From NCBI GenBank assembly GCA_030062745.1, contig CP099852.1, positions 19,153,949 to 19,217,948 on the forward strand: a stretch of 64,000 bases of DNA, read 5' to 3'. This stretch comes from Capitulum mitella (taxonomy: Eukaryota; Arthropoda; Thecostraca; Pollicipedomorpha; Pollicipedidae). Below the pieces are notes generated by a model that made no database searches, was not told the DNA's origin, and worked only from the letters and a program-made list of their open reading frames with translations. The translations under genes and the position numbers were made by a program. Below are positions 1 through 64,000 of the stretch, piece by piece; position 1 is the first letter of the stretch; every line of letters starts with the position of its first letter.

Positions 1-2150
1 TTGATTACAGCTGATTGTTGGTTAATACCAAAGCGTTTTGCCATCATTATAATATTCTCGCCAATATTTGGCGAGACCTCTATAAATGAATATTTAGGGA
101 TCAACTTTTTAGATTACCCTGATTAAATTACGCTGTCACATATTTCGTGTGCCTCTACCATTAGGTAACTAATGAATAATACCATGCAACGTTGAAAAGA
201 CATAATTCCGTATCGAATAGAACAAAGAGCTAGCGTAAGCTTTGTTCTGAAAACAAAGGGCATGTGCCTAGTGTGCGGAATGTTGAGTAGACTTTCTCGT
301 GAGCCACGTACTCAGTATGGAATGTGCGAAAATTGGGCACGCGATCCATGTACGGACATTGAAAAAGGGCAAATGTTGCTACACATGTGGCGTGACGGTA
401 GGTTCTGAACAGATTGATGGCGCACTGCGTGTATATTCATATGTAGTAATGTGAGCCAAACATGTGTACCATGGAGTTTCTAGAACAGCTGATTTTTGCA
501 TCATTATGCTGAGCGGGTACATATCTGCGTTGAAATGACGCTATCAGGCTACTTGAGCATACCTTACTCATCATAAATGTTTCAGATTCCGGAAGATGCA
601 TTGCATATTGTTTGATTTACATAGCGTGTTTGCAAGCCGTGTGCAATTAGGCACATTTGGTGTGCTCGTTTAGGGACATTGGGATGTAATTACGCACAAC
701 TGAAATCAATCTTCCAAACACTTGCTATCGATTTTCGGTTAAGGATACAAAACTTTCCCACGTTTTGGTTGTGAGCATCTGTCCAAAACTGAGTAAATGA
801 CATGCTCCGTTCGGATTTAGGCAATGCTTTCCTCGGGAAAATCCTTTAAAAGCTTAGGTGTGTGTAATTAGGGGCACTTCCTTACACGGACGACTTGCGA
901 GCAATGAGACTATGAAATAAAAAGACTGCTGTATTGTTACAATCACCCGTGCTCAGTGCCCTCAACATGTCTCGTGTAGTGCGACGCCGACTTGTTGAGG
1001 ACGTGGGCGCGGTGTGTGTGACGTCAGGGCCGGCGGGCCAATCAGCAACGAGTAAACGTTGGGCTGTCTGCCGATGCGTGGGAACTCTCGAGGGTTTGTC
1101 TCCCGGGAATTCAACGTTGCCGTTCTAGTACGATTGTACCACATCCAATGCATTTGAGACCCATTTGGTATGCTGGTAAGCCAGAGGCAAAGCATGCCGA
1201 AATCTGGTACGTTTTCACTGAAAAGGTGCGTAAATGTGTATTTCTCAACCCTGTCTTGAAAGCCACAGTCCCCCTCTCCTTCGAACACGACGTCTCACCT
1301 TTCACAGCGTATCCACCTGCCATCTGCCTAAGTCAGCTGACAGTGTGCAGGTGCACATCCCACTCAACAGACGGAAGACGCTGAGCCAAGAACGATAGAT
1401 GTCGGTACGGTCGGTACGGTAGATGTCGCACTGTACGGCGGTTAAATGATCGACGGCATGAAACAATGAGTATCTTTCGGAATTTGAATCTCATACAGAC
1501 TGATGCGATGCAACGTAATTTAATGCAGTTTTACAGAAATTATAATGTCTGACGCATGCTCCAAAAAAAGAGCAATCATAAAGTCTTCAGCGGCAAAACC
1601 GGGAGATTTCCCTAACGTTCTTGTGATCGTACATTTCAGCAGAATACCGCGCCAAAACGAATTCCGCAGAAATAATGGCTTGAGAGCGTCATAGGGGCCC
1701 GGCGTTGGGCTTTGCTGTAATTAGGTGGGTCGTGCGGAAGCCGTTGTGGAATTTCTTAGTGCCATTTATGCGATTTTGGTATGTTTTGTGGACTCACATG
1801 ATGTATAATGGAAAATAATGCGAGCGAGTTGAATGAACGGCTCTCGCGGTCGAGGCTTGGCGCCACGAAAGCGTTTTCTTCCCCGTTTTAAGAAACATTG
1901 GGACAATGAAAGGCACACAGGGGATTTAGCGGCCAGCCGGCGCAGCCAAAGTGGGTGGGGCCCCTGGGGCCCAGCCCCCTTCAGGTCCGCATTTTTTGTG
2001 AAAACACTGCACATCGTCTTCCCAGCAGGCGGTTTTTGTATGAATTCAGTATACGCTGAGCTCCGACCTTAAGAAAATATTGGCTGCGTCTCCACGGCGG
2101 GTACCGCAGTCTGTGGCAGCCCCATAGCATTCGTAGTAACGACGGAAGAG
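1..2150. other. No gene recognised
   Basis: About 2.1 kb of moderately AT-rich DNA. Open frames here are short (under about 85 codons), overlap on both strands and resemble no protein family I know. A GC-richer patch lies around 960-1140 and 1840-1980. I see no splice-site series, microsatellite or terminal repeats. Confidence 0.5.
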
Positions 2151-2189
2151 CAGCACCAGCATGGTAAACAACAGGACGATGTGTGGCAC

Positions 2190-2900
2190 AGCGACCTCCT
2201 GGCGGCATTCGCTGCTGAGCACAATCCACCAATCAATGTAAGCGATCACTTCGTTCCGTTGACTAAAAACGTCTGCCCAGGCTCAGCCGTGACAAAAACG
2301 GAAAAAAACTACAGGCAGGGAAAACAAGAACAACGACTACCAGTTATGTGACAGGATCTGAATAAGAGACAAGAGTCTTCTGAATCATGCGCAGTGAGCC
2401 CTACTCGCTAATAGTGGACGATACAACAGATATATCTACTAAGAAATCGATAGAGATTGTGGCACGAGTCTATAACGACCGAGATGGCAAGACGAAAGAA
2501 ATTTTCCAGGACCTACTAGAGGTGAAGGATACTACCGCCCAAGGCTTATAGCAGGTCATATGTGATGTTGTGTTAGCCAATGACGTTCCTCTGAAGAACG
2601 TGATAGGATTTGAGGCTGGTAACGCCAGCGGGATGTAGGGTCAACAGTGTCCAGGCTGTATTCAAAAAGGACCTACCGCATATTTTAGTAACAGGTTTAC
2701 CGGTCATGCCCTTCATCTGTGTACCTCCACTACATACTTCAAACTGTCTTCCACACTGAATATTTGGCCAGGGATGTGCACACTATCGAGAATGCTACGA
2801 CCCTGTGGAACGAAGTGGCTCTGACTTGAAGCAGCTGTGAGAAGGCTGTACGATCAGTAGGCCGTCCTCTGCGTGCCTTTGAGCAGGCAGCTGAGGTGGA
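2190..2900 (+). pseudogene. hAT/DUF4371-type transposase fragment
   Basis: Broken coding stretches on the plus strand read like the middle of the DUF4371 / hAT-type transposase family (ZNF862- or KIAA1586-like host relatives). Near 2190-2290 the frame gives AAFAAEHNPPINVSDHFVPL. Near 2400-2630 it gives SLIVDDTTDIST, then ARVYNDRDGKTKEIFQ and VPLKNVIGF, which match the conserved D-E-S-T-D block and the segment after it. Stops and frame changes occur between blocks (a stop near 2550 and another near 2636), and the later part around 2650-2760 is in other frames. No intact product is possible. The left inverted-repeat arm begins inside this fragment, and part of it reappears inverted at about 15160-15446. 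Confidence 0.6.
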
Positions 2901-4175
2901 CCACATACAGACCGCGAGAAAATCCTGTGTGTTCTGAATGACCCCATTTACAAGAGCTGTACATAACTTTTCCCAACTACGTTCTATCGCTTGTCACGAA
3001 CGGTAAACAGCTCACCCGCCTCAGCCAGCGCTAAAATCCCATGTAATACAGCGCCCCTGGTGACGGTCCGCGAAACTGCACATCGCCCGCCGCCAACCCA
3101 GCTGCCAGAGCCTTTGTGAGGCGAGACGCAATACTGCCTCTGGCCGCCACCGTCGCGGCGCCGCCGTCGGGGGCTGACCGACGAAACATGGTCGACCGTC
3201 TGAGTTGGCATCAGTGGCGGAGATAGGATTGTGTCTGTAGGGTAGCTATTGATTAAAATATCATACATTTAGGTTTCGTACTAGTTTAAAGCGTTAGATA
3301 TATGTTTTGGAGCCGTGTGCAAATGATTCAGTAGCATGACTGCATACCCCCAGCATTCACGATCATTTATACGCCCTTGAAAAGGGAGAGAGCTTTCTGC
3401 CTGGGGCCCTGACTCGAGCGCATTCCAACAACGCTTTATGAAATTCCCACACCCAGAACGCGGTTTAGTCGTTACTGATGACCGATTTCGGTATCGGATC
3501 CTACGGATAGAGATTTGACGCAATCTTTTTGCTCTGAAAGGAGTAACTTCTCGATTGTGTTTAGTAACTGGAGACTTTTGGTACATTCTAGGCTATATGT
3601 ACCTTTGACGTTTTGTGGCATAGCTTTAGTGTTTGTTATTTGCTGCGAATTTCAGTGGTAGAAATCATAACGGCAAGGGGGGAGAATTTACACCCTCATG
3701 GGCCGCGCTAGTAGCCCACTAGGGAAGCAATCCTTTCATAGAACAAAAATGTGCGCCTTGAACCCTGTGCATGCAACTATGCAGCATGTCGGAGACCTGA
3801 TCATGCTGTGCAAGCGGCTCTACATGCGTCCTGGCAGAATTTCTGAGGAGTAGATGTCTTGACAGAGTCGGCTGACAGGACTCGGGCAGAATAAATAAAC
3901 GGCATGCCAGATTTTAGTAACGCTTAGGTGACGCCACAAAAACACATACGTGGAAGCGAGAGGTGTTAGAAAAGGTGTTATTTCTGGCGTTGAAGAACAT
4001 CAAAAATCTGTGCTCATAAAAATGTTTAGTAATCCCAAAGTTTGGTTCTGTGTCTCCATCGTCAAACTGCGTTGTAACCATGTTGACAAACTTCTAACTG
4101 CAAGCAAATGATTCTGTCTCTTTTCAGGAATAAGCAGATATGATGTCATACCTAAATAACACCAAGAATGCCACC

Positions 4176-5493
4176 TTAACACGCGCACTGGAAGGGGGGC
4201 TTTTCGTGCCCCCCCCCCACCTGATTTTCTTGAACATCTCGAGAACGGACCGGAGCTGGTTGCTGCTACTTTTATGGCAGTTAAGTAACTCGTCAAATGA
4301 CGAAAAAATCGGGAATCGGCCGGAATTTTTTGAAATTTTAAGCATCTGAAATTAGACAAACATGACGAAAGCGACGGTTGTCGCTGACAAATGAAAGCTT
4401 TGTGAAAGAACCAGCGTTTTACTTAAGGCTACCGTGTGAACACAATCAGTCAATCCCATTCGGGCATAAGTGATGGACGACCAAGACCATAGCCAGGATC
4501 AGTAAGGGTCAAGATCATGTAAGGTCAAGGTCAAACAGCTTGTGACGTGATCCAGTTTTGCTTTGCAACATGTCAGGATGTATGAAATATGCTTTCAGAG
4601 GCCCGAATAAAAACATGTGTGCGCACACTGATACGCTTACATATACCAAGGTCAGTGAAGGTCAAGGTCATTAAAGGTCAAGGCCAAATATTGTGACCTG
4701 ACCCAGATATGTTCTGGACATGTCGATTTGTATGAAATATGAATTCAAAAACCCTATTAAAAATACGTGTGCGCACATGGATACACTTACATATATACAA
4801 AAGTCATTTCAGGTCAAGATCATCAAAGGTCAAGGGCAACTTTTTTGTGACCTGGTTCGGACTTGCTTTACAATATGTCGATTTGTATGAAATATGCATT
4901 CAAAGACCCTATTAAAACACGTTTGGCACATTGATACTCACGTGTATGTACGTATGCACGTATACATACATGCGTAAATATAAACGCTGGAAGTGACCAA
5001 ATGCAATGATGTTGGCTACCTTCACTGAAAATACGCCAAAAGATATATGTTGCGCCCTCATTTACTCTCAAACTGTCCCGTGTTGTTCGAAATCTGATTT
5101 GCAAAAGATGAAAAAATGGCTCCAGAGGCCAATGACCTGACAAGACAACGACCCAAAATCCTCAGTCAAGGCGCCAAATGAATGGAAGTTGTCGTATTCC
5201 ACGTTTCAACGGCCACACGAACACCCTTTTCCCGTTTCGTTCGACAAGTTGTATGAAATGGCCTGTACTGGCCGATAAAGTGTCCAAGGTTGACCTTTTC
5301 GACCTTATTTGACCTTGAAGATATCGACTTGGGATCATGAAAATTGCCAACAATGTAAATCGTTATAGCCCCACCCTGTCCATAAAATTTCATGTCTCTA
5401 ACTCTTTCCGTCTGCGAGATCGGAGGGGGAGACACTTTTAGACCCCCCTTTCCAAGCGCGTTAGTGCGAAACCCCTTCCACTGCGGGGGTTAA
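4176..5493. mobile_element. TTAA-flanked MITE, family 3 (left-arm copy)
   Basis: A non-coding element of about 1.3 kb bounded by TTAA at 4176-4179 and 5490-5493. The termini are related as imperfect inverted repeats: one begins CACGCGCACTGGAAGGGG, the other, read inward, CCCCCGCAGTGGAAGGGG. Next to them lie G-runs facing C-runs. TTAA target duplication and CCC-type ends are typical of piggyBac-derived MITEs (family knowledge). There is no transposase. The interior carries AGGTCA/TGACCT arrays. The same element sits inverted at 11442-12752, so it was present before the inverted duplication arose. Confidence 0.6.
4500..4970. repeat. Tandem ~150-bp repeats with AGGTCA half-sites
   Basis: Three tandem units of roughly 150-155 bp, marked by TGTATGAAATATG at about 4579, 4729 and 4884. 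Each has a run of AGGTCA/AAGGTCA motifs (for example AAGGTCAAGGTCA) and a segment resembling TGTGTGCGCACA. The inverted copy lies at about 11950-12450. AGGTCA direct repeats are the canonical nuclear-receptor half-site; function here is only a possibility. Confidence 0.65.
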
Positions 5494-5507
5494 AAGAGCA
5501 TTAATCT

Positions 5508-5930
5508 TTGCAAAATCCTTCACCCAAAATGAAAATTACTCTTCCGCGCCGAGAAAAAATTCTAACCCCGGTGGAAGCCGCAGGCGTGGACGACCCGTTG
5601 GCGGTGATACGGCCCAGTTCATCGAGGTCGATGGACCGCGGACACCCATCCGTGCTGGCCCAGCATGGGCCTCCGTCCACCTCGACACACCTGTCAGGCG
5701 CACCAGCGGCGACCGCGGCTGATGACGTCACCACCGACCTCAGCTGTCGGCGGCGGCCGCGTGACGACGAGTCGGCCAACGTGTCGCCATTTGCCGCGGT
5801 GGATCTCAGCCGCGTCAGCGGGACGCGTCATTCACCAATGAGATCCCATGCCGACGTGAACTCGCGACAGACGGAGGAACGCCCCTGTTATAACGACAGG
5901 ACGTCATACGCCACTGACGGGGTGGCCTGA
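5508..5930 (+). other. Unrecognised 140-codon open frame, duplicated
   Basis: An open frame of 140 codons whose inverted copy at 11005-11406 (minus strand) is also open for 133 codons. The product is Arg/Ser/Asp-rich and I recognise no domain. The two copies differ at about ten residues and the opposite strand is also open across part of it, so selection on this frame is doubtful. It is listed because both arms keep it open; it is more likely non-coding GC-rich DNA. Confidence 0.12.
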
Positions 5931-6156
5931 CGACAGGACATATTCCACTCCAGGGGACTTTCGAGTCTGAGGGGTTCCATATGAGGGCAGATGCCGTTAA
6001 TGTTGGGTCAATACCTGACAGGGCATATTGCACGCCGAGGAAGGAAGTTTTGTAGCAACAAAATGAGTGAGGCTTCATTGGAGAGGTGTCATGAGCATGG
6101 AAACGGAGCGACAGAGCAATAAAATCTCATATCATATTGATACATATCATAGTGAT

Positions 6157-6159
<3 letters not shown>

Positions 6160-6204
<45 letters not shown>
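6160..6204. repeat. (TA)n microsatellite
   Basis: About 40 bp of TA dinucleotides preceded by a short CA run, just inside the inner end of the left inverted-repeat arm. Confidence 0.95.
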
Positions 6205-6208
<4 letters not shown>

Positions 6209-6747
6209 GCATTTCCATTGGTCAACGACGAGTGCAACTGCCATGAACATTCGACGTTTCTGCCGTTGTTGAGGTGTGGGCAATTCGACAACGCTATTTC
6301 TGACCATGCCTCTGGCCTGTGACAAAGTACACGTCATGGCTCTAGAATTTCTGTATCTGAAAGCTTCCAAATTTCACCGTTTTCCAAATTTCCCTAAAAA
6401 CCCTAGCTCCTGGAGTCGGCACCGAAGGGAATGGGACAAAGAAGTTTAAAAGCCCATGAACACTTAAAGCACATCAATCGTGCCGCAGTGCCGATGGGTG
6501 AATCATATCCGCAATGTTAAACGATGCTTCCTTTTTCTAACCTTCAAATAACTTACATCCACGGAAACTTCTGAGCTCTTTCATTCGCCTTACATCCGCC
6601 AGTTCACTGAACTCCGTGCGTTCTCACGTCCGTTTATTTATCAAAGCGTAGCCTATCCAGAATATTCGGACCGTAAAACGCCATCTCATTGGTTGTATAT
6701 GATATCATAATTGCACCATTCTCTTTCATTAATTCCATTCCTAGGTA

Positions 6748-6810
<63 letters not shown>

Positions 6811-7480
6811 CATGCCTTGCTTTCGCTCAGTATCTGTCTGTCGGTTCAACATATGGTAGACGTCGTGACACTTAAGATGTAGTGAAGTGCTAGTGCTGTA
6901 AGTTATCAGTGTTTGACGTGAAGAATATAAACGGTGAAAGTGGAAGCTCTGTGTGCCTCACGAATGAACAAAGAACTTATTGGCAAGGCGAGCTTGCAAA
7001 CAGAGAAGCATTGAACAAAGAGAGATATTGGCACTAACGTGGTCGGCAATAGTCAAGCTATCATACGAAGCAGAAAGCTCTGTTACAAGGCCTCTGTCAC
7101 CGCGATGTGTCTTTGTGACGTCGATTCGCTCTGTGAATGTCCCGCAGGACCTCATCGAACTATATATATATATGCATCAAGATGACAAGCAAAATTCAAA
7201 TCATGTCAGAAATACTGCATACATTTCGACCGGACGGTGTTTTGATCATTGCATAGTGAAGAGCAATTGGACAGGTGGGAAAACAACATCGCGGGATCAC
7301 GCAGCTGACGACGGCCGGAAATAGACGGGATGGGAGGGCAATGTGAAAGAATGGAGGACATTGTGAGAGGAAAAAAGGCGTGAGGGGATGGGAGGACAGT
7401 GTGGTGGAAAGGAAAACAGTGGGAGAAAACGGGAACCGGTGTAAGAGGATGAAAGGTCGTGCCGGCCGGTCCAGACGTCT
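6205..7480. other. Spacer, no gene recognised
   Basis: Spacer of the inverted repeat. It contains a second TA microsatellite at 6748-6808 and purine-rich sequence at 7330-7450 leading into the pentanucleotide satellite. Only short, low-complexity open frames (for example poly Ile-Tyr from TA repeats) are present. Confidence 0.5.
6748..6808. repeat. (TA)n microsatellite
   Basis: About 60 bp of uninterrupted TA dinucleotide. Confidence 0.95.
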
Positions 7481-7756
7481 TCCGGCCTGGCCCGGTCTGG
7501 TCTGGTCTGGTCCGGTATGGTCCGGTCCGGTCTGGCCTGGTCTGGTCCGGTCTGGTCCGGTCTGGTCTGGTCTGGTCTGGTGTAGTCTGGTCTGGTCTGG
7601 TCTGGTCCGGTCCAATTCGGTCTGGTCTGATCCGGTCCGGTCCGGTCCGGTCCGATCTGGTCCGGTCCGATCTGGTCCGGTCCAGTTCGGTCCGATCTGG
7701 TCCGGTCCGGTCTGGTTTAGTCTGGTCTGGTCTGGTCTGGTCTGGTCCGGTCCGGC
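7481..7756. repeat. Pentanucleotide satellite (TGGTC/CGGTC)n
   Basis: Roughly 275 bp of a 5-bp repeat with units GGTCT and GGTCC, strongly strand-asymmetric (G+T on the plus strand). It keeps long frames open on both strands only because of its composition. Confidence 0.95.
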
Positions 7757-8527
7757 CTCATCAGTAGCGACCCACAGAGGGCGGCTGCGTCCGGCGGCGT
7801 CCCAGCCGTGACACGACGGCCGTCAATGAGACCATGGCGTGAACAGCCTCTTCACCTCTCTAATTGCTCTCCACTATGCCGTGATCCGTGCTGCTTAAGT
7901 GCCTGACATAGGGGAGACCGGGGTCAAATGTAACACGGGGCAATTGTAACAGAAGCTTTAACTTCGAAACTTAAAAATGGATGACGCTGGAGGGACTACT
8001 GCACATGGGCAGTAAGCTGTTCCTTTTCCTTACGGGGTTTCAGGCCGGTGCGGCGGGTGAGTCGATTGTGCTGTTCACAATTGTGTTTTTTTAGAGTGCA
8101 TTGTAACTTTATTTATTTTTTAATATGATCAACTCATTCACGTATCTTACTAGACACGGGTTCAAGAGTTTGTGTGGGGTGGGTGGGAGTACCTGGTCAA
8201 AAAATGAGTGCATCAGTTGCCGCCCACGCCGCCTTGTTTTGCGTCATTTTTGTCTCGAAGATGGCGTGGCGTGACGGGGACAATTGTAACATTTTTGCTG
8301 GGATCAAATGTAACAGTGTTACAATTGACCCCTATGGCCAGACCATTAAACCTACATTTATGTAAAATATCAATGGACTTGGCATAAATGTAACCACTGG
8401 GAGGCGGAGGCTATGGAAACATGCCCCGTCCAATTAATCAACATGCAATTTTGTCCCCAAATTCAATACCAATATCATTCAAAAATCATACTTACGGTAT
8501 TATTGTCACCAGTCCTTGATTTATCTC

Positions 8528-9740
8528 TTAACCCTATTCCCGGAGGGCTAGACGGTATAGTCGATTCCCGGCAGGGGGGCGGATTCGGCCCTCCCTGAGA
8601 TCTCGAGAACTACTTGTTCGATTTCATCGCAACAAACGGCAATCGATTTGCCGTCACGTGAACTACATTAATATAAAAAGAATTTTTCAAAATTTCGAAA
8701 TTTGTGGATACAGGGGGCAAAAATGTCAAAATGGGGGGTACTTTTGGACCTCTTATAACTCCGTCGTTTATGGACCGATTTTGATGAAACTGGCATCAAT
8801 CGAGTGATTATGGATAGGGCTTTTACCATGGGCCCACAAATTTGAAATTTTGAGAAAATTCATGGGCGTTCACAGGGTTTCAAAAATAGGAGGATTAGTT
8901 TTCTAATAACTAAATGAACAAAATAGGCCAACACCCTTTTTTGGCTTCTGCTAGTCATGTTATACTAAAGAAGTACAAATCGCATTCCAATGTTTGTATA
9001 ATGTTAGCATAGGCGGTGCCAGGGACATGAAAAAGGGGGAACTGCCAAGGTCACACGTTTCTCAGATCAACTTGTGACCTTTGACCTTAAATGACCTCCA
9101 GTGACCTTGGGATTACTTGGAATGATCTCGTATGCATTTAATATTATCTGTAAACGTTTTCAATCATTTGAATTCACTCTATTTCAAAAATTTCATTTCA
9201 TGGCTATTGCGATATACGGTACGCGCACTGACATTTTAGGTCATAGCTCCGTGACCCGACCTGATATCAAGCCGAAACTTGGTACACAAGTAGAGGGCAC
9301 CCTTCTACGTCATATATATTCCGGATTTGGCATTTGAAAAAATGACGCCAAAATTATAGCGAAAAAACATATTTTGACTTTTGACCTTGATCTGACCTTG
9401 TAAAATGACCTCAGATAAACAAAATCATATCTGCACATTGCCCAACTATTTAGCTATACATCCATATAAAGTTTTAAGTTCTGGCTTTAAAACTCTGTTT
9501 TTGGCAGATATTTTCCTTTTACCCTCAACATGGCCAAAAATGGCATGAGGTGCCTCCCAAAAACGTTACCTGGCTCTGCCCCTGAGCAAAATAGAATTGT
9601 GAAATTTTGTCACAGCACGTAGAAAGAATAGCTAGGAAAAGTGACCAAGTTTCGCGAAGCTGCGTTGAAAAGCCTGGAATTGGCAAGCAAAAAACCCGTG
9701 GGGGGGCGGATTCCGCCCCCCCTGCCGGGAATAGGGTTAA
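8528..9740. mobile_element. TTAA-flanked MITE, family 1, copy 1
   Basis: A 1.21-kb non-coding element bounded by TTAA and ending in CCCTATTCCCGG / CCGGGAATAGGG. A subterminal CGGATTC flanked by G and C runs forms short palindromes at each end. TTAA target plus CCCT ends fits piggyBac-derived MITEs. The interior has many TGACCTTGACC motifs. Four more copies are in the window (13164, 19689, 21347, about 60555). This one is nested in the TA-flanked transposon and is therefore younger than it. Confidence 0.8.
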
Positions 9741-10000
9741 GTACTGTTTTGTCAATTTTAATTTTAAGACGTGGTTACATTCTTGGCGGCTAGTCACCGT
9801 GGTCTTACCGCAGATGTTTCACCTTCACAGAGGATTTATTAAGATACTTTATTATTTTATTTATTGATTATTTTATTGATTAAATAATTCTAGTTTGACT
9901 TCATTTTGATATTTCTGGGGGAAGTATGGGGCATTTGTATGTAGTTTTATATGATTATATAGTTATATAGTTATAGTTGTTATAGTTGAATATAGTTATA

Positions 10001-10337
10001 ATGACTTACACTCCAGAAAAGAGAGCGATAGAGCTAAAAGAGAGTCGAAAGGATTGCAAACAAGCATCGAAGAAGCTCAATTTTGACAAGGACAAGCATG
10101 AAGAGAAGAAGACGACGGCTGGTGGGAAGAGGACTCGGAAGACAGCACGCAGGGAAAGCAGCAGTGATGATGAAGAAGTCTTCTGCTTTTGATGAAGCGT
10201 CGGTTCTTGGCCTGATAAAGGTAGAGCTGTTATTTAATGCAGGAAAAACTGCTGGAGTACTTGAGCTTTACGCCGTTGCAAAGTCGCATTTTTGTACTGG
10301 AGCTGTGATTTTAATCCAGCAAAGGCTCAGGATGTGA
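10001..10337 (+). pseudogene. Possible transposase remnant in TA-flanked element
   Basis: Two overlapping frames. The first begins with ATG at 10001 and gives a 63-residue Lys/Arg/Glu-rich peptide ending SSSDDEEVFCF. The second continues to 10337. An acidic Ser/Asp stretch followed by Cys is reminiscent of C-terminal tails of pogo/Jerky-like transposases, but there is no DDE domain and the assignment rests mostly on position inside the element. Confidence 0.25.
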
Positions 10338-11441
10338 GAGACAATGTTGTTCCACAAAGGCTGTTTTCCACAAAAGTGGCTTTTACTACACCACTACATC
10401 ATTCGCTAACATGTTACATTTGACCCTAGGTGCTGTTACAATTTTCCCCGTACCTGGGGTTAATTGTAACAGCTTAAGTGACTTTTCGAAGCAGTAATTT
10501 CGATACCTTAAAGTCGTTATTTCGGGATCGTTTCATATCCGCTACAAAGGCAAAATATCAGGGTTTGTGAAAACCCGAGAAAATGTTCCCCAACCCAAAA
10601 TATTTTCGTTCCAGGATCGAAAAGGTAAAAAATGTAACATTTGACCCCGGTCTCCCCTACGTATTGGCGCTCATCCACACTCATGGCCCTGGGCGGACTG
10701 ACGTGGCTCGCTGATGTAAGGCTATTCAGTTCTCAGGTGGAATTCCTCCGCCTGTCGACACGGACAACCCTGCAGCAGGGCTTGGCTGTCAGTCCGTTAT
10801 GTAGAAGAGATTTTATTGCTCTGTCGCTCCGTTTCCATGCTCATGACAACTCTCCAATGAAGCCTCACTCATTTTGTTGCTACAAAGCTTCCTTCCTCGG
10901 CGTGCAATATGCCCTGTCAGGTATTGACCCAACATTAACGGCATCTGCCCTCATATGGAACCCCTCAGACTCGAAAGTCCCCTGGAGAGGAACATGTCCT
11001 GTCGTCAGGCCACCCCGTCAGTGGTATATGACGTCCTGTCGTTATAACAGGGGCGTTCCTCCGTCTGTCGCGAGTTCACGTCGGCATGGGATCTCATTGG
11101 TGAATGACGCGTCCCGCTGACGCGGCTGAGATCCACCGCGGCAAATGGCGACACGCTGGCCGACTCGTCGTCACGCGGCCGCCGCCGACAGCTGAGGTCG
11201 GTGGTGACGTCATCAGCCGCGGTCGCCGCTGGTGTCCCTGACAGGTCGGTCGAGGTGGGCAGAGGCCCATCCTGGGCCAGTACGGATGGGTGTCCGCGGT
11301 CCATCGACTCCGATGAACTGGACCGTATCACCGCCGACGGGTCGTCCACGTCTGCGGCTTCCACCGGGGTTAGAATTCTTTCTCGGCGCGGAAGAGTAAT
11401 TTTCATTTTGGGTGAAGGATTTTGCGAAGATTAATGCTCTT

Positions 11442-12752
11442 TTAACCCCCGCAGTGGAAGGGGTTTCGCACTAACGCGCTTGGAAAGGGGGGTCTAAACG
11501 TGTCTCCCCTCCGATCTCGGAGACGGAAAGAGTAAGAGATATGAAATTTTGTGGTCGGGCTGGGGCTATTACGATTTACGTTGTTTGCAATTTTCCTGAC
11601 CCTAAGTCAATATCTTCAAAGTCAAATAAGGTCGAAAAGGTCAACCTTGGACACTTTATCGGCCAGTACAGGCCATTTCATACAACTTTTCGAACGAAAC
11701 GGGAAAAGGGTGTTCGTGTGGCCGTTGAAACGTGGAATACGACAACTTTCATTCATTTGGCGTCTTGACTGAGGATTTTGGGTCGTTGTCATGTCAGGCC
11801 ATTGACCTATGGCGCCATTTTTCATCTTTTGCAGATCAGATTTCGAACAACACGGAACAGTTTGGGAGTAAATGAGGGCGCAACATATATCTTTTGGCGT
11901 ATTTTCAGTGAAGGTAGCCAACATCATGACATTTGGTCACTTCCAGCGTTTATATTTATGTGTGTATGTAAACGTATATATGTACATGTCATGTCAATGT
12001 GCCAGACGTGTCTTAATAGGGTCTTTGAATGCATGTTTCATACAAATCGACACATTGCAAAGGAAGTCCGAACCAGGTCACAAAAAAGTGGCCCTTGACC
12101 TTTGATGATCTTGACCTGAAATGACTCTTGTATATATGTAAGTGTATCCATGTGCACACATGTGTTTTTAATAGGGTCTTTGAATTCATATTTCATACAA
12201 ATCGACATGTCGCAGAACAAATCTGGGCCAGGTCACAAGATATTTGGCCTTGACCTTTAATGACCTTGACCTTCACTGACCTTGGTATATGTAAGCGTAT
12301 CAGTGTGTGCACACATGTTTTTATTCGGGCCTCTTAATGCATATTTCATACATCCTGACATGTTGCAAAGCAAAACTGGATCACGTCACAAGCTGTTTGA
12401 CCTTGACCTTAGATGACCTTGACCCTTTACTGGCCCTGGCTATGGTCTTGGTCGTCCATCGCTTATGCCCGAATGGCATTGCCTGATTGTGTTTACACGG
12501 TAACCTTAAGTAGAACGCTGGTTCTTTCACAAAGCTTTCATTTGTGAGCGACAACCGTCGCTTTCGTCATGTTTGTCTGATTTCAGATGCTTAAAACTTC
12601 AAAAATTTCCTGCCGATTTCCGATTTTTTGCGTCATTCCACGAGTTATTTAACTGCCATAAAAGTAGCAGCAACCAGCTCCGATCCGTTCTCGAAATGTC
12701 CAGGAAAAACAGGGGGGGGCGCAAAAAGCCCCCCTTCCAGTGCGCGTGTTAA
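11442..12752. mobile_element. TTAA-flanked MITE, family 3 (right-arm copy)
   Basis: Inverted copy of the element at 4176-5493 with TTAA at 11442-11445 and 12749-12752. It has the same termini, including the CCCCCGCAGTGGAAGGGG end at about 11446, and the same internal units of about 150 bp with TGACCT motifs (about 12030-12420). Confidence 0.6.
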
Positions 12753-13163
12753 GGTGGCATTCTTGGTGTTATTTAGGTATGACGTCATATCTGCTTCTTC
12801 CTGAAAAGAGACAGAATCATTTGCTTGCAGTTAGAAATTTGTCAATGTGGTTACAACGCAGCCGGACGATGGGGGCACAGAACCAAATTTTGGGATTACT
12901 AAACATTTTTATGAGCATAGATTTTTTATGTTCTTCAACGCTAGAAACAACTCCTTTTCTAACCCTCGCTTCCACGTATGTGTTTTTGTGGCGTCACCTA
13001 AGCGTTACTAAAATCTGGCATACCTTTTATTTATTCTGCCCGAGTCCTGTCCGCCGACTCTGTCAAGACATCTACTCCTCAGAAATTCTGCCAGGACGCA
13101 TGTAGAACCGCTTACACAGCATGATCAGGTCTCCGACATGCTGCATAGTTGCATGCATAGGGT

Positions 13164-14381
13164 TTAACCCTATTCCCGGAGGGCTAGACGGTATGGCCGA
13201 TTCCCGGCAGGGGGGCGGATTCGGCCCCCCCCCCTGAGATCTCGAGAACTACTTATCCGATTTCATCGCAACAAACGGCAATCGATTTGCCGTGACGTGA
13301 ACTACATTTTTATAAAAAGAAATTTTCAAAATTTCGAAATTTGTGGATACAGGGGGGCAAAAATGTCAAAATGAGGGGTACTTTTTGACTTCTTATATCT
13401 CCGTTGTTTATGGACCGATTTCGATGAAACTGGCATGAATCGAGAGATTATGGATAGGGCTTTTACCATGGGTATGCAAATCTGAAATTTTGAGAAAATT
13501 CATGAGCGTTCACAGGGTTTCAAAAATAGGGGGATTAGTTTTCTAATAACGGAATGAACAAAAGAGGCCAAAACACTTTTTTAGCTTCTGCTAGTCATGT
13601 TATGCTAAATAAGTACAAATCGCATTACATTGTTTGTATAATGTTAGCATAGGCGGTGCCAGGGACATAAAAAAGGGGGAACTGTCATGGTCACACGTTC
13701 TTCAGATCAACTTGTGACCTTTGACCTTAAATGACCTCCAGTGACCTTGGGGTCATTTGGAATGATGTCGTGTGCATTTTATATTGTCTGTAAACTTTTT
13801 TAATTATTTTAATTCACTCTATTTCAAAAATTTAATTTCATGGCTATTGCGATATAGGGTACGCGCACTGACATTTTAGGTCATAGCTCCGTGACCCGAC
13901 CTGATATCAAGCTGAAACTTGGTACACAGGTAGAGAGCACCTTTCTACGTCATATATATTTCGGGTTTGGCATTTAAAAAAACGGCGCCGAAATTATTGC
14001 GAAAAAACGAATTTTGACTTTTGACCTTGACCTGACCTTGTAAAGTGACCTCAGATAAACAAAATTACATATGCACATTGCCCAACTATTTAGCTATACA
14101 TTCATGTAAAGTTTTAAGTTCTATCTTAAAAACTCTGTTTTTGGCAGACATTTTCTTTTTACCCTCAACATGGCCAAAAATGACCTGAGGTGCCTCCCAA
14201 AAACGTTGCCTGGCTCCGCCCCTGAGCAAAATAGAATTTCGAAATTTTTGTCACGGCGCGTAGAAGGAATAGCTAGGAAACGTGACCAAGTTTCGTAAAG
14301 CTGCGTTAAAAAGCCTGGAATTGGCAAGCAAAAAACCCGAGGGGGGGCGGATTCCGCCCCCCCTGCCGGGAATAGGGTTAA
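13164..14381. mobile_element. TTAA-flanked MITE, family 1, copy 2
   Basis: 1.22 kb with TTAA on both sides and CCCTATTCCCGG ends. It is present only in the right arm of the inverted repeat; the left arm keeps the unoccupied site, which shows a single TTAA duplicated on insertion. It therefore inserted after the arms arose. Confidence 0.85.
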
Positions 14382-15159
14382 GGCGCACATTATGAGAGGA
14401 TTGCCTCCCTAGTGGGCTACTGGCGCGGCCCATGAGGGTATAAATTCTCCCCCCCTTGCCGTTATGATTTCTACCACTGAAATTCGCAGCAAATAACAAA
14501 CGCTAAAGCTATGCCACAAAATGTCAAACGTACATATAACCTAGAATGTACCAAAGTCTCCAGTTACTAAACACAATCGAGAAGTTACTCCTTTCAGAGC
14601 AAAAAGATTGCGTCAAATCTCTATCCGTAGGATCCGATACCGAAATCGGTCATCAGTAACGACTAAACCGCGTTCTGGATGTGGCAATTTCATAAAGCGT
14701 TGTTGGAATGCGCTCGAGTCAGCGCCCCAGGCGGAAAGCTCTCTCCCGTTTCAAGGGCGTGTAAATGATCGCGACTACTGGGGCTATGCAGTCATGTTAC
14801 TGAATCATTTGTACACGGTTCCAAAACATATATCTAACGCTTTAAACTAGTACGAAATGTAAATGTATAATATTTTAATAAATAGCTACCCTACAGACAC
14901 AATCCTATCTCCGCCACTGATGCCAGCTCAGGCGGTCGAGCATGCTTCGTCGTTGAGCCCCCGACGGTGGCGCCGCGACGGTGGCGGCCAGAGGCAGTAT
15001 TACGTCTCGCCTCACAAAGGCTCTGGCAGCTGGATTGGCGGCGGGCGATGTGCAGTTTTGCGGACGCTCACCAGGGGCGCTATATTACGCGGGATTTTAG
15101 CGTTGGTTGAGGCGGGCGAGCTGTTTACCGTTCGTTACAAGCGATAGAACATAGTTGAG

Positions 15160-15446
15160 AAAAGTTATGTACAGCTCTTGTAAATGGGGTCCTTCAGAGC
15201 GCGCAGAATTTTCTCGCAGTCTGTATGTGGTCCACCTCAGCTGCCTGCTCCAAGGCATGCAGAGGGCGACCGACTGATCGTACAGCCTTCTCACAACTGC
15301 TTCAAGTCAGAGCCACATCGTTCCACAGGGTCGTAGCATTCTCGATAGTTGTGGCCAAATATTCAGTGTGGAGGACAGTCTGAAGCATGTAGTGGAGGTA
15401 CACAGATGAAGGGCATGACCGGTAAACCTGTTACTTAAATATGCGA
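15160..15446 (-). pseudogene. hAT-type transposase fragment (inverted copy)
   Basis: Reverse complement of the downstream half of the broken hAT/DUF4371 fragment at about 2677-2960. It carries the same lesions plus further differences and is no longer coding. The rest of the fragment (equivalent to 2190-2676) is absent here, which marks the outer edge of the inverted duplication. Confidence 0.55.
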
Positions 15447-15471
15447 AATAAACCTGTTACTAAAATATAGT

Positions 15472-15553
<82 letters not shown>

Positions 15554-15555
15554 TA
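15472..15555. repeat. (TA)n microsatellite
   Basis: About 80 bp of TA repeats beginning close to the outer end of the right inverted-repeat arm. Confidence 0.95.
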
Positions 15556-15603
15556 TGATATACATCTGACATATATATATCAATATATCTATACGTCGAT
15601 CAT

Positions 15604-15619
15604 TATGAAAAACATAAAC

Positions 15620-15667
<48 letters not shown>

Positions 15668-15682
15668 GTTTATGTTTTTCAT
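15604..15682. repeat. Palindrome with (TA)n centre
   Basis: ATGAAAAACATAAACCCA followed by (TA)n and then its exact complement TGGGTTTATGTTTTTCAT. The unique 18-bp arms make this a near-perfect 79-bp palindrome able to extrude as a cruciform. Confidence 0.9.
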
Positions 15683-15998
15683 GAACATTTCAGGGCTCCA
15701 GCAGTACGGCGTTTGCACTAGTTACGTCCAGTTACGGCGTTTGCAGAGACTCCTGTGAGAGCGTTACAGGGCTCAGTAACCCGGTATTCCGCACCGCACA
15801 GTGGCCGCCGTGACCTCTTCCAGCAAGCTGGTGTTTCACATTTCCAGCCCCTCTAAAATCTGACTGTTGTAGAGGCCGTCACAGCTCAAAATCGACAGTC
15901 GTCCGGAATGTCATAGCCTTTAGCCAAGTTCGGGTCGGGTCATTCTCAGTACGGTGATTCATGTCCCCTACGCTTCGTTCGCCCACTCGGGTGGCATC

Positions 15999-16006
15999 TA
16001 TATAAG
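15999..16006 (+). promoter_or_regulatory. TATA box of Cys-rich gene 1
   Basis: TATATAAG lies 50 nt upstream of the ATG at 16056, implying a transcription start near 16030 and a short 5' leader. The second Cys-rich gene has the same octamer at a similar distance from its ATG. Confidence 0.65.
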
Positions 16007-16055
16007 CTGACGGGGACGCTTGGGTGCGTCTGATAAGTTTAGCCAGTTGGCAACC

Positions 16056-19000
16056 ATGCGAGTGCTGCCCCTGCTTCTAGTGTTATGTGTGGCATTCATT
16101 GCCGTTGAAGGTAAGCATAGCATTTTAGCTTTCACCCGCAATCACATAAATTAAGATCTCTAGTCAATTTACCTCTGTGCGTGCTTCCGTAACATGGTTT
16201 TGGGGATTCATTTTAATAGTGTGTGATTTTTGCGGTGCGGAAATTTCCTAGCGCTCAGTGTGGAAATTTTTGCAATCTGTTTCAGGCAATGTCCGCGTAA
16301 ACTACTGCGGCTTCCAAAACTATGGCATCTGCGGTCCTGGTCAGGTGTGCCTGCCCTGCAGGCACAACTCCAACTTCTGCTGCGTCCGCATAGGCCCACC
16401 GCCTCCCCCAGGTGAGTCAAGCCACAGCTCCTGCTTCTGCTCCACCCGCGCAGCCCCACTGGGAACAAGCCGCGCAGATCTCCGGATCCTGTGCGGGTAC
16501 ACCGCCACTGTGGCGGGAGGCCCTAGACCAGCCGTCTCCTCGATTTTCGTCACCCCAGAGTGACAGCCGGCAGCCCACTGGTGAAGACGCTCCATCTGAA
16601 GGCAACAGAAATACAAATCTCCTAGCCTATTAAGATGAGATCGTCTTCCGACTTCTAGCTATCGACCCAGGTAAGCGATGTAGGTCATAAGGACGGCAAC
16701 TGAAAATGCGCACTTGAGTAAAAAGCGCGAAAATGCGACAAAACCTACGAAGCCGCTTCGTAAAGATGCGGTTAAACATGTCCTCCGAACATTTGTGACC
16801 AATCATGTGTAGGCTGAAGCATTTGCTCATCCAACCCCGGTTGGTCATGGTCTGCATGTAATTGGTCCCATCATTTGAAAGCTTTGGTGTACTTAAGTAC
16901 TTATGAAAGCCTTTGGGTGGTAGTTTAGTTGGTCTAGACTCATCTCAGGGGCACAGACGTATTTTACTGAAATGACTTTTATGAAATTACTTTCGCCCGT
17001 CATCGTCTAATCGTCTGGATTGTTTTGGCGTCAATAATGCTACTAGGCGCCAAACAGGATGCAAGCACCCTGCGAATAGCAGTCTTCACTTGTTTATCAT
17101 CTTGACTTTGACTTGGCTAGGGCTCCTCGGGTAGCCCTAACTAAAGGACCTTAGACTGAGCCACGTGCTCCCTGCACACCCCTCCCCTGACACAATTCGC
17201 CAGCCTTCAGCGCACTCGGCTCCTAACGTGTGTCGGCCGTGGTGCCCCGTGGCCGGAACAGAACTCAGGACTCGATACCTCTCATGAGGTGTCTTCAGCT
17301 CGTGACACGGTCGCTGGTTTTCAGGAATTCACTGCGGCTTCCGGAAGTACGGCGTCTGCGGCCCGGGACTGACCTGCAGTCGCTGCCCGCACAACTCCAA
17401 CTTCTGCTGCCTCCCCATCTGTGAGTCGCCGAATATTGGGGCTGCAACACGTCGGCAGACGAAACTTCGCCGTGGCCATAGTCCTTATCCCGATAAACTT
17501 AGTTGTTCCGAAGCATTGGTGGAAACTTTCCAAAATTTGTGGGAATGCTTATTCCATTTTGAGGCTCATTCTTGTGATGCAACTTCTAGGGTCCAATATA
17601 ATTTTTTGGGCATGTTGTGATATCCGTGTAGTTCTGACGACACATTAAAGGTTCATCCATATGCCTGAGTCAGTCATTCGCAGCCTTTTCTCCGCTGCGT
17701 AGTATTTCAGAATCATTGCTGGAGGTGTTGGTACTTGGGAAACATGCGCCCACCCATTTTTCACACATTTTTCAGTATTTAACCTACGTTTAAATATTTG
17801 AACCGACAGAGGCGTAGCAACCAACCTCAAGCTGTGGTACTGCGTGCACCATTAGGGAAAGAGGTTGGCAACGGGTATACTGAGTCACGCTTATCGATTA
17901 CAAACAAAGCCTTCCAGTTCACTCATACTCAGTGCTCACAATTAGCACATGCTGTCCAGTGGACTTGAATGAGTCTGGATATGACGCCTGCGACGATGCT
18001 CTGCGAACTTCTCAGTGATCTGGTGGTGGGCGGCCGTTTGGGTCTTGTTCTTGACAGATCATGCACCGTGTTCGTTCCAGTCCCATGCAAGTACTCCGGC
18101 CAGGCGTGCAGCAAAGCCCGAGTGTGCCGCACGATAGGAAAGGGTATTCTCCGCTGCCTGCCTCGTGTTTCGCGCAGTACGTACTGGCCACCTCTGGCTC
18201 CCTCTCCTCTTCATCTGAGCGTGCACCCACTCCAGTCACGCCGGCGCCGGTCATGTGATTGCAACATGTGTGGAGGACAACGCGTTGGCAGTGTAGCTAG
18301 ATCGGCGATTGCCAAACATCCAGCCACGCGGCGGGTTTCCAAAGGTTAGACTATGCGAGGGTCTTGGCACCTACTTAATCTGGAAGGAAATGTACTGGCG
18401 ATGTTCGGTAACATGCCCCCAGAATTCATCGGCTGTGCTACTGGCGTATTCTTTTCGGAGAAATCATGGATTTGCAACATGTCTTTGACAGATCTTCCCG
18501 TAGATGATATAGTTAATAGAAAAATGACTATGGTGATTATCAGCTCAATTCAGTCATATCGCAAGCAATTGCTTTGTCTTAAATTGCAGTTAGCGAAGGA
18601 GAGAAGAAGGTACAACACAGTTGAGTGAATAGGCTTAGTAAATACAGTTAATGCAGTAAATGCAGATGATTTTGTTATCTTCATGTATTCCATTGGTTGC
18701 CTGCACTAGAGGTTTGGCTATGTCGCAGAAATTTGCAAAACTTTGCATCGGGGCCATTTGACGTATATATGCCAGTAATTGCTCCAGCTGCGAGCATAAG
18801 GCCCGTCCTGCTACTCATGCCTGGCGAGAACCCAATTGTTTTTTTCTGCATGACATGAAGACATTAAAGTTGCAGAGAAACTGCGAATGCAGACAGAAGC
18901 TCTGTTAAAAGACTGATTGATGGAGGATGAAGAATGGTGGAAGTCATTTTTACTTTGCTAAAAATCGGATTCGGTAATAGAAAAATTCGGATAAAATCGC

Positions 19001-19427
19001 CGGGTCGGTTGGTTAATAACTCCTACTAAGGGTGGGAATGCACCATGCATGCACAATCACATGAAGCCCACATAAAACATTGGAAAGGCTGGCGTGAGCT
19101 CGTAGTTATAGTTACTAGTTATACAGTGCCTCTTGGTTCGAAAATCTCCAATATTTTTTGTGATAGGGCATCGCAACAAAATAGAAGATACGAAGCAGGA
19201 GGAAATCTAATGCAGATAACGCAGCGCACTCGTACGAACTATTTGCATTCAGTCATTCGTGTTGCACTTTCAAGTGCAACTATTGGAGGATGCTGCTGGA
19301 GGCTCGGAGCGAACATACGTTTGGCAGGCCCCAATGACTCTCGTTCCCTGTCTTTTCAGAATCATGCCAACGGTCATGCAGAGGTTCTTGCTACAAGTGC
19401 CACATCGGTTACTGCTGTCACCACTGA
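16056..19427 (+). CDS. Secreted multi-domain Cys-rich peptide (candidate antimicrobial), five exons
   Basis: Predicted exons: 16056-16110, 16286-16411, 17325-17420, 18081-18176, 19360-19427. All four introns are phase 1 with GT-AG borders. Exon 1 encodes the signal peptide (MRVLPLLLVLCVAFIAVE). Exons 2 and 3 each encode a six-cysteine module with spacing C-x7-C-x5-C-x2-C-x6-CC; both contain GPG between Cys2 and Cys3 and HNSNFCC at the end. Exon 2 finishes in a run of five prolines. Exon 4 has four cysteines (C-x6-C-x5-C-x8-C) and uses a GTACGT donor; it is the least certain. Exon 5 encodes a compact module C-x3-C-x3-C-x2-C-x4-CC followed directly by a stop. Total about 146 residues, secreted. 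The modules resemble Cys-rich arthropod antimicrobial peptides in general form (compare the C-x3-C...CC of crustins) but I do not recognise the family. The paralogue lies at 48301-50475 on the other strand. Confidence 0.62.
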
Positions 19428-19688
19428 ACCAAGGGGCACTGTGGACGCTAAGCTCACCGGCCTGTCGAGGAACTACTCACTCTGCGGGAGCGAAATATTC
19501 AAAAACAAAATGAGAGTGCAAAAACCGCGTTGAGCTCGTTCCTGTACTGCTGGTGTGACGTCCTCTGAGATCTGTATGCACCACGTTCGATTAACCACCA
19601 CGAATGCGGATGTCATTGTGTGGTTGTTTTGTTTGGAATCAAAGGCCTGTCGACCCGGTAAAGTAAGAGCTTCAGAAACCCAAGCGAT
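19428..19688. other. Downstream region of Cys-rich gene 1
   Basis: About 260 bp between the stop codon and the next transposon. I see no obvious AATAAA signal and no further Cys-rich exon. Confidence 0.4.
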
Positions 19689-20305
19689 TTAACCCTATTC
19701 CCGGCAGGGGTGGCGGAATCCGCCCCCCCCCCAGGTTTTTTGCTTGCCAATTCCAGGCTTTTTAACGCAGCTTCACGAAACTTGGTCACTTTTCTTAGCT
19801 ATTTAATCTACGTGCTGTGACAAAATTTCACAATTCTATTTTGCTCAGGGGCGGAGCCAGGCAACGTTTTTGGGAGGCACCTCAGGCCATTTTTGGTCAT
19901 GTTGAGGGTAAAAGGAAAATGTCTGCCAAAAACAGAGTTTTAAAGCTAGAACTTAAAACTTTATATGGATGTATAGCTCAATAGTTGGGCAAAGTGCACA
20001 CAAAATTTTGTTTATCTGAGGTCACTTTACAAGGTCAGGTCAAGGTCAAAAGTCAAAATATGTTTTTTTACAGTAATTTCGGCGCCTTTTTTAAATGCCA
20101 AACCCGGAATATATATGACGTAAAAGGGTGCCCTCTACTTGTGTACCACGTTTCAGCTTGATACCAGGTTGGCTCACGGAGCTATGACATAAAATGTCAG
20201 TGCGCGTACCCCATATCGCAATAGCCATAAAATGAAATTTTTGGAATACAGTGGATTCAAATGATTGAAAACGTTTACAGATAATATTAAATGCACACAT
20301 CAAAG
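19689..20305. mobile_element. TTAA-flanked MITE, family 1, copy 3 (truncated)
   Basis: It begins with TTAA and CCCTATTCCCGG and follows the family consensus for about 600 bp, then stops abruptly in the middle near 20305 within the block that reads TAATATTAAATGCACAC in other copies. The second terminus is missing. Confidence 0.75.
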
Positions 20306-21346
20306 ATCATTACAAATACATAGATCAACGACATCATAGATCAACCTGCGATGTATGCTCACTGTCGCTCTTTAATGAAGAAGACATTCAGAAGTTTTCA
20401 AGAGTCAAGCACCGCGAGCATCGGAACTGGCATTTTGCCAATGAAGTGTCGTCTGCACAAGCCCTGCATATGTTGACGGGGTTTAACTTTCGCAATTTAC
20501 AGACCAATATGTTGATGATCCAGCGCGCAGCGCACACTAACGTGTCGAAAATCGAAATACAACAAGGTGGATGCTACCATGCCGTGAGCATCGCGGCCAT
20601 CCCGAAACATTCAAATGGGATGAAGTAAAGAACTCACCACTGCGGTTCCCTTCCCCCCAAAAAATACTCGGATACTGGCCGCATTATTTTTCGGTCACCA
20701 AAAATCGAATTGTTCTTAGGCTATGCAATCCCGGAAACCTGATCAAACGTACACCGGTCCGGCCCAGCTTGTCATGGAACAAAAGCGTGACAGGTACAGA
20801 TTCGGAGACGTGCAGGACAGGCGTGACAAGTATTGGGCAAGCACCCAGTGCTGGAACTGACCTGACGGAAATCTGTTAGTCGTCAGTGGCGAGCCACTTT
20901 CTGCTTCATCGAGCTCGACGGCGTCCACTCATGACATTCAGGTGTGACGTGCTGCTTGACCAGTATCAGCGAAGGCACCGTTCGCACGTGAAGACGGTTC
21001 CTCTGCGGCGTTTTGATCAGGTTCAGGCTGGAGAACACTAGTTCTGCCGCTGCGTTCGAATTTGGTAGAGATAGGAGACTCGTGCATCAGCTGCGCTAGC
21101 TGATGAAAAGCTGACGTGCCACTGATGTCCATGATCTGTGCTATGTGCGCCGAGTATTCGCGCGCCGGTTTCTCTTTGTTCGGCAGCTGCGCATTTTTCT
21201 CCCGCTTGATTCCTCGCCATTTCGAGTTCAGAATTTTGTAACCTTTCTCTTTAACGAGATCGGGGATACTCACTGCTAGTGGCATGATAGATGACACCTC
21301 GAAGGTCGGCTTCTGGAGTTCGAGTAGCTTCCTGACGTAGTGCCCT
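20306..21346. other. Unassigned region with possible gene fragment
   Basis: About 1 kb between two family-1 elements. The minus strand keeps a frame open from before 21297 to 20938 (about 119 residues, Lys-rich, containing LVKEKGYKILNSKWRGIKRE). The frame appears to continue upstream into LLELQKPTFEVSS before the adjacent TTAA element. I recognise no domain. It could be a fragment of a transposon protein or of a host gene cut by the insertion. Confidence 0.25.
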
Positions 21347-22555
21347 TTAATCCTATTTCAGGCAGGGGGGCTGAATCCGCTCCCCCGGGTTTTTCGCTTG
21401 CCAATTCCAGGCTTTTTAACGCAGCTTCGCGAAACTTGGTCACTTTTCCTAGCTGTTTTTTCTACGTGCTGTGACAAAATTTCACAATTCTACTTTGCTT
21501 AGGAGCGGAGCCAGGCAACGTTTTTGGGAGGCACCTCAGGCCATTTTTGGCCATGTTGAGGGTAAAAGAAAAATGTCTGCCAAAAACAGAGTTTTTAAGA
21601 TAGAACTTAAAACTTTATATGGATGTATAGCTAAATAGTTGGGCAAAGTGCACACAAAATTTTGTTTATCTGAGGTCATTTTACAAGGTCAGGTCAAGGT
21701 CAAAAGTCAAAATTTGTTTTTTCGCAATAATTTCGGTGCCGTTTTTTTAAATGCCAAACCCGGAATATATGTGAAGTAAAAGGGTGCCTTCTACTTGTGT
21801 ACCAAGTTTCAGCTTGATATCAGGTCGGGTCACGGAGCTATGACATAAAATGTCTGTGCGCGTACCCTATATCGCAATAGCCGTAAAATGAAATTTTTGA
21901 AATAGAGTGAATTCAAATGATTGAAAACGTTTACAGATAATATTAAATGCACACGAGATCATTCTAAGTGACCCCAAGGTCACTTGAGGTCATTCAAGGT
22001 CAAAGGTCACAAGTTGATCTGAGAAACGTGTGACCATGACAGTTCCCCTTTTTCATGTCCCTGGCACCGCCTATGCTAACATTATACAAACATTGTAACG
22101 CGATTTGTATTTATTTAGTATAACATGACTATCAGAAGCCAAAAAAGGGTGTTTGCCTCTTTTGTTGATTCAGTTGTTAGAAACCTAATCCTCCTATTTT
22201 TGAAACCCTGTGAACGCCCATGAATTTTCTCAAAATTTCAGATTTGCGGACTCATGGTAAAAGCCCTATTCATATTCTATCGATTCATGCCAGTTTCATC
22301 GAAATCGATCCATAAACAACGGAGTTATAAGAAGTCCAAAAGTACCCCCATTTTGACATTTTTGGCCCCCTGTATCCACAAATTTCAAAATTTTGATTTT
22401 TTTTTGTAAAAATGTAGTTCACGTCACGGCAAATCGATTGCCGTTTGTTGCGATGAAATCGGACAAGTAGTTCTCGAGATCTCAGGGGGGGGGCCGAATC
22501 CGCCCCCCCTGCCGGGAATCGGCCATACCGTCTAGCCCTCCGGGAATAGGGTTAA
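21347..22555. mobile_element. TTAA-flanked MITE, family 1, copy 4
   Basis: 1.21 kb bounded by TTAA at both ends. The right terminus is intact (CCGGGAATAGGG); the left terminus is mutated (TCCTATTTCAGG). It is inverted relative to copy 1, with the same internal TGACCT/AGGTCA motifs. Confidence 0.8.
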
Positions 22556-22707
22556 GGAAGACCTATGCAGACAGACTTCGGCTGTTTCTCTCAGAGACAG
22601 GCATTTCCAGTCCATAAAATCGGTGCCGGACGTCACACTGACCATATCGCCAAGAGGACGGATGGAGAGAGTCTTAGTAAAGTACATTTGGATCCAAATA
22701 TAAGAGC

Positions 22708-22721
22708 ATAAGACTTGGGTC
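22708..22721. repeat. Target-site duplication (3' side of I-like element)
   Basis: ATAAGACTTGGGTC, repeated exactly at 29192-29205 on the other side of the retrotransposon. Confidence 0.9.
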
Positions 22722-22914
22722 GGTTGGTTATTGGTTGGTTATTGGGGCTTAGGGGCGCACCGACTGCAGGGTCATTCGGCGCCCATAACCTCTTCAAGTA
22801 GCTCCATTAAAAAGAGTCACGACGATTAATAAAATCCGACGGCGTAATATAACGCAATTATGTCAAGACAAAAAAGTTACCTACAACAGCATACACAAAA
22901 TAAAACACATGTGA

Positions 22915-25900
22915 CTAGTAGCGTGAAAAAACCGCAGAAAAACCGACATCCAATAAAAACCGGAACAACTGTCCCGTCTCTATAAAACGAGACTCGTCAC
23001 TCAGCAAATCCTGCAAAGTGCGAGGAGTCGTACTGTGGCCAAAGTGCCGCAAACGCTCTGAAGTCAAACCATTGCATGTGATCAGCACATGGTGCACAGT
23101 GAGGGGCTCACTGCAGCGGGGGCACATCCCTCTCTCTTCGCCCTTTAACAGATGGTGATGCGTTACGTATGTGTGGCCTAGGCGCAAACGGCAGAGAATA
23201 ACCTCCTCTCGCCGGTTTTCGCGTGAACTTGAGGCCCAAGTTCCTAGGCGGGGTTTAATACTTTTGAGCTTATTTGGACCGAGCGCATCCCACTCACGTT
23301 GCCACAAGTCATACATATATGACGAAAACACACGATAAAAGTCCTTGGCAGGCAATGACATTCGTCGCGTCACACACATGCGTGACGCACGCTTCGCGGC
23401 TGCATCGGCTCGTTCGTTGCCAGATATCCCCACGTGGCTGGGGATCCAACAGAACGTCACTCTCTTTCCATGTCGGTCTAACGCTGTCAATCGTCTTAAA
23501 ATATCCTGTATAAGGGGATGACGCGGATGGAAACACTTCAGCGCTAAAAGGCTACTCAGCGAGTCTGTAAAAAGTACGTAAAAACCATCGTCGCTTGCCT
23601 CAATGAAACACAGCGCCTTGTCGATAGCCACGAGTTCCGACGTATAAACCGATGCATGAGGTGGCAAAGTAAATGACCGAGTGTCAGGGCCACACACGAA
23701 AGCACAGCCCACACCAGCCTCCGTCCTCGATCCATCGGTGAAAGCAGTCATATGGCCATCGTAGGATGCCATGTGCTCCAGTGCTCTGCACCGTAACTCC
23801 TCCGGGGCCACGTCGCGCTTCCGGTTCTCAGCCAAAGACACGTCCACCACAGGGGACACCAGTTCCCAGGGAGGTATGTCTAGATCGTAAGAACGTGCCA
23901 CGGACCTCAGTCGCACACCGCTCTCAATTAACAGGTCATGGACTCTCACACAGAAAGGAGTGGCTTTCAGAGATCGTCCGGTGCGAAAAAGGGCTATTGT
24001 GCTGGAAGAAAACACCGCCTCATATGTCGGGTGGTCGGGGAACTGAGCTAACTTGCATGCATACCGCAGCCCGAGCACCTTCCGTCGCAAAGCCAGGGGT
24101 GGCTCATTAGCTTCCACCAAGATACTAGCGGTGGGAGACGTTCTGAAGGCACCCGTAGCAATACGCAAGGCAGAGTTGTGCACTGTGTCCAACGTACGCT
24201 TGCTGGAATCGCATGCAGAGTCATACACAAAACAAGCATAGTCCAACTTAGAGCGAATCAGGGATCTGTATAGACGGAGCAACGTCACTCTGTCCGCACC
24301 GTACGATGTACCTGCGACACACTTTAAAACGTTCAGTGATTTAAAACACTTCTCACGCAGCGATTTAAAATGGTCCCTGTACGTCAATCGTTTGTCAAAT
24401 TGCAGTCCAAGAAACCGCACTACTGGCTCCGACGGAACCAGTTTCCCGTACAGTTGCACAGATAAAGCGGGACAGCCACGGCGAGAGCGGCAAAAGTGGC
24501 ACGCAACTGTTTTTGACGTCGAGAAACGGAAGCCATTTGCCAGGCTCCACTTCTCCAAGCGGCCGACGGCCAGCTGCAACTGCCTCTCCATCGAGATAGC
24601 ACTGGACGCCTTACACCATATTGCCAGATCGTCGACGAACAGTGACCTTCCTACAGAGCGAGGCAGTCTGTCTACCACATCGTTAATCATAATGGCAAAG
24701 AGTGTCACACTTAACACACCACCCTGAGACACGCCGTTCACCTGCAGAAACCGGTCAGAAAAGTGCTTTCCTACACGAACACGGAAAAAACGGTCATCCA
24801 AGTAGTTCTGTAAAAAGACGCCCATACGACCACGAATACCTTGCCCAAAGGCCTTCAAGAGAATGCCGTGTCGCCACGTCGTGTCGTATGCACCCTCGAT
24901 GTCAAAAAACACACCTCCCACATGACGTCGTTCCCGAAAAGCAACACGCACTGCTGTGTCTAGGGCTAAAAGGTGGTCGACAGTACTACGGTTTTTCCGG
25001 AGACCGCACTGAGCATTGTCAAACACGTTATTCTTCTCTAAAAACCAGGTCAGGCGGAGGTTAACCATCTTCTCCAAAAGTTTACACAAGGAAGATGTCA
25101 GAGATATGGGACGATAATCAAGAGGGTTTAAACCACTCTTGCCGGGCTTGCACAGTGGGATGACGATGGCCTCTCGCCAGGCCAACGGGAACTCGCCACG
25201 GGTCCAAATCGCATTGAACATAGTCAACAGTGTCTCAACCGCGCAATGTGGAAGGTGTCGAAGCATATCGTTATGCACTTCGTCTGGGCCCTCCGACACA
25301 CTGCGCAGGGACGATATTGCTGACCTGAGTTCAGCCATTGTGAACACTTCGTTATACGAGTGCTGCTCAGAGGTATAAAAGTTCACTGGCGACCGCTCAC
25401 AGCGAGTTTTATGACGCACAAACTCAGGATCGGCGCCGCCACCCCGGCAACGCTCTGCGAGGGCGCGGCCGATCTCGTTGGCAACGTCAGCAGGGTGAAA
25501 CACGTCATGGCCGTGCACGCGCAGCACGGGCAGCGGCTTAGAGCAATGTCGGCCCCCTATCCTCTTGATGCGGTCCCAGACCTCCGAAGTGCGGGTGGAG
25601 CGGTTCAGGCCACCCACATACTCTCGCCATGACCGCCGTTTCGCCTCCAAGATAACACGGCGTGCCGAGGCCCTCGCTTGTCGAAAAGCGATCAAATTAT
25701 CAAGTGTACTGCACCGATCGAATGCCCTGTAAGCTCGCCTGCGTGTACGAATGGCGTCTCTACACGCTTTCGTCCACCATGGCACTGGTGGGCGGCGGGG
25801 AGCACCAGATGTTTTGGGGATGCTTTGTCCGGCTGAATGCACGATCATCTCGGTAAATTCGTCCACCGACATCGGCCGCTCCTCCGGCTGACGCCAACGC

Positions 25901-26649
25901 ACGGCCAATTCAACCTCTTCCTCAAATTGGCCCCAGTCAGCACACCGAAGCAACCACCGTGGTGGCCTTGAGCCGAGCACGGCACCGTCCTTATAGTGCA
26001 GCCATACTGGCAAGTGATCGCTTCCGCATGGGTCGTCATCCACCGACCACGTCAAGTACTGCATCATCTGTGGGCTACAAATGCTCAGGTCTAGAGCCGA
26101 TGTTTGTCCGGAAGGCAAAGTAAAATGTGTTTTGGCTCCAGTATTTAAAAGACATAGTGATTCGTCGTTCAACAAGCTTTCTAAAAGTCGACCACGTGTG
26201 TCGGTGTTGTCGCAACCCCAATTAGTATGGTGAGCATTAAAATCACCTAAAAGCAGGAAAGGTGCAGGCAGCTCTGCAACCAGACGCCGGAGCTCCAACG
26301 TGGGAAAAACACAACCAGGCGCCAAATACACTGAGCACAGTGTTACTTGACGGCGTCCCAAGTGCGACCTCACTGCCACAGCCTGCACATCAGCGCGCAC
26401 GTCGAGCCGCTGGGTGGGAACACCATGGTGAACGGCTAGTAGGACCCCACCGTGCGCAACGGTGTCGACTGGCTCGTCGCGACGAAATATGCTGTAACCT
26501 TTGAGACTAAAACAAGTGTTTGGTGCCAGTTTTGTCTCCTGGAGGCCAACAGCAAATGGGCAACGCCGTCTCAGCAGAGCCTGCAGATCACTGGCGCTCG
26601 ACCTAACACCTCTACAGTTCCACTGTAAAATGACCTGTATAAGGTCGGG
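22915..26649 (-). CDS. ORF2: endonuclease-reverse transcriptase-RNase H polyprotein
   Basis: Uninterrupted frame of about 1244 codons to the stop at 22915. The frame is open back to a TAA at 26650-26652 and has no ATG before the endonuclease starts (VILQWNCRGVRSS near 26630), so translation probably begins by coupling or reinitiation after ORF1. Domains in order: APE-type endonuclease (QETKL, LLGDFNAHHTNWG, SDHLPVW); reverse transcriptase (DYRPISLTSSLCKLLEKMV, FDIEGAYDTTW, QGGVLSVTLFAIMINDVV, catalytic FVDD about 590 residues after the codon at 26400); RNase H (TDGSR, ELVAIDKAL, TDSLSSL, WIPSHVGISGNERAD); then a C-terminal CxxC...H...C motif (CPRCSEPLTVHHVLITC). All catalytic signatures are present, so the enzyme may be functional. 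Confidence 0.92.
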   Translation of the reverse strand, partial: PDLIQVILQWNCRGVRSSASDLQALLRRRCPFAVGLQETKLAPNTCFSLKGYSIFRRDEPVDTVAHGGVLLAVHHGVPTQRLDVRADVQAVAVRSHLGRRQVTLCSVYLAPGCVFPTLELRRLVAELPAPFLLLGDFNAHHTNWGCDNTDTRGRLLESLLNDESLCLLNTGAKTHFTLPSGQTSALDLSICSPQMMQYLTWSVDDDPCGSDHLPVWLHYKDGAVLGSRPPRWLLRCADWGQFEEEVELAVRWRQPEERPMSVDEFTEMIVHSAGQSIPKTSGAPRRPPVPWWTKACRDAIRTRRRAYRAFDRCSTLDNLIAFRQARASARRVILEAKRRSWREYVGGLNRSTRTSEVWDRIKRIGGRHCSKPLPVLRVHGHDVFHPADVANEIGRALAERCRGGGADPEFVRHKTRCERSPVNFYTSEQHSYNEVFTMAELRSAISSLRSVSEGPDEVHNDMLRHLPHCAVETLLTMFNAIWTRGEFPLAWREAIVIPLCKPGKSGLNPLDYRPISLTSSLCKLLEKMVNLRLTWFLEKNNVFDNAQCGLRKNRSTVDHLLALDTAVRVAFRERRHVGGVFFDIEGAYDTTWRHGILLKAFGQGIRGRMGVFLQNYLDDRFFRVRVGKHFSDRFLQVNGVSQGGVLSVTLFAIMINDVVDRLPRSVGRSLFVDDLAIWCKASSAISMERQLQLAVGRLEKWSLANGFRFSTSKTVACHFCRSRRGCPALSVQLYGKLVPSEPVVRFLGLQFDKRLTYRDHFKSLREKCFKSLNVLKCVAGTSYGADRVTLLRLYRSLIRSKLDYACFVYDSACDSSKRTLDTVHNSALRIATGAFRTSPTASILVEANEPPLALRRKVLGLRYACKLAQFPDHPTYEAVFSSSTIALFRTGRSLKATPFCVRVHDLLIESGVRLRSVARSYDLDIPPWELVSPVVDVSLAENRKRDVAPEELRCRALEHMASYDGHMTAFTDGSRTEAGVGCAFVCGPDTRSFTLPPHASVYTSELVAIDKALCFIEASDDGFYVLFTDSLSSLLALKCFHPRHPLIQDILRRLTALDRHGKRVTFCWIPSHVGISGNERADAAAKRASRMCVTRRMSLPAKDFYRVFSSYMYDLWQREWDALGPNKLKSIKPRLGTWASSSRENRREEVILCRLRLGHTYVTHHHLLKGEERGMCPRCSEPLTVHHVLITCNGLTSERLRHFGHSTTPRTLQDLLSDESRFIETGQLFRFLLDVGFSAVFSRY

Positions 26650-26760
26650 TTAAAAGGGTCTTAAAACACAGCGTCCCGGGATATAAAAGAAGCATCAGCA
26701 CCTGCAGGAACACTAAAACAGTCACTGCAAGTGCAAGGTTAAAGTGTTCAAAAGAAGTGG

Positions 26761-28350
26761 TCAGCCCTTTTGCAAGGTCATAACCCTCCCGTGACTGGAC
26801 GACCTTCTGCAGAACTGCCGCGCACCTTGGCCCTGCCCCCGTCCGTCGGGGACACAGGCCAAGGCGGCGGGCGTTTTGTTGTCCGGCCCGCGGCCGGGGA
26901 GGACGACGCCGACCCACCCCGCGCCGGAGCAGGGGGAGGGCCCATGGCCGCGCCATCGCCAGACGGCGACGGATGGGCCCGGGCCGGCGCAACCGTCGGC
27001 CCCACGCCCCGGGCCGCGCGACCCGCAGCCCCCAGATCTGGAGCACCCGGGCGCACGGTGACACCCGTACTCCGCGGCGCCCCAGGACGGGAAGCCCCGC
27101 CCGAGAGCTGCGCCCCCGACGGAGCGGTCACCGGGGGAACGTCTCGAGGCCGCGGCACGAGGCGGCGTGGGCGGCGCGGACGCGGGGGACGCAACAGGTC
27201 CCGGTGGAGAGCCGCTCCGCGCCGGAGAAGAGCGGGGTCCCCGACCCCGCCGGACCACGGTCCACCCACTGCCCCCGGCCGACGGAACGTCCGGGGCCGT
27301 GGACACCACCGAGGTGGCGGGCGCAGGAGGCGTCGGGGACCCCAAGGACGTGGCCGGTGCAGAGGGCGCAGGTACGACGGCAAGGCCGTAATGCTTTAAA
27401 ATGTTGACTAGTTGAGGCAACGTCATCACTTCAGACTGCGTCGCCGGCACAGCAGTCTTCACCTTCGCAGCGTAAGACGACTTTGGATGTGTCGCACTGT
27501 ATATTTCTCTTGCCTCTCGGAAGGAGACTTTGCGAGAGCATTTTATGGTCAGGATTTCTTTTTCTCTTATATAAACAGGACATGTCCTGTCGAAAGACGC
27601 ATGTGGCGACTGCGTTGGTCCACAGTTGGCACAGCGCGGGGCATGACCCTCGCAAGCATCAGCAAGGTGCTCTGTTGACGCACAAACTCCACAGACAGGA
27701 GGGTTTTTACAATACGGTTTTGTGTGGCCGAAGCGCTGGCACTGGTAACAGCGCATGGGGTTTGGGATGAACGGTCGCACCTTGACCCTCAGGTATCCAA
27801 CGGCTACATCAGCAGGTAGGTCAGGCCGGTTAAACGTCAGTACAATGTTATTTGTGGGACAGAGACGTCCCTCCCGTCTCACCATCATGCGACGGGCGTC
27901 CGTCACACCGAACTCGGACAGTCCATCAACAATCTCCTCGTCGGCAACGTCTCTCAGATCGTAACAGTTTATAATCCCTTTTGACAAGTTCTTCATTTTG
28001 TGGGGCTCCACAGTCATATTTACCACCACATCTCGTGTCTCCGTACCGTTGCGCACACTGTATGCGAACATTGTCGCTGTCAAGGCTTTTTCAGCTTCTT
28101 CACTTTTCACAAATTCGACCTCTAGGGAGCCGTCTCTCAGTTTGTCACATCTGATAATTTGTCCCAAACGGTCGCAGCCGTTACGGCGATGAAAAGGCGA
28201 CAACGAAGCGAGGGCCTTATCTTTTCCTCGGAAAATCAATACTCGAGCCCCACGGATTTCCGTTCCTCGGCAGGAGGCAGGGGGACGACTGGTCCGCCCC
28301 TCGCAGGGGTGGGAGATGTCTGAGCGTAGAGTTTGGTTAGAGTTTGCCAT
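26761..28350 (-). CDS. ORF1: Gag-like RNA-binding protein with zinc knuckles
   Basis: About 529 residues from the ATG at 28350. The frame stays open eight codons upstream, but ATGGCAAACTC is the first ATG. The N-terminal half is an unassigned globular region. It is followed by three Cys/His knuckles at about residues 201-214 (CYQCQRFGHTKPYC), 220-233 (CGVCASTEHLADAC) and 240-257. The C-terminal third is low-complexity, Pro/Ala/Gly/Arg-rich with high GC. In I and Jockey group elements this protein binds element RNA and forms the ribonucleoprotein with ORF2. Because the tail is low-complexity, a frameshift near the end cannot be excluded. Confidence 0.85.
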   Translation of the reverse strand: MANSNQTLRSDISHPCEGRTSRPPASCRGTEIRGARVLIFRGKDKALASLSPFHRRNGCDRLGQIIRCDKLRDGSLEVEFVKSEEAEKALTATMFAYSVRNGTETRDVVVNMTVEPHKMKNLSKGIINCYDLRDVADEEIVDGLSEFGVTDARRMMVRREGRLCPTNNIVLTFNRPDLPADVAVGYLRVKVRPFIPNPMRCYQCQRFGHTKPYCKNPPVCGVCASTEHLADACEGHAPRCANCGPTQSPHASFDRTCPVYIREKEILTIKCSRKVSFREAREIYSATHPKSSYAAKVKTAVPATQSEVMTLPQLVNILKHYGLAVVPAPSAPATSLGSPTPPAPATSVVSTAPDVPSAGGSGWTVVRRGRGPRSSPARSGSPPGPVASPASAPPTPPRAAASRRSPGDRSVGGAALGRGFPSWGAAEYGCHRAPGCSRSGGCGSRGPGRGADGCAGPGPSVAVWRWRGHGPSPCSGAGWVGVVLPGRGPDNKTPAALACVPDGRGQGQGARQFCRRSSSHGRVMTLQKG

Positions 28351-29191
28351 AAGTGAGATTTGTAATTTCGGCACCAGGGCTCCCCACCCACCTCGGAGCC
28401 CAACTGGGGGACGCCCGGCCCTACAAAAAAAGTGACGCGGGACGCCAGGGCTACCCCGGTGCTATACGGGACAGGCGGCGCCTTCTGCCCGGCCAGGTGC
28501 AACCGGCGAGACCCCTCCCCGTCCTGACCGGGTTCCAGCGCTGCCCACCCCTTGACCCCGGCCGGCCGGGCCGAACGAACCCGAACAAAGCCGGGCTCGA
28601 CGGCCCGAGGCGACCAGCCACTTGGTCCGCATGGGGCCATACGGACCCGCCCGCCCCTCCCGGATATCAGGACCAAAGAGGCGTGTTGGCCCCCCGCCAC
28701 AACTAGCACCGTGCGGCGAGAGGCCTCAACCTCCAGGACTCCGTCAACCCCGGGGGACGGGCCGAGGGAGCGCGGCTACTCCGATAAAACCGAGAGCTGG
28801 CGGACTGGCAGGGTTGCTAGACCTGAGCAGTCAGGGGAAGCTGAGCTGCTTGCTACCAGAGGTGAGGTGAACAAAAGGCCCGGATATGGGACAACCAGGG
28901 TCGGCGTGGGCAGGGGATGCTAGGATCGATACGGGTCAGAGGAATTTCTTGGCTGGGACCCGGGGGGTCGCCATACCCCACACCAAGTGGTGTTCCTGCG
29001 GGAGAAGCTGGGGACCGAGGGGGCGCTGCTCCCCTACACTGACCGGAGCCAGTGCCCTTCGGTGAGGCACTCTTCGTCTGGCTCCTCCCCTTTGGCCGGA
29101 AGGGGAGCTCCACGAGCAACCCCGACCGCCCGCCGGATCACTGGAGCACACAATCCCCCCACCACGGAAAGGTGGTGCCCCATCGGGGGGT
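28351..29191 (-). promoter_or_regulatory. 5' leader of I-like retrotransposon
   Basis: GC-rich 840-bp region upstream of ORF1. Non-LTR elements of this group carry an internal promoter near their 5' end; I see no TATA box, as expected. Open frames here are composition-driven. Confidence 0.45.
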
Positions 29192-29205
29192 ATAAGACTT
29201 GGGTC
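29192..29205. repeat. Target-site duplication (5' side of I-like element)
   Basis: Second exact copy of ATAAGACTTGGGTC. Confidence 0.9.
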
Positions 29206-29629
29206 ATCAAAGCTTATGTAGGGCTATGCGATATATTGGAAACAATTCGCTTTATGTGTGAACGGGAAAGGCGCTCTGGCCATTCCTTGAGCAAGAGTGG
29301 GGTTTTTCAAAAATGTTGTTGCGTTCGTCAAAAAAAAAAAAAATCGTCAAAAATGATGATGCAGGATGATTTTCCGCATTTTTCGAAAATGCGGAAAAGG
29401 CGCACCATTGATATTCGTAAGCGAGGAGTGTGGTCAACGCTGACCCCCTTAAAATCAAGATGTTGGATTCCCTCCACTTGGCAATGAAGTCCCGAGAATG
29501 ATTAAACTAAACAATTAAGTTAATTAAATAACTAGATGGGTTATTAAACAAGTAGCTATGTAAATAAATGAAATAACCGAATTAATTAATTAAGTAAGTA
29601 AAAGGTTAATTTATGAGACTGAAAAAACG
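29206..29629. other. Unassigned, AT-rich
   Basis: No gene recognised. It contains an A-run near 29330 and TTAATTAA-rich sequence at 29510-29600. Confidence 0.4.
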
Positions 29630-29841
29630 CAGTTTCCTATACTAGGAGTTAAGACCCCGGTCCAACGTCCCCTCTTCCTCCTGTCACGCGGTTATGGCTG
29701 ATGAAGTGCGGTTTGTGGTACAGGAATTATATTTTACCACGACTTGAATGCTAGCCCACTATAACACTATATTCACGTTTATGCTCTGAAAAGTAGCTCT
29801 CGCAAACTTCCTGACTGTACAGCGCGGTACAGCGCGTACAG

Positions 29842-30264
29842 TCAGGTACAGCACGTACAGCGCACAGGTACAGCGCGTACGTTCCGGTCCAGCGCGCGGA
29901 CCTCGTCCGGGAAGATGGCACAGACTGCCGGGTGATTAAGGCGTGTCCGGTTCAACGTTGAGCGCAGGTGGGATTGCAGTCCACTGGGGCGACGGCTCCT
30001 CTCCGCCGCGCAGGTGGTCGCAGGGATCACCAGCGGGATGCAGAGCAGCTTTAAACATTCCGGCAAGAAGCCGCGCAAGCTCTCGGTCTGCCGGAGGTCG
30101 GCGGCGACGGCCTCGACCGCCCTCATCGACCTCTCGCCGCAGTGGCTCACAAGCGTTTCTGTAAAGAGCCGCAGCTTTGTGGCAAAAAATTTCATCTGAT
30201 GACACACATTGCCAAAATCTACCGTTCTTGCCCTGTCGATGTGGCTCTGCAGCGGTCGGCACAT
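29842..30264 (-). pseudogene. hAT transposase C-terminal dimerisation fragment (unit 1)
   Basis: On the minus strand the frame reads CLKLLCIPLVIPATTCAAER, then SHLRSTLNRTRLNHPAVC and IFPDEVRALD. This matches the hAT C-terminal dimerisation domain pattern (P-x-S/T-x-x-x-E-R-x-F-S...LR...RLxxLxxL). The conserved FSxLRRxK segment is damaged and no upstream transposase domain is adjacent, so this is a fossil. Its duplicate is at about 38100-38440. Confidence 0.55.
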
Positions 30265-31062
30265 TCCATCAAAATTAATGTTTCTATGAGGTCAACGAAT
30301 GAAAGATACCTTGTGTTCCAGGGTCATCGACTGTTATTTGAGTCATGGAATGGGACGATTGGTTCTCCAGATAGGAAGGGGGAGGGGAACAAGTTTCCGG
30401 CGTGCTTAAGATACTGGAGACTCGTTCATCGTACATAAGACATGAATTACGTCCGATTACTTGAAATTCATAGATAAATTCTCATTGGTAGTTACTTTTC
30501 TACTACTACTTTTCGTTCATAGTTTAGTTACAAAGTCCGGTCGTTTTCAAGATCATCAGGTGTCTAGAGATTTCCAGGAAGGAGACGATCCACACAATTC
30601 TTTTTATCATAATGTTTTGTTATTTGGTCGCACGTTGTGGAACACTGACATTTTTGGAACATTGACGCTGTTCTCAAACCGGTCTGCGGACTGCGAACCC
30701 ACTATCACATATACAGTGTCCAGTTTCCACAGTGTATTGCAAGGCTGGTGGCAACGAAATGTTTCGGGATCAGCCTAGATTCATTAAGCAGGGTACAATA
30801 AGGTTTCTCTAGCTCACATCAACAGGAAGCACCTGGTTACTTGATTTTATCTCGACGCCACAGATCAATCAGTAATGATTTTCATTGGCGAAATGGCAAC
30901 ATTTTCTTAGAGACTAGGACTTCTGAGATTTTTTTTGTTCATCATAGTCGTGGCGAGTACAGAGTACAGCTCGTTGTCACAATGAACGCGGTATAAGTTG
31001 ACAATCACCTTGTCTGCCAGGTTCTTGATGACTGGAGTGAATCATTTCAGAGTCCGTTTCAT

Positions 31063-31704
31063 CTATTTGCCATAATAACCGCCACTCAGAAAAGCGTTTG
31101 AATTGTGTTTGGAGAACTGGCTTCCGCCAAATGGGTTTATGCTTTGGCCTGCCAGGCCATGTGCACTTCCGACGAAACGTCCTCCGTTGGCAACGGATCC
31201 CTGGAAAATGAAAAAAAAACACTGCCATTGAGAAAAAGTTCATTCCTCACATCCACCGATCTTTATTTGCTCGTCAAAGCGTGCATGCCGATGTACTCTT
31301 GCTGTGCATATTTCTCTCGGCCATAAAGTACATAAACTGGCACGTACAATTACATGGACAGATTGTTTACGGAAAACTGTGACTACTAAAGCTTCATGCC
31401 ATCACTAAAGCACGCCTGTCACATTGAAATTTTTAGGCAGAAAAATCGCCGTGTTCCAAGAAGAACAGGCTGAAATATTACCGCAAGTTCCTATTACTAC
31501 AAGTCGTGGTTTGCTCACCCCAGTCTGAGCTCTGTTCTGCTGGATCTGGGAGAAGCCGCCAAATGGTCCACGGTGCTGGCCTTGAATAGACCCACTGCTG
31601 GACCCTCCCTGAGCATAGCCGCCATAGCCACCGTAGCCATACTGTGGACGGGGATTGGCCAGGGCTGCCCCGGCCAGGAACAAAACAATAACTGCCACCT
31701 CCAT
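31063..31704 (-). CDS. Gly-rich secreted peptide A (candidate antimicrobial)
   Basis: Coding exons on the minus strand: 31704-31519 (62 codons, ends phase 0 at GTGAGC) and 31200-31063 (45 codons plus TAG, after a CAG acceptor). Product 107 residues. The signal peptide MEVAVIVLFLAGAALA is followed by a Gly/Tyr-rich stretch (NPRPQYGYGGYGGYAQGG), a GGFSQIQQN segment, then the 45-residue domain beginning GSVANGGRFVG and ending SGGYYGK. The C-terminal Gly-Lys is a potential amidation signal. The 5' end of this exon is a CAG acceptor at 31712-31714, seven nt before the ATG, joining a non-coding exon ending at 32200. Gly-rich secreted peptides are common arthropod antimicrobials; this family is not one I recognise. 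Peptide C (39312-39943) matches it at 40 of 45 residues in the last exon. Confidence 0.75.
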
Positions 31705-32199
31705 GTCGGACCTGAAACGGAAGAACAAGAGTACGTCGTTTTTCCTGCCGAAATGCCAGCGAGCTCTGTCGACAAAATCCCTCAACGAAGTGGTTGCTTG
31801 TAGTACTATGTTACAGAATACTGCGAGCATTATCTCAGCAACCAAAAGTGATAATGCTGAAAAAATTGATCAGATGCCTATCTTTGGCCACCGGACACCC
31901 AAACGTTCAAAAGAGATATATCAAAACACTTGATATATCTGCGGCACTTATGCTACACGATGGTTTACATGTTTTGGTGAACAAAGCTCTATCTTCGGGT
32001 AATTTTCAAGTTTAAAAAGGTGGGTACGCGTCGGAAGTACTCTTTCAGCACCCTTTCACAACAACTAGACAATGACAACGGGCGGACAACGGGCGGACAA
32101 CGAGCAAACAATGTGTTGTCCCGAAGTCGCCGGACAATTCTCATTTCTTTGCCTACTGGGCTGAGGCAAACACGATAGCACGAGATGTACAGCACTCAC

Positions 32200-32299
32200 T
32201 TTCTTGGGAATGACGCTGTTATTCTCACTGGTCGTCTGGTACTGACGGCCAATGGCTCCAAAGCAGCTTTTATACCAGCCGGAGACCCAAGGGCTTTCC
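32200..32299 (-). promoter_or_regulatory. Promoter and non-coding exon 1 of gene A
   Basis: On the minus strand: kappaB-like GGGCTTTCC (read on the plus strand at 32291-32299), TATAAAAG at 32274-32267, initiator TCAGT with A at 32243 (31 nt after the first T of the TATA box), and a 44-nt leader exon ending AAGAAA at 32200 before donor GTGAGT. Intron 1 runs 32199-31712. Spacing and sequence are conserved in gene C. Confidence 0.7.
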
Positions 32300-34170
32300 A
32301 GCCTCGTGCGCAAGTTCCTGTTTGACGGCTGAGCTTTACCCGTGCCGGATTAAGGAATTTTGCAGCTATGCATTGAAAGACGTGAGTGCATGCACACCAC
32401 TAACTACCAGCCCTCAATTCGATTTCTTTTCTAATTAAGGTAGAATGACGAAACGCAAACGAGCGTGTATCTCGGAAAGGCCTCAGCACTTAAGTCAATG
32501 CATGATTTGATAAGTGAAGGTTTTTGCTTGGCGCGTTATGAAACGAAGAGGACATATATTCACGAAACGGCGTACACATGGTTCATTTAAATCTTTTCTT
32601 CATCCAAAACTGGCTTTCAAATAGGTCCTCAGGCTCACAAAAGACTACATAATGACTGTCGACGTTTAAATACGTACAGCAAAGTCTGCAAGAAGACAAA
32701 ATTTGGCCACACGCTCCTCTTTCACTCCCCTTGACCCAGTATGTCTGGGGTCCTCCGCGACCAGTGAAAATCTGGGGATTAAAATCGACCTCCTTTGTAT
32801 CTCAGGAACAATTCATCAGCATAACATTCCCGAATAACTGCGTTACAATCTGCAATGACTGGATAGCTTTGATGAGCTAATATGCCAAATGACGACCACC
32901 AGGATTTTCCACGCTGTAGCCTCTTGTCTGATGACTGGGGATTACAGCTACCTTGGCCGATAAAGGCAAATTTCCACTATCGACCACTCCAGCACTGTTG
33001 ATGTGCTTCTAAACCGGTCTGCAAATGCACATCAAAGTTATTGTTCAAATCGACATTTGTCGCCAAAGGCAACCGACATTTTGACGACATCTGACGTCAT
33101 AGGTGACATTTACGTCAACAAACGAAAAATAGAAAGGCTAAAGAAGGCCGAATCACCGATTTTATTTGTCCCATGAGAAATGGAAAATTGTTACTCCAGA
33201 TTGCCGGAGAGGGGCAAAACTTTCCTGTGTAGCATGGCCACTGGGATTTCATTTCTTCTTCACAAAATATGACATGACGAGTTTTCAGCTTGTTCAGATT
33301 CATATTAAACACACTAATAAGCTAATATTAAACAGAGTAGTACCATTTTCATAGTTAATTGTAGTTTTCGCCTCCAGTCCAGTTTCAAAGTCCAGTTGTT
33401 TCGGGGTTTTCGAGAATTCCTGAAAGGTCAAAGAAAGATTGAAGGATAAAAAGATAATGTTATCTGATAACACACTGGAACAATGGTATTTTGAAGCATT
33501 CAAGCACGTTGTTCTCGCTGTTCTCAAGTCGGTCTACGGACGGCGAACTCACGATCGCATATACTGTGCCCAGCTTCTACTTTTATTCTAAAACTGGTGA
33601 TAACGAAATGTTTTGTTATCAGCTTGGATGTATTGAGAAAGGTAACATTAGGTTTTCTTCAGGTCACGGCAAAAGTCAGCACCTGGTTACTTGAAGTTCT
33701 CCGAGGCCACAGAACAATCAGTGATGTTTTTATTGGCGAAAATGGCAACATTTTCTTAGAGACTAGAACTTCTGGGAAATTTCGTTGCTCATCTTCTTCG
33801 TGGTGAGTAGAGAGCACAACCCGTTGTTACACTGAATACAGTACAGTTCTTTTCTTTTTTTGTGAATGACCTAAACTGATATTTCAAGACCGTATAACTC
33901 ATTGTACACTACCAAACGTCCCACAAAGTTATGCAGAAGTTGTTGACACAAAAGTCTGTCTGGGGTCCCTGGCACACAAAAGAAACCATTATTAGCCTTT
34001 TTGTGCCAGGCCATTCGCAGCACTTGCCAAATCCAAGTATGCCATGACATTCGTAAACAAATCATGCTTCAAAAATGGCATGAGAGATATTTGCCATCGG
34101 TGCACATTTTTGCCACTGATGCGTGAGTGCGTGTGCGTATAGGTGCGAGTGTATATGTCTGTGTACACGG
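32300..34170. other. Intergenic part of unit 1
   Basis: About 1.9 kb without a recognisable gene; homologous to about 40526-42660 in unit 2, which has roughly 300 bp extra around 41080-41320. Open frames are short and not conserved between units. Confidence 0.4.
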
Positions 34171-34173
34171 AGT

Positions 34174-34174
34174 A

Positions 34175-34226
<52 letters not shown>
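34174..34226. repeat. (TG)n microsatellite
   Basis: About 50 bp of TG dinucleotide, present only in unit 1 at the place where unit 2 carries the CR1-like remnant. Confidence 0.95.
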
Positions 34227-34228
<2 letters not shown>

Positions 34229-34439
34229 CTTGCGTTTGCGTACGTATATGTGCGCGCTCGCACATTACTTGCGGTGATTGAAAACTCACATTTCGTTAAT
34301 ATCTGACACTGGTTATGAGTTGCTCGTCAGTCCGTCAGCATGCGCACATTTTCCAAAGGTCCTCATTTAGTTTCAAATGAATACTGCTTGTTACCAAGTT
34401 TTGCCGGAAGATATTCTACTTCGGCTTTACGTTTCAATT

Positions 34440-35290
34440 TCTGTTTTAAATGAGCAGCAGTGGGTTGGCTTTCTGCATAACGCGACTCATAAATACCAAG
34501 CTTTGCCAGTGACTTTATAAGGCTTTTCATTGCTTTTAAGTCAGTCGGGAAGAACTAGGTTTTGGCGTCTATTGTAAAGCACTTTTGGTAACGAATAGGG
34601 ATGCCAGTTCTGATGTACTGTATGTAGGCTTGAACTCGAGGGCATTTGCAGAAGAAATCAGCTAAGGTTTCAGTCTCTCCTTCACAGAATATACAGTCAT
34701 CATCCTCTTTCACATGCATTGTTTCCGAATATTTGTTAGTTGTAAGGATGTGATTTATAAGCTCTTAACGGAAAATTCTCATGCTAGTTGAATGTGCTGC
34801 GTTTATTACTTCTACAAAGCTGTTCTCTTCGAAGCATCCAATGTCTCTTATCCATTTCTCTTCCCGACGTTCGTTTGCTCGATTTCAATTTTACTTCGTC
34901 TAGATACTAACCATGGGAACGTAAGCTACACGTCAAATTCAGGATAGTTCATCGCAAGAATTATTCTTCATGGCATGATGGGTTTTGCGACTTAAGTGGA
35001 TGCTACTGCCTTGACGCACTGGGGCAGACTTCTTATCAAGCTTTTTTAAGATAAGAAAACCATTTTGATTCCGAATTTGTCTTCTAAGGTTTGCACTGTG
35101 TGCAACTGCCCTGTACCCTCGTCTACTAGGTCGGCAAGAAAGCGAAGGCCTTTTCTGTCCGTTTATGATCGTGTACTTGTGTTTTGTGTGGTCAGAGAAC
35201 TACATGGTTTCAGGTAGGACCTGAGGAATGCAAGGAAAGTAGTCACGGCTGAGCCAAGTAAAGGCTTCCAGAACGTCTTTCCAGAAAGGA
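34440..35290 (-). pseudogene. Non-LTR reverse transcriptase C-terminal fragment (unit 1)
   Basis: The minus-strand reading includes WKDVLEAFTWLSRD, KRPSLSCRPSRRGYRAVAH, KKLDKKS, EEKWIRDIGCF, ELINHILTTNKYSE and CIFCEGETETLADFFCKCPR. The last is the CxxC...C zinc-knuckle-like motif that ends L1/Tx1-group ORF2 proteins. Several stops and frame changes are present. The palm domain is absent. Counterpart in unit 2 at about 44150-44830. Confidence 0.5.
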
Positions 35291-35501
35291 TGCTTGTTTC
35301 GGTGTAAGCTTTTTGCAACTTCCTACTTCCGAAGCACAGACTATTTTGAACACGTGGTGATTCATTTCGGGCTGATTGTACCCATACGGCACCTGAGGTT
35401 AACAGCCTCTTCAGCCAAATAACAATACAGCACAAACTGATAACCACGCTGTTTCCAACTCCTTGATCTTTTGAGTGAATCACTTCAATGTCCCTTTCAC
35501 T

Positions 35502-37280
35502 TGAACCGCTACGTAGGAAAGATTGTGTTGTGGTTGGAGAACTGGTTTCCGCTAAACTGGCTTATGCTTTGGCTTGACAGACCATGTGCATTGCCGACGA
35601 ACCGTCCACGTTGGCCACGGATCCCTGGAAAATGAAACAAAGCTTTGCCATTGAGAAATAGCCCCCTCCTCATTTTCGCCGGTGATCGTTCGTGAGTAGT
35701 ACCGACGAACGTCACCCGCACATATTTCATCCCACCATGAAAAACATAAATTGACACGCTTAACCCGCGCACGACCGTCGGTCGTAGACGATCACGCCCA
35801 AGGGGGGTGGCCGCCCCCCCCTCTAACTCATGAACGGTTGGTCGCACGGTAAAAAATAAGCACACCGTTGGAAAGCTTCTGACGAGTAGAGATCGAAACT
35901 GGTCTCCGTCCTTTATATGTTTTATCATAGCCGATTGCATGAGACCGAGCAACGGCCTGAATCTCAAGGTCTGTGACTAATAACGCATAGGTAAAGGCAC
36001 CAGCGCACAAGTAAAGGTCCGCAAATGCCGATACACATCAGTTTCTCAGATTTGTACAATATATACGCCGAAACGTTGAGTTAAAGACACGGCAATCTTT
36101 GCGCCGGCTATCGGCGGCCGCCGCAGCCGTATGCAGCAGGAAATCAACGGGAACTAATTTTAGCGTTTCTTCATTTTCGCGGAAAAAGTCTATCCCTACC
36201 AATTGGATTGATCTTCGTGGTTCTTGTGGTGGTTTCTTATGCTTAGATTTTGAAAAAATTCGTTAGTTTCCCATTCACACAACCGGCAGAGATTTATTCG
36301 CGAGAGCCTGTTTATTTTCAAAATATGCAATTTTTTCAGACTTTTCGAGATTCTTGGTATTAATGTGCAAGCCAGTTCTGCCATTTTCAACCTATTCTGC
36401 TTAATTCATCGCTGATTTTGACGGTGGTATATTTTGGCTCACAACGGTTATTCGTGACCTGACCTCAGGTCAATGACTGGAAGTCATTGATACATTGTCC
36501 TAATGACGGTAACTAGATGTGTGCTTCGTTCCACACTAAAAATGTTATGAAATATTCCGTCAATTTCCGAAAAAAACGGCATGTCTTAAAAATGGGCTTG
36601 ACCTTAGGTTAATAACCCGGGAATTCCGAAAAATCTGAGACAGAAGATTTGTTACACCTATCACGATCATGAATCCTTGAAAGTATTATTGTGATATTTT
36701 GTTTTGCGAAAAAGCTACAGAGCGCTAAACATTTTTGAACATAGGTCCATTGGACCTGACCTAGGTCAGGCACCCAACCTGACCTGAGTTCAAAACTTTG
36801 ACGCAAGGTGTAAAAATGATGAAGCAAAAGGCGCACAAAGTTTTGTCGCTCTGTGTTTGTTTGTTCTCCAGCAATCCCAGAAAAACCTCAGGAAGGCGGT
36901 CAACTGCCCCCCCCCCCCAGTCGGGGGCGGGTTAATGACATGGATAAACCGTCCAAGAAAATATGCCTTTGAAATATTTGAGGCAGCTATTAAGTCGTAC
37001 TTACCATGCGGGACATTTTCGGGCAGGCTAACTGCCAAGTTGCAACAAGCGCAAGTCGCAATATTAACACCGATTCTGGCCGTAGTTTGCTTACTCCAGT
37101 TCCAGTTCTGTCCTGCTAGATCTGGGAGAGGCCGCCAAATGGTCCACCCTGCTGACCCTGAATAGACCCACTGCCGGACCCTCCCTGAGCAAAGTCACCA
37201 TAACCACCGAGGCCGAACTGTGGACGGGGATTGGCCAGGGCTGCCCCGGCCAGGAACAAAGCAGTAGCTGCCACCTTCAT
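35502..37280 (-). pseudogene. Gly-rich peptide B, pseudogene
   Basis: Exon 2 (37280-37095) keeps the ATG, signal peptide (MKVAATALFLAGAALA) and Gly-rich region but has a TAG at 37118-37116, where the other copies have Gln in the SQIQQN motif. Exon 3 (from 35624) has a one-base deletion just after the GSVAN codons that shifts the frame, and its 3' end has lost the GGYYGK-coding block. No TATA box or leader exon like those of A, C and E was found upstream. It is interrupted by a TTAA element at 35760-36935, in the intron. Confidence 0.8.
35760..36935. mobile_element. TTAA-flanked MITE, family 2, full copy
   Basis: 1.18 kb with TTAA on both sides and CCCGC/GCGGG ends, with subterminal G and C runs. 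The unoccupied site is preserved in unit 2 (GACACGCTTAATGACATGG near 45307-45325), so the TTAA duplication is demonstrated directly. Non-coding; contains TGACCT/AGGTCA motifs. It inserted into intron 2 of pseudogene B after the segmental duplication or was lost cleanly from unit 2. Confidence 0.85.
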
Positions 37281-37642
37281 GTCGGACCTGACATGGAAAA
37301 ACACGGGTAGCTTGTTAATGTTACTGCTTTGTATCCCTCTAGTTTCAGGTAATCTGCAGTTTTGCATCGGTGTAGCTCGGCAGAGACGTTTGTAGCATTT
37401 TTAGCACTCTTCTTCGACATTCGGATGAAGCGTGGCAGGACCCTTTCATGGCACGAAGTAACCTCTCAGGTCATAGGTAATGGAGGTATCTCATTGCTCA
37501 CCGTCTCTTCATTTTTTTCTGTCATCGTAATATTTTTATAGAATTTCGGCCGGTGACCTCTGCTTCTGTAGCTTCCTGACGGGTGACCACTATGAGATGA
37601 CATACTATTTACGGCAATGTCTCTGGAACCACTGCAGATTTT

Positions 37643-37885
37643 TTAACCCGACTCTGGGGGGCGGTTGGCGCCCCCCCCCCCTGAGGTTTTTCCAAGATTG
37701 CGAGAGAACGAACAAATGCAGCCCCACAAAACTTTTTGTACCTTTCGTTTAATCACTTTTACATGTTGTATCTAATTTTTGACTTCAAGTCACGTAAGTT
37801 GTCCGACGTAGGTTAGGAAACATGGACCTATGTCCAAAAACGTTTAGCTCCCTGTCATGTTCTCACAAAACATGATATCAGTTTT
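37643..37885. mobile_element. TTAA-flanked MITE, family 2, truncated at duplication junction
   Basis: It begins TTAACCCG at 37643 and matches the reverse complement of the right end of 35760-36935 for about 240 bp, then stops where unit 2 of the tandem duplication begins. Unit 2 has the empty site (GATTCTTTAATGTC near 46020). The element thus sits exactly at the unit 1/unit 2 boundary. Confidence 0.75.
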
Positions 37886-38099
37886 GAGCCGCCAAAACCG
37901 CAGTTTCTTATACTAGGAGCTGGGACCCCGGCCCTTCGTCCTCACTTCCTCCTCTCATGCAGTTATGACTGAGGAAGTGTGGTTTATAGTACAGGAATTA
38001 TATTTTACCATGACTCGAACGCGACAATCTTCTACAACACTACGAACATGTTCATCCTCTGAAGAGTAGCTCCCGCAAACTTTCTGACCGCAGTTTTCC

Positions 38100-38440
38100 G
38101 GTCCAGCGCGCGGACCTCGTCCGGGACGATGGCACAGACTGCCAGGCGATTAAGGCGGGTCCGGTTCAACGTTGAGCGCAGGTGGGATCGCAGTCGACTG
38201 GGGGGCGATGGCTCCTCTCCGCCGCTCAGGTGGTCGCAGGGATCACCAGCAGGATGCAGAACAGCTTTAAACAGTCCTGCAAGAAGCCGCGCAAGCTCCC
38301 GGTTTGCCGGAGGGCGGCGGCGACGTTCTCGACCGCCCGCATCGACCTCTCGCCGCAGTGGCTCACAGGCGTTTCTGTAAAGAGCCGCAGCTTTGTGGCA
38401 AAAAAAATTTCATCTGATGGAAATACATTGCCAATATCTG
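38100..38440 (-). pseudogene. hAT transposase C-terminal fragment (unit 2)
   Basis: Duplicate of 29842-30264, recognisable on the minus strand by the SHLRSTLNRTRL and PDEVRALD blocks, with further frame damage. Confidence 0.5.
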
Positions 38441-39311
38441 ACGTCTTTGCCCTTGCCGGTGTGCTTCTGAAGCGGTCGGCACATGGCCATCAAAATCAAT
38501 GTTTCAACTGACGTTTGTCAGGCTGACGGTGACGTCAACGAATGAATAATGCCTGGGGTCTCAGGGTCATCGACTGCTACCTGAGTCAAGGAAATGGGAC
38601 GATTGGTTCCCCAGATAGGCAGGAAAGAGGGGAACAATTTTCCGTCGTACTTACGACACAGGAGATTCCGTTTATCGTACATGAGATATGAATAACGTTT
38701 GATTTGGTGAAATTCATAGATAAAGTTTCATTGGTAGTTAGACGTTCGTACTGCTCTTCGTTCATAGTTCAGCATCAAATTCCGGTCGTTTCCGAGATGA
38801 TTGGATGTCTCGAGAATTCCAGTAACGGGACGCTTCACACAATTGTTTTTATCATAATATTTTATTACTTGATCGCACATTGTGGAACAGTGACATTTTT
38901 GGAGCACTCACGCTGTCCTCAGGTCGGTCTGCGGACTGTCAACTCACTATCACGTACACTGTATTCAGTTCCCACATTGTATTGCAAGGCTGGTGATAAC
39001 GAAATGTTTCGGCATCCACTTGGATGCACTTAACAGGGTACAAAAAGGCTTTATCCAGGTCACAGTAACAGTAAGCTCCTAGCTCCTTGATTTTCCTCAA
39101 GCGCCAGAGATCCATCAGTAATGATTTTCAGTGGTGCAAAATGGCAACATTTTCTTAGAGATTAAGACTTCTGAGAAATTTTGCTGTTTATCTTGGTCGT
39201 GGCGAGTAGAGAGTACAGTCCGTTGCCACACGGAACGCATTATAAATTGATAATCACGGTGTCTACCAGATTCTTGATGACTGGGGTGAATCACTTCAGC
39301 GTCCGTTTCAC

Positions 39312-39943
39312 CTATTTGCCGTAATAACCGCCACTCAGAAAAGCGTTAGCGTTGTGTTTGGAGAACTGGTTTCCGCCAAATGGGCTTATGCTTTGGGCTG
39401 CCAGGCCCTGTGCACTTCCGACGAAACGTCCTCCGTTGGCCACGGATCCCTGGAAAATGAAAAAAAAAACATTGGCATCGAGAAAACGTTCCATCCTCAC
39501 ATCCACCGATCTTTATCTGCTCGTCAAAGCGTGCATCCTGATAAACGCCTGCTGCGCATATTTCTCTCGGCCATAAATCACATAAATTGGCACTTACAGT
39601 TAAACGGACAAATTGTTTACGGAAAACTGCTACTATTGAATGTTTCACGCCATCACCAAAGCACGCCTATCACATCGGATCTTTTTAGGCAGAGTAATTA
39701 CCAAGTTCCGCGAAGGACAAGTCGAAATGTTACCGCAAGTTCTTGTCGTGGTTTGCTTACCCCAGTGTGAGCTGAGTTCTGCTGAAGCTGGGAGAAGCCG
39801 CCAAATCCACCCGACTGACCCTGAATAGACCCACTGCCGGACCCTCCCTGAGCATAGCCACCATAACCACCGTAGCCGTACTGTGGACGGGGATTGGCCA
39901 GGGCTGCCCCGGCCAGGAACAAAACAATAACTGCCACTTTCAT
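39312..39943 (-). CDS. Gly-rich secreted peptide C (candidate antimicrobial)
   Basis: Coding exons on the minus strand: 39943-39761 (61 codons, phase 0, donor GTAAGC) and 39449-39312 (45 codons plus TAG). Product 106 residues: signal peptide MKVAVIVLFLAGAALA, Gly/Tyr-rich NPRPQYGYGGYGGYAQGG, SGGFGGFSQLQQN, then the 45-residue domain GSVANGGRFVGSAQGLAAQS...HNANAFLSGGYYGK. It ends in Gly-Lys like peptide A. The leader exon ends at 40428 and intron 1 is 40427-39951. Closest paralogue is A, with which it shares promoter spacing and leader. The intact frame against the decayed neighbour D suggests selection. Confidence 0.78.
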
Positions 39944-40427
39944 GTCGGACCTGAAACGGAACAACAAGAGTACGTCGTTTTTCTTGCCGAAATGCCTGCG
40001 AGCTCTGCCGACAAAATTTCTCAACGAAGTGGCTGCTTGTAGCACTCTGTGATACCATGTCACAGAATACTAGGAGCTTCATTTCAGCAACCAAACGTGA
40101 TAATGCTGGAAACTTTGGTCAGATTCCTATCTTTGTTTACCGGAGACGCAGATGTTAAAAACAGAACAACAGTTGGTATATCTGCGGCATTTATACCATG
40201 TGACAGCTAACGTGTTTTGGTGAATAATTAAAGTTTAAAAAATGGGCATATGTCTGGAATACTAAGTTAATTATCATACTATTATTGCGGAAAAATAAAC
40301 ACCCTTCCACCTCAACTACACAATAACAACGAGTAGACAATGTGCTGTTCCAAAGTCGTCGGACAGTCCCAGTTCTTTGCTCAGTGGGTGGAGGTAAGCA
40401 CGATGTCATGCGATGCACAACACTCAC

Positions 40428-40525
40428 TTTCTTGCGAATGACGCTGCTCTCACTGGTCGTCTGGCACTGACGGTCAATAGCTTCAACGCAGCTTTTATAC
40501 CAGCTGGAGACCGCAAGGGCTTTCC
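40428..40525 (-). promoter_or_regulatory. Promoter and non-coding exon 1 of gene C
   Basis: kappaB-like GGGCTTTCC (plus-strand reading at 40517-40525), TATAAAAG at 40499-40492, TCAGT initiator with A at 40468, and a 41-nt leader exon ending at 40428 before GTGAGT. TATA-to-initiator spacing is identical to gene A. Confidence 0.7.
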
Positions 40526-42660
40526 AGCCTTTCGTGCAAACTCCTGTTTGGCGACTAAGGTCTACCAGTACCGGATTAATGATTTTTTCATCTATGCCTT
40601 GGAGGACGTCAGGGTCTGCACACCCCTGCCTACCAGCACTTAATTCCATGCCTCTTTTTATCAAGATGGAATGACGAGACGGGAAGGAGCGTGTATCACG
40701 GAAAGGCCTTAGCTCTCAAGTCAATGCATGATCTGCTAAGTGAAGGAATTTGCTTGGCGCGTTATGAAACGAAGAGGACATGTATTCGCGAAACGGGTGT
40801 ACATATGGTTCATTGAAATCTTCTGCTGGTCCAAACTGGCTATTAAATAGGTCTTCAGACTCACGGACAGCTACGTAATAAATGTCGAGGTTTAAATACG
40901 TACAGCAAAGTCTGCAAGAAGATACAATTTAGCCGCATACCCTTATTTCACTTTCCTTGGCCCAGCTTCGTCTGGAGTCCTCCGCCACCAGCAAAAACCT
41001 GGGGGTTAATGTCGACCTAATTTGTATCTCGGGAGCAAATCGACACCATAACATTTTTGAATGACTGCGTTGCATTTGGAACTATCGTCATACTCTTCCA
41101 TGTCTGTTTCTGCACGATAAGAAGTGTTACTAATAAAAAACTCAAATGTGCGCATGCCGTAAAATTTCAGCTTCTTTCATATGCGGTGCTTAGCATCTTT
41201 ACGGTTTTAGAAATCCCCATGTATTTAGCGGGCCGGATGCTTGTTAAATCTCAGCATGTCTGGCTCAAGGAGCTCCAGTATCACCAGATGTACATATTCG
41301 GCATTTGTGAATGTCGCAGATTTGGAATGACTATGGATAGCTCTGATGCAGCTTATATGCCAAATGACGACCACAAGGATTTTCCACGCCGTAGCCACAT
41401 GTTTGATGACTGAGGATTACAGCCACCTTGGCCGGTAAAGGCAAAATTTCCAGTGCCGGCCGCTCTTGCACTGTTGATGTGTTTCTAAACCGGTCTGCAA
41501 TTACGCATCCAAATTATAGTTCAAACCGACATTTGTCGTCAAAGGCAACCGACATTTTGACGATATTTGACGTCATAGTTGGCATTTACGTCAACAAATA
41601 AAAATAGAAAAGCTACAGAGCGAAGGACGATCGATTATCATTTGAACCATGAGAAATGAGACACGGCTGCTCCAGACTGGCGGAGAAGGGCAAAACTTTC
41701 CTGAGTAGACTGGCCACTGGAGTTTCTTTCTTTCTCCATACAATATGAAATGTCGAGCTTTAAGCTTGATTCATATTAAACAGACTAGTAGACCAGTATT
41801 AAACAGAGTGATACTGTCTTCATCTTTAATAGTAGTTTTCCTCCACAGCCTAGTTTCAAAGTTCAGTTGTTTCCGAAAGCATGGGGGTCTCGAGAATTCC
41901 TCAAACCTCGAAGAAAGATTTAAGGATAACAAGATAATGTTATCTGACAACATTTGTGTAACAATGGCAAGGCAACAATGGCATTTTGAGGCATTAAGCC
42001 CGTTGTTCTCGCTGTTCTCAAGTCGGTCTGCGGACGGCGAACTCACGATCGCATATACTGTGCCCAGCTTCTACATTTGTTGTAAAACTGATGATAACGA
42101 AGTATTTTGGGATCGGTCTGGTTGCATTTAACGGGGTAATATTAGGTTTTCTTCAGGTCACTCCAAAAGCCAGCCCCTGGTTACTTGAAAATCTTCAACG
42201 CCGCAGAACAACCAGTAATGCTTTTATTGGCAAAAGTATTAACATTTTCTTAGAGACTAGGACTTCTGAGAAATTTTGTTGTTGATCTTCGTCGTGATGA
42301 AAAGAGAGTACAGCCCGGTATCGTACTGAATACAGTGCAATTTTTTTTTTTTTGGGGGGAATGACCTATATTGACATCTTAAGACAGTATAACGCATTAT
42401 ACGCTATCAGGCGTCTCAAAGAGCTGTGCGGAGGTTGTTACCACAACAGCATATCATGCATCTTGGATGCCTGACACACAAAAAATTAATATTGGCTTTT
42501 TTTGCGCCAGGCCATTCACAGTATTTGCCAGATGACACGACATTCACAAACAAATCATGCTTCAAAAATTGCACAAGAGATATTTGCCACTGGTGCATAT
42601 TTTTGCCATTCGTGCGCTAGCGTGTATGCGTGCGGGTGCGAGTGCAGGTGTTTGTGTAAA
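40526..42660. other. Intergenic part of unit 2
   Basis: Counterpart of 32300-34170. No gene recognised. A poly-T run lies at about 42340-42352. Open frames up to about 130 codons are not maintained in unit 1. Confidence 0.4.
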
Positions 42661-42686
42661 CGGAGTAGTGTCTTGTTGTCTTGAGC

Positions 42687-42720
42687 GACGCGTTGTCCGG
42701 CATCGCCAGGACAACGCGTC
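42687..42720. repeat. Short perfect hairpin
   Basis: GACGCGTTGTCC and its exact complement GGACAACGCGTC around a 10-nt middle that can pair further (GGC/GCC). It sits at the 5' edge of the CR1-like remnant. Confidence 0.85.
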
Positions 42721-44140
42721 GCCACTACAACAACGTACATGTCAACTCTCGCTCGTCAACTCCGCGACAGGATACAATTAACCAGCTTCTCCAGAAGCAC
42801 GACATCGACGTGCTATGCGTGTCCGAGGCATGGCTGTCACCAGATATCCTGAGCAGAGTGCTGGTTTTTCCCGGCTATACCATCATTCGGCGTGATCGCT
42901 CTGACTCTTGGACCACAGCCACGCAACATACTTCCCCACTTGGGGGCGGAGTCGTCATACCCGTCGCTGACGGACTACGCACAGTGGTGCTCGACGTTAA
43001 GAGTGTGGATCCTACGGTGGAGTCCCTGTGGCTCTCTGTGGGCGCCACCGGTCGACGTACCGTGGTGGTCGGCGCCCCTACCGGCCTCCTGGGGATTCAG
43101 TAACCAGGGGACTGAAGAGCATCCGAACTCAAATGGAAGCCGCGCTCGCAATGGGCAAACCAGTCTTCGCGCCGGGAAACTTCAACATCAACATCTTGAA
43201 CAGAGAAAGTCTAGGAAAGCGCAACTTTCGTACCATGCTGGACGATCTGACCCTGGAGCAGCTGGTGGACAGGCCCACTCATCTTCTTCCGACGCGTACC
43301 CTACTGGACCTGATTACAACCAATGAAACCGGTCTCAGTAACTCGGCCAGGGTCCTAACCGAGCCCATCGCTGACCAGCCGGTCTTGCTATGTGCTGCGG
43401 TCCCGAGAGAGCGGCGACGGCCATCCACATCCGGACGACCATGGAGACGTGTTGACTGGGATGCCCTTTCGCTGGACTTGTTGGCAACAGACTGGCAGCC
43501 AGTCCATTCCGCTAGAACCGTCAATGAGGTCTCTGCGCTGAGAAAGATCTGGAACAAGACGGTCGACAGACACTGTCCACTCATCACGGTGACCTCGCGT
43601 AGACGGAGCTGCCCGTGGCTACGATGCAATCCAGAAATGACAGCTGCCATGGAAGAAAGAGCTGAAGCCCGGAAGACCTGGGAGCGCCAGTGTACCCCTG
43701 AGTCGCGCCGCGCGTATCAGCAGTGCCGGAACCGCGTCAAAAGCCTGCTTGCGGCCGCGCAACGCTCGTTCCTGTGCGATGACCTGTAGCGTGTGGCGAG
43801 TGGCGGGCGAGGATTTTGGGACCGCCTCGAACGGTTCGGCCTACAGCCCGCCCAGAAGTCAACCGATGTCGACATAGCCTCGCGTGCGGCCGGCGGCGAC
43901 CCAGCGGCTCCTCTACCGAGCCGCAGTGGCTTGGAACCGTCTACCTCAGGTAGCCTCGAATGCCACCTCACGCGCATCGTTTTTAAAACATTTGGAGCAT
44001 CTGACACCGTGACTGCCGGTTGTGTTCAAATGACTGCGTTCTGCTCCACCCGACAAGTGACTGTGTATTACCGTTTTTGTAATCTTCACGAGAGGGCGAA
44101 ATAGCCACTGCGTGGACGCCTTCAATACATACATACATGC
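42721..44140 (+). pseudogene. Internally deleted CR1/L2-like retrotransposon
   Basis: Plus strand. Endonuclease start: NQLLQKHDIDVLCVSEAWLS (near 42780). The frame shifts at about 43075, where YRPPGDSVTRGLKSI continues in another frame to 43786, including FAPGNFNINILNRES and RPTHLLPTRTLLDLI. An in-frame TAG at 43787 precedes GRGFWDRLERFGLQP, the linker before the reverse transcriptase. Then the sequence jumps to the extreme C-terminus: LLYRAAVAWNRLPQVASN...FLKHLEHLTP with its stop at 44010-44012. The whole reverse transcriptase palm is missing. The 3' end finishes in an ATACATAC microsatellite tail (about 44128-44148), as is usual for CR1/L2 elements. It replaces the unit 1 segment around 34175-34610. 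Confidence 0.75.
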
Positions 44141-44149
44141 ATACATATG

Positions 44150-44830
44150 TTATGTAGGCTTGAACTCGATGGCATTTCCAGTAAAATGAGCTAGGGCTTC
44201 AGTCCTTCACAGAATATGCAATTATCATCCTCTTTCACATGAATTATTTTCAAATATCTGATAGTTGTAAGGATGCGATTTATAAGTTTATAGTGGAAAA
44301 TTCCCATGCTAGTTGAATGTGTTGCGTTTATTACTTCTACAAAGCTGTTCTCTTCGAAGCAATCAATGTCTCTTATCCACTTCTCTTCCCGAAATTCGTC
44401 TGCTCGATTTCAGTTTGACTTCGTCCAGATACTAAATATGTGACATAGGCTATTCGTGAAAATTTAGGATGCTTCATCACAAGATTTGTAATTAATGGCA
44501 TGACGGATTTTGCGATTTAAGTGGATGCTACTGCCTTGACGCACTGAGGCAGACTTCTTATCAAGCTTTCTTAAGATAAAAAAGCCATTCTTTTTCCGAA
44601 TTTGTCTTGTAAGATTTGCTTTGTGTGCAACTGCCCTGTGCCCTTGTCTATTAGGTCGGCAAGAAAGCGAGGGCCTTTTCTGTCCGCTTATGATCGTGAA
44701 CTTGAATTTTGTGTGGTCAGAGAACCAGATGGTTTCAGAGAAGATCTGAGACATACAAGAAAATTAGTCACGGTTGAACCAAGTAAAGGCTTCTAGAACG
44801 TCTTTCCAGAAAGTTTTTTTTTGTTTCAGT
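44150..44830 (-). pseudogene. Non-LTR reverse transcriptase C-terminal fragment (unit 2)
   Basis: Duplicate of 34440-35290 in which the CxxC end has been truncated by the CR1-like insertion. The minus-strand frame 44754-44464 is open and gives IWFSDHTKFKFTIISGQKR, SCRPNRQGHRAVAHKANL and KKLDKKS-like blocks; stops follow. Confidence 0.45.
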
Positions 44831-45030
44831 GGTTTAGTCCTTCGCAACTTCTTTCTTCCGAAGCACAGAATATTTCGAACGCAATTTGATTCATTTCGGG
44901 CTGATTGTACCCACACGGCACCTGAGGTCAACAGTCTCTTCAGCCAAGTAAGACTGTGGTACGAACTGATAACCACGCTGTGTCCCAGTTCCTTGATCTT
45001 TTGAGTGAATCTCTTCAGTGTCACTTTCAC

Positions 45031-45658
45031 TTATCTGCCGTAATAACCACTACCTAGAAAAGGATTTGCCTTGTGGTTGGAGAACTGGCTTCCGGCAAAC
45101 GGGCTTATGCTTTGGCTTATCCGGCCATGCCGTGCGACTTCCGAAGAACCATCTTCCGTTGGCCGCGAATTCCTAGAGTATAAAAAAGAGCATTGTCATT
45201 GAGAATAGTTCCCTCATTATATTCGCCAGTGTTCATTCGTTCGCAAGTAGTACCGATAAACGTCCCCTGCACATATTTCAACCCGCCATGGAGCACATAA
45301 ATTGACACGCTTAATGACATGGACAAACTGTTCAAGGAAATATGCCTTTTAAATATTTGAGGCAGCTATTAAAGCACACTTATTACACCGGAAGTTTACA
45401 GGCAGGGTAACTGCCAAATTGCAACAAGCGCAAGCCGACATATCGACACAAAGTCTAGCCATAATTTGCTCATTCCTCTTTCAGCTCCGTTCTGTTGAAG
45501 TCGGGAGAAGCCGCCGAATGGGCTGCCGTCCTGACCCTGAACAAACCCATTGCTGACCCTCCCTGAGCAAAGCCACCATAACCATCGTAGCCATACTGTG
45601 GACGGGGCTTGGCCAGGGCTGCCCCGGCCAGGAACAAAACAATAACTGCCACCTCCGT
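45031..45658 (-). pseudogene. Gly-rich peptide D, pseudogene
   Basis: Homologous to A and C but with at least four lesions: the start codon is ACG (at 45658); one base is deleted in the GGSGSG-coding stretch; the exon 2 donor GT has become AT (near 45476); and exon 3 (45172-45031) is 142 nt instead of 138, a net four-base insertion that shifts its frame. The end still spells GYYGR before a stop in one frame. No upstream TATA/leader block was found. Confidence 0.8.
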
Positions 45659-46119
45659 GTCGGACCTGAAATGGAAGAATAAGGGTAGCTTGTTAATGTT
45701 ACTGCTTTGTGTCTTTTCTGCTTCCGGCCATCTCCAATTTTGCATCGGAGTAACACTTCAAAGATGTTTGTAACACTTTTAGAACGTTTCTTTGAAATTC
45801 GGATAAACCGTGGCATGACCCTTTCAGAGCACGTACCGAACTCTCAGGTCAGAGGGAATGGGAATATCTCATTGCTCGCCGTCTCCTCATTTTTTTGCCG
45901 TCATCGTAATGTTGTTATAGAATTTCGGTCGATGAACTATGCTTCTGTAGCTTCCTAACGGGTAGCCACTATGAAATGAGACACATTATTTACGGCAATG
46001 TCTCTGGAACCACTGCCGATTCTTTAATGTCATTTGGCACACACATGGTCAACATCTTGGGAAACATGTGTCTGAAATTACTTCTTGTATGTATTCTGTG
46101 GCAAGCATGGTGTCGCCAA

Positions 46120-46400
46120 ATAACTATATACAGGGCAACGATATACAGGGCCAGGGAAAAGGTGCCAATCAATGGCGATATCAAACAGCAGGGAAACGGA
46201 AAATGGGCCGTCAAAATACCAGCTGGTTTGACGAAGCGCCTGGTCCACACCGCTTGTGATAAAGTCGGCGTGTCTCAGAGGCTGCTGGCTAGCAAATTAA
46301 GAATTCCGAGATCGTACATCCAAGAGATTCCGAAAGAAGCTGGATTGCAGTATTGAAAGAGGCCCTGTAGCAGATTTCTAACTGCCTGCGTGATAGTTGA
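46120..46400 (+). pseudogene. Tc1/mariner-type transposase HTH fragment
   Basis: The plus-strand frame includes LTKRLVHTACDKVGVSQRLL, ASKLRIPRSYIQEIPKEAGL and QY, then a stop where related proteins continue with KRxxxP. This matches the paired-like helix-turn-helix of Tc1/mariner transposases (pattern KVGVSQRxLAxKxxVxxSxIxxILK). No DDE domain follows. Confidence 0.5.
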
Positions 46401-46552
46401 ACTAGTGACGACCTCGCTCGTGCTAGTCTCTCTCGCGAGTCAGTCACGGGGAAAATCTTTCTAAGTCCAACTTCTGTTCACTTCAGTCATTCGCCAAACA
46501 CCTACACCGGCACGTACACCATACGGAGATCCTTCCACTATGCCTTCAAAAT

Positions 46553-46644
46553 CACAAGTGTCTACATGCGTGACGACGAGCGGGGTCAACCGTTCGTCGT
46601 CACGCATGTAGACACTTGTGTAACGAGCGGGGTCAACCGCTCGT
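46553..46644. repeat. Two adjacent hairpins with the same GGTCAA loop
   Basis: The first has 31-bp arms 46553-46583 and 46590-46620 with a single mismatch and a six-nt loop GGTCAA. The second has 8-bp arms ACGAGCGG/CCGCTCGT at 46623-46630 and 46637-46644 with the same loop. The tips of both are near-identical, so the small one looks like a partial copy of the large one. Confidence 0.9.
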
Positions 46645-46650
46645 CAACGC

Positions 46651-47158
46651 CTAGTCATAAGTGAACATGCTAAACAGAAGGGGCCCCGGGGCAGAGCCCT
46701 GGAAGACTTCCATTCCTTTCCAAAGTGGCCGCCACGGCCGCATCCCACTCGAGCTGTCCCTCAGAGACACGCTTTGAGTGTGACCGCCGAGAAAGGCAGC
46801 GAATCACGCGATATCATTCCCCTGTTAGCCTAGTTTTTTGTAGTAATTTGGCATTGCCAATGGCGCAAAAACATTTAGTAAGGTCATTTGCGCAGAAAAG
46901 GGAGATCTTCATACTGTGGGTGGTTATGAGAATGTGGTCGGCCACTGTTACGAGCGTGGCTTCCGTCAAGTGTCGAGAACAGACGCCGTGCTGGGAGCGG
47001 AAGAGAAGATGGTCATAGAACAGATAATTGTGGAGCTGTCGCTGGACAACTTGCTCTTCCGCTATAGAGATCACGGATGCAATTGATCCGGGACGAAAGT
47101 TGGAAGGGTTAGATGGGTCGCCGGTTTTAAGATGGGGTGAATAACGGAGTGTTTCCAA
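46651..47158 (-). pseudogene. CR1-like reverse transcriptase palm fragment
   Basis: The minus-strand reading from 47158 includes LKTGDPSNPSNFRP, ISIAEEQVVQRQL, LLFRSQHG, CANDLTKCF (in place of the usual D-L-S-K-A-F) and AKLLQKTRLT. After an interruption near 46800, GSAPGPLLFSMFTYD (usual VPQGSxLGPLLF) appears at about 46660-46705. Substituted catalytic positions and frame breaks show it is dead. It may derive from the same family as 42721-44140. Confidence 0.6.
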
Positions 47159-47168
47159 GGAGTAGGGT

Positions 47169-47230
47169 GTGCGCCGAATGACCCTGCAGTCGGTGCGCCC
47201 CTAAGCCCCAATAACCAACCAACCAACCAA
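47169..47230 (+). mobile_element. 62-bp 5'-truncated copy of the I-like retrotransposon
   Basis: It matches the last about 60 bp of the element at 22722-29191 (GCGCCGAATGACCCTGCAGT, then the CCCCAATAACCAACC tail), is in the opposite orientation, and is flanked by the 14-bp duplication CCAAGGAGTAGGGT at 47155-47168 and 47231-47244. It inserted just beside the dead CR1-like fragment. Confidence 0.85.
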
Positions 47231-47244
47231 CCAAGGAGTAGGGT

Positions 47245-48170
47245 CATCGAACAGCGTCAGGCATCACGTGATGGTGTGGAGGATGACCCCACCGACAGCA
47301 GGGAAACTGGCCTTTGGCACACGGACGCAGGTACCGTCGGACCCGCAGGCGGAAGAGCTGCCCATGGAGCACAGTGTGCATCCGGGGGTTTCCATGTCGG
47401 TGGGTGATATGGCAAAAGCGCAAGCGCCAACCCGTGGCAGGCGACAGCCAGCGTCGGGAAACATCCTCTGACCGGCTGCCACTGGGTCCGACAGCGACTT
47501 GGGAGTCGATCAGCGCGTCGTCCGACAGTCTGCGGATCTTCTCAGAGGCCGTTCGGATCGCCGACAATAACGCCCCGGGTATTTCGCCAAACCGTGTATG
47601 GTCCCCGCTCACTGATCCTGGTCTGCATGTCCGTCCGCTTGTCACGGCGGTCTGCTGACCGGACAGCGCGGCTAAGATGGCGGCGCTTGTTCGTCCCGTC
47701 CGCCGATGCGAAGCGCACCGCGGCGGCGAGTCACGAACTCCCTGGTGGCGTCAGAGGCAGGGGGAGCTGCAGGGGTGACCGGCTTCGTGAGTGATGATGA
47801 TTTAGACAGATGGTGGGAGTATTCTTCATCACCTGATACGGGAGGGTGGTTAGCAGAAAATCGAGAACTGGTCGCCCCAGAGACCCATGGGGCCTTTCTC
47901 TTGCCTTCGATTTTAGTTTTCTTGGGCCGCTGAAGACAACTATTTCATATATTGGCTTGGCTTTGAACTCACTCGTGTGGGTGCGTGGACAAGACGTTTT
48001 CCTGGGGCTTACTTTCCAAACTTCCAAAAACATCATAATTCTCATCGACTCTGTCGAACACACATTCCATTGGCAAGACTTTTTTCAAACGACAGTATAT
48101 GGTAACAAAGAAACAGACCATCTTGCCCAAAGTTTATATTGTTTGCATCTACAGAATAACGGACCGAATG
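47245..48170. other. GC-rich region, possible retroelement Gag remnant
   Basis: The minus strand is open for 133 codons at 47645-47244 and again across about 47950-47660 (Lys-rich start, then Ser/Pro/Ala-rich). Composition resembles a retrotransposon ORF1, and the decayed reverse transcriptase lies downstream on the same strand, but I see no clean zinc knuckle. The segment 47886-48035 is repeated inverted at about 52345-52498. Confidence 0.25.
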
Positions 48171-48300
48171 TGATCAGCAGGAATCAGAACAGAACGGAAC
48201 AGAACAGATTATATCACGGGTAGAATTGCTGTTCCGCAGTAAGATGGGTGCTGTCTTGATTGACTGCTGCGCCAGGCTGCAGGTGGCGGCAACGGCGTGT

Positions 48301-50475
48301 CTAGCCCTTGCAGTAGCGGCCCTTGCCACAGGGGCGGCAGCCCTTTTTGCCGCCACAGCGGACACAGCAGTAGCCGATATTGCAGCGACGGCAGTAGCCG
48401 TAACATGTCCTCTGACAGGCGCCTGAAAACAGTTTCTTGTTTGACATGTCTCCATAAGCTATGTGCTGCGCATTAGCACATGATTCCTGGACGCATACGG
48501 ATGACCTCAAGGATGATATTTTATGGTCATTTTGGGCGTGTTTAAAGTTTAGGTATTAAATCGTCTTCCTCGCTATAAATAGCTTGTTTTTCCCATTGTA
48601 GCGTGCACGAGATATTGTGACACTTTGTGACGTATGAGGACCAAAATTGTCCTAATAACGTGTGAGTCATGCGAGACAGAGAGATGGGACAAACACCACC
48701 GTGTTCATGGATCATTTTGCTTTTAAAGCTGTATGAAACAGGCATATCTGCCAAAGCTGGCCTTCCAGGTCATTTACCATTGCTGTTCATACTGGTTTGT
48801 TCGGCCTTGACTTCATTTAAATATTAAAAATCTATGGCAAACGTGCCTCTCAGGCAGGATGTTACCGACGAAAAAAATTGTTTTTGTTTAATGAAGTGGC
48901 TGGTATGTCATAATGCTCGTTTTTCATATTTGCCATCTCCCTGGTGACTGAGGAGAAATACGGACAATATTAACTAACGTTATAAAACTAAGGAATGCGA
49001 TTCAAGCGAATGAAGGTAGACTCATCCCTCCTAAAACTGAAACGTATCCTTCGTTTTAATTGCAATAGTTACAGCACCTCCGGATATCAAAGCTGAGAGT
49101 TCTCGAGAACCCTCAAGAGGGAAGGGAAAATGTCAGGAGACTATGGCGGTCATCTAGGTTATGAACGTTTGGCACGTGAATTTTACTTAAATTGTGTTTC
49201 AACTTTAGAGCTACGATGAAAAATTCGGTGATATGTTTCGAAAATATCTGCACCGCATTTAGACCTGGTCTCGCCGAGGACCTTTGCAGATGCGCGGATC
49301 GAGGGTTTACCTAAACCCATTGCCACAGCCACTGCCAAGCGTGAGATACGTACGTTTCGTGATGTAGCGGAGACAGCGGAGCCGGCCAATGCTGTCATAG
49401 CGGCACACGAGACGGTGACCACAGCGCTGGCCCACGCGATAACACTTTTTCGCTGAAAAGCACATGACATGCTCCACGTAAACCAGCCACTACTTGATTA
49501 CCCAGCCATGTGATCGGCGGGGCGAAGAACTGTAGCACGAAACAATAGGCGTCTGTTTGGGTGTGGCATATGTGTGAGCATCCACAGAACTCGATTATCC
49601 CGGACTGCACAGGTCAAAACGAAAAATGTAAGTCCAGGCTGGTGCATTTCCACTCAGTGTGAGAATGATCGCGTATGACTTTTTGTGTCAAATTGTAGGA
49701 ATGCGTCGGAATTGTCGCAGAGCTATCTGATTCACCCTCGTGAGACAAGAGCAGCGAGGAAAGCCAGAGTCGTCGTTATTTCGAGCCTAGAATTCCATAC
49801 GACGGCGAGTCCAGACTGTGACGTCTCATCTCCGCTGTGATCATGGTGATACAATAACGTGACGCTGTCAGTCGCGGCCAACGCTGAGTCCCGGAAAGGT
49901 TCACAACAGGTCGCTGCGCTGCCTCATGTCGACTCACGTGGTGGAGGACGGCAGCAGTAGCCTCGGTGACACGGGCGGCACAGGTGACCTTTGTTGCACC
50001 ATCCCTTGCCTCCCTTACCGCAGTACTTTTTGCGGCCGCCGCCTGGAACAAGGACAGTAGCACCGGCTGCGTCACGAAAAAAATCCCGAGTGATCCAAAC
50101 CTCTGCGGTTTCGATGGTACTGGACATAGGACAGTCTTGGACACTCGGTCTACAAACACACGGCGGAAATATCTCTTCCTTTCTGACGGCGCCATGCTGG
50201 TGAAGCTCGTGCTGTGTAAGTGCTTACGGCTCCCTCAGTTGCCAAAGACGTTTCTGTTACCGGCGAAAATTGCCAGCGTTGCTGCGTACTGTACAACGGT
50301 AGGTGAACTTCGACTGTACAAAATGCCTCTGCATTGGTCGCTGTCCGGGAATGGCGAGCGATTGTCGCACAGAAGCTGGACGGAGTCCATATACAGATTG
50401 CGACGGACCAACAGAATTACCTTCAACGGCGATTACCACCAGACACAGCAGTAGCAGCAGAGGAAGCAGCCTCAT
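48301..50475 (-). CDS. Secreted Cys-rich basic peptide (candidate antimicrobial), three exons
   Basis: Exons on the minus strand: 50475-50421, 50042-49938, 48422-48301. Both introns are phase 1 with GT-AG borders. Exon 1 is 55 nt, the same length as in the gene at 16056, and encodes the signal peptide MRLLPLLLLLCLVVIAVE. Exon 2 encodes GGRKKYCGKGGKGWCNKGHL and a CRPCHRGYCC end, spacing C-x7-C-x5-C-x2-C-x4-CC, followed by RPPP. Exon 3 encodes a C-x3-C-x3-C-x2-C-x4-CC module (ACQRTCYGYC, RRCNIGYCC) plus a four-Cys extension ending GKGRYCKG and TAG. Product about 93 residues, strongly basic (Lys/Arg). Exon 3 is clearly paralogous to exon 5 of the other gene. Membrane-active or chitin-binding antimicrobial function is inferred from charge, cysteines and secretion. 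Confidence 0.68.
48480..49900. other. Intron 2 of Cys-rich gene 2
   Basis: About 1.5 kb (49937-48423) with no additional Cys-rich exon recognised. Unlike the gene at 16056, no second or third intermediate module was found here. Confidence 0.4.
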
Positions 50476-50522
50476 GGTTGCAGACTACCTGGAGCTTGGT
50501 GCCTCTCCTGTTCACAGCCCAG

Positions 50523-50530
50523 CTTATATA
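50523..50530 (-). promoter_or_regulatory. TATA box of Cys-rich gene 2
   Basis: TATATAAG on the minus strand, 48 nt upstream of the ATG at 50475. The same octamer and nearly the same distance as in Cys-rich gene 1. Confidence 0.65.
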
Positions 50531-50539
50531 CGTCTGTCC

Positions 50540-51590
50540 GTCATGGGGCGAGGGGCAACCACGTCGATCACGTGCAATGGAACAAAGCAAACATGCCGCA
50601 TGACACGACCAGATGACATTTTTCTAATGTCACAGATATTCGAAAGGTGAATCGATCTTTTGGCCATGGCATGAGGCCCCGCTCACGGGTCTCCTGCTTG
50701 TCACAAGGAGAATACTGCGCATTTGGTTAATACGTCGCGGGCTAGGTAGGTACATGGATGGAGGTGTTTCAGATGTCCATCTGGGGGTCTCAAATCTGCC
50801 TGCTTATTTTGAAGGCCCCAACGCTGCTCAGAAAACCATTGTTTTGTTTAACCGAGAGAAGCAACGTAATTACGCCGAGCTGGTGACCAATTTTTGCGTG
50901 ATGGGACTGCATGCTTTCAACAAAAGAAAAAAACGCAATCTGGACTTATGTGGGCTGACATGAAATTAATTTCGCACCACTACCGACAAACAGCGTTTTA
51001 ATGTCGTCGAAAAGTAGCATATGCCTAATGCGAAATTTCATGTCGAATTCTGGTACTGCATTATTACATGTTTTAGACCAAAAGTATCATCAGATGAACG
51101 GAGATCAGCACTGCAGCAATGTCGTTTTGTCTTGGCGGAAGTCTACATTAGCTACATGTAAAAGATCAAACGCAATGTCGTGACTCAAGTCGGCCTGTGA
51201 CCTAAACTGAACTTCGGAAGAATTTTCCGAAAAACATGGTTTGTCACAGCAAAATAATCTGACCTGATCTGTTTCTCCATCAGTAATGACACTGTGTTGT
51301 TCCTGGCATCAGGGGCGTGGTTTCTAACTGTGGGTGCATAAATTTTTGCGGGTGCCCAAACAAGTTGTCAGTTCATTTAATCCAGTGCACGTTCATGGGC
51401 TGAATATCAAGTTTCAAAACTATTACGGCTGCCCGAGCATTACTGTGGATGGCCAGACACCCATGAAGGGGTGAAAACCAAACCCCTGCCCAAGATAACG
51501 ATTGCCTGACTAGGCAAAGGGAAGATAAGGTACCGAGATATAGTGATGGTTCACATTGAGATGGTAAAAAAAGCCTGGTGTCGATGCATT
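50540..51590. other. Unassigned upstream of Cys-rich gene 2
   Basis: No gene recognised; open frames are 60-70 codons without known motifs. Confidence 0.4.
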
Positions 51591-51591
51591 C

Positions 51592-51975
51592 AGCTGTCTC
51601 TGACCAGTGAGACTGGTGTTGGTGGTGTCAGCTGTCTCCGGTCAGTAGGACTGGTGTCGGTGGTGTCAGCTGTCTCCGGTCAGTGGGACTGGTGTCGGTG
51701 GTGTCAGCTGTCTCCGGTCAGTGGGACTGGTGTCGGTGGTGTCAGTTCTCGGGGTATCTTGTCGTGTGGGACTGGTGTCGGTGGTGTCAGCTGTCTCCGG
51801 TCAGTGGGACTGGTGTCAGTGGTGTCAGCTGTCTCCGGTCAGTGGGACTGGTGTCGGTGGTGTCAGCTGTCTCCGGTCTGAGGGACTGGTGTCGGTGGTG
51901 TCAACTGTCTCCGGTCAGTGGGACTGGTGTCGGTGGTGTCAGCTGTCTCCGGTCAGCGGGCCTGGTGTCGCTGAG
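51592..51975. repeat. 38-bp minisatellite, about ten units
   Basis: Tandem units beginning CTGTCTCCGGTCAGTGGGAC and ending GGTGTCGGTGGTGTCAG, 38 bp long. One unit (about 51744-51788) has a longer, divergent 5' half. The last unit is divergent. Because 38 is not a multiple of three, the long frames here are shadows. Confidence 0.9.
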
Positions 51976-52344
51976 GACAGCTGCGCCGTCCCCCAGTACC
52001 GGCGACAGGTCTCGTCACAGTGCTCTGAGGTCGACGATTCTGAGAGGTCAGCTATTTCCCGACTGACGGCTGCCCCCGCAGTGGCGCGCCCTCCCGTCTC
52101 ATAGGGCAAACCACATCCTCGTGCTGCCACCGAACCATTCGCGCCACTGGCCGTGGATGGGTCAGCTGTCACGGGACTGAAATGGTCTCTTTGTTTGATT
52201 TGTTTACACATATTTATTTATGGTGCATATCTCTGGGTTCCACGACACTTGACCTTTATCACCACATCGTCATGCAAATCGCAAAGAATAAACAAACTTT
52301 TGACAGAGTGCCCCTAACAGGCATTGTCTTTCGCGGGCTCGATC

Positions 52345-52498
52345 TTTTGGATACTTCTGGAAATTTGGAAGTAAGTCCTAGTAAAACGTCTTGTTAACGT
52401 TCCAATACGAATGAAGGAGAGACCAGATCGATAGATAAAACACCTGTCTTCAACGGCCCAAGAAAACCAGAATCGTAAGCAAGAGGAAGGTCCCATAT
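52345..52498. repeat. Inverted partner of 47886-48035
   Basis: About 150 bp whose complement resembles 47886-48035. Anchor words are CAAGAAAACCAGAATCGTAAG here and its complement around 47900-47930, and AAGACGTTTT near 47993 against AAAACGTCTT here. Identity is moderate; origin unknown. Confidence 0.5.
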
Positions 52499-52499
52499 G

Positions 52500-54260
52500 T
52501 ATCTGGGCCGATGAGTTTTCAGTTTTTCCTAACCGGCATCTAGAATCATGTAACCAGAAGTACTTCCACCACCTAGCTGTTATCCATCATTCACAACGCA
52601 CAAAACGTTACATTAAATTTCACAAAAGAAAGCTCTTAAAAGAGAAGGCATTAAGCCGTGGTGCACCCTGCTGAGAGAAAAGAAGAAAAATTCCAAAACG
52701 TGTAATCAGACGGCAAGTCATGACATAAATTGGCTTGCCTTTTCTTTTGTTACGTGGGAGAGGCGTATACTCGTCTCCTTGCGTGTTTTTAAGGGCTCTT
52801 TAAAAATGTGCGGGCCACTTCCAGGGTCGATAAGCCTAAACTTGGATCGAAAGACTGGATATGAGTCAGCTGCACGAGTTCTGGGAATGCACGTTCGCAG
52901 TACTGGACTACTTTTCGAAATCATGTTTTCGTTTATTAGGCTTTCGACAGATACCTTTACATGTAAGACAGTCCTGAGCCCAGTTCGCAATGCACAAACC
53001 GCATTTGGCCTCCTAGGTATGCAATGCCAGACCAGACGCCATGCCAGTAAAACACTTGATTTTGACAGCTGCACGCGGCAGACGGTCAAATTATGAATAA
53101 GTTTTGCTCTTCCAGCACTAGCATCCAAACATTTACATCCGCTTTCCCAGCAAGCTTCGTCTACTACCGCCTCGAGCAGTTGCGCTGGCAACTCACGGCG
53201 AAATGATCCAGATTACCAAACTAACTAGTCACCTAAGTAGCTAAAATATTTCTGTCGATTACGATTAATAATCTGCCAGCGTAGGGTCTGTCCGATGACC
53301 TTGGCGCTTGGACAGGCAGGTACACAGTAAAAATCCCCGTCATTGCCTGGTTATAAATAACTTACATTACAATAACCTACGTAGTGCTTGGTTACTAATA
53401 CTCCCCGAAAGGCGCCGTGAGGCCGTAAGGACGCCATACAACAAAAACGCCGCAAAAACGCAGGAACAACTTTCAGTCAGCGGTCATAAGGAACGGCTGA
53501 TTTCGATGTGAAACATCCCTTGCGCAAATCATTGCCAAAATATGCTACCGTGGGCGCAACCAGGGACTAAAAACGTATTCAAGGATGATGGCTTGAGACT
53601 GTGACGGCTTCGGTTTATCTGAATGATGTTTCTAGCGCATCCTGGCAACAGCTGGCGTTCACCAAGAACGCAGAACTGAAAAACTGTACTTTTAGCTTAT
53701 GTCATAAATCATGGCTGCCATCCGGAATATTTATTATATTGTATAGTAGAATGCTGCAAGCAAAAAATCTTACAGGACTCGGCCAATATAACTCCTTCAG
53801 TAGAATCTTTCAAGAGTTTGTTATTTGTGAAACCTTTTATTACAATCTAATTTATCTAATCTTCTATGGCCAAATTATGACAGGATCCGGTACCACTTAG
53901 AAAAACCACCAGCTACCTGGTGACCAACTTTGTGCATGGTAACCAACATTGTTTTTCTCTTTGCGTATGGCATTTTGAAAAGTGAAAAGTATTCCAATGG
54001 CCGTGACTGGGAAGGAGTCCGATGCATTCCGTAAAGCAATCATTTTTGTAACTATATAGACTAATTACGATTAATTAACTACATAGATAACCGCATACCG
54101 TAATCTTAATTAACTACATAGATTAATTAACGACATAGATAACGGCATACCGTAATCTTCAGGGGAGCACAACACAGGGAAATACCACAAATGTGCACCA
54201 AGATGTTCGGAACTAATGTAAGGCTGGGTACCAGAAGCATGATTTCGTTGCATTTATTCG
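52500..54260. other. Unassigned
   Basis: About 1.75 kb with no recognised gene. Frames of about 100 codons occur (52779-53096 plus, 53601-53900 plus) but show no known motif. Two direct copies of a block of about 50 bp (ACATAGATAACCGCATACCG) lie at 54075-54160. Confidence 0.4.
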
Positions 54261-54357
54261 TTTCTTTTTGGCACGCACAGATAACTCACGAAAAGCGGAC
54301 ATTCCCCCTCAGTTAATGGCGGACCAAAACATTGCACAGGCTACCTGTCCACACTGT

Positions 54358-54608
54358 TCAGTAGCAGGCAGTCTGGCAGTTCTGCCTGGACACATTGCTC
54401 CTGTCGTCCGTTTTAAGGCCGTAGAACGGGCGACGGCCCGGTGTGTACCGGCACTTGATGTTGCGTGCGCTACAAGGTGGTCGTCCTACAGCCCGAGACG
54501 AGTCTGTTGTCTGCCGCTGACGATGAACTGGCCGTGCGATCCACCTCCTGGCTCGAACGGTCATAACGGAAAAGTTATTGGCTGATTTTGGAACCTGAAG
54601 TAACGAAC
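54358..54608 (-). CDS. Possible terminal exon with degenerate Kunitz-like domain
   Basis: Minus-strand frame after a possible CAG acceptor near 54600, ending at TGA 54360-54358. The last part reads GRPPCSARNIKCRYTPGRRP, then FYGLKTDDRSNVSRQNCQTA and CY. Compared with the Kunitz pattern (PC...RYxP...C..F.YGGC.GN.N.F.S...C...C), the second Cys, the RYTPGRR stretch, FYG and the final C-x3-C fit, but the W position is Cys and the middle cysteines are missing (GLK in place of GGC). No signal-peptide exon was found upstream. It could equally be a chance frame. Confidence 0.25.
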
Positions 54609-54906
54609 AGTGTGCTTCGAGTATAGCACAGGATAAAGTTTTTTTTAGCGTTTTAACATTATTATCGTTATTATTATTGTATACAGTATTATACAACATT
54701 AACATGAAAGTTATGCGCAAAAAGAGACATTAGGGCCGGACAAATTTGGTCCTGTCTCTCTTTCTCCACCAGAAGACGCGTTAGCTGATACAGTTTACCA
54801 TCCTTCAGTGAAAAGACTCATTGGGTGACTTTCAAAGCGTCCGCAGGTACACCAAGAGCTCCTGGCCCTCTCCAGAGCTTTCTACATTAACTTTAGGTTT
54901 TCTGAC

Positions 54907-55389
54907 TTGACCAGGTACGCTGTGTATCTGGAGGCTCATCGGAGGTCAGGCGCTCCTGTGGCTGTTAGGGGCCCATTGAGGTCCCTGAATTTCAAAGGGC
55001 CACAGACACACCGAGAGCCTCTGGCCCTCTTTGGGATACTCTCTAGATATCTGGAGGGTTTGGCGCCCTATGAAAGCCAGGGCTGCCGGCCGGCCGAGAG
55101 GGCTAGTGTATCCGGGGACCACGGAGAGTCAGGGGACCCTGTGACTGTTATAAAACCGCATTGGGACCCGTGCCTTTCTCAGGGACCCAAATATATAAAG
55201 GACCCCAGGTCTGGTGATAAGTTTCAGAGATCCTCAGGGTATGCACATGAGGTTCTGGTGGACCAGCGGCCTTTTGATGACAACTTTGAATTCGTTATTT
55301 ACGCAGTGTGTACGTTAACACGTATATTTTGTCCCACTTTAGGGGGCCTTGCCGCATACTCGGGCCCCCAAGCAAGATTTTGCTTTTGA
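54907..55389 (+). other. Unrecognised 160-codon open frame
   Basis: Longest open frame in this stretch; the product is Gly/Pro/Arg-rich with no motif I know. The DNA (54800-55260) has a repetitive feel (GGGGACC, GGGCCC-type words) suggestive of an unknown repeat. No upstream promoter or splice context seen. Confidence 0.15.
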
Positions 55390-55944
55390 GGTCAAAATTA
55401 TATGTTTACCCCCCAATTTTTCGGATGGGGCAGCTTCCCTCCTGCCCCGCTCCTTTGGCCTGCAGATGCGGTGGCCTTCTTGCCAACCCTGAACGTCTTA
55501 CCCCACTTTTCGCAAGCGTATTCCTTTCCACTCCTGTGCCATTGTTACAGTGACGCAAAGGTCGTCATCGCTGTAGGCGAGGGACTAGATGCTGTCTTAG
55601 TGTGCGTAGTATTCCACACATGCCTGTCACGGATCGCCTTCTCTTCCTGCTGTTGCGAGGGGGAATTTTCCAGTGAACTGAAGAAGTCAAGATCGCCACA
55701 TCCGTTCCTTTGTATATTTGGGAAGTCTGGATGAATCAAACGGCAATTTGCATAGCTTCAGGTGTCTGCGCGTCTTTGAAGCCAGACGCGCGGACGTCGC
55801 GCCGGGAGTTTTCACCGCGAACGGTCGCGACGCCTCCAGCACCAGCGCCAGCTGCCGCTTCAGGCGTGCTTCACAAGCCTCTCGGCGGCGGCGGCGGCCC
55901 CTCGCGCGCCGTCGCTCAGCGCCCTCCGGCACCGCCGCGGGCGG

Positions 55945-57448
55945 TTACCCGTAGACGGGGTGGCTGGAGAGGTGGGACGTCGCGTGGTGGCTGGAGATCT
56001 GGCTGGCGCCGCCGAAGCCCAGCTGTTGGGCGGCCAAGCCGGACGCGGTGCCGGAGAACTGGCCGCCGTGGGAGACCGAGCCCTGCGAACAGCGGCAGGG
56101 GCGTGAGCTGGGCCCGGGTGAAGAGGCGGCCCCAGCGCGGGCTAAACGCTCCTTGGTCCGTCTCCAGGTGGGCGACATTGGACAAGAAACTGATGTCGCT
56201 GTTTAAGTGATAAATATTGACGAACATGTACGTAGTAATCGCATAATGCTGGAGATTTCAACCACGCAATGGCCGTGCTCGACGTTAAATTTATTTATTT
56301 TATAACGTCATATCATTTATGGACCCGAAATTACAGTTGAAGTCTCAGACTGATCTGGAATTTACGTTCCATTACCCTCAAACCTTGAAATACAGAAAGA
56401 CCTTAACATTAATACAGTGCTATGGCATTTCGGCACGTTCTGTTTTCCGCCGTACGTGAAGACTAGAAATTTTAGGCAAATGTAACAAGCTACATTTGTA
56501 ACTTCACCATGGCGATAAAGGTTAATGATACGCAGTATCATATAAAAGAAAACACATGCATTACACATACGCCCGTGGGACGGAGCCTACTGGCCCCTAA
56601 AAAGATCAGCGGATGGGCCCATACCCGTGAAGGAACAATGCTGCGGTTTAATCAGCACTCCTGCAAGTGTACCGAATATTTTAAGTTGCGTGGTTTTTAA
56701 GCTGTTCAGGTTATTCATGTCTGCGCGACACAGGAGCAGGAACAGCCGCATTTTCTGTGCATTTTCGCTGTCTTTAGTTATGCATGTGCTACGCGCGTCC
56801 ATAATTTGTATCGTTCCATAAAAAGATGTGCCTCTGTACAGAACCTTATTTTCCGAAATGGGCGTACTGCTTTTTAGCACAGCTGAGTGTTTTGCGACAT
56901 TTTCTATATCAATGTCTAGCCCACCGTTTGCTTTTTCGATGCGCAGACGTGAAATCTTTCACATATCTGAGAAAGGATTTTGTCGGTTTACGAACGGTTC
57001 GTGCCTTAGGCGTCAGTGTCGGAATGTTCACGTTCATAGCAGAATGTATCACGCTGCTGGTGACCTAAAAATTCGTTTTAATCCGAATAATCGCGTGCGT
57101 AGTGGCAGCAGCTACCGCTGGCTGGCTGATTTCAGTCATGGCCATGGTGCCAAACAGGCCAGCCTGGAATTCTTCTCATTTACGACGCAACAATGTTTGG
57201 TTTTGTCAACGACGGCGGCTGTTGCACGGAAAAAACCAAGTCCAAGCTAACCATTGTGCGGTTTATCTACTTACCCCAGAATGGGCCTGGTTTGTCTGGA
57301 TCTGCGAGAATCCGCCGAATCCACCACTCTGTCCCTGGGTAGAGGAGCTTCCAGATGACCCCTGGGCATAGCCTCCTGGACGGAAGAAGAAGGATGGTTT
57401 GGCGACTGCCACCGCCGCCAGGCACAGGAGAACGACCGCCACCTTCAT
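55945..57448 (-). CDS. Gly-rich secreted peptide E (candidate antimicrobial)
   Basis: Coding exons on the minus strand: 57448-57275 (58 codons, phase 0, donor GTAAGT) and 56082-55945 (45 codons plus TAA). Product 103 residues: signal peptide MKVAVVLLCLAAVAVA, then KPSFFFRPGGYAQGSSGSS, SGGFGGFSQIQTN, and the 45-residue domain GSVSHGGQFSGTASGLAAQQ...SSHPVYG. It ends directly in Gly, itself a possible amide donor, instead of Gly-Lys. The intron is long (about 1.2 kb) compared with about 310 bp in A and C. The last exon has higher GC than its surroundings. Confidence 0.75.
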
Positions 57449-58004
57449 TCTGGATCTGAAAGACGGAAGACACAGGCATATTCCTTTGAACCCATTTTTG
57501 CTGTTGCCGCTGAAAACGCAATTTCGAATTGGTTGCATGATGAACTGCCTGTGTTTGTAGATCTGTGCATGTAACTATTTAGATCTGCACTGCGTGGAGC
57601 TGTCTCTGGGTTGTAATCCTCAAATGAAATTAGGTTTATTACTTTTGCGAAATTATTTCTTATTCTCTCTTTCTGAACGATGCAAAATCGAAACCACCAC
57701 TCATGCATTCGTTCAAATACAGGTATATCTAAAATGTCACGGAAAAGTCCTTTAATTTTTCTCCAGAGCAAAGAAATCATCTCGAACTACATTCACTTGG
57801 GACGGAATAAAGTTTAACAAATGAAACATCTTCTCTGCCCTTCAGACCAATATCTACTCCTCAAGCTGCCCGTTATTCTCTCCGTTTATTTTTGTATGAA
57901 GACTGAAGTTTTAGTAGTTCCCATTCTAGCAGATCAGCAGTCAGCAAACACAGTGAGCCCAGGCCCTTGGAAACGGAAATGTGTCGTCCTGGCAGCAACC
58001 TCAC

Positions 58005-58108
58005 CTGTCTGCAGGTTTTCCTTCCCTTCCTCCTTCCTCCTTTTGCGCTGAGCGCTGAATAATCGCTCACGCCTTAATATATACTGGCCAGACGTGCTCG
58101 GACTTTCC
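58005..58108 (-). promoter_or_regulatory. Promoter and non-coding exon 1 of gene E
   Basis: kappaB-like GGACTTTCC (plus-strand reading at 58100-58108; nine of ten bases of GGGACTTTCC including the preceding C), TATATATT at 58083-58076, TCAGC initiator candidates at 58056 and 58049, and a leader exon ending at 58005 before GTGAGG. The 17-nt gap between kappaB-like motif and TATA box is the same as in gene A. Confidence 0.6.
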
Positions 58109-58554
58109 GGCCGGGCCAGTCCGGTTGCGCAATGGGCAGCCCCAGTTCCAACTCTGCGGTGATTGGGGGAGCAAACATCTGTAAAAACTGGTCTCAGAAG
58201 GCCGTTGCGGCTCTTCAGAAGTGGTTTCGTTTCGAGCGGCAACGTGCTTGAAAATATGTGTCCTTTCCTCCTCTTCAGAGGTTCAGCAGCATGTGTCTTT
58301 GGTTCATTAATTGTCAGAGGGCCTCGGCTGTACCACTCTGATGCGGATCAGATTATAAATATTGATCAACCCATCAAAAGACAGGCCTTGCTAATAAAGG
58401 TTAAGAAGCTCTTGTTAGATTCAAGTTCGTGGACGAGAAAACGTAACAAGCTCGCACGTTTTCGCCCGTAGTTCGTATAGGGTATGTGAGACAACGCTGA
58501 AGAAACGAGGGACAGACGAGAGAAAGAGAGGGGGGAGAGAGAAAGAAGGGGATC

Positions 58555-58790
<236 letters not shown>

Positions 58791-58799
58791 CTTCTACAT

Positions 58800-59410
58800 T
58801 CCTGAACGTTTTTTGCGAGTACTTTGGACGCCATCTGCGACCGGCTTTGTCCGCACGATTCGCCGTGGTCGTCATTAGTTTGGGGGCAAGGGCGGCTCCA
58901 GACCACATGATGATGACCAGTCGGGGCCATCTCCAACCGTCCGACCCAACCTACCCCGAAACGTTTATTTCTCTCGGGATTTCAGTCACTTTGGTCCGTC
59001 ATTTTCAAAGATTGCAGTGTTTTTAAAAAGGCTGCTTGAAAACAACACAAAACGTTCACTTTTCTGTCCGAAAAAAAAGGTGCCCGATTCCAACGAAAGG
59101 GGGCCATGTGACCCCTGAATCCGACAGTGTTCGGAAATTTAACAACTATCGCAAGCACTGTATGTCCACGTCCTCGATCACTGATCAAATACTGGGCACA
59201 AACGTCAACTTACCACTTACATCTGACAACAATGATAACAGAAAAACAAAGGAAGAACGGATGAGACGGAGAGAGAGAGGGGGGATGGGGAGAGAGGAGA
59301 AAGAGGGACAGAGAGAGATAAATGGAGAAGGAAGGAGAAATGTCTGAAATTGTATCAAACTATTTTGTCGGCACCGATTCCTCACCAAAACGCAATGTTT
59401 GTCAACCAGA
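58800..59410. other. Unassigned
   Basis: No gene recognised. Purine-rich GAGA sequence lies at 59265-59340. Confidence 0.4.
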
Positions 59411-59414
59411 GTCG

Positions 59415-59420
59415 TTTATT
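59415..59420 (-). terminator. Possible polyadenylation signal of gene F
   Basis: AATAAA on the minus strand, about 280 nt downstream of the stop codon of peptide F. Confidence 0.35.
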
Positions 59421-59700
59421 GAACTTCAAGAAAGTAAAAATCAAAATCGCCGCCGAGGCCGACACGCTCTTCCCATTTCAGAGGATTAAACAGCTCTTGA
59501 CTGAACAGTGTGACACATCATTTAGCTGTGTCTGCCACTGTTCAGGACAGCGCTGGACTGGTGATGAGAGATCGCGTTTCAACACGACCTACATCACAGA
59601 GACAATTTCAATATCGTCATCAGGCAACTGCTTCAAGCAGATGTAATATTGGTCTTCGCTGTCAGTGGATTTGACGTGCCGCTAAACTCCGAATGTGAGT

Positions 59701-60402
59701 CTATTTGCCATAACGACCGCTGTCCAGATTAGCGACTGCATTGTGGCTGGAGATCTGGCTGCCTCCGAAGGGACCGATGCTCTGGCCGGCTGTTCCTGAG
59801 GCGTGTCCAGAGAACCGTCCTCCGCCCGATACACGGCCCTGAGGAACAGTGTGCGTTGTCAGACCAGACACGTTCGGGCAGGAGACATGCGGTATGTCGG
59901 AGTGCTCATACGTTGACGTCTCCGGCTTGTTCGTGTTGAATGCAGTGGTTTGTAAATGAAGCAGCTAGTGTGCCATTCTGGAATATTTCACTGGCTTCAA
60001 CCTCCTCTTTGTAATGAATCGGAAGTCTAATGCGGGATTTAAATTGTACAGTCGCGCATCTGACAGCTCGTGATACTCGAGTGGATTCGGTGCAGATATC
60101 AGCAATGCACTGCAATTCAGTTGCTGAATTTGGACATGACCTCCAGGTGGGGATGGCAAGGGCAACAGTTATCTGAAAAAGCTTTCAGCAGTCTGGTCTG
60201 GCTGGCTGCACAGATGTTGCTTTCTTACCCCGGTGCGAGCCGTGTTCTGCTGGATCTGGGAGAAACCACCGAACCCGGCCTGTTGGCCCTGTGTGGAGAA
60301 GCTCTCAGAAGAGCCCTGGGCGGAACCTCCACGGCGATAGGGACGGAATGGTGTGGCGACTACCACCGCTGCTAGGCACAGGAGAACGGCCACCACCTTC
60401 AT
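59701..60402 (-). CDS. Gly-rich secreted peptide F (candidate antimicrobial)
   Basis: Coding exons on the minus strand: 60402-60229 (58 codons, phase 0, donor GTAAGA) and 59838-59701 (45 codons plus TAG). Product 103 residues: signal peptide MKVVAVLLCLAAVVVA, basic start TPFRPYRRGGSAQGSS, QAGFGGFSQIQQN, then GRVSGGGRFSGHASGTAGQS...NAVANLDSGRYGK. It ends in Gly-Lys. A CAG acceptor seven nt before the ATG matches the other copies, so a non-coding first exon is expected, but I could not place it; a TTAA element at about 60555-61777 probably lies in that intron. The two exons show internal similarity (QAGFGGFSQIQQNTA against SIGPFGGSQISSHNAVA). Confidence 0.75.
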
Positions 60403-60554
60403 GTTGACTCTGAAATGGAAAGACATAGTCATGGTAATTATCAAATGGGAAAACACTGGCAAATTCACGCGGAGACATGGCATCGCTGATGCTGACGTTC
60501 TGCTGTGATTGCCTTGCCTTGCAATGATTGCCTTGCCCAGGGCTGAGAGACCTG

Positions 60555-61777
60555 ACCTTATTCCCGGCAAGGGGGGTTCAAATCCGTCCTCCTCGGGTTT
60601 TTTGTTTCCAATTTCATGATTACGGACACAGCTTCACGAAACTTTGTCGCTTTTCATCCCGTTTATTTCTACTTACCGTATCAAAATTTCATGATTCTGT
60701 TTTTTTCAGGGGCGGAGCCAGGCAACGTTTGTGGGAGGCACCTCAGGCCATTTCTGGCCCTGTTGAAGGTAAAATAAAAATGGCTGTCAAAAATAGTGTT
60801 TTTAAAGGTGGGACTTAAAAACTGCTTGGGTGTATTGGTAAACAGTCGGGAAATCAGACAATTATGACTTGTTAATCTTAGGTTATTTCACAATGCCAAG
60901 GCAAAGTCAAAATTCGAAATTCGGTTTCAAGGTAATGATTTTGGCGCTATTTTTCGAAATGCCAAACCCATAATATACATCGCATAGACGGATGCCCTCT
61001 ATTTAGTGCAGCAAGACTCAGGTTAAAATTAGGTCAGGTCACGAAGCTATATCCAAAGATGTCAGTCCTAAAAAAACCAGCCCACATTGCGACAGTCGTT
61101 CATTGGGATTTTAGAAGAGTAAATTAAAATGACTGGAAACGTTTTCAAACAATATGCAATGCACTCAAGATCATTTCGTGTGACTCTAAGGTCTTTGGAG
61201 GTCATTGAAGGCCAAAGGTCGTAAGCTGACCTGATGAACATGTGACCATGACATCTCCCTCTTTTCCAAGTCCCTTGGCACAGCTTATGCTGTCATTATA
61301 CAAAGAACGTAACACGCTTTGTTCTTCTTTAGCATAACATGAGTAGTAAAAGCTGAAAAGCGTTTTAAATTTTTTCGCTTTCTCAGTTTTTGGAAAACTA
61401 ATCCTTCTATTTTTGAAACCCTGTAAACGCATGTGAATTCTTTTAAAATTTAAAAGGTATGGACCAATGGCAAAAGTCTCATCCATAAGCTCCCGGTTCA
61501 TGCCAATTTCATCCAAATCGGTCCATAAACAGCAGAGTTGTAACAAGTCCAAACATATACCCCAATTTGTCACTTCGCTCCCCCGTATCCATTCTTTTCA
61601 AGATTTTGAAAACCTTTTTTTATAAAAACGGAGCTTACGTCATGGCAAATCGATTGCCGTTCGTTGCGATGAATCGGACAAGCAGTTCTCGAGGTCTCAG
61701 GGGGCCGAGTCAGACCCCCCTGAGACGGTGCAGCTGGGAATCGGCTGTGCCGTCTAGCCCTTCGGGAAAAGGATTAA
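60555..61777. mobile_element. TTAA-flanked MITE, family 1, copy 5 (diverged)
   Basis: About 1.2 kb matching the family along its length but with many substitutions. The left end reads TTATTCCCGG and the right end GGGAAAAGGATTAA. The C and G runs are shortened. It is the oldest-looking copy in the window. Confidence 0.7.
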
Positions 61778-64000
61778 GGGACCCGCTTTTTTTGCCCGAC
61801 AAAAAGCGTTGCAGAGTCGACAAAAGAATTAGCATTTATAGCATTAAATTATCAATTTAGCAGTTTATTTTAGCAATTTAGCAATTTATTAGCAATTAGC
61901 ATTAATGGCATTTAATAGCAAAAATAGTCATATCACTAGGTCACCAAAAACCGCTGTTTATTTTTTACAAACAAGACCGCAGGGAAAGCATGGATGGCAC
62001 GGTGCTGCAGCAAGAGAAGAAGCTCTCCTTGGTCAGTGAAAGCCTGGCCTTCGTCCGTCCGACGGACAAACGACCCGCCCACAACGGCAAAAACAGCCGG
62101 CGGTGGACTGCACCAGACGCCGTCCGACAGCAAGCGCACCTCGTCGCGGTATTGAGTGCAAGCCGATAGCATTCGGTAGCGTACAGATTGCAATCTTGCA
62201 TTTGGCATTTGGTTGCGCTACAGATGACAAATCAACCTGCAATGCATTAGACAAACAAAAAAAATAATAATTAAGGCGCGGAATTTGCCAGAGTTGCGCC
62301 GTCAAGGTCCAACTGGACACTGGTTATCTTGAGAACTGTATCCGTCTTTTAATTACCGTAAGATCAGACTGGGTAAAGATCGCACGCTTGCGCTAAAAAT
62401 TGCTCTAATTTACCCTCAGCAGTCAAGTGAATAGGTGCGGTACATAATGTATGTATGAACGTTTGTGTGCGTGGACTGTGAGACTAAGATGCAAATTTTT
62501 GAGCAGACAGAAAACGTTCCACGATTGTTTCTTTGATGTTTCTTAGATGTTTTGATAATCTTATGTTTGGTGTTTATTTCTTTGTGTTATAAGCCAATGT
62601 TGAACATCGTCCCGCTTCTGTGTTTCTATTTTAGTATGTTCTTATTTAATCAAATTGTATGCAAAATTCAAAATGCAGAATGCAAAATGCAAAATTAGTT
62701 CCAAAAGTGGAAAATGTCCAGGGCGGGTGCAGGAGGTATCAGAAGTGGGCAAACAATGCTTCGGCGCACTGATGGTCATGCTGGAAACAATATAAGGCTC
62801 AGCAAATGAATAAGTGAAGTTCTCATAAGACTGCATCGACACAAAAATATTAAACACAAAATGAGCGCAAAAATATTCATTGCCAGTACCAGAAAAGTAA
62901 ATATGAGAGGCGCCAATCTTGATCCCCACCAGCTGACCGAGTTCTCCACTAAAAAAAAATGTACATGCAAAACATTTCTAGAAATTTTCCTTATTTTTTC
63001 CATTCCATTAGATGCTCATTAGAAGTTCTTTGTTTTAGAAATATCAGCAAAAAAACCTTTAGACGAGACGACAGTGTTCTTTCCACGGTGCATGATAAGC
63101 TCAGACATTGATTAAGATGGCTTTTCAGCAAGACTGTCTTGTTTTCCTGCAAAGGAATCAGTTTACTATATGATTCACTGAACTGGAAAGCGATTCTGGA
63201 TAGGATTCGGGACGAATTTTCAGAAAAGGGATTGATTTAATGATGGTTTAAGACAAGTACATGGTTCGGCTCCGATTCTAATTTGCCACAGCTTTCGAAA
63301 GAATTGATTCTGATTTGGATTCCATGTCCGATAAGGGGTACTCCGCCAACAACCAGTTGCGGGGGGCATTTTTGTCTCCTGTCTACCTCACGAACCAATT
63401 GCACGATTTTGACAACTCAAGATGAGGTGGATAGCCCGTCACCATGAGACTCTAGCTATGCTCACTGCATTGGTCACTGCACTGATGCACTTGATGCACT
63501 GATGCACTTGATGCACTCACTGCATCAAGGTCATCGATGATGCCACAGAACCACCGATCATGTTAAATCCCTAAAAGTGTCATTTATTTGCCGACAACTT
63601 CAGAAGGAAATTAACAGAACAAGAGTGGTTTTAAATGGCCACATGCCATAGGGACTCAGTTTCTACGAGAAACGTTACTTCTCCAAGAAGCAGCCCGAGG
63701 TCAACCTAGGTCACGAGACCAAATGAGATTAATGTTTGATCCTTAACTTTGTTATGTTTCTGGTGTGGAACCTCATAAAAGGCCAAAAAATGATACTTGT
63801 ACTTTGCAATGTAACAGGTTGGTCGCTGGACCTAGATTAGTCTTAGGACAGTGCGCAGACCCTGCGCAAAGGCAGATACTGACCGACTCTGACCTCGCTT
63901 GAGGTCACTCAGGACTTGCGGGACCCAGTATTTCGTCCTCAAGTCATCCTTGATGAGGTTCTTGCAAGCTTGACATATGGCCTTACATATGATGACTAAG
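61778..64000. other. Unassigned
   Basis: No gene recognised in 2.2 kb. Short simple repeats are present: AGCAATTTA-type words at 61840-61925, GCAAAAT words at 62650-62700, and a GATGCACT minisatellite at 63468-63530. Confidence 0.4.
63468..63530. repeat. Short GATGCACT-type minisatellite
   Basis: Four to six imperfect repeats of CACTGATG / CACTTGATG. Confidence 0.7.

Follow-up and report, generated by a model that had tools for sequence, protein, structure and literature searches.

Two clustered families of small secreted cationic peptides, glycine-rich and cysteine-rich, as candidate antimicrobial effectors in Capitulum mitella

The window, by which we mean the whole stretch of 64,000 nucleotides analyzed here (Capitulum mitella, GCA_030062745.1, contig CP099852.1, positions 19,153,949 to 19,217,948), holds a set of small genes encoding Gly-rich and Cys-rich peptides. 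An initial annotation had counted six Gly-rich genes, of which four are intact and two dead, as well as two Cys-rich genes, and this count stands once splice sites, frames, and lesions are read. All Gly-rich copies of the window lie on the minus strand. As read from the sequence, gene B (31063..31711, 107 residues) has its coding exons 2 and 3 at 31519-31704 and 31063-31200, with an intron at 31201-31518, and gene C (39312..39950, 106 residues) has them at 39761-39943 and 39312-39449. The coding exons of gene E (55945..57455, 103 residues, C-terminus VYG) are found at 57275-57448 and 55945-56082 and those of gene D (59701..60409, 103 residues) at 60229-60402 and 59701-59838. AG acceptors and GT donors are present in all four genes, none of which contains an internal stop, and the computed mature masses range from 8.6 to 9.2 kDa. 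The first dead copy (35524..37280) carries an in-frame TAG in exon 2, which runs from 37280 downward; an exon 3 relic at 35524-35607 is assigned to it by position. The second (45037..45655) consists of exon 2 (45655-45474) and an exon 3 relic (45037-45129), and has lost its ATG start codon and its GT donor in addition to being frameshifted in exon 2. A repeat scan reported no tandem repeat inside the genes.

Core promoters can be read in most of the genes checked. That of gene B (32200..32274, minus strand) comprises TATAAAAG at 32274, a TCAGT initiator at 32245, and a presumed non-coding first exon leading to a GTGAGT donor; that of gene C (40428..40499, minus strand) has TATAAAAG at 40499 and TCAGT at 40470, again followed by a presumed non-coding first exon. 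The same pairing of TATA and TCAGT, spaced by 29-30 bases, occurs in 8 of the 12 Gly-rich genes checked; it was not found within 5 kb for the four genes of subfamily II, nor within 1.3 kb for genes u0a and u0b.

The two Cys-rich genes claimed for the window were recovered with their full structures. Gene A (16056-19427, plus strand) has five exons, encoding the leader (16056..16110, with TATATAAG starting at 15999), a six-Cys module I (16286..16411), a second six-Cys module I (17325..17420), a four-Cys module II (18081..18176), and a module III ending with the stop TGA (19360..19427). Gene B (50475-48301, minus strand) has four, encoding the leader (50421..50475, with TATATAAG starting at 50530), a six-Cys module I (49938..50042), a four-Cys module II (49354..49452), and a long ten-Cys module III ending in CKG and a stop (48301..48422). 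Every intron of both genes is in phase 1, and the spacing of module I is C-x7-C-x5-C-x2-C-x4..7-CC. In each of the five intact Cys-rich genes of the genome, TATATAA sits 55-57 bases 5' of the ATG, and the five mature peptides have 18-22 Cys, always an even number, 18-31 Lys and Arg, at most one acidic residue, and a pI of 9.3-10.0.

The locus is larger than the initial annotation saw and extends far beyond the window. In the searched genome (477 Mb, 16 contigs), 16 Gly-rich genes reading as intact are spread over 1.1 Mb of one chromosome, contig C14, a count that leaves out three weak profile matches (E 0.68-1.2), and the five Cys-rich genes lie on this same chromosome. The gene C exon has 19 genome matches besides itself (best E 2.2e-31), and over 28 pairs of subfamily I the exons are about 94% identical compared with 70-80% for introns and flanks; taken together, these two results exclude chance for the Gly-rich family. 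The coding exons are under selection, with a pooled pN/pS of 0.34 for the 28 pairs of subfamily I, 0.51 for the 6 pairs of subfamily II, and 0.39 for the 32 pairs between the two. The young Gly-rich copies D, d1, and d2 give dN/dS values of 0.9-2.0 on few changes, which fit relaxation and diversification alike. For the Cys-rich family, dN/dS is 0.39 (B vs D), 0.53 (B vs C22), and 0.72 (B vs B', few changes).

Duplication has been repeated and at least in part involved both families together. Indeed, three orphan last exons of the Cys-A type, convergent and lying 2.3-2.6 kb beyond a Gly-rich exon 2, are found in three duplicated Gly-rich units, so that the description of two interleaved families is corroborated by remnants of one inside duplicated units of the other. 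The scarcity of other host genes, also claimed, agrees with our scan of 19 longer frames among the 324 ORFs listed for the window, where Pfam matches occur only in two retroelement frames. A further cluster, on contig C13, may consist of distant relatives rich in Gly and Ser (six weak matches; the one gene read ends in RYG). Of four matches on contig C7, the only one read (L048) proved to be an acidic frame of a single exon, and none of the four was counted.

Signal peptides had been proposed for all genes, and a hydrophobic leader of 16-19 residues is indeed present in each gene of the window; all 14 Gly-rich peptides counted likewise have a hydrophobic leader, its identity as a signal peptide being a reading by eye. 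In these 14, the mature peptide contains 22-33% glycine and has a pI of 9.3-12.0; acidic residues range from 0 to 2 and are absent from 13. Lys and Arg number only 2-8 in about 88 residues. The residues preceding the stop are G, GK, or GR in all 16 Gly-rich genes read, and this glycine is kept even in gene E, whose flanking residues have changed, which makes it a possible amidation signal.

The families had been described as unrecognised, and this holds at the curated or significant level in Pfam (five proteins), NCBIfam (three proteins), and PDB sequences (Cys-B, Gly-C, and two module profiles). Below threshold, Pfam gave Bindin for Gly-rich gene C (E 7.9), GEO12453p1-like for gene E (E 0.0097), and the GRP model for gene D (E 0.0041, 18.2 bits for a cut-off of 30), while Cys-rich proteins A and B had no Pfam match up to E 10, the protein A query being one Pro short. 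For cuticle and silk proteins, a match to which the initial annotation had named as refuting its reading, nothing reached a cut-off in the Pfam and PDB sequence searches, and arthropod cuticle models such as Chitin_bind_4 had no Pfam match among the five proteins. In beta-defensins and big defensins, which also have six Cys, a long stretch of about 9-13 residues separates C3 from C4 ahead of the final CC; module I has only x2 at this place and no Pfam match, and this identity was rejected. Crustin identity was likewise set aside, the WAP four-disulphide domain having no Pfam match in either family. The AlphaFold models offer weak guidance on the Cys modules: the module II alignment, with Cys-rich gene D as first row, gave a pLDDT of 70 and a single Foldseek match (E 9.4), and that of module III, with gene B as first row, a pLDDT of 56. 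Scans of viral contigs gave 12 pattern matches for Gly-C and 17 for Cys-B, none of them confirmed. Among the papers listed and the passages covered, none describes these genes, and the peptide strings matched no paper.

We regard both as new families of an already known kind, the secreted cationic Gly-rich or Cys-rich peptides, with a predicted function. The Gly-rich family resembles the acanthoscurrins, ctenidins, and serrulin of spiders and a scorpion, as far as these are described, in being small, secreted, cationic, Gly-rich (above 20%, with the leader judged by eye), and of similar mass; ctenidins and acanthoscurrins are reported with an amidated C-terminus and masses of 8.8-10.2 kDa (PMC6784228). 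It is set apart from them, as described, by the lack of long GGG runs and by a conserved, non-repetitive C-terminal exon. Crustins are crustacean peptides, likewise secreted, that contain a Cys-rich region and, in type II, a Gly-rich one as well; they are described from barnacles (AaCrus1 of Amphibalanus, PMC8877177; PpCrus-SWD1 of Pollicipes), whereas here the Gly-rich and the Cys-rich peptides are encoded by different genes. PpRcys1 from Pollicipes pollicipes, a short secreted Cys-rich peptide reported as antibacterial in recombinant form (PMC12195476), has 12 Cys and a pI of 8.5, in contrast to the higher values of the present Cys-rich family. PpRcys1 peptides have five matches elsewhere on C14 (10.46-10.53 and 16.78-16.83 Mb, up to E 0.1) and none to the genes described here, which speaks against membership.

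The initial annotation proposed immune effectors. The cationic character, the near absence of acidic residues, and the even Cys counts support this in part, and the role stays a prediction. Our main reading, with a probability of roughly one half, is that the small cationic peptides secreted from this chromosomal cluster, whose two families are unrelated and at least partly co-duplicated, may act as antimicrobial effectors. For the Cys-rich family taken separately a defence function is slightly favored; for the Gly-rich family it is quite conceivable, if short of an even chance. The kept possible amidation signal, the glycine content, and the mature mass make such a role plausible. Against it stand the few basic residues per Gly-rich peptide, the cement parallels discussed below, and the lack of kB enrichment: GGGRNNYYCC sites were absent from 14 promoters (8 Gly-rich and 6 Cys-rich, one relic included), with one looser match, in a set whose background expectation of only 0.5 gives the scan low power, and this weak test lends no support to NF-kB induction. 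Under the defence reading, the peptides would enter the haemolymph or a secretion, or be shed onto body surfaces. The Cys-rich products would form strings of small disulphide-locked modules whose Lys/Arg-rich surfaces bind microbial membranes, and the Gly-rich ones, flexible and C-terminally amidated, may act as supposed for the spider Gly-rich antimicrobial peptides. The many gene copies would then provide a high constitutive output instead of a strong induction.

A serious, if tentatively held, alternative is a structural or adhesive function for the secreted Gly-rich family, perhaps for both families, in cement, cuticle, shell matrix, or a silk-like material, where chains rich in Gly/Tyr/Ser would coat and chains rich in Cys/Lys would cross-link. 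Barnacle cement proteins (cp20k and the GrCP and CrCP groups) are likewise secreted and Gly-rich or Cys-rich, both groups being described in the cement of the acorn barnacle Amphibalanus amphitrite (PMC8371367); furthermore, GGYGGY-type segments and low charge would suit a structural chain, many copies a bulk secretion, and the C13 cluster might belong to the same picture. However, the same report found no Cys-enriched cement cluster in the stalked Pollicipes, and the Megabalanus cement protein 20k, the only one compared here (PDB 6lek), has no clear relative, with a single genome match on C1 (E 0.046) that contains a stop and none in the locus. The small mature mass, the absence of cuticle matches and of reported tandem repeats, and, in our judgement, the kept amidation signal, which would be unexpected in a bulk structural protein, also argue against it.

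A role as lineage-specific reproductive, settlement-cue, or signalling peptides appears improbable; the amidation and the number of copies would then be explained by functions in signalling or in sperm or eggs. The dN/dS of d1, d2, and D and the C-terminal amidation signal, which is also typical of signalling peptides, would be in keeping with such roles, but no repeated dibasic cleavage sites were seen in the Gly-rich sequences, the Cys and basic contents of the Cys-rich peptides are in our judgement unusual for signalling, and 16 similar Gly-rich copies point to bulk output. That the Gly-rich array arose chiefly as a side effect of segmental duplication driven by repeats, only a few copies having a function, is most improbable, the repeat-rich region, its long duplicated blocks (69-98% identical), and the 4 dead among 18 exon-2 copies of the examined region being outweighed by the excess of exon over intron and flank identity and by the frame and C-terminus kept in the other 14.

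Should the peptides kill microbes, the locus would provide two new antimicrobial families from what is presumably a sessile marine animal, with complete gene models and, as naturally occurring variants, 16 Gly-rich and five Cys-rich sequences, and would document the gain and loss of Cys modules through exon duplication; should the Gly-rich family be adhesive instead, it would still establish a genetic tie between secretions of the two types. Given how short the peptides are, testing either outcome would be inexpensive. A bolder version, which we consider unlikely, is that two new antimicrobial families arose next to each other as a convergent gene pair copied as a unit, in which a Cys exon kit and a bulk amidated Gly-rich partner, possibly synergistic, would form a constitutive shield of a sessile filter feeder. 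The kit would consist of symmetric phase-1 exons, each encoding one disulphide module, with three or four modules per peptide, and its cassette exons could be skipped without a frame shift. As for other regulatory motifs, scans of the promoters for AP-1, STAT, C/EBP, and GATA gave no enrichment, and CACGTG occurs seven times in the 6 Cys-rich promoters (none in gene A) for 1.0 +/- 1.0 expected, which, these promoters being related, is a lead only.

The initial annotation had described an interleaved cluster of Gly-rich and Cys-rich secreted-peptide genes, and this cluster is borne out and enlarged by our analysis: the window holds four intact and two dead Gly-rich copies and two Cys-rich genes, and at least 16 intact Gly-rich genes exist overall (477 Mb in 16 contigs searched; copy counts are lower bounds). 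A profile search identified 18 copies of exon 2 of the Gly-rich gene at 18.99–19.247 Mb of contig C14, 14 of which are intact genes as read; the other four are the two dead window copies and those at 19083304 (ATG lost) and 19230728 (no ATG, and no exon 3 found). Two extra genes, intact as read, lie at 18.17 and 18.296 Mb. In the Gly-rich gene layout, the leader and the Gly-rich part share one coding exon, followed by an intron and a last exon encoding a conserved, non-repetitive C-terminal part. The eight genes of subfamily I carry, 0.56–1.07 kb upstream of the ATG, a TATA box and, 29–30 bases on, the arthropod initiator TCAGT. This pair was not found within 5 kb for any of the four subfamily II genes, nor within 1.3 kb for copies u0a and u0b.

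These two copies were left out of the selection runs. Across the 28 pairs of subfamily I, dS averages 0.14 and dN 0.044, with a pooled pN/pS of 0.34 that falls to only 0.08 in the leader, and mean identity is 94% in coding exons, 80% in introns, 80% in 3' flanks, and 70% in 5' flanks. Pooled pN/pS is 0.51 in subfamily II (four genes, six pairs) and 0.39 between the subfamilies (32 pairs), and the young trio formed by Gly-rich genes D, d1, and d2 gives dN/dS values of 0.9–2.0 on few changes.

The Cys-rich genes are built from modules. Gene A (16056–19427, plus strand; 146 residues) has a leader, two copies of module I, module II, and module III, and gene B (50475–48301, minus strand; 126 residues) a leader, module I, module II, and a long module III. 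On C14, further intact genes are B' (19.146 Mb), C22 (22.07 Mb), and Cys-rich D (1.97 Mb); A' (19.12 Mb) is degenerate, and 19.126 Mb has just an isolated leader exon. Since every intron is in phase 1, the module exons are symmetric. Module I has the spacing C-x7-C-x5-C-x2-C-x4..7-CC; module II retains six Cys in Cys-rich D (C-x6-C-x5-C-x2-C-x4-CC) and has four in A, B, B', and C22, which suggests that modules I and II belong to a single type. The weak predicted model of the six-Cys module II of Cys-rich D (pLDDT 70) shows a two-stranded hairpin at residues 14–27. The dN/dS of gene B is 0.39 against D (dS 1.06), 0.53 against C22, and 0.72 against B' (dS 0.03). CACGTG boxes lie just upstream of the TATA box, about 75–100 bases before the ATG, in B, B', C22, and the distant D, and not in A; six Cys-rich promoters, one a relic, hold seven, against 1.0 ± 1.0.

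The two families are interleaved within duplicated units too. In three such Gly-rich units (u3, u4, and u5), a Cys-A-type last exon with its splice acceptor sits 2.3–2.6 kb beyond Gly-rich exon 2 and on the other strand, and the duplicated blocks cover the Gly-rich gene and this exon alike. The same convergent order is found for u6 with A' and for Gly-rich gene B with Cys-rich gene A, the latter pair now having a LINE in between. From these arrangements we infer an ancestral unit of one Gly-rich and one convergent Cys-A gene, copied together, the remnants examined being of the Cys-A type. The LINE-type element (22915–28461, minus strand) has a 1244-residue open frame with endonuclease, reverse transcriptase, and RNase H, and upstream a 566-residue frame with zinc-knuckle-like CxxC motifs. 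An endonuclease fragment of another retroelement lies at 42669–43103 (plus strand); its Pfam score of 22 bits (E 0.00016) falls short of the cut-off of 24.5. Two inverted copies of a repeat, each about 3.4 kb long and 92–94% identical to one another, occupy 2677–6128 and 10807–15445. A 38-bp minisatellite (51575–51983) lies upstream of Cys-rich gene B, and similar translated repeats (L034, 2521–3102) upstream of C22; the minisatellite may have been duplicated along with the B/C22 gene. GC content is 0.40–0.59 across the window (C14, 19153949–19217948) in 2-kb steps.

Amidation is usually signalled by a Gly at the C-terminus, either alone or together with a basic residue. GK, GR, or G precedes the stop in all 16 Gly-rich genes (YYGK, YYGR, RYGK, GYGK, GHGK, VYG, YFGK), gene E lacking the final basic residue yet keeping the Gly. 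Cys-rich B, B', and C22 likewise end in CKG, absent from A and D. Amidated C-termini are reported (PMC6784228) for acanthoscurrins, ctenidins, and serrulin. The mature Cys-rich proteins have 18–22 Cys, 18–31 Lys plus Arg, and 0–1 Asp plus Glu. All six module I exons have GxC around their second Cys, which module II of D does not; this triplet recalls the gamma-core described in PMC12842719, with which it is only consistent, this motif being permissive and here inherited.

An immune function is the best single explanation of the locus, with a probability of about 0.5. The Cys-rich peptides would be disulphide-locked cationic strings binding and disrupting microbial surfaces, and the Gly-rich ones would act as flexible peptides whose amidation is predicted from sequence. 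A structural or adhesive role is a less probable but serious alternative for the locus, and for the Gly-rich family specifically it is nearly as likely as that of flexible amidated peptides. Induction by NF-kB is not supported: GGGRNNYYCC has no site and one looser match in 14 promoters, a scan of little power because the background is only 0.5 per set. Acanthoscurrin is reportedly expressed constitutively in haemocytes.

The families had been claimed as unrecognized, and no match at cut-off was obtained in Pfam (five proteins), NCBIfam (three), or PDB (Cys-rich B, Gly-rich C, and two module profiles). Scores below threshold for GRP (gene D, 18.2 bits, cut-off 30), GEO12453p1-like (gene E, 17.4 bits, cut-off 32.2), and Bindin (gene C, E 7.9), all Pfam families hit by Gly-rich proteins, are in our judgement an effect of composition and leader. 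Crustins are ruled out because Pfam finds no WAP domain, and the Cys spacing differs from that generally given for beta-defensins. No earlier description of these genes was found in the open-access papers searched, which cover only part of the literature; both families are new, their general kind being already known. On contig C13, at 19.63–19.67 Mb (L047 and L049), gene E has six weak matches, with E-values between 7.9e-5 and 0.003, which hint at kinship with the Gly-rich family. The single frame read there is secreted, rich in Gly and Ser, split into two exons as the Gly-rich genes are, and ends in RYG. Peptides of PpRcys1, an antimicrobial protein of Pollicipes, gave five matches on C14 (E 5.2e-9 to 0.012), located at 10.46–10.53 and 16.78–16.83 Mb, on the same chromosome as the Gly-rich and Cys-rich families.
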